Source of the DNA: Sipunculus nudus
Taxonomy: Eukaryota > Annelida > Sipuncula > Golfingiida > Sipunculidae
DNA length: 64,000 bases
Direction: 5' to 3'
Assembly (NCBI GenBank): GCA_026874595.1
Contig: CM049319.1
Location: forward strand, 58,846,917 to 58,910,916
Part shown: positions 1-64,000 of the stretch, piece by piece
Layout of the letters: each line of letters opens with the position of its first letter
How positions within the stretch are numbered: position 1 is the stretch's first letter
Position numbers and translations under genes: made by a program
Notes under the pieces: model-generated
The model's input: only the letters and a program-made list of their open reading frames with translations
The model's database searches: none
What the model was told of the DNA's origin: nothing

Positions 1-366
1 ACAGTTCGAATTCCACTTCTGACACCATGTTTTGGTTACAAATTCTCTAATAATCCCTCAATACATCAATGTGAATATGCACAGTGCTGAAACCCGCGAC
101 CGGCCGCATGTTGTTGTCACCAAGTTCCCGCCAAGAATCCCGTGATGTAATCTCGCGTCTCAAATTTGCCACAAGGGCATATAATCAAATATCATTACAA
201 TGGGTGAAGACTTAGAGGTTTTTGACATGAATATTTCCGTGGACAATTAATAGTCAACACTTCAAAAGATGGGTCCCAAAAATATGGAATTTAAATGGTT
301 AAGAGGGGACTACCTAGAACAAGAATAACCAGGTTTATCGTCGCTCTGTTTATTATTTTCTTGAAG
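1..366 (+). other. Intronic sequence upstream of GSTK copy A exon 6
   Basis: No coding exon was recognised here. The stretch ends in the acceptor AG at 365-366 of the first visible copy A exon, so it is read as intron. Exons 1-5 of this paralogue must lie to the left of the window if the gene is complete. Confidence 0.5.
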
Positions 367-483
367 GCTGCCAAGGCTGCTGGTTTGAATGATGCCGTGA
401 TACAAGATGCTGCACAGAGGATGAGGGATGATGCCGTGAAAAACAAGCTGAAGGAAACAACCGAAGAAGCTGTGAAATATGGG
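367..483 (+). CDS. GSTK copy A exon 6
   Basis: 117 bp, 39 codons, phase 0 at both ends. Acceptor AG is at 365-366 and donor GTATGT starts at 484. The equivalent exon of the complete gene is also 117 bp. Confidence 0.9.
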
Positions 484-2353
484 GTATGTACTGCAAGGCA
501 GACTGGACAAATATCTGGCAAAACTAGACAGCATTAAGTAGAGCGCATTTACCTCTACTAAGGTTGAGTATCTATGTTTATTTTAAACAAACAAGTTCAG
601 AGAGACAGCCGAAGAAGCTGTAGGATACGGGGTATCTGGTTCTTTGAAGAATATTAAACATAATAAGACGGTACTAAGCAGAGCACAAATACCTCCACCC
701 AGGCTTTAATTGGTATTTTCGATGTTTAAATCAAGAGTATGTTATTTTCAGATCAGAAACCACTGGTTTAAGGCTACTACAAAAATCTCCTTATATTTTG
801 TTACTAAGAGTATTGTTTTCGGGCCCCCTGGTTATTCAAACATTTCTGCGAAATTTACTAATGATTCAATTACGATTGCTCGGAGATTACATCTAGTTTC
901 CAAATGTCTGTTAAGACATTTTTGAGTGATCCTTCTTGTTTGAAAACAAAATATAAATATTAGTGAAAATGAACTTACACAAACAGCTGGTTGGGGCCTC
1001 AATAGGACTTTAATATTTGTTCTGATGGCTGTTGTCAACTTGGGTTATTTGTCCCTTCATGGCGGCTGAAGTACTTTCCTTTTATGGCAATTCTGTATGT
1101 TTTAAGTCAGAAGTTTTATTCCTGATTATGTCATACATTTTAGGCTTTTGGTGCCCCAACAATTGTTGTGGATGATGGTGTGAAGAAACACATGGTATTT
1201 GGCTCGGATCGGTTTCACATCATAGCAGATATGCTGGGTACGAACAAAGGAGGATAAAAACGGGTTAAAATGTGAACAACCTGCAACAAATAGCAAGAAA
1301 TTGTTTCATGGTGTTTTTCTGTACCATAGGACCCGCTTAATAATTTATCAAAAGTTTACCTTAACAGGACTACCGCAAAGAGGTTATTTTCAAGTCCCTA
1401 AAATGGCCTTAGTATTTTATTTTTATTATACAGTTGTAATCGTTTTTCATCATACAGTTGTAATTTTGTTATCTACTACTACACAGGAACCAACGAAACA
1501 TGTTTAGTTAGTCATGTTCATAGAGAGCACTCTCAGGTGCTAACTGCCTTTCCAATATTTTTTACCTCAAATATGTTGTGTTCATTTTACCATAGTTTTT
1601 TTGTTTGCTTTGAGTTTACTGGTGCCAACCAAAAAATGTAAATGAAACCGTGACTAACACTTGAAATTGCACTTGTCAGGCACATAATAAAAAATATAAT
1701 ATTTTGCGAGCATTATAAACACCACCATCCGTTCATTATTAGACACGAGCCCCTTTTTTACAAATAGACAAATAATGCCCAGTTAGTTCTTTAGACCAAT
1801 CAGGTACACCGTTCTGAATATTAATACTATCAGCTGTCGATGCCCAAAGAACTGTAAGATTCCACCTGTAAGAATCAACAACGCTTTCCACATTGCTTCG
1901 TAATGACATGCAAGGTTTGTACGCCCCGCCCCCTCCCCCCGCCCCATCCAGCCATCGTTCACGTTTTAATAGCTGCTGTAAACAATGCCAGTTTCCTTTT
2001 GTTTTAAGCATATTCCATTCCCGCTTGTGCTGCTTTGTATGATTAAATTATGGTCAAACTTTCCCATCTACTATTCTTTTATATCTGAAAAAGTGATTTG
2101 GTATCTGCTCAGTTTTGTACAATTTTCTGAAAATTAACTATGCATATTATTATTGCCACCTGTGTGCAAATGAAATAAATATTACTTGACAGGTTTTTAA
2201 AATGAAAAAAAAAAATAATTATTCGTTACTAAATATCGTTGTCGTGATGATGTCGATTTTTTGTATAATTAGCATATGCTGAGGTTATAATTTGCTTATT
2301 CTTCAGGTGAAAAGTATGAAGGCCCACTGAGCGACCTATCAAAATTTAAATGA
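367..2353 (+). CDS. GSTK paralogue (copy A), 3' part: exons 6-8, 5' end outside window
   Basis: This is the C-terminal part of a glutathione S-transferase kappa protein. The family conjugates glutathione to electrophiles and has a DsbA-like thioredoxin fold, usually in mitochondria or peroxisomes. Exons at 367-483, 1144-1237 and 2307-2353 join in frame with GT-AG borders and match exons 6-8 of the complete gene (37772-42219) in length and phase. Exon 6 carries the helical segment [17 protein letters not shown]. Exon 7 carries the FGAP loop and HMVFGSDR. Exon 8 ends in DLSKFK and a stop. Exon 6 differs from the complete gene at 5 of 39 residues, exon 7 at about 5 of 31. No stop or frameshift is seen in the three exons, so a working gene is likely, but exons 1-5 cannot be checked here. 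A partial second exon 6 lies in its intron. Confidence 0.88.
590..631 (+). pseudogene. Partial duplicate of GSTK exon 6
   Basis: The last 14 or so codons of exon 6 are repeated here (RET-EEA-YG), followed by a GTATCT donor-like site at 632. The flanking intron text after the first exon 6 (from about 536) recurs after this fragment (from about 668), so the copy arose by local tandem duplication. The 5' two thirds of the exon are missing and no convincing acceptor is seen, so it is probably a dead exon. Confidence 0.75.
1144..1237 (+). CDS. GSTK copy A exon 7
   Basis: 94 bp, phase 0 in and phase 1 out. Acceptor TTTTAG precedes it; the donor GTACGA at 1238 is weaker than the GTAAGA of the complete gene. 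It encodes the FGAP loop, which in this fold holds the cis-proline facing the glutathione site, and the conserved HMVFGSDR segment. Confidence 0.9.
2307..2353 (+). CDS. GSTK copy A exon 8 (terminal)
   Basis: The acceptor CTTCAG ends at 2306. The exon finishes the split glycine codon, then reads EKYEGPLSDLSKFK and TGA at 2351-2353. The C-terminus (KFK) is not a peroxisomal PTS1 tripeptide, unlike the SKV end of the complete gene. Matching text continues into the 3' flank. Confidence 0.9.
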
Positions 2354-3364
2354 ATGAAGCATGCCGTTGTTACAAGACCGTGAGAGCAGATAAAGGCATA
2401 TTTAGACAAGTGCTGAGTACCAGTGAGGTCATCGTTAGGAAAAATACAGTTCAGGACTTGTCATGTAGATATAACTAACTCGCATAGCCATGTGCAAGAG
2501 ACATACATACGTTTTACTGATTCAAACACAATTAAGTGTTTTAAATGTTCCTGGCGATAACACTGTAAAAAATTAAAAAAAAAAACAAAAAAAAACAACA
2601 AAAAAAAAAAAAAAAAAACAGTTTTGTGGATTTATATGAATATTTGCTTCAATATGTTTGCGGTTGGCTCTTGGCCTAGCAGTCTTCCCGTATTGTATGC
2701 AGCACTAATGATGTCTTCCGGTCAGGTTGTAGGTACGCCTGTTTGAAATACAGAGACCAGTAGCCGGAAATTTTCCAATAATAAAATTAAAAAAAAAAAC
2801 TAAATCAACAGAGCATTAATAGAAGGATTATAACAAGTAACATTTTATGAACGTTTCGTAGAGCAGTATTTCGAGTGCGAAATTAAAGTGCATTTAGCCT
2901 CAGCAATGATAGTAACATGAGAATGTACTTTTTAATGGACATAACATAATATTTCACACGTCGGAATATCTCCCCGTCCGCCATGTGCAAATCCAGAACA
3001 CTTGTGTAAATGGAAATTTCTCAGTCCGAAAGCGTATGGAACGCTTTACTTAACGTTAAAACGCGAAAATAATATTTTCATTACCTCATTGGAACGCAGC
3101 TCTAAGAAACAAATATGCAAATATGGAATAAATTATCATTTCACGCGGATGGTAGTCATATTCACACCAGAATCCATACCGACTTCTAGTGCAAACAAAC
3201 TGAGAGCCTATACTGACCAAGGGCTATGCCTGGACAAGCAAATAATATATAGTTTTGCTGATAACAATCTAAATTATAGTGAAATGATCTAGAAAGCTTA
3301 CATGGTTTTGTAAGTCCAAGGACTGATAATACCTGCTGTTAATATATAGTCTTTCACGCAAGTT
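2354..3364. other. Copy A 3' flank and unassigned AT-rich sequence
   Basis: The first 150 bases resemble the 3' flank of the other two GSTK terminal exons. An A-rich tract runs 2563-2619 and a possible AATAAA lies at 2780-2785. No gene was recognised in the rest. Confidence 0.4.
2563..2619. repeat. A-rich tract
   Basis: Almost pure A with a few C bases. It may be the poly(A) tail of a retroposed element or a simple repeat. Confidence 0.8.
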
Positions 3365-3600
3365 ACTAAAGATAAGCTCGACAAAGTGCAGAATGCAGTA
3401 TAAACCAGGCCGGTATATGGTACCAAGAATCAGAACCACACCACCCCGATGCTAAAATAACTGCACTGGCTTCCTGTGCGCCAGTACATTATTTTTATAT
3501 TAGATAACCGATATTCAAAGGCAAAGCTATACGTGGTCTAAAACCTGTATTAGCTTGGACACGTCTTTTTTAATATGAGAAGCCAGGTTAGATCATATGA
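3365..3600 (+). mobile_element. Decayed non-LTR retrotransposon 3' fragment
   Basis: The + strand reads, with stops, KLDKVQNAV, then VYGTKNQNHTTPMLK, then LHWLPV. This string (KLQ-VQNAAARL, then LHWLPI) is typical of the region after the reverse transcriptase domain in CR1/L2/Jockey-type LINEs. No open frame remains. It faces the opposite way from the larger LINE piece at 4211-5940, so the two are separate insertions. Confidence 0.7.
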
Positions 3601-4210
3601 CCAGTATCTTTTAGTATGGCAAGAACTTAGAAGGCTGCGGTATCGAAGGCTGCGACATGAACTTCTGCATAATTTTATATGGGAACGCCAATTTATTTTC
3701 TTGATGATCGATTGTTTAATTAACTGGTTCCTTATGTACTACAGTTGAATTTGAAGCAAAAGGGTTGGAGGCTATTACTGGGTAGGCGACTGGTAGATAG
3801 TTTGAAAATCCAGATATCAGTTGTGCATAAAAATAGAAGAAAAACTTTAAGCGCAAGACACCTAGCTGCCAACAAGCGTGAAGCTGTGAGTGCAGTGAAT
3901 GAGTAATTAATTTCCGAATAAACGTGTAAAAAATCAGCCAGAGCGCACATCCAATCTGCCAGTGACCGCCATGTTTAGATCATAAAAAAACTCAGGTGAA
4001 TTTTGGAAACAATTAAAAAACTCTCTAACTCTTAATTAAACCCAACAACTCAGAAGACTTAACCTCTGCTACGCCATAAACTTAAACTTATCAACTTAAT
4101 ATAGCGCCTACCTATACAACGTTTCTGCGGCGCTGAACATACTTACAATAACACTGTTAAAATAAATACGGATTAAGCTTGCTTTTAAATATATTAAAGT
4201 AAGAATGTTC
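3601..4210. other. Unassigned sequence between two LINE remnants
   Basis: No coding region or clear repeat was recognised. Confidence 0.3.
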
Positions 4211-5940
4211 CTATACATGGTCTGGAAGTTGATTCCACCAGTGTGGGCCAATACAGTTGAAGGATCTTGCCGCAAATGTTTCTAACTTTGTGAATTGAAC
4301 ATGAAGTGTTTTATATTTATTAGATGAACGCAATCCAGCTCTTCTGACTGGAGCTGGTGTTAAAAGATTTTGCAAGTATGATGGACCTCTTCCAGTGAGT
4401 GAAACAAAACACGAGACAAAGGAGCTTAAAATGTATCCTTTCGCGAATTGGGAGCCAGTGGAGGTCTTTGCGGCATCTGCTTGCGCTATCAAACTTGGTA
4501 GCTCCTCTTATCAACTTTGCGGCCATATTTTGCACACGCTGAAGCTTATCTTCTTCAACATTCGGCAATCCTGCATAAACAGCGTTACAACAGTCAAGGA
4601 AACACAGGACCATTCCTCAAACCAAGGTATGACAAGCATCCTCAGTAACCAGATGTCTGATCCGTTTGATCCGAAGTAGATTTAATACTGCAGTTTTACA
4701 TATGCTCTGAATCTGCTTCTTCAGTGATACCCTGGAGTCGAGTATAACTCTCAAGTATTTGATGGAATCACTTTAGCAATGTCCTCATCGCCCAGAACCA
4801 TCGAACGTTTGTCACATTTAAGCAGTTGCTGTCTTGAGCCGGTTATTAATATTTCTTGTCCACGTTAAGTTTCAGCCTGTTCTCATTCATCCATTTGATG
4901 AGTCTGGAGACACACTGCTGTAGGACTGAGACAGCACACTCTTCAATCGACTTGTCCGTAATATGAGTTTCAAAGGAGCATTTAAAATGTGATAATCAGC
5001 ATAGCCATGGATGGAAACACCATCAGGGACCACGGTTTCGAGAGTACTGGCGTAACAAGAGTACACAAACGGACCTAGACAGCTTCCCTGTGGAACTGAC
5101 TGATGTTCTCTGGTTGTCGAAAAACTATCATTGATATTAACCTTACAAAATCTCGGTCTCAGATAGCTATCGAACCATGATTTCACTACGCCACCCACAC
5201 CGTACCACTTCTCCAGGACATTTAGTGTTATATCGAAATATACGGTGTCAAATGCCGCACTTAGATCAGTGGCCACAATGACCGTCAGTTTCTGCCCTTC
5301 CATATTCCATAATAAGTCGTTGATCAGTTTTACAACTGCAGTTTCGCAACTATGGAACGCTCTTTATGCAGACTGATAGTTTGGCATAAGTTTGTTTGCA
5401 TCACAATGTTTGTTAAATTGAAGCAAAACCGATTTCTCCACAACCTTTGAAAGGAATGGTAGATTGCTTACAGGTCTGAAGTTTTTATGAACGAGATCTA
5501 GACCTGCCTTCTTGAGCGATGGCCGTATCATCGCCTCTTTCCACTTCAGCGGGAAGATTCCGTTCTGTAAGGACGTATTAACTAGATGTGTAACAGGCGT
5601 CAAGATACCATCCAGTATGTCCTTCAAAAGCTGTGTTGGCAATGCGTCTAGCGCACAACTTTTCGACGACATACTTTTTATGATGGATTTAACAACATCT
5701 TCAGATAGTGGCTCAAAACTATCAAAGCCAGTGACTGCTTTAGAACTAGTAGTATTCTTAGGATAATGATCAAGTGCATTTCTTATCCTCTGGATTTTAT
5801 CCATGAAGAAACTCATTTGCAGAGATTTCGTCGCTCGATGATATTGGTAGAGGATTATCGGTTGTAGTTCCAATAATGATGTTAATCAACCTGTACAACA
5901 ATTTAAGGTTGTTTCCACATCCTCTTACCTTGTCGGATAG
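4211..5940 (-). pseudogene. Degenerate LINE reverse transcriptase (CR1/L2/Jockey-like)
   Basis: Read on the - strand, broken open frames give the usual order of a non-LTR reverse transcriptase. At 5873-5364 is the N-terminal part with KEAMIRPSLKKAG and NFRPVSNLPFLSKVVEKS. At 5303-4887 are the palm motif ATDLSAAFDTV, the SVPQGSCLGP box and GYADYH, a damaged form of the catalytic (F/Y)ADD motif. At 4613-4320 is the thumb-side text KLQRVQNMAAKLI and LHWLPI. At least two breaks separate these pieces, and stops lie near 5303-5364 and between 4613 and 4887. No endonuclease domain or 5' end was recognised. A 5'-truncated dead insertion is the best reading. Confidence 0.88.
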
Positions 5941-6519
5941 GACTTTGATCTTTTCCTAATGTAAACATTAAATATTTTTAAGCTTAAATATGCCCAGTTG
6001 TTCATGTTTGATAGGAGAAGCATGGAATTGTTAAGCAAGGATAATTTGAACAGTTACAGTCTGGTTAAGTGTTTATTTAGTTTAACATTAAATTCAATGT
6101 TTAAATGAAAACTTTGTTAAAATTCTTTAATATTGAGAGTGAACTAAAACACTTAACAAAATTTCAAAAGTGCCAGTAAAATTACTTTCAAACACAGAGA
6201 TGCCACCAACAAATGTGTAAAATCAGGTTGGCATGTCGTATCACAAGACAAGCATTGTTAAACTGGGGATAGCAAGAACTGCTCCAATTAAATCAATGTT
6301 CCCTTTTCACACCAGTGCTTATAAAACGACTTATTTCGAAAAACCACAAAAATGATCAAAGAATGTTAGCACTTTGACAAATGGAAAAAAGAAAGATCTT
6401 GATTAAGGTAATTTATTCACCTTTCTTAGGATATACAGTCACATTAGCTACCGATATTGTTATTGGGAATCCATCACTTTAAACCAAGCTTTTGACGGCA
6501 ATTACTTTTCCTATTATCA
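5941..6519. other. Unassigned AT-rich sequence
   Basis: No coding region or clear repeat was recognised. The last 8 bases (TATTATCA, 6512-6519) are the left target duplication of the next element. Confidence 0.3.
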
Positions 6520-7103
6520 CAGCGGCGTACCTAGCCTCATTGCCGCCCAGGGCGGTCTTAGAAATTGCCGCCCCTCTAACAAAACATTATACAAAACTGG
6601 ATAACATATTGAAACATATCATGTCAAATATCCTTGTTACAGGTTTGTATTTGACAGCAACGCAATTATATGGATGGATTCACTGGCAGGGAATTCTTCC
6701 TCCACATAATAACGAGCAAACATCTCTTTGCTAATGTAAATCAACAGATCGCTCGAAGTTCAAACGAGTATATTTCATTTATTTATGAAGTGAACGAAAA
6801 GGAATAAAACGAATATATTGTAACCAAAACAGATTAAACTACAGGATACGCATATAATGTGATCTTTCATCATTCATGTAAACACAATTCATGAATACAT
6901 TATACTTAACTTGGGGAAAAATCTTTATTTGGTGCTATTTCATTCTTAACGCATACAAATACCTTGTCACATCTATAATTCAACCTCTTGTTATCGCATA
7001 TGACAGCTGGTACACCTAATAGAGCTATTGAGATATGCATGGTACTGCTGATTGCAAGGCACTTTATAGTCTTTACTAAAAACGCGTAATTTCATGAGTT
7101 AGG

Positions 7104-7106
<3 letters not shown>

Positions 7107-7170
<64 letters not shown>
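7107..7170. repeat. (TA)n microsatellite
   Basis: About 32 uninterrupted TA units, inside the TIR element 6520-8621. Confidence 0.97.
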
Positions 7171-7172
<2 letters not shown>

Positions 7173-8112
7173 CAGGGCATGTTTAATATTTTCACATAAA
7201 AATTCAAATGTTTGGAAAAACTGACTTGGTTTAATAAAATTTCCTCAAAGTTAAAAGCATATCTTCATTTAAGGCTACATCAAAATCATTTTAGAATTAT
7301 AGTGATTATACACACTTTAACTCGAGGTTTTATTTAGGAACTTATGACTATTTGTTATTCAATAAAGTATTTAAATAAATTTCAAGTAATTATATCATTT
7401 AAATACATATTATATTTTAATTTTTTAAAAATTGTCACAATATACGACAATTGTCTGTAGGTAATGGATCATTAAACTGTTAATAACAGAATTAACAGTA
7501 CAGGTAAATATATCTTCAATTTAAGTTTTAGACTCTAAAAATAAAACTGATGCTTGATACGTATATTGAACATGTGGCTAAGCGGCCAGGGGGATTCATC
7601 CCGTCGGACAGTACATGCAGGTCATGTTGGGTAATCAAAAGACACAGGCATTTAGGTAGTACTCCTTATATACACGATAGTGTAAACGTCTGTATTTTAA
7701 CGAGACTGGTGTGAGAGTAGGGAGAATCATTGAAAACGGGCACTTCAGAATGTTTCAGACCGTTTAAATATCATGGAATATCGGAAATTCTAGGGTTCTA
7801 GAATGGAAATTCTTTATACTTTCCAAGGAAAGAGCAACAAAATTCGTCAAACTGTTGTTCGCACAATGTGGACGACAGACACCCCACCCCCACCACAGGG
7901 GGCCATTGGTCGTCTGGCAGGGTTTTTTTCCCTGGTGATTACCATCTGCTGCTAGGGATTTCTGTAAACGACGACCGCCCTGAAATGCTCGCCTTGTATG
8001 ATTGGTCAGTTTATTGATGGCGTTCTGACATTGCAAGACCACAGATCTAACAAAGAATAACTACAAATATGTTCTTTTTCTTGCGTATATCTTGCCTCTA
8101 TAGAGACCTTCC

Positions 8113-8580
8113 ACAAATAATTTGTTTGGTTCCAGAGCCCAGTTTTTTATCCTGAAATTCTTGAAAATGGGACAAAAAGGCCAAATTTGTACTTTTTGAG
8201 GAACCCCTTATGCCACTGATTATGTACTAAATCCCAAAAATGCCGCCCCCTAAAATGTACAAAACGTTCGCTGCTCATTTTGTAGGTTCCACTGCCCAGT
8301 TTATAATCTCTAAAATACTTGAAATGGGACAAAAAAGCCAAATTTGTATTTTTTTGAGAAATTCCTTATGCCACTCATTATACTAATTCACCGAAACGAC
8401 CCCCCCCCCCCCCATATGTGCAAATTGTTCGCTAATCATTTGGTAGGTTCATTGCCCAGTTAATAATTCCTGAAATACTTGAAATTGGACAAAATAAGCC
8501 AAATTTGTACTTTTTGAGCAACTCCTTATGCCACTCATTATACAAATTCTCCGAAATGCCGCCCCCAAAATGTGCCGCCC
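8113..8580. repeat. Tandem repeat, about 158 bp x 3, inside the hAT-like element
   Basis: Three units are anchored by GGACAAAA near 8169, 8326 and 8486. Each contains CCTTATGCCACT and a C-rich GCCGCCCCC block. The last unit runs into the right TIR. Confidence 0.8.
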
Positions 8581-8621
8581 GGGGCGGACCGCCCCTAACG
8601 CCCCCCTTAGGTACGCCACTG

Positions 8622-9820
8622 TATTATCGCTCATAATGAGATGATATTAATTACAGAACCCCATCTACATAGTCATGGAATATAATATGTTCTTCATTTT
8701 TGCTCCATAAAATAACAGCAAAACTACACCTATATAAATGTTTGGCCGGGTCCTAAGCGTTCCTTTATATGTAGTATCTGATGGATAAAAATGCTACTAT
8801 CGTAATAATCATTAAAGTCTTTTGTATAAAAAGTATTAAAGTATTCTGTTATTTGTAAGTTTTGAAAATGGAAGCTTTCCCTATTTTCTTTCATTTTTTT
8901 AAATTATTTTTTTAGTTGCATTTTCAATAATCGACAGTTTATCAACCCGTGGGGGGGGGGCGTGGTACCGCCCAGATATAGGAAAGAGCGGAGGTGAACC
9001 TACGTTGTAACAGCAAACTTAGGGGAGAAATGCCAAGGTGTAGTCTCGTTAAGGTGGTTTTCATGGATCAAAAAATTATAAGACAACATGAAAATGAAAG
9101 TTCATAACCTATTCATGACCTCTGAGAAATCCCGCCGAAAAATTGTGACCTTTTAAAGTAGTGATTTTTCAGATCTCGAAAATCATGACTTTTTAAGAAC
9201 GTACGAACTATAATAGTATGTTGCGTTTTATGCTACAACCCTCTGCTGGTTTTCATCTTATATATATATATATATTGTAAGAGCTTATTTCCACGCCCAT
9301 GGATTAAAATGTGCTTGTGTTTGTAGGTAGCTTATAATTAATACTCCTTTGCCACAATATATGTACTAGAACCATTGCAGAATTTTTATTTTGAACACGA
9401 TGTCCTAGCTAATTTTGACATGGAATTTAAGGGTCTATAAATAAGGTTGGTGGGGGTCAGCTGCATTGTTTATTTACTTATTATTATCATAATTTGTTTG
9501 CGTCAGCTTGTATCATTTTATTTTAATCGTGTATAATTTTATCTTTATTTATATATGTGTAGAATTCATATATGTGTAGAAAAAATATATTTTGTTTAGC
9601 TTTGAAAAAGTATTATAAATATAAATAAATTTTGATGCCAGGTGTTACTTTACGTTAAATACATTTAAGACAAGTTAATACATTTATGAATTTTACTTTG
9701 TACTGCATTTCATTATTTAAAACTGTGTGCCCTTATTCTCCCTCTTGCTAAAAGGACACTGCTCTATAATTCAAATATATTGAAAACCATATTTGTTAAC
9801 TTTAATTTAAAAAAAAATAA
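8622..9820. other. Unassigned AT-rich sequence
   Basis: No gene was recognised. It contains a run of Gs at about 8951-8960 and a short (TA)n at about 9259-9278. Confidence 0.3.
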
Positions 9821-10111
9821 AGGGGTGTTTCCATGTGCGCGTATATGCGTATGTGAGTATATGTTTGAAAAATTAGGTGTGTTTCCATGTGCGCGTTCAT
9901 ATGCGTATATGTATGAATAAAAGATGATGAAGTGACGTAATTTTACCTTGAATACCCTGGGTTCACGCAGACCCTATGCTCCTATCGCGATTTTCACGCA
10001 TATACGCACATACGCATGCACACTGACGGACTCATGGAAACAGCCCGGTTACAAAATCATATGAGCGATTTTTCACGCATATACGCATATGCGCGCACAT
10101 GGAACACTCCT
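9821..10111. mobile_element. MITE with nested terminal inverted repeats
   Basis: The left end, AGGGGTGTTTCCATGTGCGC, is matched in inverse at the right end (GCGCACATGGAACACTCCT). A second, inner pair (GTGTTTCCATGTGCGC near 9880 and CATGGAAACA near 10034) repeats the pattern. Both ends carry alternating purine-pyrimidine text such as GCGTATATGCGTAT. No coding region. Confidence 0.7.
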
Positions 10112-10137
10112 TTAGATTGTACCAGTCTTCACTGTAA

Positions 10138-10155
10138 GGGGGGGGGGGGGGGGGG
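10138..10155. repeat. Poly(G) run
   Basis: About 18 consecutive G bases on the + strand, between the MITE and the minisatellite. Confidence 0.9.
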
Positions 10156-10242
10156 ATGAGCGTCCCTCGTTACCACTGTCCCAAGGGGAACTCCCGGGGG
10201 AGTTTATGTAAGGCCTTTTTTTTTACCTATCTCGGTTAATGT

Positions 10243-11035
10243 TCGGTATACATTAAGAGAGACCGAGCAGTATACATTAAGAGAGACCGAGCGGTATACA
10301 TTAAGAGAGACCGAGCGGTATACATTAAGAGAGACCGAGCGGTATACATTAAGAGAGACCGAGCGGTATACATTAAGAGAGACCGAGCGGTATACATTAA
10401 GAGAGACCGAGCGGTATACATTAAGAGAGACCGAGCGGTATACATTAAGAGAGACCGAGCGGTATACATTAAGAGAGACCGAGCGGTATACATTAAGAGA
10501 GACCGAGCGGTATACATTAAGAGAGACCGAGCGGTATACATTAAGAGAGACCGAGCGGTATACATTAAGAGAGACCGAGCGGTATACATTAAGAGAGACC
10601 GAGCGGTATACATTAAGAGAAACCGAGCGGTATACATTAAGAGAGACCGAGCGGTATACATTAAGAGAGACCGAGCGGTATACATTAAGAGAGACCGAGC
10701 GGTATACATTAAGAGAGACCGAGCGGTATACATTAAGAGAGACCGAGCGGTATACATTAAGAGAAACCGAGCGGTATACATTAAGAGAGACCGAGCGGTA
10801 TACATTAAGAGAGACCGAGCGGTATACATTAAGAGAGACCGAGCGGTATACATTAAGAGAGACCGAGCGGTATACATTAAGAGAGACCGAGCGGTATACA
10901 TTAAGAGAGACCGAGCAGTATACATTAAGAGAGACCGAGCGGTATACATTAAGAGAGACCGAGCGGTATACATTAAGAGAGACAGAGCAGTATACATTCA
11001 GAGAGACCGAGCGGTATACATCAAGAGAGACAGAG
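10243..11035. repeat. 24-bp minisatellite, about 33 copies
   Basis: The unit is GCGGTATACATTAAGAGAGA plus CCGA, repeated with almost no change in the middle. GAAACC variants occur near 10621 and 10765, and GCAG variants lie mostly towards the edges. The right edge is most divergent. The period is a multiple of three, so the - strand stays open for 297 codons (10204-11097) with an eight-residue repeat SVSLNVYR. I read that as a by-product of the period, not as a gene: there is no signal peptide, flanking exon or non-repeat domain. Confidence 0.95.
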
Positions 11036-11228
11036 CTAATCGTAATCATTCGCGCAAGTTGGTCGGGGGAAGCCCTTTTTTCAACCAGGGGTTCCATATC
11101 ATGTTATACCCCGCCCATCCACCATTTTGCAATGTAATTAAATTTCATCTGCCATTAAAGGGCTCCCTTTTATAATAGAGATAGTAACCATGTGTTAAAG
11201 TTTTGTAAAATTCACCCACCCTTATCGC
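11036..11228. other. Short spacer
   Basis: Nothing recognised. Confidence 0.3.
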
Positions 11229-12315
11229 GGTGTTTCAGCCAGCGGGAACATGTATAACATTTGTTTGGCCATGTCAGTCAGTTCATCTCCTGATTGGCAA
11301 ATTATCGGGTCACATGTGAACTGGTGCCTAACCAAGTGACCATGACCTCTGGCCTTTCCTCTTTGCCCAGCGTCCATTTGTGCGTCTGTTTCCACACATA
11401 AACCCACATATCTCGGGAACCGTTTGACCGATCAGGAAATTTTTTTTTACACAAATGTAGCCCTTGGATAGCTTTATAACATACACAAAAACTGTGGCGC
11501 CACCTGCACCCACTTTTGCACAGCGTCCATCTGGTTGTCTGCCTTGGGTTAAAATCACTCATATCCCTGCAGTGGTTTGACCAAATTACCTGTAATTCGG
11601 CATGCGTATACATCCTGGATAGCTTTCTTGGTTTTATGACAGGTGGCGCCACCTACATTCACGTTCACGCTGCAGACATTATTGCTTATATCTCTGGAAC
11701 CGTTTGACCAATCAGGAATAGCTTTATAACATTCACAAAAATGGTGGCGCCACCTGCAGCCATTTTTGCACAGCGTCTATCTGTTTGTCTGCTGTGGGAT
11801 AAAATCACTCATATCTCTGCAGTGGTTTGACTTTTCCACATGAAATTTTGCATGTGTATATGTCAAGGCCCAGATCGCGATCTGGACGGATCTTGGATCT
11901 GTCCAGCCCAAATTGCGATCGCAGTTCAGGCCGGCCCAAACTGCGATCGCAATCCAGGCAGGCCAGATCTTGGATCCGTCCAGCCTAGATTGCGATCGCA
12001 GTTTAGTCCGGCCCAGACTGAGATCCTTCTTTCTTGCTTCAGGATTGCAATCTGGTCTGGACAGATCTAAGATCAGTCCAGCCAAGATTGCGATCCTAAA
12101 CTTGACCAGCCCATATTGCGATCCATGCTTTTATGATCTCATGAGTGAAACATTGGTTGTTTTACCAACTCATTTGGTATTGCATTTACCATTTTCCCAT
12201 AATAAATACAATTATAAAACAGAAAGACAATTTTTCACTCCTTCATATCACAGGTGTGCAACATGGGATGTTTCACCAACTCATTTAGTATTGCATGGTT
12301 GTTGAAAAAAGGTAA

Positions 12316-12870
12316 CAAGGAACCCATGGGTTTTATATGTTCACAAAATATGATTTGGAAGAGGAGGTTGGCAAGTGCAGGTTTTGTGTGGTAATATAAG
12401 CTGCATTATGAGCTGATGGTGTTTAACTCAAGTTATGTAAGATTATGATAATATCCTTGGAGACAGGGAAGAGGTTTGATGTCATTTATATTATATACAG
12501 TTGGAAATGGTGTGCTGTTTTCACATAGGTTTTGACTTGGCCATATAACTTTATCTACATTGCAGTAGAATTATATGAAAGAAAAACTGTCCATTATCAG
12601 TCATGGTAATTCTGATTTTTACAAATTAGAACTTCTATTTAATAATTACTGGTTATTCCTATCCAAGAATAAAACTTAAATTATATAACTATTTATTATA
12701 AATTAAAAACAAATATTGTGTCACATATAATTTAAATTAAGAATAATACCAGCATCATATGAAAAGATCTTTTCATAATATAATCGAAATAAATGATTAT
12801 TAAAATAATATTATAGAATATATTCATGAATACATTCATGATTACATTTTGAAAGTATCGGCATTTGTAT
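12316..12870 (-). mobile_element. AGCTCA-family element fragment, reverse orientation
   Basis: It begins with AACAAGGAACCCATGGGTT, the inverse of the AGCTCA-family right end. It then matches, inverted, the last 470 bases of the element at 44492-46936 (for example GGAGACAGGGAAGAGG against CCTCTTCCCAGTCTCC). The left end of the element is missing. It lies inside the foldback element. Confidence 0.7.
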
Positions 12871-13280
12871 TTTTATGCATGAAATTATGGAGGACATATA
12901 TTTATATTCGCATTCAAATATATTTGCAAAGTATTCTTATCATGTCTGGTATTTATTCAGTTTTAGCAAAACAAAGTTCTTGAGAATCCAGAATTTACTA
13001 ATTTCACAAATTGATCATAAGTATGATCATAATGATCATAAGTACCTGGTTTTATTGCTTTTATTTATATTTAAACATAAAACTATTATAATCACTTTGG
13101 ACTACATTCACATCAATCTAAGCACATAGCAAAAGTCATATGACAATTATCAACATTACAGAAATCATAAAGAGAACTTGTCTAAGATCTGATTTTTTAT
13201 CATATTTAAATATTTTTATTTTAAAAATTGTAAAAAAAAATTAAAAGCAATCTTAGCTATGAAATCATTATAAGAATAAA

Positions 13281-14606
13281 CTAGATGTGTCGGAATGACA
13301 CGAATGCCCCCCCCTGGGGCAAATTAGAAACATTTGTAAAATTTTGAAATTTTTTTTAAGTTCAGGAGGTGTTGTATGGTCAAAAGTAGGTCAACAAGGG
13401 CAAAATGCAAACTCGATCTGTAACGGGTCATTATCAAGCAACACACCAAAAATCATGCCAGTATATGCAGGCATTGTGAAAAAAAGTCAATACATGTGCA
13501 TTTTCCATAAAACTTTCAGTCTTTCATGAAATTTTCTATGTTTAGGAGCCGTAAAACAATCAAAAGTAGGTCAACTGGGACGAAACGCAAACTCGATCTG
13601 TAACTGTCATTATCTGCCCACACATAAAAAATCAGGGTGGCATCTGCAGGCATTGAGGAAAAAAAGTCAGTACATATGCATTTGTTATGAAAATTTCTAT
13701 TTTTCATGAAACTTTCTATGTTCAGGAGCAGTCAAATGGTCAAAAGAAGGTCAACTGGGACAAAACGTGAACTCGATCTGTAACTGGTCATTATCTGCCC
13801 ACACACCAAAAATCAGGCCAATATCTGCAAGTATTGCGAAGAAAATTCTGTAAAAGTGTTTTTGTAAAGAAAATTTATATTTAACATGAAATTTTCTATG
13901 TTCAGGAGCCGTAAAACAATCAAAAGTAGGTCAACTGGGACTAAACGCGAACTCGATCTGTAACTGGTCAATATCTACCCACACACCAAAAATCACGCCA
14001 ATATCTGCAGGCATTGCGAAAAAAAATCTGTACATGTGTATTTGTCATGAAATTTCAACCGGGACGAAACGCGAACTCGATCTGTAACTGGTCTATATCT
14101 GCCCACAAACCAAAAATCAGGCCAATATCTGCAGGCATTGCGAAAAAAAGTCTGTACATGTGTATCTGTCATGAATATTTCTATTTTTCATGAAATTTTC
14201 TAAGTTAAGGAGGCGTAAAACGTTCAAAATGAGGTCAACCGGGACGAAACGCGAACTCGATCTGTAACTGGTCATTATCTGTGAACACACAAAAAATCAG
14301 GCCAATGTTTGCAGGCATTGCGAAAAAAAAACCGTACATGTGTATTTGTCATGAAATTTCTATTTTTCATGAAATTTTCTAAGTTTAGGAGCCGTAAAAT
14401 GGTCAAAAGTAGGTCAACCGGGACGAAACGCGAACTCGATCTGTAACTGGTCTATATCTGCCCACACACCAAAAATCAGGCCAATATCTGCAGGCATTGC
14501 GAAAAAAAATCCGTACAACTGTTTGATTTCGGAATGACGGAAGGACGGAATGACGGACATGGGTAAACTATATGCCCCGGCCACTTTGTGGCGGGGGCAT
14601 AAAAAT
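13281..14606 (-). mobile_element. HINE-like element, ATGCCCC family, reverse orientation
   Basis: Read on the - strand, it starts TTTTTATGCCCC with a GC-rich stem over CCACAAAGTGG. It has about seven core units of roughly 150-180 bp (key words GGTCAACCGGGACGAAACGC and CTGCAGGCATTGCG in + text). It ends GGGGCATTCG, then the hairpin GTGTCATTCCGACAC, then ATCTAG. The right-end motif GGGGCAT mirrors the left-end ATGCCCC. This is the subterminal inverted repeat plus terminal hairpin layout known for Helentron-derived elements. No coding region. Confidence 0.75.
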
Positions 14607-15290
14607 AACTCAAGCATAAGAACACCCTATAAATTGTACAAGGAGAAAACTATAGATGGGCAAGTTTAATTTTATTAACATAAACTGAGGAACCAGCAAT
14701 ACAGATTTTGATTATTTACATAGTCATGTGACAGCTGATACAGCCACAAGTCTTAATATTATCAGTGAAACATATTGACATATTAAATCAGTACTTGTCT
14801 GAGTAAAATTTTAAAATTTTTACATATATTATTTTTTTATTTTTAATTTTAAAATAACTATAAATTAACAAGCTGAAACGCATGGATCGCAATATGGGCT
14901 GGTCAGGTTTAGGATCGCAATCTTGACTAGACAGATCTTATATCTGTCCAGTCCAGATTGTGATCCTGAAGCAAGAAAGACAGGATCGCAGTCTGGGCCG
15001 GCATAAACTGCGATCGCAATCTAGGCTGGACGGATCTAAGATCTGGCCAGCCTGGATTGAGATCGCAGTTTGGGCCGGCCTGAACTGCGATCGCAATTTG
15101 GGCTCGACAGATCTAAGATCCGTCCAGATCACAATCTGGGCCTTGACATTTAAACCTTTTGGGGGATAGGTTCTCGTTCAGATAACAGGTGGCGCCACCT
15201 ACAATCATGTTTATTTGGCAGAGATCCATTCTGATATGTAACATGTTCTCAGTTCACCTCAACCCCGCCCACTCCACCTACCCAGCAACT

Positions 15291-16272
15291 GTATTGCAAT
15301 AATTATTGTTTGAACTGTATTTCTTCAATTGTTAAGCTGTTTCCACTCCAATGAACAAAACTTTTCCTGAAACAGTAATTTAAGAAGCAATCCAGGATAT
15401 GCCATGTTGTGGTCATGTGGCATTTTGAAAGAAATTAATTTCCTTTTAAATAACTTGAGCGAAGTAAAATATATTTAAATTAAGCAGCATGCATAATTTG
15501 GTAATATATGAGCAAAATTATGGATCTTTAAGGGTGAGATTAAGAATTGTAAATTCTGAAACAAGTGTTATTTTCAGAGATTTCTTGTTATGCAAATATC
15601 TAAAATATTTTTTTGTAGTTAAAAAATAATAAATACCCCTGTGTGCATAATGTGTTGTTATCGACCAAGTAAGGGATAAATGGTGATGCAATTTAGTATT
15701 GTGCATCAAATTATTTATTCAGATATATATCTTATATTGTAAATGTTTTAATTTATAAAAAAATGATGTATAAAATGGGGATCTGATGCAAACATTTGTT
15801 CATAATTTTCCTGGCTCAGTAGAATTGGAAATGAAGTGATTAGCTTTGTTTTTTTTCATCTCAAATTAACTATTATTCCTGTAAGCACTAAAGTATTTAA
15901 TGTCATATGTATAAGAGAGGTGTTGTAACTCTCACCATCCCCCCCGCCCTCCCCGATCACCATTGAATCACATTAGTTATTTGCATTCGTAAAAAATTAT
16001 TAAATAAAGAAAATCAGTATAATAAAAAAATAATCTTATTGAAACATCATATATTTTTTCCTGCCTAAGCAGAATGGGAGACGAATGATGTGATCGGCTT
16101 TGTTTGTCTGCCAGTATATTATTAAATATATTCAGTAATTGTGAATCGACTGTTCGAAAATTGAATACATCCTGTAAGCACTATTTCATATCCTGAATTC
16201 ATATACAGAGATGTTGTAACTCCCATCTCAATGATTTGTCCTTAATATACATGTATCTTCTTACATCTGCGT
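15291..16272. other. Unassigned AT-rich sequence
   Basis: No gene or clear repeat was recognised. Confidence 0.3.
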
Positions 16273-17229
16273 CAGTGGCGGATCCAGAAAATCGGGAACG
16301 GGGGGGGGGGGCGCTAATCTTTGGTGGCTGATGGGTACTATTAAATCTAAGTTCTTAAACTTTGTTTTGTAAATTTAATATATATATAATTAGAAATATT
16401 TATTTTTTATTTCATCTATTTTCACCATGTATCCCTTAAAATTAATTACAGGTATATGGGAGAGGGTATGGGGAAATTTTGGGTTTATTTTAATGTGCAA
16501 TGTAAAAAGGTCATTTTGAGTACCTGTCACATAAAGTATGAGGATTTTCTGTTGGTTGTATATTAACATGTGGTTGGCTTTCATATTTATATTTCCCCAA
16601 AATAAGGATATTTACTGGAAAGTAGATGTGCATTTTCACCATTGACATCAACATTCTGCTTGAATACTTTTAACAATTATTTTACCACTAGAATTACTTT
16701 TGAAAGATGATGATATTTTGCAAGTTATAAACATAGATGTGCATTTTCACCATTGACATCAACATTTTATGTTTATAACTTGCGAAAAATCATCATCTTT
16801 CAAAAGTAATTCTGGTGATAAAATAATTGTTAAAATGTTCAAGTCCTGTATCAAACTTTTTACCGGCTTTTCATTAGGCTAACGGGAAGGCCGTGCCTCA
16901 CTCACAGGCGAATGCAACTTCGGTGTCATAGCCTAGCAGAGTGTAATAACAGGAAGACTCTTTATAAAAATATTTGGGTGCTATTTTATAATATGGACTC
17001 AATCACAAAGCTGTTCAATAATATCCTCAACTTATGAATTGGAAAGTAATAAAATGTGGATAATTTAATAATCTTATTTATAGGGAATTAAAAAGAATTG
17101 TGTAAAATGAAAATAAATTACGAATTAATGGGAAAAGAAATAGAAAAAATTAGAGATGTTTCAGCTCAACCGGGGGGGAGGGGGGTCGGGGGGCGCGGGC
17201 CGCGGGCGCCCCCTCTGGATCCGCCACTG
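16273..17229. mobile_element. TIR element with CAGTGGCGGATCCAGA ends
   Basis: The ends CAGTGGCGGATCCAGA (16273-16288) and TCTGGATCCGCCACTG (17214-17229) are perfect 16-bp inverted repeats, followed inside by G-rich runs. The interior is AT-rich without a transposase. No target duplication is evident next to the ends. Confidence 0.8.
16623..16840. repeat. Internal hairpin plus direct repeat
   Basis: A direct repeat, AGATGTGCATTTTCACCATT, lies at about 16624 and 16736. The text between the copies and after the second copy forms inverted arms of about 60 bp (16672-16733 and 16773-16835, key words AAGATGATGATATT and ATCATCATCTTTC). Confidence 0.8.
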
Positions 17230-17254
17230 AAATTGTTGAATATATTACAAAAAT

Positions 17255-19015
17255 TATCCAAGAGATAAGCTCATACTTGGTTTTTTTTTCAAATGGTTTG
17301 GGTTCGATGAATTTAGGCCAAGTTACAAGAATTTGAAGGTAAGCATACTAACTTACTTTAAAAAATGACAGGAGCTAACATCACAAAATTTTGTGCAAAT
17401 TTTTGTCACCTGACACATTGACACATTGACCTGGGTTTTTTTTACGGGCAAAAACCTCTTAATTTTAGCCCCTTTCAGTTTCTGCATTTAAAATGTTTCA
17501 TGATGAAACTCTCTTGATAAATGGTTTATTCTTTTACTAGAATTACCCTAAGGTAGGATTCTCTCAATCAATTGATTTTTGGAAGAGTCATGGAAAGCTG
17601 AAGTTGGTCTTGTGACAAAGAAAGCCTATATCAAACTCAGGGCTGCAATAGTTTTTTCTTCAAAACTGATGCTTCAAATTCTTAATCAATGCACCAAATA
17701 GATTTTAGGTGGCCTTTGTTCAAGTTTACTTAATTGATTTTTGGCTGAATTGATGGACATTTAGCATACTTTAGTTGACAAAGCTGTTAGATTTATTGTA
17801 ATCTTGTTTCAGATTCTGTATCAATGCACCAAAATGATTCTTATATGGCCTTTGTTCAAGTTTACTTTAATGATCATGGCTGAATTATTTAACAATGAAA
17901 GGACTGAGAGATATTTTGGATAACAAAGCTTGTAGATTTATTGTAGTAACAGACTTAGCTCTATTACTACAAGCAAGGCTGTACAGGCAACATAAATAAT
18001 TGGTGTCCATATCCAACTTTTGTGTAAGATAGATCCATGAACAAAATACATATGTATTTTGATTTTGCTTTCAATAGGCATCTGTTATTATTCTATACAT
18101 TTTGATAAAAAAATCTTGTGAATATGTCAGCATGAAAAAATCAGTCCTTCAGTTTTTGTAAACAGATTTGGTAACAGATCAGGATTTTGTCTGTATCTGT
18201 AAGCAGCTTGGCAGACTGCCAACTATTTCAGGCAACAGGCCAAATTTCAGTTTGTATCTATAGACTGCCAACTGTATCAGATTAGGCAATAGGTCAAGAG
18301 TTCAGTCAGTGCAACCTTCATGGTACAGTCAAGGGTTCACTCAGTGCATTAGCTACACCTTGCATCTAGCCTCCATTGATTTCGGAGGCAACTGCCTTTC
18401 TCAGCTGAGCTTAGTCAACTGAGTAGACCCAACTCAAGAGAAGTTTGATGTATCCGCCTGAATTTTTGGCATTTCCTTGCATTAATGATGGCTCTCTCAT
18501 ACACAAGACTGGTGTCGGCACCTACAATTATGTTTTGCACAGTGTATGTCCAGCTTATTTTTTCAGGAAGACTTTGATATATCAGCCTCAAATTGTGCAT
18601 ATCCGTACATCTCAGATAGCTTTGTAGTATACAACGCTTTTGGCGCAACCTACAATTGTTTTGGGTTTCATGCATCTGTTCATCTATATCAAGAGTGGTT
18701 TGAAGTATGTCGCTGAAATTGTGCCTATCAAAATATACCTTTCATGGCTTTCTCATACACAAAATGGGTGGTACCACATACAAATATTTTTATGTTTTGT
18801 ACATGCATCCATGCCAATATTTCAGCTGTGACGTGTGTGTACTTGGTGCTTGCACTCAAAATGTTTAGTACTTGCTTTGTACATGTACGCGTCACATATA
18901 TACTTGAAAAGTAATCAAGTACTTTTCCAATAATTGTCAAGCATGTTATCATGGAAGCATTATACTTTATGTATATCGCATTGCACAGGTTTGCATTCGG
19001 CTTGTAAGCCTTGTA
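17255..19015 (+). mobile_element. HINE-like element, AGCTTATGC family (older copy)
   Basis: It opens with AAGCTCATACTTGG and TGACAGGAGCTAACATCAC, close to the clearer copy at 46937-49215. It ends with CAGGTTTGCATTCGG, the hairpin GGCTTGTAAGCC and TTGTA. Core text with GGTGTCGGCACC (near 18511) is a degraded form of the shared GGTGGCGCCACC dyad. No coding region. Confidence 0.55.
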
Positions 19016-19169
19016 TATATATATTTGTACCAGTACTCATGATAAGGAGACTGCCAAATTCATTATTTTGCAATTTCTCAACAATGAAATGATGTGTCAC
19101 CCTGAAACTTTGTGTATAGATTACGGATAGGTTTATCAGTCGATCAAAACTAGTTTGTGCCCCCTTCTT

Positions 19170-20390
19170 GAAATTTAAGTATTTTACTTGTATTATGAAA
19201 CTGTCAAGTTACAGCAGTCATCATTATCTGCAATGTGGGGTTATGTACTCAACTAAAACTCGGAGTGTATATTAATCACGAGAGAAAAAAATTGAGGAAA
19301 ACTTTACAATTATTTTGATGGTTTTTACAACTCTTTTAGCACCTGTTGTATTTGACGATTTTTTTTTATCAGAATGGATAATTATTTATTGATTTGATTT
19401 CCTTTTTCAGGTGAGAAGTATGAAGGCCCACTGAACGACCTCTCAAAAGTTAGCCATGAGAGCAGGCACAATCAGATATCGAAACAAACCGTGTACCAAT
19501 GAGGTACGGGTATTGCTAGGACACTCTTTATGAGTTGAACCGACCACTCGTTTTTATCTTTATTTCATAAATTTATGAAATAAAATTGCAGAGATATATT
19601 CATCAGATGATTATTTAACGACTGGTGTTACGTTTTGGGTTCAGGTTTGAACTTAAGTGGGTGTTTCGTGGTGTTTCGTCACAGATACCCAAAACACCCG
19701 TGTTTTGGATGTTTAGGGGGACCGGTTTTAAGGTCAGACTGTATGAAAATATTTTGGTTTCAGAGAATAATTGCCAAATTCAATGGTCAGCCTACCGTAT
19801 GTGTTGAAATGCTGTGTCGTTTGTAATCTCACAAACTATTTTAAACAATTTCCAAAACGTTCTGGCTTGCCATATGACAGAGAGATACGTACCAGCTAAC
19901 CAGATTGTCTAGGGATCAAAGTTGATGTTCTAGTATCTTTGTACCACCTGACTCTTTTAGTCTAAAACTAAATTCCTGCAGTGTATATGAAAAATATAGA
20001 TTAAATATCATTTTATAATTTACACATTTTATTCATCATATCAAGTCACACAAAATGCATTTTGAATTCCGTTAATTTCTGACTGGTGAATGTCTGTGTA
20101 ATGATGAGCAAATATGGATAATTTACATTCAGTATTCCATATATTATCTCTTCAGTGAAAAGTTATGTTTTAGAAAAAAAGAAAAATTAGACGAGTATTA
20201 ATTGAGTCTTTATTGAAAATCAGATTTGGTCAACCGCACTATTCGACAATTTGATGTGTTTACATACACGATGTAATGACTGTCGCCAAATATCTCAGGA
20301 TATCTGCAGTTATCAGCACCATGTTTCACAGGAAGATTGATCATGGGACTGCCATGTCATTTTGAAACACACCTGTTGACCTAACCACTG
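19170..20390 (+). repeat. Segmental duplication carrying GSTK exon 8 (copy B)
   Basis: About 240 bp before and 900 bp after the orphan exon match 41917-43445 of the complete gene. Shared words include TTGTATTATGAAACTGT, TTAGCACCTGTTGTATTTGAC and TGACTGTCGCCAAATATCTC. Gaps separate the copies, so it is not recent. Confidence 0.85.
19411..19502 (+). pseudogene. Orphan GSTK terminal exon (copy B)
   Basis: After the acceptor CCTTTTTCAG this reads [13 protein letters not shown], identical to the complete gene, but a small deletion removes the stop. The frame runs on for 16 more codons into former 3' flank before TGA at 19500-19502. No other GSTK exon was found between 2354 and 27431 in this orientation. 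It is either the remnant of a lost middle gene or, less likely, an alternative last exon for copy A. Confidence 0.8.
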
Positions 20391-20589
20391 CAAATTGATA
20401 CAAATTCCCCCTTTTTGACTGAATAAGCCAGAAACGTTTAAAGTCTTATATGGTAAAAGCTCTTAAACAAAGCGTATGTTTAACATATGTAGAGCTAAAA
20501 TGAATGAGTAATAAATTACTCAGTGTTCAAACGTCCTTAAAATGTCATGGTTCTTGAGATCAGAACATAAAAAAAGTCATGATTTTTTT

Positions 20590-23500
20590 AGCTCAGCTGA
20601 CTGAAAGTCATCTGAGCTATAGCGATCACTCTTTGTCCGTCGTCCGTCTGTCCGTCTGTCCGTCTGTCCGTCCGTTAACCAGGCACAAATCGTAACCGCT
20701 GGACCTAGAACCTTGTAACTTGGGATTCTGAGAGGTCCATAAAAAATCTCCTTGGAAACCAGAAATTAGGTCTCTGTTACCCATATCCTTCGAGCTATGT
20801 GGCCCCAAAGTACCCCCCAGAAAAGTCAAAAATTTCATACAAAAACTTCAATATCTCATTAACTACTTGACTGATGGTCATGATTTTTGGCATACATATT
20901 GATCATGAGATGTTACATCACTTCCTGCAGACTGGTGGCGCCACCTGTATTTTTCGATTTTTTACGAATTTTTTTCTCTATTTTTGAGACCTTAAAAAAT
21001 GTGAACATCTGTTAACAAGGCACAAATCATAAAGACTGGACTTAGAATCTTAATTCTTGACACACTGAGAGGTCCATGAAAAATCTCCTTGGAAACCAGA
21101 AATTAGGTCTCTGTTACCCATATCCTTTGAGCTATCGGGCCCCAAAGTACCCCCCAGAATAGTAAAAAATTTCATACAAAAACTTTAATATCTCAATAAC
21201 TACATCACTGATGGTCTTCATTTTTGGCATACATATTGATCATGAGATGTTCGATTAGTTCCTGCAGACTGGTGGCGCCACCTGTACTGTTTGATTTTTT
21301 ACGATTTTTTCCTCTATTTTTGAGACCTTTGAGGATGCTGTCATCTGTTAACGTGGCACAAATCGTAACGACTGGACCTAGAATCTTCATTTTCGACACA
21401 CTGAGAGACCTATAAAAAGTCTCCATGGAAACCAGAAATTAGGTCTCTGTTACCCATATCCTTCGAGCTATGGGGCCCAAAATTACCCCCCAGAATAGTC
21501 AAAAATTTCATACAAAAACTTCAATATCTCATTAACTACATCACTGATGGTCATGATTTTTGACATACATATTGATCATGAGATGTTTCATCAGTTTGTG
21601 CAGACTATTTTTCAATGTTCACGAATTGTTTTCTCCATTTTTGAGACCTTTAAGGATGTAGTTATCTGTCAACAGGGTACAAATCATAAAGACTTGACTT
21701 AGAATCTTAGTTCTTGACACACTGAGAGGTCCATGAAAAATCTCCTTGGAAACCAGAAATTAGGTCTCTGTTACCCATATCCTTTGAGCTATCGGGCCCC
21801 AAAGTACCCCCCAGAATAGTAAAAAAATTCATACAAAAACTTCAATATCTCAATAACTACATCACTAATGGTCTTCATTTTTGGCATACATATTGATCAT
21901 GAGATGTTCGATCAGTTCCTGCAGACTGGTGGCGCCACCTGTACTGTTTGATTTTTTACGATTTTTTCCTCTATTTTTGAGACCTTTGAGAATGCTGTCA
22001 TCTGTTAGCGTGGCACAAATCGTAACGACTGGACCTAGAATCTTCATTTTCGACACACTGAGAGACCTATGAAAAGTCTCCATGGAAACCAGAAATTAGG
22101 TCTCTGTTACCCATATCCTTCGAGCTATGGGGCCCAAAATTACCCCCCAGAATAGTCAAAAATTTCATACAAAAACTTCAATATCTCATTAACTACATCA
22201 CTGATGGTCATGATTTTCGACATACATATTGATCATGAGATGTTTCATCAGTTTGTGCAGACTGGTGGCGCCACCTGTATTTTTCAATGTTCACGAATTG
22301 TTTTCTCCATTTTTGAGACCTTTAAGGATGTTGTTATCTGTCAACAGGGTACAAATGGTAACGACTGGACCTAGAATCTTCGTTCTTGACACACAGGGAG
22401 ACCCATGATAAGTCTCCATGGAAACCTGAAATTTGGTCTCTGTTACCCATATCCTTTGAGCTAAGTACAGCTCAGAATAATGGAAAATTTGATACAAAAG
22501 CTAAAGTATCTGAACAACTAATGCAGAGATAACCATAATTGTTTGCATGGATATTGATCATGGAGTGTTTCATAAGTTTCTGCAGACTGGTGGCACCACC
22601 TGTATTTGTTCGTTTTTTTTTACGAAATTTTTCTGTATTTTTGAGACCTTTAAAGATATGAACATCTGTTAACAGGGCACAAATCATAAAAACTGGACCA
22701 AGAATCTTCATTCTTGACACACAGGGAGACCCATGAAAAGTCTCAATGGAAACTTGAAATTAGGTCTCTGTTACCCATATTCTTTAAGCTATATGGGTCC
22801 AAAATACCCCCCCCCCCCATGAATAATGGAAAATTTGATACAAAAACTGCAGTATTTCAATTACTACAACACTGATGGTCATGATTTTCGGCATACATAT
22901 TGATCATGAGCTGTTCCATCAGTTTCTGCAGACTGGGTGTGCCACCTCTATTTTTTTTTTCAAATTTTTACGAATTTTTTTCTTTTTTTTTGAGACCTTT
23001 AAAGATGTGGTTATCTGTCAACAGGGTACAAATCGCAACAACTGGACCTAGAATCTTCATTCTTGTCATGCAAGGAGGCCCATGAAAGGTGCCTGTGGAA
23101 ACTTGAAATTAGGTCTCTGTTACCCATATCCTTCAAGCTATAGGACTCTGAAGTATCCCTCAGAATAATGGACAATTTGATACAAAAACTGAAGTATCTG
23201 AACAACTAATGCAGAGATCACCATGATTTTTTGCATGGATATTGACCATTAAGTGTTTTTATTAGTTTCTGCAGACTGGTGGAGCCACCTCTATTTTTGT
23301 ATCCGCCAAAACGAGTTCCTCCGCCGTGGCGGCGTTCGTTTCCAGAGAGCTCCTCGGAGACTAATGGACCAATTTTTCCCAAACTTACACCTATTATCGG
23401 GTCACATGTGAAATGGTGCCTAACCAATTTGCATTGACCTCTGACCTTTCCTCTCTATCCAGTGTCCATTTGTGGGTCTGTTTCCACTCATAAACCCTCA

Positions 23501-24624
23501 TATCTCGGGAACCGTTTGACCGATCAGGAAATAAAATTGATACAAATGTAGCCCTTTGATTGCTTTATAACATACACAAAAAATGGTGGCGCCACCAGTA
23601 ACCATGTTTGCACAGTGTCCATCTGTTCATCTGCCTTGGGTTAAATTCACTCATATCTCTGCAGTGAATTGACTAATTCACCTGAAATTCGTCATGTGTA
23701 TACATCCAGGATAGCTTTCTTGATTTTATGACAGGTGGCGCCACCTACGTTCACGTTCACGCTGATGACATCCAAGCTTATATCTCGGGAACCGTTTGAC
23801 CGATCAGGAAATAAAATTTATACAAATGTAGCCCTTTGATAGCTCTGTAACATACACAAAAAATGGTGGCGCCACCTGTAACAATGTTTGCACAGCGTCT
23901 GTCTGTTAGTCTGCCGTGCCCTAAAATTACTCATTTCCCTGTAGTGGTTCGACATAACTGCCTAAAATTTTGCAGGTTTATACATCGTGGACAGCTTTCT
24001 TGATTTTATGACAGGTGGTGCCACCTACATTCTAGTTAACGCTGGACACATCCAAGCTCATATCTCAGGAACCATTTGACCGATTGGGCCAAAATTGTGC
24101 ATGTGTTTAGATCTCACATAGGTCTTTATCATACACAAAACTGGAGGGGTTACCTGCAAAGATTTTTGCACAGTGTTTGTCTGTTTGTCTGCCATGGGCA
24201 AAAATCGCTCATATACATGTAGTGGTTTGACTTTTCTGCCTAAAATTTTGCAGGTGTATACAACTTGGACAGATTTCTGGATTTGTGGTAGGTGGCACAT
24301 CCTACATACACATTTAGGCTGCAGACATCCATGCTAATATGCAACATACCTCACTCTATTTCCCCTTGCCACTCAATCCATGCCTCACTATCCGATTTTG
24401 GCAGATACATGTAGTCACTTGTCGGTTACCCGTATTCTAGTTTTAAAAGTTTACACATTTTTCTCTATTTTTGAGATATATAAATACAGACTAAATCTTG
24501 GCCTGTTGGTTAATCTGTTTGATGCTTCAGTTGAATGGGTATATACTACCATTCTGGTGATAAAATTTCCATTTGCGAATCTCTTCCCAGTCAGCTGAGC
24601 GTCATGACCCATGGGTCACTTGTT
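20590..24624 (+). mobile_element. HINE-like element, AGCTCA family (copy 1)
   Basis: The left end AGCTCAGCTGACT is followed by its own imperfect inverse (AGTCATCTGAGCTATAG) and a GTCCGTCGTCCG tract. The right end has AGTCAGCTGAGCG, mirroring the left end, then the perfect palindrome TGACCCATGGGTCA (24605-24618) and CTTGTTT. Between them are about seven or eight core units of roughly 330 bp, most with GGTGGCGCCACC (20934, 21271, 21928, 22264). Units at 21205-21426 and 21865-22083 are almost identical, so a two-unit block of about 660 bp was duplicated recently. Nested inside is a TATCCGCC element. Confidence 0.8.
23299..24440 (+). mobile_element. HINE-like element, TATCCGCC family (copy R2), nested
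   Basis: The borders are set by comparison with the empty site in the second AGCTCA element (near 35695). The left motif GTATCCGCCAAAA (23299-23311) is mirrored by TTTTGGCAGATAC (24396-24408). It is followed by the hairpin GTAGTCACTTGTCGGTTAC and an end at CTAG (24440). Core units of about 145 bp carry GGTGGCGCCACC at 23585, 23734 and 23865. A CTAG end after a hairpin is a Helitron-type 3' end; the subterminal inverted repeats are the Helentron trait. Confidence 0.78.
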
Positions 24625-26781
24625 TATAGAAAATTCTCAAAGTCATGAAGTCATTACCTTACTGTCTAAACATGTATTGTATCAACTCTGTTATATTTAT
24701 CAACAATTTAACGTAAAATGATACATGAAAACCACCTTAACGAGACTACGGCTGCATGGGCATTTCCCCCTTATTCTTTGCCGTTCTAACGTGGGTTGAC
24801 ATCCGCTCTTCCCTGTCTGGTCGGTGAGGTTAGAACCACCCATGGCCGTCATGCAATTCTTACGAATTTGTTTGTAAAAGTATGCCAGAGCAGTCTTCAT
24901 TCAGCTAAATATGTGTTCAAGAGACCGTTCAAAACATACCATGCATGGCTTTTGTTCTTAGATCCCATGCGAACTAAATTCTAAGCGTTTCTGTAGTGGA
25001 GTATTCACGACCATCGCTAATTTGTGCAAATGCAGTTTACATCACAAAGGAGAAGCTTCTAAAGAATGGTGCGTATACATATGAGACGAATTAAAATGGC
25101 AAGCATTGCATTGTCGTTTGCAAAAAAAAAAATAATAATATCTTATGAGTATAAGATGTAAAATCATACATTAAAAGGCTTTTTCAGATATTTGAAAGTT
25201 TTTTCAAAGATGTATAAATAACAGTATGTAACTTTTATGATTATTAAGATGAAAGCATTGATATCCAGTAAGAGATTATAACGCTCCCGATTTCCTGGAG
25301 CCTACCAATATTTAATACCAAATTCCTGCCCCCCCCCCGTGTATCTCGTAAAGTTCATAATTAGGGGGGGGAACGATTAATACTTGGAACAAAGTCTGAT
25401 CGAAAATGCCAAGTATCCCCAATGTATGCACGTGTAACATTTCTTAGACTGTGCATAAGTACCACATGTTTAAAAATAATTTAAGGCTTAAAAATATTGA
25501 AAATGGAGAATTGGCCATAAAATTGTCCTGAATGATTTAGAAGAAAAGAGCAATGGTCTTTATCCCGCCTTATTACTCCCTTATAACCTCGGGTGTTTGC
25601 CAGTGCAAAAGTTTGTTGCATGCTTCTATATGATATGTATTATTAAACTATCTTTAATTTGCGAGTTTATTAAAATTAACAGTAATATCCCATACTTTTC
25701 CCCGAAAATAAATACTCTTACATCTCGCCTTATTTTAACGTCATGTCCTGTACAGCTTGACCGTGGCTGCAGGCCACACTGTGCGGCGCCTGAGGTTATA
25801 TACCTTTATTGTCTACATTCATCTGTTGTTTTTCCCGTATGTACTAGTCCTCACTTTCGTAACTTGCCGTACATTTGTGAATATTCCTTGACGAGGCTTC
25901 AGGACACGATGCTGCATTTATTTTTCCTATGTAACATCTATAAAACACCTGAAGTCTGGGCCTCTTTTGGGCAACTTTAAAAATAAATTTTGATATTAAA
26001 CTTTTTTTTACCTGAGAGTTTGTTGTTTCTTCAGTCAAACTAGACCAAGAAAATGGGGGCTTGTGTATCTCCTTTTTTAACCATCCTGGCCCGCGAATAC
26101 ATTCAAAAGCAGTCCAAAACAAGCATTTGGACACTATATGTCTTTGATTGGCCACAGATTTTTAAAAAATTGACCATTTTCTGTCAATTTTATTGGAGAT
26201 TATGCTAAACATGCTTACAAATCAAACAATGGGGTGTTTTTAATGCTCCATCACATGATGGCTAGAGCCAACCGGAGAGAGCCAGATAATTCACTACTCT
26301 ATTTCAGGGTCATGTGCATAATTAAGACCATGTGACCTGAAGTATCCGGAGAAGATGCTGTATGCACACTATAGCCCTATAGCTCCCGTGCTCTCTATAA
26401 CACGTTCTGTGCAAGATCCTGGATTTCGCCGCATATAATGCAGTTGTTGCAGAATCCACAACTGTGATAAGTTGATGGAGAGGAGCAGAGCGAATCGGAA
26501 TAAAGCGTCTTGGGACGAGACAAATAATGCAGTACAATGCACACCAAAATCTAATCAATTTTTTCTCGGCTCCTTCTCGAAATGCCCAAAAAATTCATGA
26601 CATTCCGTTTATGATTGCTTGAGTTATGTTGTGAACAAACACGCAAACGGGATCGAATGAACGCATACAATCCAGGCGGAGGCTGACGCTTACCGCGAAA
26701 GTGGATGTCAGTGGACGTTTGCAACGTGATTGAATTACATCCAGACGAGTTGGGTAAACCAAATCGACGAAGAATGAGACT
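24625..26781. other. Unassigned sequence upstream of the complete GSTK gene
   Basis: No gene was recognised. A C-run (about 25329) and a G-run (about 25365) lie near each other. A stretch near 26575-26660 resembles the interspersed repeat at 33690-34000 and 61640-61890. Confidence 0.3.
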
Positions 26782-27323
26782 AGACTGGTACCCCGCTCTA
26801 TTATGGCACCGCTGCTCTCGGCCAATCAAAGAGACGGGCGTACAACGCCATCTTTTGTACTCCCGACAGACTGGTTCCAACTCCAGTATGTATTATATAT
26901 GATAAAAATAAGCATTTCGTTTGCTCAGGGAAGTTACAAAAAGTTGTCTGTACATTAAGTGTGACATTAATGATTAGATTAATAGATATTGATCATAAAA
27001 CACTGCTACGTACAGTAGAATATCAAAGATTCATTATATCGTATTATCTATAATCAATCATTCAATTTTTGTGCAACAACTCATAATTCAATATTTTAAA
27101 ACTACAAATAACCTGAGAAAGTTATTTTATAAGTAATCTTCACGGATAATCAACCATGAACGCTTGAACGTCCATGACAACCGGTATGAGCGTGCATACT
27201 GGAGTTGGAACCAGTCTATAGGTAGGTCAGGAGTTGCAACTGGGAGTACTCAAGATGTCGTTGTACGCCTGTCTCTATGCTTGGCTGAGGGCCATAATAG
27301 AGCAGGGTACCAGTCTAGAATGA
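26782..27323. mobile_element. Inverted-repeat element just upstream of GSTK
   Basis: Arms of about 108-128 bp (26782-26889 and 27195-27323) are inverted copies. The outer text is ACTGGTACCCCGCTCTATTA and the inner text TGGTTCCAACTCCAGTATG. An AT-rich 305-bp loop separates them. The inner arm edge lies about 110 bases from the GSTK start codon, so it may overlap the promoter. Confidence 0.75.
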
Positions 27324-27369
27324 GACAGGCTGCCTTGATCAGTCTAGAATGAGACAGGCTGCCTTGATC
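27312..27369 (+). repeat. 29-bp perfect tandem duplication
   Basis: Two identical 29-bp units, starting AGTCTAGAATGAGACAGGCT, lie end to end. They straddle the outer edge of the inverted-repeat element and end 62 bases before the GSTK ATG. Confidence 0.95.
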
Positions 27370-27431
27370 TTGAAGTACCTAATCTTTAGACTTTGTACAG
27401 CTTGTTTATACTCTCTACAAACAGCACGGTC

Positions 27432-27500
27432 ATGACAACAAAGAGATCCATTGACCTGTTCTACGATGTCGTTTCGCCTTACGCTTGGGTGGCATTCGAG
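27432..27500 (+). CDS. GSTK1: GSTK exon 1 (start codon and glutathione-site serine)
   Basis: 69 bp, 23 codons, phase 0 out. It reads [20 protein letters not shown] then AFE. The donor GTTTGT is a weak match to consensus. The SPY motif holds the serine that contacts glutathione in this family. Confidence 0.9.
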
Positions 27501-27900
27501 GTTTGTTACCTGTCTGTACAATTACTCGTTTTGCCGAACTGGAGCTGACCGAGTATTTACCGCTTCAGGTCACATGGTCCTATTTTTTCAAAGAAGTGAA
27601 TGGTTTGGCTTGCTCAGGTTGCCTCAAGCTACTAACCTTTATGCCATGTGGCCCAAAAAACTGCCAGAATTGGATTTGCATTTATTATTTTAGCATAATC
27701 TCAAACAATGTAAACAGTATCAGTCACATATTTTTTAATCTGCAGCCAGTAAAGTCTAAAGAACAAAGACAGGTTCAAATACTTAGAACTTAAATTAAGC
27801 TACATATTCACTAAAGTTTCCATCTATGCAGTCCCAAACAGTTAGGCCTTTATGGTTTGGGACTGCATAGAGGGGTAACTTTAGTAAATTGTAAGCAGAA

Positions 27901-27968
<68 letters not shown>

Positions 27969-30900
27969 TACAAATCAGGGGGATTGTTTTCACTTACTTA
28001 AATTATATATGTAAAGCCAAACCCTACAACCCTGCAAACAAACCCTATAGGTGTCTGAGAAATTGATTTCTTATTCATTTGCCCAGCAATGAGCAGATCT
28101 ATCCCATTGATAAAAGTAAAAAACACTTAGGCTTCCATAAAATATCTTCTAAAAAAAATATAAACACTTTATTCCTCCAAAACATTTACTATAGAAAATG
28201 AGTCTCAGAGTGGGGTGTAAAGTATTCTATTACCAATCTGTTACCTAGTAATTTTATTCTGAAAGATCAAATTTATGGATCAAAGGGTATTTACATTTCT
28301 TTAACAAAGATTTGTTCTATTGTTAACTCTAAGGATGCATGGAGTGGTCCAAAAATCAAATTGATAGAAGATCTTGGATAGCTTTGTCTTTTGTGGAAGA
28401 CAGGAGGCGCCACCTTCTGTCTTTTTCTTGGTTTTACCCCTTTTAATACCCCATCATTGCCACTTGACAGTACTGTGAGCATTGTAAGTCAAAAACTAAT
28501 GGACAGATTAGGCTGAAATTGTGCATGCACATTGATCTTGGATACGTATATCTTGTGTACAAGGCTGGTGGTGCCATCTGCAATCATTTGCAGTGGCGTC
28601 CATCCGTACATGTGCTTTTGGTGGAAATTGCTCATATCTCCTGAGTGGTTCAAGGTATTGGTCTGAAATTTCGCATATCCATCCATCTTGGAAAGTTTTC
28701 TCATAAACCGGACAGGTGGTGCCACTTACCTTCCCCTTTTTGTAGAATAAATGAATGCTCTTTTCTGAGGAGTGATTTGCCCTGTTGGCCTGAAATTGTG
28801 CATATGCTTAGATATTGGACTGCTCCATGTTGTTTGCAAGACTGGTGGTACCATCTGCCATTTTTTTGTGTGATGTCCATTCGTACATGTTCTTTGGGTG
28901 AAAATTACTCATACCTCCAGGATGGTTCAAGGTATTGGCCTAAAATTTGGCATGTCGATCCATCTTTGAAAGTTTTCTCATAAACCAGACGGGTGGTGCC
29001 ACCTACCTTCCCATTTCTGTAGAATAAATTAATGCTCTTTTCTGAGGAGTGGTATGCTGTATTGGTCTGAAACTGTGCATGTCCATAGATCTTGGCCTCT
29101 TCCATCTTGTACTCTAGACTGGTGTCGCCATCTATCATTTTTTTGTGTGGTGTCCATCTGTTCTTTTGTTTTAGGTGAAAACTACTCATATCTGAGGAGT
29201 CGTTCAATGTGTTGGTCTCCAATTGGGCATGTACATCCATCTTGGAGAGTTTTCTCGTCAACTAGACAGGTGGCACCACCTACCTTACAATTTTAATAGT
29301 AATTTTAATCCCCTTTTCTTAAGAGTGATCCACCATATTGGCCCCCATATTTGGTGAAAAATATTGTTTCTCAAGTTGATAGATGGAAGTAAAACCATAA
29401 TCGCTTGCCTAGTATCAGTATATGCTGCTGAAGATATGAGGGGGGGGGGGGGGACTTTTCTTAAAGGGGTGGGGGGGGATTAATTGTCTGGGGATACTGT
29501 GGCACCTGTGGTGCCAAGAAATATCTAGTTAATTAATGGTACTAACTGGTTAATTGATAATATTATATGTGTATCATATATACCTAGGAATTTAAGGAAT
29601 GAGGGAAACAATTGATTACCCTCTTACTCGTAGATCATATTCAGCAGGCATTATGGGACATTAGTGAGTAGAAATTTTTTTGAAATAACCACAATTAAAA
29701 CAAAAGATAACTAGTAGTAGACATTTTAGAGTTGATGTTTTGGGCATGAACCCAAAACACTGATGGAACTGATCTGTCTCAGGCTTTGGCATACCGTTAG
29801 TGCCAATGTTACTGTCCTCATCTTTTGAGTTCCTTTTATTTAATTAATTTTAAAAAAATTCAATCTTATACAATGTGTAGATAATGCTAAAGAATGATTA
29901 AATAATTAATAATGGTAATACCTTATAAATTCTTTGATTTTCTGTTTAATATAGGTACATGTTTAAATTACTTTAATAACAGTTTGTAGAAAACTGTCAA
30001 CAGTTTTCTTCCCTAATTTCCTGTTCTTTTCTTAAATTTACCTGACTTCCCTGGGAAGGGAAGAAATACTTGTCTTCCCATGAGAATGCCAACCCTGATC
30101 ACTGGGCTTCCCTTAAACAAAAAACGTGAACTTCACCCTTGCGAAACTCAGTTTATTGCAGTTAATTTGCTTGACAAAAGCTTTTCAGTTTGCAAATAGG
30201 TGGCATTGTCTGTATATAAATATATACTTAACTTTCAGGTACTGGGACGGTACACAGCCAGTGGAAAGTGGAATGCAGATTTGATATTGAAGCCTTTTTT
30301 CCTTGGGGGTGTATTTAAAGATACTGGTGAGTGCTGTAAATTAGGTAGAATTTATATGTATGTCATCTCTCTCTAAAACAAACAAAATTTCTGTAGGTAA
30401 AGGATCTGAATTTATTTGGCTAAAATTAATTTTGTGTAAAGAGGAAAGTCAGGTGTGGAATTATTATTGTAAATGTGAGACTTGATCATATTAAAATGTC
30501 CTGACGATAGAGCAGTATTCTCTTTCCCAAAAAGCAGGTAATAGTGACCTAATTTCAATTGTCAAACTAGATGTCCCAGCCCTACCAGACCCTACAATGT
30601 TCATAATGTAAACTTTTTGTTTATATATATGTGTGTTTGTGTGTTATGATAGGGCTTTTCATGATAATGGCACCACCTGGTGGCATATAGTGCCACCATC
30701 ACTTTACTGCATGTCTATGGTAATATAAATTTGGGTGAAGTCCCTGTCTTGAGTCTACATTCCCGGAACCTGTGCTGTACCTCAGAGCATGTTCAAATGT
30801 GTGTGTGTCTGTGAACCATGAAACATTTTACATACAAAGGCAAACAGGGGGTTTCTTAGGGACCATGCACCTCATTTTGACCCATGTATCTAAAAGAATT

Positions 30901-33900
30901 TTATATATGTTTTCAGTTTATATAAACAAATTTTTAGCTCCACCTGCACATTTTGTTCAAGAAAATAATAACATTTCAATAAAAATGTCCCCTATATATG
31001 TGCATTAAATTGTTTAGCAAAACATATTATTATTATAATTATTATTATATTATTTATATATCATGTTGTCAGTTGATCATATTAATTTTTTATGCCCCCC
31101 CTACAAAGTGGCAGGGGCATATAGTTTTACTTGTGTCCGTTATTCTGTCATTCCGTCCTTCCGTCATTCCGAAATCAAACAGTTGTACAGACTTTTTTTC
31201 ACAATGCCTGCAGATATTGGCCTGATTTTTGGTGTGTGGGCAGATAATGACGAGTTACAGTTGGAGTTGGAGTTTCCTCCCGGTTGACCTATTTTTGACT
31301 GTTTTACGGCTCCTAAACATAGAAAATTTCATGAAAAACAGAAATTTTTTGGAAAAATGCATATTTATGGACTTTTTTCACAATGCCTGCAGATACTGGC
31401 CTGATTTTTGGTGTGTTGCTTGATAATGACCGGTTACAGATCGAGTTTGCATTTTGCCCTCGTTGAACAACTTTTGACCATATGACAGCTCCTGAACTTA
31501 AAAAATTTACAAAATTTAACAAATATTTCTAATTTGCTCCAGGCAGGGGCATTCATGTCATTTTTACACATCTATTTTTTTAAATCCTATGATAAAAATT
31601 AAAAAAAAATCTTCCCACTTCACTGAAACAGATCTTATTTTTGCTTAATGTGTTGATATTTATATCTATTTGGAATGATAAAATTACTTTATATGTCTCT
31701 GTGATCATTATATCTTTAATTTTTTTCACAGGAAATGATGGTCCATTGATAAATCCAAGCAAAGGAAAATATGTCTTTAAAGATGTGATAAGACTTGGCA
31801 ACCATTTTAGAATTCCTTTTAAAATACCAGAGGTAAGGAAAGAAGTCATTGTATCCGCCAAAAAGAAGTTATTCTGATACTATATTTTTGACTGGGTTCC
31901 GCTGCCCCAACCATCGCCGCCATCGCCGTGGCATTTATTTCCGGAGAACTCCTCTGCGACTACTGGACTGATTTTTCTGAAACTTACACCAATTATTGGA
32001 TCACATTTGAACTGGTGCCTAACCAATTGATGTTGACCTCTGACCTTTCCTCTTTGCCCAGTGTCCATTTGTGCGTCTGTTTCCACACATAAACCCAAAT
32101 ATCTTGGGAACTGTTTGACCAATTAGGAAAAAAATTTACTACAAATGTAGCCCTTGGATAGCTTTATAACATACACAAAAATGGTGGTGCCACCTGCAAC
32201 CATGTTTGCACAGTTTCCATCTGTTTGTCTGCCTTGGGTTAAAATCACTCATATCTCTGCAGTGGTTTGACTTATTCACATTTGGCATGCATAAACATCC
32301 TGGAAAGCTTTCTTGATTTTATGACAGGTGGCGCCACCTACATTCACGTAGATGCTGCAGACATCCATGCTTATATCTCCGGACTGGTTTTATGTATCTT
32401 CCTGAAAATTTGCATGTATATAGATTTCACATAGCTCTTTATCATACGCAAAACTGGTGGCACCACCTGCAACCATTTTTGCACAGCATTCCTCTTTTTT
32501 TCTTCTGTGGGATAAAAATCACTCATATCTTGGCAGTGGTTTGACATATCTGCCTAAAATTTTGCACGTTTATACATCATGGACAGCTTTTTTGATTTTA
32601 TGACAGGTGGTGCCACCTACATTCTAGTTAATGCTGCAGACATTCAGGCTTATATCTCAGGACTGGTTAGACATACCCCCCTGAAATTTTGTTTGTATTT
32701 ATCTCACATAGCTCTTAATCATACACAAAATTGGTGGCGCCACTTGCCACCATTTTTGCTTATGTCTTTCTGTTAGTCTGCTGTGGGATAAAAATCACTT
32801 GTATACATTTAGTGTTTTGACTTTTCTGCCTAAAATTTTGCATATGTATACAACTTGGACAGCTTTCTGGATTTTGTGGTATGTGGTGCCACCTACATAC
32901 ACATTTCAGTGGCAGACATCCATGCTAATATGCAACACACCTCACCCCATTTCCCCTGGCCACTCAATATATGCCTCACTTCACCGTTCCACTCTGATTT
33001 TGGCGGATACATGTGGTCGCTTGTCGACTACCCGTATTCTATTTCCATAATTTTTCTGTCTGAACAATTATGCAGATTTAACAGTTGCTTTATTTTAAAG
33101 TTTCTGATGAGTAACTAATTAACTAATATCTCAGTTTAGACAGCCAGTTAATGCTAAGATTATGCCTTGGCACAAATGTATAAACACAACTAATTTGAAT
33201 TGGTGAGAAAAAGGTCTATAAGCCTAGTTGGTAACAGACTTTTGTTGGCCTTTTGTTCATGAGGGTTTCAAATTTGTTATATTCAAAAAAAGTAAAATTA
33301 TCATTAATTTTACACCCCATCTGCACATTGAATACAATTATGTTTTTTTTTTTTTAAATATAATCATGTTGTTGCCTTATAAGGATCTCTTTTATGTTTT
33401 CCTGGCCTGTATTGTCTGAAGTTGAAATGGAATTTTAACAATGCATGGGTCATTGAATCATGCTTCTTGTCCAGTATGTTCATCATTCTCTTTCAGATGG
33501 GTTCAAGTGCTTTTGTTGGCAAGAGCCTACCAGGGATGAGACTTCTGACAGCCATCAACACGTCACACCCTGAGCTGGTGGAAGACCTGTCCAGACAACT
33601 GTGGTTAAGTCTGTGGAGCAGAGTAAGCTAACCCACTAATAATTATAATCTGCATTCTAAGGAATGCAAGCCTCTGCCATGTGGGGGTCATTCACATATT
33701 TGTCCATATTCCCAGGTTCCTTTGTGCAGGAGTTCCCGCCAGCCGATGTTTGCTTTCACTTATTTCGCCCATATTCCAAGATTCATTCATGCATAGGTGA
33801 CTGTACATTTGAATATTCTTATAAGTCCTTCCTGGACCCAGTTCATAGGGTGGTTCCTCACCAAAATCTCATTGATTTTTCATTGGCCCATTCCAAAATT

Positions 33901-36900
33901 TCATGGGATTCCATTGATGATTGCATGAGTTTTGTTCTGAACAACACAAACACAAGAACTGGAATGAATGCATTCCCTCCTGGAAGAGGCAATAAAGTTA
34001 TCATAATTTTTATAACATAAATTGATGTTTGCAGATGCCGGAGATGCACAGTTGATCAGGGTATATTTGAAACTGCACAAACATCTAATTAAGCATACCC
34101 CATCAGCAAAAATTTAACCCTGTGGGGCCCAGCAATATCTAAAGATGAAGAAAGAAGGCCAAGAAATTTGGGTCTCAGAGACAGAGGTCTTTTAATTTTA
34201 AGGCTGAATCATTACTAGTTGATCTCAAGTCTGGATATATCATATGAATAGCCTGAGTTACAGGGTGTATAGCCTTGATATTAAAGATTCATGAAATTCA
34301 GTTATGTACTTGTGTGCAAAACTGGTTTTTAGCTCAGCTGACTGTAAAGTCATCTGAGCTATAGTGATCACTCTTTGTCCGTCGTCCGTCTGTCCGTCCG
34401 TCTGTCCGTTAACCTGGCACAAATCGTAACCGCTGGACCTAGAATCTTATAACTTTACATTCTGAGAAGTCCATGAAAAATCTCTTTGGAAACCAGAAAT
34501 TAGGTCTCTGTTACCCATATCCTTCGAGCTATGGGGCCTCAAAGTACCCCCCAGAATATTAAAAAATTTCATACAAAAACTTCAATATCTCATTAACTAC
34601 ATCACTGATGGTCATGATTTTTTGCATACATATTGATCATGAAAAGTTTCATCACTTCCTGCAGACTGGTGGCGCCACCTGTAATTTTCGATTTTTTACG
34701 AATTTTTTTCTCTATTTTTGAGACCTTTAAAAATGTGAACATCTGTTAACAGGGCACAAATCGTAAAGACTGGACCTAGAATCTTCATTCTTGACACACT
34801 GAGAGACCTATGAAAAGTCTCCATGGAAACTAGAAATTAGGTCTCTGTTACCCATATCCTTCAAGCTATGGGGCCCCAAAGTACCCCCCCAGAATAGTAA
34901 AAAATTTCATACAAAAACTTTAATATCTCCTTAACTGCATCACTGATGGCCATTATTTTTTGCATACATATTTATCATGAGATGTTTCATCAGTGTTTGC
35001 AGACTGGTGGCGCCACCTGTATTTTTCGATTTTTTACGAATTTTTTTCTCTTTTTTTGATACCTTTAAAAATGTGAACATCTGTTAACAGGGCACAAATC
35101 GTAAAGACTGGATCTAGACACACTGAGAGACCTGTAAAAAGTCTCCATGGAAACCAGGAATTAGGTCTCTGTTACCCATATCTTTCAAGCTATGGGGCCC
35201 CAAAGTACCCCCCCCCCCCCCCGGATAGTCAAAAATTTCATACAAAAACTTCAATATCTCATTAACTACATCACTGATGGTCATTATTTTTTGCATACAT
35301 ATTGATCATGAGAAGTTTCATCACTTCCTGCAGACTGGTGGCGCCACCTGTATTTTTCAATTTTTTTACGAATTGTTTTCTCTATTTTTGAGACCTTTAA
35401 GGATGCTGTCATCTGTTAACGTGGCACAAATTGTAACAACAGGACTTAGAATCTTCATTCTTGTCATGCAAGGAGGCCCATGAAAAGTGTCTGTGGAAAC
35501 CTGAAATTAGGTCTCTGTTACCCATATCCTTCAAGCTATAGGACTCCGAAGTATCCCTCAGAATAATGGAAAATTTAATACAAAAGCTGAAGTGAATGAA
35601 CAACTAATGCAGAGTTCACCATGATTCTTTGCATGGATATTGACCATTAAGTGTTTTTATTAGTTTCTTCAGACTGGTGGAACCACCTGTTTTTTTTTTA
35701 AAGTTTATGCATTTTATCTCTATTTTTGAGATATATAAATACAGTCACAATCTTGGCCTGTTGGTTATTCTGTTTGATGCTTCAAATGAATGTGTATATA
35801 CTACCATTCAGATGATAAAATTTCCTTTGGCAAATCTCTTCCCAGTCAGCTGAGCGTCATGACCCATGGGTCACTTGTTAAGACTGAAATGGAAACAAAA
35901 CTTTGGAACTGCACAAATCAAGAATTACAACTGCAGATTTACAATTATAACTACACATGAGTTGTCAACTACAGGTTAAAATTGACTAAAAAGTAACATT
36001 TATTTATCAGCAACTTCAAACTCTTAACACTCTGCTTAATTTTTGCACACTTTCACACTCTGTTAAAAAATTGTCATGGGAACTAATGTTAAATTGAGTC
36101 TTGGTAAAGACTAGGTTTAAAGTAAATTCTGTTTATCAGCACCTTTACACTTCTTAACATATACACTTGTACTTCTAAGCCCATACAAGAGACAAATTTA
36201 TTCTATAAATACTGGCCTATGAAGCAGTGATATAGTCCAGTCTGCACCATGGGAGTCCGAGTGCTTTATAATATGATTCTTTTTATTGGACTTGAGATTT
36301 ACTCAGTCTGATTTGCAAGTCTGAGTTCAGGACCCTCCAGTCCAAGTCCATAAAAAGGGGACTTGGGTCCGACTAAAGTCCAAGATCACTGCAGTGAAGC
36401 CCTGCCAAAATACTAAAAATATCCAAATAAAATATACAAGATTTAAAAACACATAAATATTGTGTGATCAAACATGCCTAAATTTAGTCCTATCTCTCTG
36501 ATTAATTTATCTTTATGTTTTCATGTGGTGTGTTACTTTTATTTTTTTCCTAATATTCAAGCAAATATTATTCCACAATCATTGTGTATCTTTAAACAGA
36601 ATAAATGAAAATGCTACTTCATTTGTCAAACATTTTGTACACCATTTTTCAGGGTGAAGATATTTCAGAGCCAGAGAAACTTTTAATTGTAAGTATTTAA
36701 TGATGTATGGAATAAAGAAAATTACTTAACATATCACTGAATTAAGCATATATAGTTAGTACCGCAGATCTCCTTTTTATGGTCGCATATCTATTTATAG
36801 CCTCACCCTGAGTTTACACCCCTTTAAGGAGATCCCATTGCACTTTGTTGTGCATACTGAATAGCTACTTAATCTTATATTTTATCAGTTAACAGAAGAG

Positions 36901-38989
36901 GGTTGGAAATTAACATGATTATAATAAAATATGATAAAAGGGAATCTATTAAATAAATACTTGTTAACTTGGTCAGATATACAGTGAATGAATGTATTAT
37001 ATGGGTGCAATGCAAGTATTTTAACTAAAACGTGGAGTATAAACATATACATATGTACAAAAGGCACCCTGAAAACACATACCTCTGATGTGCCCACATT
37101 CTGGATTATTAGACCTGGAATATTTCCAGGATCCTGATAAAACTTTTTGTGGTAATCAATGGCATAAAAACTATGGAACCTAGCAGATCTTGTGAAATAT
37201 GTGTCACACTTAATGAATGTATGAGAGCAAATTTAAGGCAACTCTAATTAGGTCCCACCTGTGCATTAAATTGGGGTAAATTTTCATTTTTGCCCAAATA
37301 TTATTGAATGACAACAGTCTCACCATTAGACAGGTGGAGTAAATAGAAATTGTTAACTGGCTCGGGGATAGAGCACAGGGCTCAAAGCCAGGAGATCTTG
37401 AGTTCAAATATCCGCTGAGGCTATGAGAATTTTCACTCTTGTTTTCACTCGCAAACAAATTGCACCTTTGGGGGGTTCCTCAGTGTTGTGACACAGCAAT
37501 GGTGATGACACACACCCAGGTTCCACAGGAGTGACACACCTTCGCTAGAATATCGTGTGTAAGCCCATGTCACATAGTACGAAACTGGAATGGAATTCTA
37601 CAGATGTACATAATACTTAGTTAAGCAAGCAATAAAAAATGGAGGTTTCCCTCCCCCCCCCCCAAGAAAATAGCAATTGTTACAGAGCCTGCACCAATGT
37701 TTTGATCTTCAGTGAAAGTCTGTGTGAAACTTGAGAATGATGTGGTTCATTGTCTGTCTGTTTCCTTGCAGGCTGCCAAGGCTGCTGGTTTAAATGATGC
37801 TGTGATACAGGATGCTGCACAGAGGATGAGGGATGAAACAGTGAAAAACAAGCTCAGGGAGACAACCGAGGAAGCTCTGGAATACGGGGTATGAAATACC
37901 AGGCAGATGAAAAAATTAGAAATTACTTAGTAGAGCACATTTACATTCACCAAGGCTGAACATATAGAATTATGTCAATTAAAGTAAAAGACTCTCTCCT
38001 TGGAGTCAACTGTTTGAGGATTCAGTTTAAGTTAGGGGAGCACACATGCTGGGATATGCTCCCGAGGCAGCGGAAATCTTGCGGTTCTAAAGAAGCAATT
38101 GATTTTCAGGATACAAGGTCATAACAAACAGCGCTTACCATATAGGAAGTAGGCCTGTAGTTAAAGCGCTGTGTATAGAGTGTAATGCTGCAACTGGACA
38201 AGCAAACTGATTGAAGAAACCGATGATTTTTCTCAACATTTCAATCAGGATCTCCATATGATAATTACAGAAAGGGAGAATCGAGAGAAAAATGTGATCA
38301 TGGAACCATAAAATGTTCCTCCACTTACCAGGACCAGTGATTTTAAGTGCCCCCTGTTTTAGGGAGGACTACTAAAATGGTCCAAATCTGTCTTGTGTGT
38401 CTTTTACAAAATATCTCTAAAACTCCTGCGTACATACATCCTCATCACATGACTGACATGCTAATATAACCTGCAGCTTGCCCCACCACTGTTCAAATAC
38501 TTTCAGTGGTCCAACTCATTGGTCCAATTACACTGGTCCTGGCACAGGGCCAAGAATCTGACCAATAAGAGCAGGTGTCACATGTTTAAAATTGGGAGCT
38601 GGATGCACAACTTTATAAAATATTCTCACTGGTGTGGTTACACTTCTTTGCCCTGTCTCCACCCTGGTGGTGAGCCCCAGAAAATCTTGCTATACAAAGC
38701 AGCGGTCACAAGGAGGGCGATCTGGGAAGACTTCAGTGTACAGTGGCTGCATGAGGAGTGTACGTGAGGACTGATTGACCAGCCGTGGTGCTACCACTGT
38801 CTGCCTAGACAGAACTGTGCCTAATGCCTGTCGTGTCACAAGTTTTAATCAATATTTTATTTACACTTTTCAGGCTTTTGGTGCACCAACAATGATCGTG
38901 GATGATGGGGAGAGGAAGCACATGGTGTTTGGCTCTGATCGCTTTCACATCATAGCGGATTTACTAGGTAAGAACAAAATAAAATATAC

Positions 38990-39034
<45 letters not shown>

Positions 39035-39061
39035 TTTATATATATATATATATATATGTAT

Positions 39062-39105
<44 letters not shown>

Positions 39106-42100
39106 TTATATATATATATATAGCATTCTATGCTATTTCCCAACCATATTTCCAGTGATGTAGGACCCAAGTCTGGACTAAGTGGACTTGAGACCACTTT
39201 TTAAGGGACTCAGACCTGAGGATCCTAGACTTGAACTTGTACTTGGACTCCAAGGTTAGGACTCAAGAAATCAGACTAAGTCATCTTGAGTCCAGTAAAA
39301 CTATACTATTAGGCCAAAGAAAAGAAAAGTTATGATTCTATGGCATTTTTTTTTCCGAAATCATCTTGAGTCCAGTAAAAACTATACTATAAGGCCAAAG
39401 AAAAAAGTTAAGGTTCTCAGGCACTTTTTTTCAGAAATAAGTACGGGCAGGCAATATTTAATATTTTACCTTTTTTGCATGTTTCAATAAAAAGTCATAT
39501 GATCAGGGAAAAGCTTGAAAACAACAGAATTTTAAGGCTAAACAGGTAAAGCACTACATCATAAAGAAAATCTTATCCAAATTGTATTATTTTAACTTTT
39601 CAAAAGAAGAAAATCAAAATAAAAAAGTTTGATGCGTGGGTTTAAATTGAAGCAGGCGGTGCCTGAGAATCATACCTTTTATTTTTTTGGCCTAAGACTT
39701 TCTAAGAGAACACTACAAAAGGACAATACATACCAAGATTTTAACTCTGGAGCTAAATGTAATAAAACGTTTAAGTAAAAAGCATAACATAAACAAGAAT
39801 ACGGGTAGTCAACAAGGGACTAGTGTATTCGCTGAAATCTGAGTGGGATGGGTGAAGCATGCATTGAGTGGCAAGGGGAAATAGAGTGAGATGCGTTGCA
39901 TTTTAGCATGGATGTCTGCAAAGTTGACATAATTGTAGGTGGCGCCACCTGTTATTTGAAAGAGAAGGCTCTCCAAGATGTATAGATATGCAAAATTTCA
40001 GGAGGATAAGTGATTTTTACCCAAGGTAGATGTCTGCAGTGTAAATGTGAATGTAGGTGGTGCCACCTGACACAAAATCAAGAAAGCTATCCAAGATGTA
40101 TATACATGTGAAATTTCAGCTAGATAAGTCCATTCACTTCAGAGATATGAGTGATTTTAACCCAAGGCAGACAAACAGAAAGACACTGTGCAAAAATGGT
40201 TGCAGATTTCAGCCAGATTGGTCAAACAAGTCTGAAGATATGTGAATTAATGTGTAAAAACAGACACACGGATGGACTGCAGAGAGAAAAGGCCAGAGGT
40301 CTACGCAGAATAGTTAGGCACCAGTTCACATGTGACCCAATAATTGGGTCAAGTTTTGGAAAAACAGTCTAGTGGTGTCAGAGATGTATTCCAGAAATGA
40401 ACATGACGGCTGTGGAACCCGGTCAAAAACATAAAGTATCCGCAAAACTTTGTTTCGGCAGATACAAATACACATATATAATAATCTTAAATTTTCATTT
40501 TAAATCACTTTTAATTTAATAAATAGATTTGGACTCAAACCTCAAGGACTTGGATGAGAGTAGCCTTGCCCCGGATGATGTTGACTCGAATGCATCACTG
40601 CATATTTCCTTAACCAAATCAATATGTCAGTCTGGCCCCATTTTACATTTATTATCAATTGGTTATGCAATCCATACTCTGTCAGGTACCAGTCTGTTAG
40701 CAGATTTTCTCTGCAGTATTTACACAAGATTTAACCAGATTATATCTGTTCATACACATTATTTTCAAACTTCTGTAAAGTTTTTAGCTCAGTCAAAATT
40801 CAATCATGGTGAGCTATTATACGCTCTTTACACAGCGCTTTACCTATACGGCTACTACCTATATCGTAAGGCGCTGTTTGTTATGACCTCGTATCCCGAA
40901 TTGCTACACCAGAGGGGAGCACTGTATTTTTGTCCAATCAGATGAGACCTTGTGCTGAAAGACAAAGCCAAGCGAGGAATACACGGAGCCAATCATGTTT
41001 ATTTCGTTTTGAGTGACAGCTCATCGCCCCGCGTAACCGTCTGAACAGACCACAGGCTCAGAGAGAATTGCCCCTGACGTGGTTTGCTTAGGACCTTGGG
41101 CACATAGGATGCTTGGCCGGTGAGCTGTAATTCAAACGAAACGTAACAACAAAGGCTGCGTGCACACCTCGCTGGCTTTATTCAGTTCTGCAGACAACAG
41201 ATACATGGCTACGCTAACACAGAGTCATAATGTCATAATCCAATCGGCCGATGATGCGAGAATGCAGAGGGAGCAATTTAAATTCGACCGGAAACTCATC
41301 AAGTGGCGCTTGAAGCGCAGTAATGGGCGGAGCCAGGATGCCTGTCGATTTTTGTTTATTGGCATCTGATTGGCTGCTTGTAACATCATGCGCACGTTTA
41401 TTTCAGCGGACAATGAACCGCCATCTGGTGTCTAAATATATCATAAACGGTCGAAGCTGGCAGCGTGAAAATCAGTTGCTTCTTTAGAAGCGCAAGATTT
41501 CCGCTGCCTCGGGAGCGTAAGCTGTTAGTGATGGCTTCTTTGTTTATTGTCCTTCTGTTCGGCCATTCAGATGCTGTTTCCCCATCAGCAGGGCACAAAT
41601 CCTAGCTGTTTTACCTGTGAGGTTCTTAATTGTTATCTTGAAAGGTCCTGGTAAAATCTCCTTGCAAACTGAAAATAGGCTATAGTGACCAAAATAAGTA
41701 GTGTGCACATGACATGATGTTCATAAGTCTTTATAATAAGTGACAGATATTTTCCCCATTAAGACTAGATGGAATCTGCCTGATTTCTTGAGTCCTTACC
41801 TCCAAGTACAAGTACAAAGCTGAGTCCAGGACCCATAAGTCCAAGTCTGAGTCCCTTAAAAAAAGTTGACTTGAGTTTGGACTGAAGTCCAAGTTCGGAC
41901 ATGAGTCCTATCCTTAAATTAGTGCTTGTTATTTATGTCTTTTTATTTGTATTATGAAACTGTTTATATACAGAAGTCATTTCATTTCTACCATGTGGAG
42001 TCATGTACTGAACTGAAACTAGGAGTGTATATAAATCATAGATAGAAAAAATGGATGAAAAAAAAAAACTGAAGATACTTTTGATGCCTTTAATAACTTT

Positions 42101-42219
42101 ATTAGCACCTGTTGTATTTGACAAAGAAGTTTTCATCAGAATGGACAATTATGTATCTGATTTCCTTTTTTTCAGGTGAGAAGTATGAAGGCCCACTGAA
42201 CGACCTCTCAAAAGTTTGA
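27432..42219 (+). CDS. GSTK1: Glutathione S-transferase kappa, complete 8-exon gene
   Basis: The gene encodes a predicted 224-residue GSTK, close to the usual 220-226. GSTK transfers glutathione to electrophiles and has a DsbA-like thioredoxin fold with a helical insertion. Exons: 27432-27500, 30239-30326, 31732-31832, 33497-33622, 36653-36688, 37772-37888, 38874-38967, 42176-42219. All borders are GT-AG and phases agree. Visible motifs: [13 protein letters not shown] (residues 7-19) with the glutathione-site serine at 15; [14 protein letters not shown] (about 41-54); [12 protein letters not shown] and LWLSLWSR (about 100-128); [14 protein letters not shown] (about 143-156); FGAP and HMVFGSDR (about 181-203). 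The ATG is chosen because nine codons before FYD fits the family and no earlier in-frame ATG extends it convincingly. It ends in SKV, one change from the peroxisomal signal SKL. Most introns carry mobile elements. The symbol is by family; other GSTK paralogues exist here. Confidence 0.93.
27811..27883 (+). repeat. Short hairpin in GSTK intron 1
   Basis: Arms at 27811-27839 and 27854-27883 pair over about 29 bases, with a perfect 16-bp core (CTATGCAGTCCCAAAC) and a 14-base loop. It could be a tiny MITE remnant or a microRNA-like precursor; the sequence alone does not decide. Confidence 0.8.
27907..27964. repeat. (TA)n microsatellite
   Basis: About 29 TA units in GSTK intron 1. Confidence 0.97.
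28360..29300 (+). mobile_element. Tandem core units of a HINE-like element in GSTK intron 1
   Basis: About seven units of roughly 140 bp alternate between CATATCTCC-type and ACTGGTGGTGCCATCT-type text. They are diverged relatives of the TATCCGCC-family core, with GGTGG(C/T)(G/A)CCA(C/T)CT variants near 28404, 28567, 28705, 28846, 28990, 29122 and 29265. Neither terminal motif was found. Confidence 0.65.
30239..30326 (+). CDS. GSTK1: GSTK exon 2
   Basis: 88 bp after the acceptor CTTTCAG; donor GTGAGT. It reads [20 protein letters not shown] then [10 protein letters not shown], matching the RPFFLGGIMK-like block of the family. It ends with the first base of a split glycine codon. Confidence 0.93.
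31086..31574 (+). mobile_element. HINE-like element, ATGCCCC family, in GSTK intron 2
   Basis: Same family as 13281-14606 in the opposite orientation and shorter. It has TTTTTATGCCCC with the ACAAAGTGG stem, a CCGTCATTCCG tract and about two core units (GTTACAGATCGAGTTTGC, CAATGCCTGCAGAT). It ends with GGGGCATTCATGTC and ACACATCTA. Confidence 0.75.
31732..31832 (+). CDS. GSTK1: GSTK exon 3
   Basis: 101 bp, completing the split codon and ending in phase 0. It reads [20 protein letters not shown] then [13 protein letters not shown]. Acceptor TTTTTTCACAG, donor GTAAGG. Confidence 0.93.
31851..33042 (+). mobile_element. HINE-like element, TATCCGCC family (copy R3), in GSTK intron 3
   Basis: This is the best-preserved member. 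GTATCCGCCAAAA begins 18 bases after the exon 3 donor; the mirror TTTTGGCGGATAC is at 32998-33010. Then come the hairpin GTGGTCGCTTGTCGACTAC and CCGTATTCTA. About six core units of 140-150 bp lie between. It inserted so close that it forms nearly all of the 5' part of intron 3. Confidence 0.82.
33497..33622 (+). CDS. GSTK1: GSTK exon 4
   Basis: 126 bp, 42 codons, phase 0 at both ends. It contains [20 protein letters not shown] and LWLSLWSR, the family's helical-domain core. Donor GTAAGC. Confidence 0.93.
33690..34000 (+). repeat. Interspersed repeat in GSTK intron 4
   Basis: The text resembles 61640-61890 and part of 26575-26660. Shared words are GCCCATATTCCAA, TTCATGCATAGGTGAC-like, GATTGCATGAGTTTTG and GAATGCATTCCC. 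A 118-codon open frame across it (33664-34020) is therefore not treated as a gene. Confidence 0.6.
34331..35879 (+). mobile_element. HINE-like element, AGCTCA family (copy 2), in GSTK intron 4
   Basis: AGCTCAGCTGACT (34331) and its mirror AGTCAGCTGAGCG (35844) bracket about four core units of about 335 bp with GGTGGCGCCACC at 34668, 35006 and 35337. The palindrome TGACCCATGGGTCA (35860-35873) and CTTGTT close the element. It lacks the nested insertion of copy 1, so it serves as the empty site. Confidence 0.82.
36224..36399. mobile_element. Short MITE of GTCCAAGTC type in GSTK intron 4
   Basis: The ends GCAGTGATATAGTCC and its inverse (AGTCCAAGATCACTGC) bound about 176 bp filled with GACTTGAGTCC-like words. 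Related copies lie at about 39155-39310 and, inverted, 41760-41912. Confidence 0.65.
36653..36688 (+). CDS. GSTK1: GSTK exon 5 (36-nt mini-exon)
   Basis: Only 12 codons, [12 protein letters not shown], matching the family block that follows the WSR motif. Acceptor TTTTTCAG and a strong donor GTAAGT. Both ends are phase 0. Confidence 0.88.
37345..37460 (+). repeat. tRNA-derived SINE-like head in GSTK intron 5
   Basis: CTGGCTCGGGGATAGAGCAC resembles a tRNA A-box arm and GAGTTCAAATATCC a B box, about 45 bases apart. Flanking text does not fold as a full tRNA, so a SINE remnant is more likely than a gene. Confidence 0.5.
37772..37888 (+). CDS. GSTK1: GSTK exon 6
   Basis: 117 bp, 39 codons, phase 0. 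It reads [20 protein letters not shown] and continues to TTEEALEYG. The same exon is present in copy A at 367-483. Donor GTATGA. Confidence 0.93.
38050..38190 (+). repeat. GCTCCCGAGGCAGCGG interspersed repeat, + copy
   Basis: Two blocks (about 38057-38095 and 38098-38186) match, inverted, 41477-41515 and 40820-40910 in intron 7. The first block recurs at about 44008. Confidence 0.7.
38874..38967 (+). CDS. GSTK1: GSTK exon 7
   Basis: 94 bp, phase 0 in, phase 1 out. It carries [11 protein letters not shown] and [17 protein letters not shown]. Donor GTAAGA. A long (TA)n tract begins about 20 bases after the donor. Confidence 0.93.
38985..39122. repeat. Interrupted (TA)n microsatellite after GSTK exon 7
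   Basis: About 138 bp of TA units with scattered CA, GT and TT changes. Confidence 0.95.
39155..39310. repeat. GTCCAAGTC-type MITE copy, intron 7
   Basis: Words GACTTGAGACC, TGGACTCCAAGG and CTTGAGTCCAG are shared with 36224-36399 and, inverted, with 41760-41912. Confidence 0.55.
39283..39430 (+). repeat. Direct duplication of about 75 bp
   Basis: TCATCTTGAGTCCAGTAAAA starts both units (about 39283 and 39361); each continues through AGGCCAAAGAAAA and a GGCA-T(n) tail. Confidence 0.8.
39795..40465 (-). mobile_element. HINE-like element, TATCCGCC family (copy R4), reverse, in GSTK intron 7
   Basis: Reading + text: AATACGGGTAGTCAACAAGG (inverse of the terminal hairpin), GGTGGCGCCACC at 39938 and GGTGGTGCCACC near 40058, GGTCAC-free lead text, then TTTCGGCAGATAC, a decayed inverse of GTATCCGCC. 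Only about two core units remain. Confidence 0.7.
40783..41530 (-). repeat. GCTCCCGAGGCAGCGG interspersed element, - copy
   Basis: The inverse of the 38050-38190 blocks occurs at both ends of this stretch, with unique text between. A 138-codon frame (40529-40945) overlaps it and is not supported as a gene. Confidence 0.55.
41760..41912. repeat. GTCCAAGTC-type MITE copy, inverted, intron 7
   Basis: Contains AAGTCCAAGTCTGAGTCC and GACTTGAGTTTGGACTG; it pairs with 39155-39310 as an inverted repeat. Confidence 0.55.
42176..42219 (+). CDS. GSTK1: GSTK exon 8 (terminal)
   Basis: 44 bp including TGA at 42217-42219. It reads [13 protein letters not shown] after the split glycine. The final SKV resembles a weak peroxisomal PTS1. 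Confidence 0.92.
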
Positions 42220-42588
42220 TGGATTCACCATGGCATTATTATATAGCCACCAGTGCAGGCACAATCACATATTGAAAATTACACAAACTGAGAGCCAATG
42301 AGCCGAAGGTAATGATAGCACATGGTTCATGAGTTGGTGCTGGGGCTAAAAGGAGTACTTGGTACTCAAGTCTGGGTATTACTTACCAAGTATTCAATTA
42401 CAAAATGTGGACACGAGTACTCGTGTATGTACATTCATATCTGAATATAACTGCAATTTTAAGGGCAGTCTGTACGCCTATTTGTTCATTATCGAAGCCT
42501 GGCATAGGGCTCTAAACATATGCTAGTCCAAACGAATGGATTTTTCAACTCTGTTTAATTTGAGTATTTATGTCTATTCCTTCGTTGG

Positions 42589-42594
42589 AATAAA
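42589..42594 (+). promoter_or_regulatory. Possible polyadenylation signal for GSTK
   Basis: AATAAA, 370 bases after the stop codon, within the conserved 3' flank. Other A-rich hexamers are nearby, so this is only a candidate. Confidence 0.4.
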
Positions 42595-43661
42595 GTTAAG
42601 CCATCCCAAGTAAAATTTATGCATATTTTGCTTTTGTAAACAGATAACTGTTTTATATAATTACAGCATTGCCGTGGTAACAAGTACCCATGTCCGAGTT
42701 GGGTAATACCTTTCGGGTACTTGAGTTCAAATTTTTTTTTACCTATTTCGGCTCCAGTTGGTGCCTGTTGTTATGCATATAGACTTGATTGATTTAGCCA
42801 ATTATTTGCTTTGTTCATCTCATATTTAAGGAGTCTAACCTCTTTTGAAGACACAAAAGATATTTTACATTTTTTTTTTTTGCACTTGTGATAAATCAAG
42901 GATTTAACCAAAGAATTATATTTTATATATGAATTCAGGATGCCCATGCTCTGAAATTATGAGAATGTCCAGGGATCATAGTTGAAGAACTCGCATCTTT
43001 GTATTCTGTCTGCCTGTATAATTGTGAAAATAAAATCCTTCCCTTTTCATGTAAAAAATCATCACATATCATTGTATAATCTACAAATTTTTATTTACCG
43101 TATTTAGTCAAATTGGGTGCTTTAAATATATGACTATACAAATGCTTTTTGAATTGCGTTTATTTGTGACTTTTCTATGTCAATCTGTGATGAGCGAATA
43201 TGGGTAATTTAAATTCAGTATTCCATATATCATCACTTCAGTTTTCATGTCATAATTAAATTTAAGAGGAGGAAAAATTAAAATCAGACTTGGTCAACCG
43301 CAAAATTTGACAATTTGATGTGTTTACACACATGATATAATGACTGTCGCCAAATATCTCAGAAATATCTAAAATTATTAGCAACACATTTCACAGGAAA
43401 ATTGATCAATGGACAGCCATGACATTTTGAAACCTATATTGACCTACCCTCTGGCATCTGTATTGAGATTTAATTTCCTCAACATTTTTTTACGCTAGTC
43501 TATGGCGGGACGTATTAACGTGTACCCACGCTCTATCGGGCCGGGCCATGTGTGTGCAAGTCATCCCCCCCCCCCCCTTAGAAAAAAATTGACGCCACTG
43601 CCCTTGTATTGTGATTTAATTTCCCCAACATTATTTTACGCTAGTCTGACGGAACGTATTA

Positions 43662-43926
43662 TGGTATACCCACGGTCTGTCCGTCCGTTAACTTTTAGTG
43701 TTCCATTTCGAGCAAAATCGATGCATATTTGATGAGGTCAGAGGTCACCAGACTTTGGTGGCGCCGTGATGACAACCAAAAATCTGATGGATTTTCATGA
43801 AACTCGATATGAACATTAACAATGCAGTATTTCATTCTCAGCAGATTTCTCACATATTTGACGAGGTCAGACGTCTGGAGATATGCGACGGAGGTTTTAT
43901 GCACCAATTGCGGTGCTCTTGTTCTG
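43662..43926 (+). mobile_element. GAGGTCAGAGGTCACC-family repeat
   Basis: Contains CTGTCCGTCCG, GAGGTCAGAGGTCACC and TTTGGTGGCGCCGTG, then ends in the hairpin GCACCAATTGCGGTGC (43901-43916) followed by TCTTGTT. The hairpin-CTTGTT end is like the AGCTCA family. A longer, more decayed copy is at 59755-60110. Confidence 0.55.
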
Positions 43927-43984
43927 AATTAGACTTAAAAAAAATATTGTATTGTTAACGTGCTATGGTACAGGCACTTGTGTG

Positions 43985-44090
43985 GAGCGCAAGTGGAGCA
44001 TTAAGCTCCCGAGGCAGCGGAAAGGCTAATAGGTAAAGTGTTGTATATAAGCGTAATAGAGCAAATTTAGAGCGAAACATATTTAGAAAT
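43985..44090 (+). repeat. GCTCCCGAGGCAGCGG repeat, short copy
   Basis: GCTCCCGAGGCAGCGGAAA followed by GGTAAAGTGTTGTATATAAG, a shortened form of the 38050-38190 repeat. Confidence 0.6.
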
Positions 44091-44491
44091 ATTTAGATAA
44101 ATAATTAGCTTCTTTTATTTTCAAGGTTATCTCTTCATGAAGATGTCGCGATTTCATGTGACTGCTTTAACTGTGTAATGACTTAAAACCATTTGTAAGC
44201 AGATGTAAGTTCATTGTTGGACCTCTGATGAAATTATATTTTCGGTTTCACACTTTAATTCATGATTAACCATGTATATGCACAGTATACGGCACAGAGT
44301 GAATATCAGGCCAATGTGTCTCTTGTCTCATTACCTCCTCAAAGCAGTGGTTATGTTTTTGCGGCGTTGGTTTGTTTGTTTGTTACTATTATTACTTAAA
44401 AAGTTATTAACGGTTTTCAGGATCGCTCGACGATGATACTGATTAAATGTTTGGGGTGATCCGGATGATCATCTGGATCCAGTGCTTTTTT

Positions 44492-46936
44492 AGCTCAGCT
44501 GACTATAAGTCATCTGAGCTATAGTCGTGGTCCATTGTCCGTCGTCCGTCCGGATGTTCGTCCGTAAGACTGGCACGTTTCGACACCCTAGGACCTACGA
44601 ATCTGAAATTCGCCATACAGTTAGATGTCCCCAAAATCTCCAACCATGCAGAAAATTGGGTCAATAGGACTTCGTTCCTTCGAGATATTAAGGAAAAACC
44701 TCATTTTTTTTTATTAGAAATCTATTTTCAAACTTCAGGACTGCCTAATATCAAAACCACTCATCTGGATTTCTTCATATTTACCATAAATATTCCTCTA
44801 TATAGTTCCTATGTACATGCCAGAAATTAAGTCAGTATTATTTAATTTAAAAAAGGTATATGCCTAAACATAATGGACTTTGTAAAAAAATCAGGAAAGA
44901 TATTTGGTCACTAAAGACCAAAAGTGTTAAAGGTAGAGACTTTTTTTCAGTAATACAACTTTAATTGATCAAAATTTAATTGTATACCAAAAATTAGATC
45001 AAAATCTGTTAAATTTTTTTTTAAATATTGGCAATAATAAAAAATTGGTACCTTAAATTATGCCCAAGTTTGACCATGGCACGTTTTTTTCCTGTAAGTA
45101 CTGTGGATTAAATTTTCACAGCATGTTTTTGTTAGCATTTTGTCTGTTAATACCAAAAATTTGAAACCAGTTGATCAAAAACTGAAGATTTTATTCAGCA
45201 CCATGTCACATCAAGTTTACATCAAGCTAGTGTTATGCAGTTTGCTAGAGCTCAGCTCCCCAGCTTCAGCTCTAATTCCTTAATTTAGCACACAATTAGA
45301 TGTCTCCAAAATCCCCTACCATGCCAAGAATTTGATCACTAGGACTTAATTCCTTCGAAATATTAATGAAAAACTTCATTTTTCAATTAAAAACCCAATG
45401 TTACACTGTAAGACTGCCTAATATCAAAACCACTGATCTGACTTTGATCATATATAATATACATATTTTTCTATACGTTCGCTATGCACATGCCAGAAAT
45501 GATGTCAGTATTGCGTAATTGTTTTAAGTTATAGGCCCAAACATAATGCATTTTTTAAAAAAATCAAGAAATATATTTACTCCTTTAACAAGAGGATTGC
45601 TGAAGCTAGAGATTTTTTTTTGTCAGGGATGTAACATTATTTAATCAAGATTCAATTGAATACTAAAAATTAGTTCTGAATTTTTCAAATTTTATAAGTT
45701 ATTAGTATAAATATAAAATTAGCACCTTAAATTTTGCCCAACTTTGACCATGGATCGTTTGTTTCCTGAGGGCACTGTTGATATAATTTTAATATCATGC
45801 ACTCATAAGGATTTCATCTTTGTAGTTTAGAAAGCTGAAAGAATTTGGCCAAATATTGTAGCTTTTATTAATGTTTTTATGAGACCATGTCAGACCCAGG
45901 CTTAATCCAGCCCCTCTTCAGTCACCTGTATGTTGACCTTGTTGACCTTTCATCAGATTATGCATGCTTGAGCGAAGCATACACTGGGGCAGCCAGGCAG
46001 CTAATGCCCAGCCACAGTTGATCCAGGTGTCCAACCCAACTTATCTACTAGTTGTTTTGAAAAAAAAAACATAACAATAAACAATAAATTAATAATTTTG
46101 TATTGGTTTTTTATAACAAATTAAAGAAAAATTAATATAAAAGGAATTTGTTAGTTGATAAGTAACAGAAAATTAACTTGCAGTCACTGATGATGTAAGA
46201 ATCTTGTATGGATGGACAGAATGTCAATGTCAATGTTATTCCAAATATCATCATGCAGTCACCTATGGTATTTTTCAGTTCAATTTTAATAATAAAAAAA
46301 TATATCATATTATTCATTACTAATCATTTGTGATCATATGAAGGAAATTAATGATAGACAAAGATGCAGTTGATAATATTAATCTAGATTCCTACTGTGT
46401 CTAGTGTGTAGATTGAATATGTACTGCATTAAAACATTTTATTGCATAAGAATGGGTATTCAGGTAAAAATGAAAGTATTTGAATACCAGTGCAGATACT
46501 TTCAAAATGTATTCATGAATGCATTCATGAATATATATTATAATATTATTTCAATAATCATTTCAGTTATATTTTATTTTAAAAAATCATATGATTTTCT
46601 TATTATTTTTTTTTTATAAAAATTATATTGGCACAATATTTGTTATTAAATTTTGATAAATAGTTAAACTCTTTTATTATATGTGCTGCTTATAAGTTAT
46701 ATGGCCGAGTCAAAATCTGAGTGACAATAGCACTCCATTTGTTAATAAAATAAATGAAATCAATCCTCTTCCCAGTCTCCAAAGATACTATCAAAATCAT
46801 ACATAAGCTAAACACCAACAACTCATAATAAAGCTTATATTTATTACCACACAAAACAAGCATGTGCCTTTTTTTCCAAATCATATTTTTTATCATGTAT
46901 AACAGCTGAGCGCCGTGACCCATGGGTCCCTTGTTT
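44492..46936 (+). mobile_element. HINE-like element, AGCTCA family (copy 3)
   Basis: The left end AGCTCAGCTGACT with its AGTCATCTGAGCTATAG inverse and the right end CAGCTGAGCG, TGACCCATGGGTCC, CTTGTTT are those of the family. The core is different from copies 1 and 2: two units of about 680 bp, anchored by TAGATGTCCCCAAAATC (44622) and TAGATGTCTCCAAAATC (45297), without GGTGGCGCCACC. The last 470 bases match, inverted, 12330-12870. Confidence 0.8.
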
Positions 46937-47685
46937 AGCGAACCTGTGAGCTTATGCGATGGTGCGGCGTCGTGCGTCGTGTGTCGTGCGTCGTCTGTAC
47001 GTTTACCATAGCTATCTCAAAAACAGCAGGAGCTAGCATCACCAATTTTTTTGCAAATAATCAGTCATCTGAAAAACTATCGGAAATTGTTTATTTTTTT
47101 CTAATTGCATTTTCTTAGATTTTATAGGGAAAAGCTTAAAAAGCTTTAAAAATCTTCTTCTCCGAAACTGTTCAGCCGAATTGTTCAATATGTCATAGAA
47201 ATGATCCCTGGAACAATCTCTCTCAAGTTTGTTCGTATGGTTCCAGTTCGGAGATTTTTGGCCGAGTTACAGGAGGTTGAACTTAGTCATCTTTCCAAAA
47301 AAGCACACTAAAATGAAAATCTCAGAAACGGCTAGAGCTGTAATCACCAAATTTTTATACCAATGTTTGTCACATATGTCATATCTGATTTTGAGGTATT
47401 GGTGGCGCCACGTACATTGATCTGTTTTTTACAAGCGAAAATGTAATTTTAAACTCTTCTAGCTTATACACTGATTTATGATGAAACTGTTAAGCTGATT
47501 AGTTTAAACTTTACAAGAATTGTTCTGTGGTAGGGTTCTTCCAGTTTTATAAGAATAGATTGGGTAAATACAGCTTTAAAAAAGCATTGTAGCCAATTGA
47601 AAAAGGCTTTCTGTGTTTGAAAACAGATTTGACAACATGCTGAGTTTTAGCAGCCAAGTCAAGAGGTCACTCAGTACAACCAGGT

Positions 47686-47797
47686 GGGGTCTAGACATCA
47701 CCATTGCAACTGACCTGGCTCTGGCGGGTGTCTAGACAATGTGTCTAGACGTCTAGACACAGCGTCTAGACGTCTAGACACAATCTCTAGACACAGA
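47686..47797. repeat. Cluster of GTCTAGAC palindromes
   Basis: About eight TCTAGA sites occur in roughly 110 bases, most as GTCTAGAC, arranged as head-to-head pairs such as GTCTAGACGTCTAGAC. Confidence 0.9.
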
Positions 47798-48181
47798 ATT
47801 CCCAGATTATTGGATCTATATCTTTCAGCTGTTTGAAAAATATTGGTTTGCAAATCTGTGAGCTTATGCAATGGTGTGGCGTCGTCGGTTGTCCGTCTTC
47901 CGTCGTCCGTCGCGCGTCATAGCTATCTCAAAAAGGGCAGGAGCTAGCATCACCTATTTTTTTGCAAAAGATTTGTCATCTAAAAAATTATCGGACTTTT
48001 AGCGAACCTGTGAGCTTATGCAATGTTGCTGCATCGTCAATTTTGCATCAGTGTGTTGTGCGTTATCTCTAGTTAACCATACCTATCTCAAAAATGACAG
48101 GAGCTAGCATCACCAAATTTTTTGCAAATAATCAGTCGCCAGTTATCATTTGTTTATTTTTTTCTAACTCCATTTTCTTAG

Positions 48182-49019
48182 ATTTTTTGCATAGCGTCTA
48201 TCTGTTCATCTGTCATGGGATAAAAACACTCATATCTCTGCATTGGTTGGACCTATCGACCTGAAATTTGCATGTGTATACATCTTGGACTGCTTTCTTG
48301 ATTTAATGACAGGTGGCGCCGCCTACATCACGTTTAAGCTGCAGACATCCAAGCTCATATCTCGGGAACCGTTTGACCAGTTGGGCCAAAATGTTGCATG
48401 TGTATAGATCTCCCATAGCTCTTTATCATACGCAAAACTGGTGGCACCACCTGCAACCATTTTTACACAGCGTCACTCTGTTCATCTGCCTTAGGATAAA
48501 ATCACTCATATCTCGGCAGTGGTTTGAATTATCTGCCTAAAATTTTGCATGTTTATACATCTTGGATAGCTTTCTCGATTTTGTGGCAGGTGACACTACC
48601 TATACATTTATGTATACATTCAGGCTTATATTTCAGGAATCGTTTGACATATCCCCCTGAAATTTTGCATGTGTATACATCTCACATAGCTCTTAATCAT
48701 ACACAAAAGTGGTGGCACCACCTGCCACCATTTTTGCATAGCGTCCGTATGTTTGTCTGTCGTGCGCTAAAATCACATATCTCAGTAGTGGTTTGACTTG
48801 TCTGCCTAAAATTATGCATGTTTATACATCTTGGACAGCTTTCTGGATTTTGTGGTAGGTGGCACAACTGACATACACATTTCGGCTGCAGACATCCAGG
48901 CTATTTTGCAACACACCTCACTCTATCTCCCCATGCCACTCAATCCATGCCTCCCTTCACCCGTCCCAGTCAGATTTTGGCGGATACAAGTAGTCGCTTG
49001 TTGACTACCTGTATTCTAG
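48182..49019 (+). mobile_element. HINE-like element, TATCCGCC family (copy R5), 5'-truncated
   Basis: About five core units with GGTGGCGCCGCC (48312), GGTGGCACCACC (48439, 48712) and weaker forms. TTTTGGCGGATAC is at 48975-48987, the hairpin GTAGTCGCTTGTTGACTAC at 48990-49008 and CTAG at 49016-49019. The left TATCCGCC motif is absent. Confidence 0.75.
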
Positions 49020-49215
49020 TTTCTGAGTTGTGTGCACCCATGCTAGAATTTCAGCAGTGATGTTTGTTTAATTGTTTCTTGTTCTAAGTGTTTAGTACTT
49101 GCATTGTTCATATACATGTTACACATGTTCTTGAAAAGTAATGGTCCAGCATTGAAGCATTATACCTGGTGTAATCTCATTGCAAAGGTTCGCATTAGGC
49201 CTGTAGGCCTTGTTT

Positions 49216-49585
49216 AAAAGAAAAATCCTGCTTTTCTGACGATGCCATGTATAGCGGAGGTCTGCGTTCTCCGAGTGCGAATTTCTCTGACACCCTTTTA
49301 ATGTGTTGAAGGTGCTCTCTAGGCTTCTGATTCAGGTAGAGTTCTCAAACACTGATCATAAGCAACATAGTTAATTAAAACTGCAGGCACATATATTTTT
49401 TTGTGTAAACATTTAAAAAAGAATTAAAAAAGGTAATTGAAAGTTAACTGCCCAAAGGCAATCATTTCTATTTGTTTTTGGTTTGAAATACTAGGTTACT
49501 TTTGTTTGATATCAGTGCCAGTTATCAGCTTGATCATAATTAAAATATGTCTCAGGCATCGACTATTTTGCATCTGACGAATCAT

Positions 49586-49635
<50 letters not shown>

Positions 49636-49711
49636 TTATATATATATATATATATTCCCCGCTTATGTCGAAGTTACAGACTTGATTTTTCGGACAACTT
49701 TAGTTAAAATA
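49216..49711. other. Unassigned sequence with a (TA)n tract
   Basis: (TA)n occupies 49591-49656. The following CCCGCTTATGTCGAAGTT resembles text at 50949-50985, hinting at an outer inverted-repeat element. No gene seen. Confidence 0.4.
49591..49656. repeat. (TA)n microsatellite
   Basis: TA units with single GT and TT interruptions. Confidence 0.95.
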
Positions 49712-50933
49712 CATTGGAACCCCACAATTACGACCACCCTGGGGACTGAGCAAAGTGGTCGTATTTGTGAAACTCTTACCTTGGTTTCATATAAAACGCC
49801 GATGTATAATGTGTATCAGTGTGTATTAATTGCATAACTTTAATATGAATTATAACAACATGTTTTACTTTGCAGTGACCCTTATTATGAATGTTTTTGT
49901 GTGTAGCTGAAAAGAAAACAAAATTGTTATAAATATTTATTCATGATAAAAATAAATATACATGTAAACATACGTAATGCCTGACGATTAACCCATAATT
50001 ACACTAGAGGCAATACGAAAACAACCTACTGAATACATATTTAACATAATACGTGGCAGGATAGGTGCACGAAAGACGTGTAACTTGACATTTTGAAAGC
50101 ATGTGTATGGAATATCAGTGGATGTTAATTCTTCAGGAATGAGTCCAAAGTAGTTTGTCGTGAGGTCACGCATGTAGAGGCACAGGCGCAGCCAGGAGAG
50201 CTCTTTCCGAGGGATTGTAACACAAGAGCAAGCCATTTAAACGCAGACCTAACAGTATAGAAATAAACTGACAGCGGTCTATCTGATAAGGCGAGACAAT
50301 GTGTGGGATTTACCCCAATGCAAGCTTTATTTATACATTTTACTGACTTCTCATTACTCAGTATAAGGTATGAGCACATTTAGGATTAACTAGATCGTTA
50401 ATTGGACCAATGAGGATAGAAAAGTATGTGATGAGTAACAGCTGTCACACCGAGGGTGATCACTGGTGATCACGAGGGGCAATTAGCATCGCTAGCCAAG
50501 ACCCCAGGGCAGTAAGCCAGGCTGAATGGCATATTAAGTAATCGGGCCGGTGGTTACCCTCTTTGATCTATCACGTACGCCTCAACAAGTCTCGGCGCGG
50601 ACACTGAGTCAGGAAGATATGCGGGACCAGATTAATACTCGGGTTGGGAAACCTTGTTATCCTCTTTGATCTATCGTTAAGGCGCCTGTGACAAGGCGCA
50701 GCAATTGACTCGTGACAAATGTTATTTCAGTACTTCACAGCGGTGGTCGCATTAGCGGGGTCGCATTAGCGCTGGGGCCAGTTAACCTGGTCGTAATTCT
50801 GAATTCAGTGGTGGTCGTAATTTTGAGTAATTTATAAACATTAATAAACTAAAAAAAATTCAGGACCAAGCAAAGTGGTCGTGATTGTGGGGTGGTCGCA
50901 ATTGTGGGGTGGTCGCAAGGCGGGGTTCCACTT
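49712..50933. mobile_element. TIR element with GGAACCCC ends and TA flanks
   Basis: The left end is CATTGGAACCCCACAATTAC; the right end in reverse complement is AAGTGGAACCCC followed by GACCACC. TA lies directly outside both ends, as in Tc1/mariner-type insertions. The GACCACC/GGTGGTCG motif is repeated several times inside the right end (50740-50920). No transposase frame. Confidence 0.68.
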
Positions 50934-51018
50934 TATTACCAAATAAAACCCGCTTTTGTCTAACCTCGGCTGTGTCGAAGTTTTCTGAGGGTCCCTTCGA
51001 CAAAACGAGGTTTCACAC

Positions 51019-52426
<1,408 letters not shown>

Positions 52427-53959
52427 ACCAGGGCCTATGTGATCGAAACTTTCGTAAATTTGCGATTGCGAGGGGATATGCGGAGGGTTAGCGAAGGCTG
52501 GCAATATTTTTTGCGAAGTGTGCCGAAAACCGCTCGCATGTCTCTCGCAATTTAGCGATTAATCAGTTGTTGTGAACACTCGTAACCCGCGTTTTACTGA
52601 CATTCGGGATACGCCTGTGTCATACACAGCAGACAGAAATCTTATATACCATTACATATATACACTTACATGTATATTCATATATATATTAATGTTTATA
52701 GGCTGCACTGCATGCATATTGAAAGAAAATGAAGGTAACAAAGATGATAAGTAATTACTTAAGACTAGATTTCAGGTATCAAAGCAACGGTGCTAGGAAA
52801 AACCAGAAATCATACGTGCGCTAAGCTGCGACTTAAGAACTAATCCCTGACGTTAAACTGACATATCACGATTTTTTTCTTAAAGGATAGGAGGGAGGGA
52901 AGAAGGAGAGGCGTTGAACACTTGCTGCGATTTTCAACGCCGATCAAACGTATCCCCAAATTACATATTTAATTACATAAATTATGTGAACGCCTGGTTA
53001 ACATCCGCAAAAGATAATAAAACTTGTTTATTTACACTTTAATAAATTGTCATAATCATCATGCCTCATTGAGAGAAATTCGCTTTTTACATGTGGTATT
53101 TACTCTGTATGATATTTTGCAAACCTCTCAACACGATTTATATGCGGAAATGCTTCAATACGTTGTTTGAATGTTCATCTTGTTATTGTTATAATAATAA
53201 TAATACATTTTTACATATATATGTTCTGATTGTTGAGAATTTGGTAAAATCTTATATATACTTACAGTGATAATGAGAAAATAGATGTTCAAAAGCAGGA
53301 ATATCTCCAATATATTTATATCATATGATTGTTTTAAATATAATAAAAATCTTATTCATAAAAATGAAGTGTAAGAATTAACTTTCATAATTCGCATTAA
53401 TGTGAACATGTATAGATTCATGTCATACAAATTTGATAATTTACCAAGTTAAGTAATTTTCTGATTTTACACAAATTGTAAACCTATCCGAAGTTTATTT
53501 ATAGACATGTCTGCCATAGATTTGCTATAGACATGCAACCTTTGACAGGTGCAAAAGTTAAACTTGAAACATTGATTTGTAACCTCACCATTCTTGTCTT
53601 TTGATCGTATTTTTTTTTACTTTTTTTTTGTGAATTCCTCTGTAGAATCAAATAGTCAATGGAACATTTTAATTTTGTACTATTGCTGTCAATAATATAT
53701 TCAAATTCTCCAATAATTTATGCAGAGAAACACCGATAGAACCGATAGCACTGATTCAAACATAAGAGACGATTAATCAGCTATTTCAGCTCACGGAATT
53801 CTGATATTATATATAATATAATAATGTAAATAATATATCATTTATATATTATACATATTATATAAAACCTGTATACATTTATTGACGTCATTGAAATGGA
53901 AACTCAGTTCTGAGACTTCAGATTAGTTAATTTTAATTTAAAATTTGAACAATTTATTT

Positions 53960-54630
53960 CTTACCAGAAAATATTAGATATTTTTCATGAAATATGCATT
54001 TTTAACTTACTATGTAATCTCTATTTAGATGTTTATTGTGTATGCATAAAAGGACGCTGCTTTTGTAAAAGAGAGACCAAATACGTGATTAAAAAAAGTG
54101 TTCAGCCATATTGAATATATAATATATGGTTATAGTCAGGCGTGTGTTGAACTACACAACGATAAAGTGCTCGACTGGCAGGAGCTGTGATATATGTACA
54201 GTTCAAGACTTTAACCTACATGGGTTTTACAACGTTGTTTCGTAAGGGCCGTAGGTCCTCACTCTTCGGAAACCCATCATGAAGTGTGCCAGGTATTAAG
54301 ATTTTTGAATGTTTGATCTGGCGCATGCGTAGTTAGCCAGGTGTTTCGCCCTGTGTCTGCATGTGCTCGCGAGTTCGTTTCTTTTGTTTAGTGTTGACAA
54401 TAGGGGTCTGTATATTATGAAGAATTTCTCTTCCAGGCAGAGATTACAGGATTTGTTAGTCGTGGAGTATGGTTTTGCTTTGCTTATAATCTTCCATTGT
54501 ATTGAGTGTTGCACATGGTCGCCTTTCAGTCTCCAAATGTATTCGCTGAGTGTTGTACTGTTACGTTTGTTTACATTCCTATATATATAGAATATAATAT
54601 ATATAATATATTGTAATATATGTTATGAAA
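53960..54630. other. Segment unique to the left arm of the palindrome
   Basis: The left arm has about 670 bp with no partner in the right arm. It contains CTGGCGCATGCGTAG and AT-rich ends. It is either an insertion in the left arm or a deletion from the right arm. Confidence 0.65.
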
Positions 54631-54875
54631 ATTTAATTAAATAGAAACATAATGTGCAAATACATATTTATATATTATTTTATGGCTATATATAGTATAT
54701 GTGTTATAATATTTTTGATAAATAAACATTCTAACATACATATATATATATATATTTATATGAATAATAATGTTTATATATACACATGGGATTATTTGAA
54801 AAAAAAAAACATACTGATATTAACCATTTAGCTTTGTGCTTGCATCAAAACATAAGCATTTACCCGTCTCGGCTC

Positions 54876-55160
54876 TATTTCGTGCATGAACAGGGCCAAA
54901 AGAGGCTGCGAGGGCCGCTGCGAGAGGTTTTTGAAATTCGAAAATTTACGAGAGCCTGCGCCTAATAATGAGTTTGCGAGGGTCTCGCAAGGGTATCTGC
55001 GAGCAAAAACCTTTCGCAAACCTCTCGCAGACTAATTTTGGATGTGATCAAAACTTTCGTAAACTCACTGTAAGGCGCAGGCTCTCGTAAATTTGCGAAT
55101 TTCAAAAACCTCTCGCAGCGGCCCTCGCAGCCTCTTTTGGCCCTGTTCATGCACGGAGAC
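54876..55160. repeat. Central GC-rich palindrome
   Basis: CGTGCATGAACAGGGCCAAA at the left and its inverse ending TTCATGCACGG at the right enclose arms of about 95 bp with GCGAGGGCCGCTGCGAGAGG. The central 75-100 bases repeat TCTCGCAA and GATGTGATCAAAACTTTCG, the latter also at the outer ends of the whole element. Confidence 0.85.
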
Positions 55161-55243
55161 ATTTAAATGCAACACGAGCCCAAATGGTTACTATCAGTAC
55201 ACTCTTTTTCAAATGATCCCATGTGTATATATAAACAGTTATA

Positions 55244-55247
<4 letters not shown>

Positions 55248-55290
<43 letters not shown>
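55248..55290. repeat. (TA)n microsatellite
   Basis: In the right arm of the palindrome; the left-arm partner near 54739 is shorter. Confidence 0.95.
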
Positions 55291-55296
<6 letters not shown>

Positions 55297-56635
55297 TAGA
55301 ATGTTTATTTATTAAAAATGTTAAATATAATTAAACTATATAGTCATAAAATAAATATTTTTTTGTACATATGTTTCTATTTCATATAAATTGCTCAAAT
55401 TTCAAAAGAAAATTTATTAATCTGCAGTCTCAGAACTGAGTTTCCATTTCAGTGACGTCAATAAATGTATATAGGTTTATAAAATAATACATATAATACA
55501 TAAATTATATATCATTTACATTATTATATTATATATATTAACAGAATTCCGTTAGCTGAAATAGCTGATTAATTATCTCTTATGTTTTCATCGGTGCTAT
55601 CGGTGGTTCTCTGCATGATTTATTTAGAGAATTTGAATATATAATTGACAGTAATAGTACAAAAATAAAATATTCTTTGACCATTTGATTCTACAAAGGA
55701 ATTCACAAAAACTTTAAAAAAACATTACGATCAAAAGACAAGAATGGTGAGGTAAAAAATCAATGGCACTTGTTAAAGGTTGCATGTCTATGGCATATTC
55801 TATGGCAGGCATGTCTATAAATAAACTTCCGATAGGTTCACATGCATTTGTGTAAAATAAGAAAATTACTTAACTTAGCAGATTATCAAATTTGTATGAC
55901 ATGAATCTATTCAGGTTCACATTAATGCGCATTATGAAAGTTAATTCTTACACTTCATTTTTATTAATAAGATTTTTACCATATTTAAAATAATCATATA
56001 ATATAAATAAATTGGAAATTTTCCTGTTTTTGAACATCTATTTTCTCATTATCACTATAAGTTTATGTAAGATTTTACCGAATTCTCAACAATCAGAACA
56101 TATGCATATGCTAAAATGTATTATTATAATTATAACAATAAAAAGATGCACATTCAAACAATTTATTGAAGCATTTGCGCATATAAATCGTGTTGAAAGG
56201 ATTGCTTATTAGCATACAGGGTAAATACCACATAAAAAAAAGTGAATTTCTCTTAATAAGGCATGATGATTATGACAGTTATTAAAGTGTAAATAAACAA
56301 GTTTAAGTATCTTTTGCGGATGTTAACCAGGCGTTCACATAATTTATGTAATTAAATATGTAATTTGGGGATACGTTTGATCGGCGTTGGAAATCGCAGC
56401 AAGTGTTCAACGCCTCTCCTTCTTCCCTCCCTCCTATCCTTTTATAAAATAATCGTGATAATTCAGTTTAACGTCAGGGATTAGTTTGAAGTCGCAGCTT
56501 AGCGCGCACGCATGATTTCTGGATTTTCCTAGCCCCCTTGCTTTAAACCCTGAATCCAGTCTTAAATAATTACATATCATTTTTGTTACCTTCATCTTCT
56601 TTCAATATACAGTGCAGCCCTTGGGCATATAAACA

Positions 56636-56637
<2 letters not shown>

Positions 56638-56684
<47 letters not shown>
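56638..56684. repeat. (TA)n microsatellite
   Basis: In the right arm; the left-arm partner near 52680 is much shorter, so it expanded after the arms formed. Confidence 0.95.
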
Positions 56685-56689
<5 letters not shown>

Positions 56690-57017
56690 TTTGTAATGGC
56701 ATATAAGGCAGATTCGGACTTTTTACGGGAAAAACTGTACATGAAGATCCGTCGAGACGTAAAATCAAACAACTAATGCATTCTCACTTTTGAACATATT
56801 CCTGCATGTCTGCTGTGTATGACACAGGCGTATCCCGAAAGTCAATAAAACGCGGGTTACGAGTGTTCGCAACAGCTGATTAATCGCAAAATTGCGAGAG
56901 ACGTGCGATAGGTTTTCAGCACACTTCGCTAAAAAAAAATTGCGAGCCTTCGCAAACCTTCCGCAAATCCCCTCGCAATCCCAAATTTGCGAAAGTTTCG
57001 ATCACATAGGCCCTGGT

Positions 57018-58589
57018 TTGCTATTTTTCCCCGACATGCTGACCACCATCATATCACTGTACGTAACGGCAGCACCTTCCCATCAGGCATCAATGGCGCA
57101 AGGCCTGCGAAGGTATAATAACATATCTTATACAATACATAAAATAATTAATATTCATAATTAGCCTTTTACGTCACAATAAGTCTATTACAGCAGGCTT
57201 GCCAAAGCAGATGAATGAAAAAAAGAGTAGCGGTAAGTGTTCTGGAAACAAATAGTATAGACATCTGTGAAATAAAGGGAGAAAACAAGAGTAGTTCCCC
57301 CTTTTTTTCTCACCGACTGAATAAAGATGTGCTTTGCTTACAATTAATGTGTATACAAATCGCTCATAAAGTCAGAAATATACATGGTTCACATTCCCCT
57401 GTATGAAGATTTAACATATTTTGACACATGCCGGACATTTGCAATCCTAAATTGCGAAATGTCCCATTCTTGTTCGAACTGGATTGTTAAGTCAGGAGAT
57501 AAATAGAATTCTTTCAAGAAAAAAAAAGAGGAAAAGAAAGAGTGCGGCTGAAAAAAAGTGAAAAAAAGGATTAATTAGCGTCATTTTAAGGAAATCCTCA
57601 ATAAATAGTGACTCATGATTTGGCAGGCCTGTTGCTCCCGCCAGGCTCCTGACGAAATGAAAATTTTAAGCACTTGGGACAAATTACTGGATCCTAGAGG
57701 GGTTTTCAACCAATATTCACTGCAAAACAATGATTTACACGATTACCATGACCACCAGTTCTCCCAGCAGCATGTAAAGTTGTGTTAATTGGTTAAGATG
57801 GATGTACATGTATAACTGCAACACTTACCTGGACAATTTTACAACACAGCTGAATGTGTTCAATAATAACGTGTCAGTATATCAGATTGATACATGATTG
57901 AGCAGTGCAAAAAATATAGAAAATATAAGATAATATGGTCTAAATGCTGGTACAATTTAGGAGTTTTTTTAAATAGGAAGATATATGAAATATGAGGGAC
58001 AGCGGAATTCTTGCTGTATATTAATTGTTTGGAGTAACTGCCATCTGTGTTTACGGAGCCTCGTCTGTATTTTCTGGAACGTGAGTGTTGTCTTCTAGAG
58101 CTTTCGTGTGACGTTATTCATAGGGTGTAAAAAAGCGGATGTGAATAATGAACTTCATATAATGACTGAGTGAGATTAGTGGTTTACTTTATTCAAAATA
58201 TCCTCATCCAAAACCTGCATAAAGCTGCACGTTTATCGGGATTATGCGTCATGCGGATTGCAGCAGCAGAATAAAGGTTTTAGCTCGGCGAATCTAAAAT
58301 ACAAAATTCATAGAACCATAAATTAGTTATATAATATTCCGCTAGGTGGCAGAACCTGTTTCAAGCGATGCGACACAACTAGGGTAAGTTTGATGGCCCT
58401 GTCAGCGAGAGGAATCAAATCTTACTCACTGCATCGACTGGATCAATCTAGTTTGTACTTAGAATTTGCCTAATATGAGGAAGAAACGGGATATGACATA
58501 GGGTACTTAAAGAGTAGGGAAGACGACTGGTTTAGAAATACATTACTGTGTGCCTATGTGTCTGTCTCTCTCTCACACACACACAGTCG

Positions 58590-58642
<53 letters not shown>

Positions 58643-59754
58643 TCTCTTTCTGTCTCTGTCTCCCCCCCTCCCCCCGCCCGATAAGGTATATGACACTGTG
58701 CCACTTACTAGAGTTTAACTATTCATTCATCCCTTTGAAGTTTTGTCATAAGTGCATGTTTTCTAATGTTTCCCCATTCACAACATAGTCGTCCACAAAG
58801 TGATAATTTTTATCTGAAAGAGTGTAAAAATAAGGTCATGTAATGGTAATTACCAGTAGCAGAGGTACATGACACCGCATATATACATACAGACAAACAA
58901 CTTTTGTCTGTGTTCTAAACCATGTAAGAGATATATAATTAATTTACGTACATCTAAGGTTGTTTTTATTAAAATCCTTTTCTGCTTAGATAATATTATA
59001 ATTTAAATGATAAATGCGACTTGAAATTAAAAAAAAAGTTTCGACTAATCCCTTTTCTAAAAACATCCCCGTATGCTGGTAACTTTTATGGTCAAAACGA
59101 ATTAAGTCACGTGCTTCATATAAATTTTTCCTACAAGGGCATATAGAACCAAGCTTGTATAAGTGTACGATCAGCATTTTTAAAAAAAGTTATTTTCTTT
59201 TTTTTTTTAACAGGCCGGAAAATTACCCAGACTGACAACGTCTATGTTTTAGTAATAAGAAAATTGACACCAGGTGTCACTAGACCCTTGGTGACACAAA
59301 TCAACTACGGAGAATAAGGTGCGGAGTAATTCAAAGATGTTCCGCCAGGCGTCAGTTTATATAAACGGGGAGAGTTTGAAGGACTAGAAAATAGAAAGGG
59401 GAAGTTTCATAGGGGAGAGTTTAATAGACAAAGGACTACAGTATAATATGAACACCATACAGTCATCATTTATTTACGTAAAACTATACATTAATATATG
59501 AAAGGCAAGTAACTATATGATAAATAGATATTTTTGGGGGTCCCAAAACGTGTTATCATTGGTGTTCAGGGATATATGCTCAAATATACAGCATCCAGTG
59601 CCAAGGAGTCCCGCTCATTAATAACGCATTTCTCTATGTTTTCTTTATACATTGAATTAAGCTTTAAAAATAAATTCAATATATTTAAGGAAATTAATTG
59701 GCAATTCATGTCTTAATTTATCAATAGATTATCTCGCCCGAGTTCGATAATAAG
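57018..59754. other. Unassigned sequence
   Basis: No gene was recognised. It holds (CT)n/(AC)n then (TA)n at 58567-58638 and a C-rich stretch near 58663. Confidence 0.3.
58592..58638. repeat. (TA)n microsatellite
   Basis: Preceded by short CT and AC runs. Confidence 0.95.
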
Positions 59755-60110
59755 GCAAAATTCGTTTATATTAATGAGGTCAGAGATGACCCTTTTTTGT
59801 GGTGTCGCCGCTATAACTTGCCAGACATGTGATGCATTCTGATGAAACTCAACAATAATATTAACCATTATACTAGCCTACCTCGCCTAAATTCAATTCC
59901 CGGCAAAATCCATGCATATTTAATGAGGACAGGGGTCACCAGCTTATGGTAACACCATGATGACTTCCCAAAACTCTAAAAGATTTTTCTGAAACTCATC
60001 GTAAAATATTAACCCCTGAGAGATTCTCACCTGAATTTAATTCTCCGCAAAACTCGCGCATATACAATGAGGTCAGGGGTCACAAGACAGAAACCCATGC
60101 GGTGCTCTTA
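59755..60110 (+). mobile_element. GAGGTCAGAGGTCACC-family repeat, decayed copy
   Basis: Three diverged units each carry GAGGTCAG-like text, a (G/T)GTGTCGCCG or ACACCATGATGAC-like word, and TGAAACTC. It ends GCGGTGCTCTTATT, like the copy at 43662-43926. Confidence 0.55.
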
Positions 60111-61639
60111 TTTTCTTTACACGTTTTAAATTATTCAGTTTAAACCACTGAAATGCATGTCGCTATGTATTAATGAAACTTAATGAAATGGGGTTAATTG
60201 CCCACATACTTATCGTTTAATGTCCCCACAGCAAATAAGATGAAAAGACAGCAACTTTTATTCGATCAGCTCGGTTACCTATGCATTTTGAGCGAATGGT
60301 CCAACATGTTAGTTATTAGCTGCACCGACAGGTGTCGCTCGAGTCAAGTCCATCCATGCATATCGAGACCGGTTGCTAAGGACATAAACAAAATGTACCG
60401 TTATTGACAGGTGCTACACGTGAGGGCCGACCCCGGCACTGTCTGGGCGCGTATTATCCACGACACGGGCCGTACCTGAATTAATATGTTATAGCGTTGT
60501 ACGGCGGCACAGTTCGAGAAACCCGGGGACGGTAATTACCTACCTGTACTGACGTCACGGCATTGACGGCGATTTGCTGCGCCAGCTCTTATCTGGAGGT
60601 GCGTATTTTACCCTAAATATCGCTCTGTTCTGTTCGTAAACTGTGGTACGATGGTATATCAATGAATTCCCACGGCCAGGTCACATAAATTAATCAAGAG
60701 CAATTGAGCCCGAGGGAGGCGGGGGGGGGGGGGGAAGCTGTTACATCTGTAGTATATTACAGTGTGATGGTGCATTTAATAATGTCATTGATAATTTGTA
60801 TGTTTGGATATATAAATTGTGTGCATATTATAAAAAAATTAATAAACATATCAATTAAAACTTATTTGATAGCATCGTTTGAGGAAGTGTATAGCAGGGT
60901 ACCATACTATATAGAAGTACTGGTGCTAGCTTTCTCCGGATGGACCGAATTTACTTTAACTGCTATCTTTGACAAAAAGCACGTGACGAAATTCAGGAAC
61001 AGGATATCATTTTCGATGAGAACAATTTCAATAACAAAAATGTGACAATTTTCAGGCAGTCATCCATACAAGGTTGAATTAAGAGTTTTTATATAAAAGG
61101 TAAAACGGTGTAGAAAGGCCTGCATCATTACTTTTTTTTAAAGGATAGTTCCATGGCCTTTTGGTGGCATTGTCTATTGAAGGGGGATGAAGGTATCCAT
61201 GTATATGTTAAGAATTATATGTAATTATTAACATTGCGCATCTTGCTAATTTTCATGAAACGCTCCGTTGAAGAAATTATCATAAAATACACGGTATTCA
61301 ATACTTAGAGAATTAGACAAACGCAGCTCATATATACGTCATTTGAGATTATTGTGTGACCTACCGGAGTGTATGTTTAACCCCCCCCCCCCCCCACACA
61401 CACACACTTAAATTAATTATTTATTTTTAACACCGGACCTCACAAGTCGCAGTTCCGTAAATATACATAGTATGCTGTATATACCACAACTATACTACTC
61501 CTACTACAACAACTACTGATACCACTGTTATTGCTACTTATGATAATAATAATAATAAGTAGGAATGCGAACATCAGCCATGGGGGATAGGGTCCTATTG
61601 CGGCATGCTCCTAAAACCATGTTTGCATGCACTTGTTTG
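60111..61639. other. Unassigned sequence
   Basis: No gene was recognised. A G-run lies at about 60720-60734 and a C-run then (CA)n at about 61381-61408. A 113-codon frame starting next to the G-run has no recognisable domain. Confidence 0.3.
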
Positions 61640-61890
61640 GCCCATATTCCAATTTTCATTCGTGCATAAGTGACCTTACATTTGTGAATTTTCCTGGATG
61701 ACATTCCTGGTTCCGGATTGGGTGCCAGATCAACACCAAAGTCTAATCCATTCTTCATTGCCCATTCCCTGAATGCCCTGGGTATTTCATGAGAATCCGT
61801 TCATGATTGCGTGAGTCTTTTAATGAACAAACAAACATACACACAAACAGACACACTAACGGGGATGGATGCATACCCTTATGACAGAGG
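61640..61890 (+). repeat. Interspersed repeat, second copy
   Basis: GCCCATATTCCAATTTTCAT, GATTGCGTGAGTC and GAACAAACAAACA parallel the intron 4 copy at 33690-34000. Confidence 0.6.
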
Positions 61891-62887
61891 AAATAATATA
61901 TCACTCGATAACTTGATAAGAAGGAATATGTTGCATGGAGAAAGCAGATTAAAATAAACACATGTATACATATGAACTCATCATTGATAAGTTCCAAAGT
62001 TCGACTTTCTCACAGCTAATAAAGGAAACTCAATACATACTTGTATTTACATTAGCTATCTGTAAGGCCAGACTTGAACTATATTAATACCAACGCTAGC
62101 TGCTTGTCGTTAAAAGTAAAGGCAATTTCAAGGCAAGTGTCTACACGTATAGGCCGGTGGTGTTATCATCACTGTCGGCAAAGCTGGTGTACAAGTAGTA
62201 CGTTTATAACCAGGGGGTCGGAGTGCTGCGACCAGCATTCACACAAATCGATCGATTTTCAACTGCCCCTTGTGAGTGTGTTTGTACTGTACATACCTCG
62301 AGGTGTCGTGTTAACAAAGTAAGGTAAGACGGGACAAGCTCACTGCAAGTGCCACATACCCTTATTTAAGTATAAGGATCGGCTTTATCAATAGCGATAG
62401 ATGTTAATAGTATTAGAATATATCTTCGTGCCCGCCTATGCGCTGCACGCAGTAATAATTAGGTTTTCCATCCGTCTGTCGGGCCGTCTGGCAGTCTACT
62501 CTTTCGCACGCATTACTTTAAGCAGTTCAAGTCATTCAAACAATTGTTATAAAAAAATGCTGAGCAAACATTCACAACGTTTAGAGAATGTACGCTTTAG
62601 ACTAAAATCCAATTTGCTCACCAGGCAACGATCCCTTATTATCTCACGAACTGTTCAAGCAATTGTCATGAAACGTAGTAAAGATTCACACCCTTGTTGG
62701 GATCTTCCAAATCGAGAGTCAGACTCGTCGGAAAGCCAATATGACCACCAGGCATTGATCTTTGAACTCATTTTTTGTGCATATATGATCTAAAGAACCG
62801 GTTAGGTCATTGCCTGAAAGTTTTCAATTTAATATGGTTGCCAGATAAATATATTTAAATCCTTTCGCGAGCATTATCTCAATAACC
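61891..62887. other. Unassigned sequence
   Basis: 62450-62760 has CCGTCTGTCGGGCCGTCTGG and CTCACGAACTGTTCAAGCAA text that looks like a decayed dispersed repeat. The 130-codon frame there (62401-62793) is not supported. Confidence 0.3.
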
Positions 62888-63010
62888 GTATGTTACGAAG
62901 ACAAATTGCTCAGGGGAAAATTCTGGGCCGATCCGGGATTCGAACCCATGTCGGTGGCGCACATGTCCGGCGTTCCAACCGCTTCGCTATTTCGGTCCGC
63001 TCTTATGTCA
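62888..63010 (-). repeat. tRNA-derived SINE-like element
   Basis: On the - strand an A box TAGCGAAGCGG (62979-62989) is followed by a B box GGGTTCGAATCCC (62935-62947) at tRNA-like spacing. A non-tRNA tail (GAATTTTCCCCTGAGC) follows. The 3' acceptor pairing of a real tRNA is not obvious, so a SINE is preferred. Confidence 0.7.
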
Positions 63011-63137
63011 CCCCGTAACACACCCCCTCTTTAGACCGTTTTGCTATCAAAACAAGACTAATTATCCCAGGAGTCACACTTTGGTGAGCTTATTCCCTGG
63101 GCCAAAGTCTACTGTCACATTGGACGAGCCCCCATTT

Positions 63138-63262
63138 TGTTACGAAGACAAATTGCTCAGGGGAAAATACTGGGCCGGGATTCGAACCCATGTCGGTGGC
63201 GCTAGAAAAGCAAGCTTCATTGGCGAGACAGTTTGGTCCGCTTTTATGTCACCCCGTAACAC
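63138..63262 (-). repeat. Second SINE-like copy, A box lost
   Basis: TGTTACGAAGACAAATTGCT and the B box (63178-63190) match the first copy, and so does the far end (GGTCCGCTTTTATGTCACCC). The A-box stretch is replaced by AAAGCAAGCTTCATTGGCGA. Confidence 0.7.
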
Positions 63263-64000
63263 CGTATTACAAAAACTATGACACCATGACAAAATAAATC
63301 TCACGGGACAACTGCAATTAGCCAGTCAGATGTCATTCAAATAATTTCAGACCAATGACGTGCCTTGTGTGGCGATGAGAGAGCATTAATAAAATGCTGG
63401 GTATAGTTTTCCATCGGCTGGTCAAATATCGTTTTGGCAAAGACAAAGGGAGATCTGTGGATTTAGATACAAGACATACGATTTTTTTCTTTGTGAAGGT
63501 AAGCGCCTTAATTTTTTTAATGCTGACTCGTCTAAGTCTTCAACTAAGTATTTACATCTGCAGAATTCCATTTCGGTTTGGGACAACATGACAGGGCGGT
63601 AGCATCCACTTCCTGTCATTTTATTTTATATCGTGGTGTCACCCCGGCCCGATGTCTACCGCACCTGCAGGTCCTAGGAGTCTACTAGTCTCAATTGCTT
63701 GTCCATAAGACCGAGTACGGCTGTAGTGTACAGCTTTCCCATTAAAAGCACTCACTGTGAAAAATTGCACCTCGCCCCGGCAGAGATTTAAACTTATGAC
63801 CTCCCGACTTTGAGACCTGTGCTGTACCCTTGGACTGCAGAAGCTGGTACATTTTACCGTGCTGCTGTGTTGATACAGCGCTAAGGACACAGCAATAATG
63901 ATAAAAATAATAGTTCTTCGGAATCGCCGCTCCTGTTTTCACGATGAGCATCACTATTAATCAGTGAGTCTTCAGTATTACTGCCGCTAATTTATGTTCT
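63263..64000. other. Unassigned sequence at right edge
   Basis: No gene was recognised apart from a tRNA-like stretch at 63752-63850. Confidence 0.3.
63752..63850 (-). repeat. Possible tRNA-derived SINE remnant
   Basis: On the - strand, GGTACAGCACAGGTCTCAAA then AGTTTAAATCTC resemble degraded A-box and B-box arms at about the right spacing. Weak evidence. Confidence 0.35.

Follow-up and report, generated by a model that had tools for sequence, protein, structure and literature searches.

Repeat copies in the window

The window is a 64,000-nucleotide stretch of Sipunculus nudus contig CM049319.1 (GCA_026874595.1, positions 58,846,917 to 58,910,916, forward strand). We found four repeat families in it, A (TATCCGCC), B (AGCTCA), C (ATGCCCC) and D (AGCGAACCT), and A2, B2 and C2 each lie in an intron of a GSTK1-like gene. 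The preliminary description gave AGCTTATGC as the motif of family D; this sequence sits within the D left end; the actual subterminal repeat is AGCGAACCT.

Family A is represented by A1 (23299..24440, plus strand; aligned ends, empty site against B2), which is nested in B1, by A2, intronic in the GSTK1-like gene (31851..33041, plus strand; ends, tandem array) and by A4 (39794..40465, minus strand; aligned ends). A3 (48184..49019, plus strand; array, alignment) consists of an A core and right end without a left end and lies inside element D, and a core-only A-type remnant, also without a left end, was found by core comparison at 11301..11860 on the plus strand.

B1 (20590..24622, plus strand; TRF, alignment, blind scan, identity to the Helentron E10) has a left end, a microsatellite, a 336-bp array and a right end, and is interrupted by A1. 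B2 is intronic in the GSTK1-like gene (34331..35877, plus strand; TRF, alignment, blind scan). B3 (44492..46933, plus strand; alignment, blind scan) has B ends around a largely different core, and its right end is of the type seen in the a/l Helentrons described below. B4 (12316..12871, minus strand; alignment) is a truncated B-type right part for which no left part was found. Family C comprises C1 (13281..14600, minus strand; TRF, alignment, blind scan) and C2, intronic in the GSTK1-like gene (31092..31574, plus strand; alignment).

Element D (46937..49212, plus strand; alignment, scan) contains a D core, the A-like core of A3 and the right end AGGTTCGC plus AGGCCTGTAGGCCT; its left ends are repeated at 46937, about 47843 and 48001. 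D4 (17231..19013, plus strand; core comparison) is a truncated D-type copy with a D core, an A-like (F) core and a D right end. The F array (28550..29293, plus strand; TRF, motif sites) consists of A-like core units that have diverged and contain the palindrome discussed below; its ends were not recognised. The E inverted repeats nearby have a fold-back-like look.

The window has 13 stop-to-stop ORFs of at least 120 aa, four of which are frames of a 24-bp repeat array. In the other nine, Pfam recognised a reverse transcriptase and, below threshold, a DSBA match, and neither Rep nor helicase; shorter frames were screened for two motifs only. On these nine ORFs, the repeats in the window have no coding capacity of their own, as expected of HINEs. 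Rfam gave no match in the whole window at gathering thresholds.

Layout and ends

All four families follow a common plan. In brief, they start after T's, carry an inverted copy of the left motif close to the right end, then a hairpin and a CT[A/T]G tip, and are followed by TT. Alignment of the window copies gave the left end of A as GTATCCGCCAAAA and its right end as TTTTGGCGGATACA, the hairpin GTAGTC..GACTAC and CCGTATTCTAG. For B the ends are AGCTCAGCTGACT on the left and CAGTCAGCTGAGC, TGACCCATGGGTCA and CTTG on the right; for C, ATGCCCCC on the left and GGGGGCAT, GTGTC..GACAC and ATCTAG on the right; for D, AGCGAACCT on the left and AGGTTCGC, AGGCCTGTAGGCCT and TG on the right. Subterminal inverted repeats and a 3' palindrome, both characteristic of HINEs, are thus present in A to D.

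The core is usually tandem. TRF gave units of 336-338 bp in B (7.8 copies in B1, 3.5 in B2), 271-280 bp in A and F (3.0 copies in A1, 2.8 in A2, 2.6 in A3, 2.7 in F) and approximately 180 bp in C1 (3.8 copies); in C2 and D the tandem units are few or short.

We scanned the window blindly for TT, an 8-mer with its own inverse no more than 45 nt away and its reverse complement 0.3-5 kb further on, a hairpin and TT. This strict scan gave seven matches, against 0-2 in 40 dinucleotide shuffles: B1, B2, B3, C1, two poly-C matches and one chance match. It missed the A copies and C2; the ends of these and of D were read by alignment. Without the nearby-inverse condition the scan barely discriminates, with 71 matches, D1 and D3 among them, against 25-58 in shuffles. 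Together, end alignments and blind scan bear out the HINE/Helentron-like layout that had been proposed for all four families. Folded as single-stranded DNA, the right hairpins are weak in B (z 0.12 and -0.39) and moderate in A, C and D (-1.06 to -2.78). Of the left hairpins, those of B1, B3 and C1 fold strongly (-3.8 to -5.0) and that of C2 less so (-1.63).

The families do not conform to the canonical Helitron pattern of 5' TC, 3' CTRR and insertion between A and T. They begin with G or A, preceded by T's, and the target is T-T; the CTAG tip of some A and C copies fits CTRR, whereas the CTTG of B and D does not.

Insertion sites

TT precedes the left border in all six cases read (A1, A2, B1, B2, B3 and C2) and follows the right border in 11 of 12 aligned copies, the exception being D4 with TA. 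The tip is CT[A/T]G in 10 of the 12; A2 and C2 have CTA without the G. A1 is inserted into a run of T's in B1, and B2 provides the empty site. A second empty site comes from an A copy that is present in the Helentron E9 and absent from E10, with an uncertainty of approximately 3 nt. The preliminary description proposed a test of insertion between T and T and regarded target-site duplications as evidence against its proposal. Both sites are T-rich and neither shows a visible target-site duplication; it should be noted that both concern A copies, and that T-rich insertion of the other families was judged by flanking T's alone.

Rep-encoding Helentrons in the genome

The preliminary description called for a search for Rep-helicase elements with the same ends, and took their absence as evidence against the proposal. 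Neither this outcome nor, at the two empty sites, a visible target-site duplication was encountered. The Helitron Rep domain has 143 matches listed genome-wide, of which we examined 31. Downstream of these we found 11 B-type right ends, two C-type and one decayed B-type; the other 17 have none of the A to D ends in the stretches read, some of which span only 1.6 kb. Where present, the right end has a fixed place, 4.3-5.5 kb from the Rep domain. Within each of the sublineages H9/c/p1, a/l, o/i/w/p3 and e/f the upstream sequence is near-identical and the flanks after the tip differ. The B-type Helentrons are divided among several of these sublineages, and e and f carry the C-type right end. Nine Rep stretches without A to D ends, and seven of the H1-H8 stretches, were searched de novo for a hairpin followed by CT[A/T]GTT; the matches were of four kinds, none convincing.

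Two B-type Helentrons, E9 and E10, were followed upstream from the Rep loci H9 and H10. Each begins with a B left end and a B tandem array, followed by the Rep/PIF1/endonuclease gene; all three are colinear, with no B right end between array and gene. E9 has the B right end as well and so contains every one of these parts in a single element; the right end of E10 is decayed. Pfam recognised Helitron_like_N, PIF1 and endonuclease domains in the gene frames of both, the endonuclease scoring 20.5 bits at H9, below the cut-off of 24.5, and 32.7 at H10, above the cut-off of 27.4. Rep, a PIF1-type helicase and a fused C-terminal endonuclease, the combination that marks Helentrons, were found with Pfam at H9, H10, H2 and H7. 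The window copy B1 is closer to E10 (96.5% identity over 398 nt) than to B2 (93.0%). In the last 60 bp, B1 and H9 agree well only across the final 33 nt.

Family B thus has an autonomous partner with the same ends. The gene-bearing element itself has the B left end, array and right end around its gene, and this arrangement suggests that B derives from a B-type Helentron by internal deletion. In the o/i/w/p3 sublineage the right hairpin carries a compensatory A-T to G-C change. Among 18 B-type right ends (13 distinct), 88.5% of the cells are paired and one pair is changed on both sides, in four rows, probably by a single event.

Alternatively, the families could belong to the ordinary inverted-repeat DNA transposons (MITEs) or to the fold-back elements, with the B and C right ends lying near Rep genes by chance. 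The motifs are indeed inverted near both ends, and the E repeats resemble fold-back elements. However, the ends are asymmetric, no target-site duplication is visible at the two empty sites, the distance from right end to Rep domain is consistent, with common upstream sequence within sublineages, and 158 kb around H1-H8 contain no B right end at up to five mismatches. We consider such an origin extremely unlikely. The families are very probably HINEs, non-autonomous Helentrons, moved in trans by full-length Helentrons with matching ends. Each family here has a left end, a microsatellite (in B, C and D), a core that is usually tandem, and a right end with a hairpin. The Rep protein of an end-matched Helentron would recognise the ends, and its Rep/PIF1-helicase/endonuclease proteins would presumably move the element by rolling-circle copying.

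One mover or several

The preliminary description suggested one common mover for all families. A single Helentron enzyme could read shape (inverse motif, hairpin, CT[A/T]G tip) and not sequence; shape, tip and T-rich targets are alike in all four families, and no A or D partner was found at the 31 loci examined. Yet the B- and C-type right ends lie on separate gene-bearing lineages that differ in end sequence, and published HINEs share end sequence with their partner (PMC4067079). A single mover is therefore very unlikely. Because the B- and C-type right ends are found on different Rep-bearing elements, B and C probably have different movers. The putative C partner is a second Helentron lineage, linked to C by the right end only. 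No A or D ends were found at the 31 examined Rep loci (of 143 matches); the movers of A and D most likely belong to other Helentron lineages, rare or extinct.

Scans of viral and prokaryote genome contigs for relatives gave one match only; this viral contig fits the A profile only at E 0.089, and elsewhere, and we take the match as chance.

A core module shared between families

The families had been described as unrelated in sequence. This does not apply to their cores: those of A and D, clearly, and of B, more weakly, have in common a module ending in the palindrome GGTGGCGCCACC, which has 37 sites at up to two mismatches, against 0-3 in 20 shuffles. Family C is without it. Palindromes in a C-ended copy beside H10 (E10 25725-27350) were considered as part of a C core and were placed instead in a nested element whose left end is of the AGCCC...GGGCTAT type (read by eye). 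Profiles define how far the similarity extends: B and D cores gave no match, single B units are poor matches to the A profile (2.7-17.6 bits, best window-wide E 0.028), and the B profile did not match three of the nine A and F units tried. The best reading of a module found under different ends is that nesting and recombination have carried it from one family to another.

The palindrome resembles what we take to be two overlapping CTCF cores, a putative likeness. For the cores, it might be that selection keeps the palindrome as a candidate protein-binding site, perhaps CTCF-like, so that it is not merely inherited. Mean pairwise divergence is lower in the palindrome than in the rest of the unit in B (0.059 vs 0.227, 10 units), A half 1 (0.154 vs 0.254, 10 units), A half 2 (0.095 vs 0.250, seven units) and F (0.200 vs 0.391, five units), and CpG transitions make up 14 of the 28 palindrome differences. 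The CTCF core consensus YAGRKGGCRS has 31 of its 36 matches within HINE intervals (17,492 of 64,000 bases), most being the palindrome itself. On the other hand, common descent with tandem homogenisation could produce the same pattern, 25 of 179 windows in A half 1 show less divergence, and C lacks the palindrome. Selection on the palindrome is, on balance, rather unlikely. More doubtful still is the wider speculation that several Helentron lineages with unrelated ends exchange one module, that GGTGGCGCCACC is a double, back-to-back CTCF-like insulator site kept because it is useful to the element, and that full-length B-type Helentrons, which carry arrays of it, seed clusters of architectural sites in introns by rolling-circle transposition. 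The available parts of the literature on CTCF with Helitrons, CTCF motifs in mollusc transposable elements and the 12-mer (including PMC12407938, PMC6344568 and PMC2749850) contain no treatment of the motif in Helentrons.

Comparison with known systems

The DINE-1/HINE elements and Helentrons, known from other organisms, are similar in their subTIRs, 3' palindrome, TT insertion and a Rep/helicase/endonuclease partner with the same ends. Repeats are reported in some of these HINEs, and the available part of the source describes no long tandem array in an autonomous partner (PMC4067079). The oyster Crassostrea gigas has several HINE families (Cg_HINE), some unrelated, with a subTIR, a nearby inverse, a microsatellite, a tandem array, a right subTIR and a palindrome. 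These insert at T-rich sites without target-site duplication and have partly common ends and different cores; according to the accessible text, no autonomous element could be related to them (PMC7492417). Pearl-type and related oyster elements, compared by description from partial sources, have conserved flanks around short satellite-like arrays and, in some cases, GTCY-type microsatellites (PMC7492417, PMC11136912). As far as the oyster description allows comparison, the difference is that here B and C ends occur on gene-bearing elements and the B array inside two of them (PMC7492417).

Unlike in the oyster, gene-bearing elements here match one family at both ends and a second at the right end, and these shared ends make the match of end and enzyme testable. 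The core module common to families with different ends points to separate evolution of ends and cores. A satellite-like array inside two gene-bearing elements gives a direct route by which arrays may be carried through the genome.

Layout of the repeat families

The preliminary description held that several unrelated families in the window share the layout of Helentrons, which bear a Rep/PIF1-helicase/endonuclease gene, and of HINEs, their non-autonomous counterparts. Self-comparison and alignment of copies confirmed this layout in four families, A, B, C and D (single copies are A1, B2, etc.). In each, a left motif comes after T's and its inverse recurs towards the right end, where a hairpin, a CT[A/T]G tip and TT complete the layout. 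In the aligned copies, the tip is found at 10 of 12 right borders, and TT comes next at 11 of 12. B, C and A4 have a further inverse of the left motif after the motif itself, and in B, C and D the left end is followed by GTCC-, ATTCCGTC- or CGTC-rich sequence. Tandem units of approximately 180-338 bp occupy A, B1, B2 and C1. A blind scan for motifs with a nearby inverse gave seven matches in the window, including B1, B2, B3 and C1, against 0-2 in 40 shuffles. Two earlier readings are corrected: C1 is a minus-strand copy, and the subterminal repeat of D is AGCGAACCT/AGGTTCGC, with 46937 paired with 49212. D begins 3 nt past the end of B3.

A solitary B-like left end (TTTTTAGCTCAG...GGTGAGCTAT) lacking the B array is found at 40786. 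A 280-bp inverted repeat (11854-12132, plus strand; 14876-15155, minus strand; 92% identical) surrounds 3.3 kb containing C1 and B4; it seems to interrupt an A-type remnant and is perhaps a fold-back element. Another inverted repeat, of 1.3 kb and 87% identity, is located at 52653-53957 and 55386-56675, together with another pair of 211 bp (52427-52635 and 56807-57017).

Genomic context and insertion sites

Seven exon-like stretches, from approximately 27400 to 38990, give a joined peptide of 211 aa. In PDB this peptide hits chains of glutathione S-transferase kappa 1 (best E 1.6e-56, residues 4-211), and the window is therefore animal nuclear DNA. C2, A2, B2 and the F array, a diverged A-like array at 28550-29293, are located between these exons. 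Two adjacent open frames are found at 4890-5885 on the minus strand; the first is a reverse-transcriptase fragment (RVT_1, E 8e-9), and the second had no match in Pfam. A 24-bp unit at 10244-11036 is present in 33 copies with 97% matches, and several frames are open.

Empty-site comparison covers two sites. A1 interrupts B1, and the joined flanks are B2-like across the site, the sole doubt being the length of the T-run. An A copy is inserted in the 5' region of the Helentron in stretch E9 and absent from that in stretch E10, with a border accurate to about 3 nt.

A full-length B-type Helentron

The genome searched comprises 1.43 Gb in 153 contigs, with the window at G000:C14:58846917-58910916. 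Upstream of the Rep loci H9 and H10, in E9 and E10, we found B left ends and then B-type arrays with the palindrome described below, approximately 9-12 kb before the Rep domain. E9 has two such left ends; E10 has one good and one decayed. Left end, array, 5' region and gene are colinear between the two stretches, with 92.8% identity over 6.0 kb in the gene and 66-73% in four 5' pieces. No B right end was found between array and gene in either. The frames, of 2342 and 2420 aa respectively, encode DUF6570, Helitron_like_N, PIF1 and endonuclease domains according to Pfam, the H9 endonuclease scoring under the cut-off. B1 is 96.5% identical to the E10 left end and first unit over 398 nt, higher than to B2 (93.0% over 412) or E9 (83.7%). 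Based on this colinearity and identity, the B HINEs look like Helentrons that have lost the gene while retaining both ends and the array.

E10 also contains, at 25725-27350 (L029, G000:C13, beside H10), a HINE with C ends. Nested in it is an element that has a left end of another kind (AGCCC...GGGCTAT) and, as read by eye, units holding the palindrome.

Right ends at Rep loci

Helitron_like_N gave at least 143 matches in the genome (150 of 195 candidates scored), which do not equal genes, as some genes match piecewise. We read 31 Rep loci: H1-H10 at 19.8 kb each, a, b, c, e and h at 5.0 kb, f, n, o, j, l, i, k and w at 1.6-1.8 kb, and p1-p8 at 1.9 kb. A B-type right end is present at 11 of these (H9, c, p1, a, l, o, i, w, p3, p5 and h) and a C-type right end at two (e and f), while H10 has a decayed B-type motif. 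The stretches read at the remaining 17 (H1-H8, b, n, j, k, p2, p4, p6, p7 and p8) gave none of the A-D ends.

Loci o and l have another B-type right end nearby, i and h have one on the opposite strand, and the end at h itself is diverged (seven mismatches) and single. As a background level, a B right-end probe allowing up to five mismatches matched neither strand of H1-H8 (158 kb), whereas the 64 kb of the window hold four B right ends. At any single locus, a B-type right end beside a Rep gene may be a chance neighbour. Within the sublineages H9/c/p1, a/l and o/i/w/p3, however, the upstream sequence is near-identical (35-40 of 40 nt), and because it is shared, chance neighbours are ruled out for these. 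Loci of a sublineage match as far as the tip with its T's, beyond which they diverge; between a and l the tip itself differs. The a/l right end is of the type of B3. Upstream of the C-type right end, e and f agree at 39 of 40 nt.

In H1-H8 (L010-L025), which make up another abundant Rep/helicase/endonuclease group, long tandem arrays lie 3' of the gene. Two frames from this group encode the domain set of H9 and H10 plus OTU, and no element ends were found for it.

A shared core module

The 12-mer palindrome GGTGGCGCCACC has 37 sites in the window at 0-2 mismatches, 15 of them exact, against 0-3 in 20 shuffles. By our assignment, all 37 are in A, B, D or F cores or remnants. In units aligned at the palindrome, ATATCTC is common to many, and so is AAATTTTGCAT, approximately 30 nt further on. 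With the palindrome removed, a profile of A units still matches the F array (best E 4e-10) and D4 (2e-9), a single stretch with a D core, an F-like core and a D right end. The A profile scored equally high in 1 of 2000 shuffles against D and likewise against the B consensus, and the B profile against the A consensus in 0 of 2000, B being linked to the module by consensus-level tests. The B profile did not match D.

Across four groups, with 32 units altogether, divergence is lower in the palindrome than elsewhere in the unit; CpG transitions account for 14 of the 28 differences in the palindrome. It may resemble a CTCF core. According to a preprint, CTCF motifs are enriched at the borders of domains in coleoid cephalopods (PMC12407938).

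One mover or several

Helentrons and HINEs are defined by common subTIRs and stem-loops and by a Rep/helicase/endonuclease (PMC4067079). The oyster Cg_HINEs resemble the window families in layout, T-rich insertion and the presence of several unrelated families, and the authors of that paper were unable to relate them to autonomous elements (PMC7492417). By structure we class A-D as HINEs, with a gene-bearing partner demonstrated for B and in part for C; A and D had none among the 31 Rep loci. The suggestion of a common mover was not borne out, as B and C ends occur on different gene-bearing elements. The common tip and shape of A-D fit one mechanism rather than one enzyme. From the protein family, we infer that copying would be by rolling circle and that the enzymes would act in trans. 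The best reading is that several Helentron lineages are present in this genome, each of which would move the HINEs bearing its own ends.
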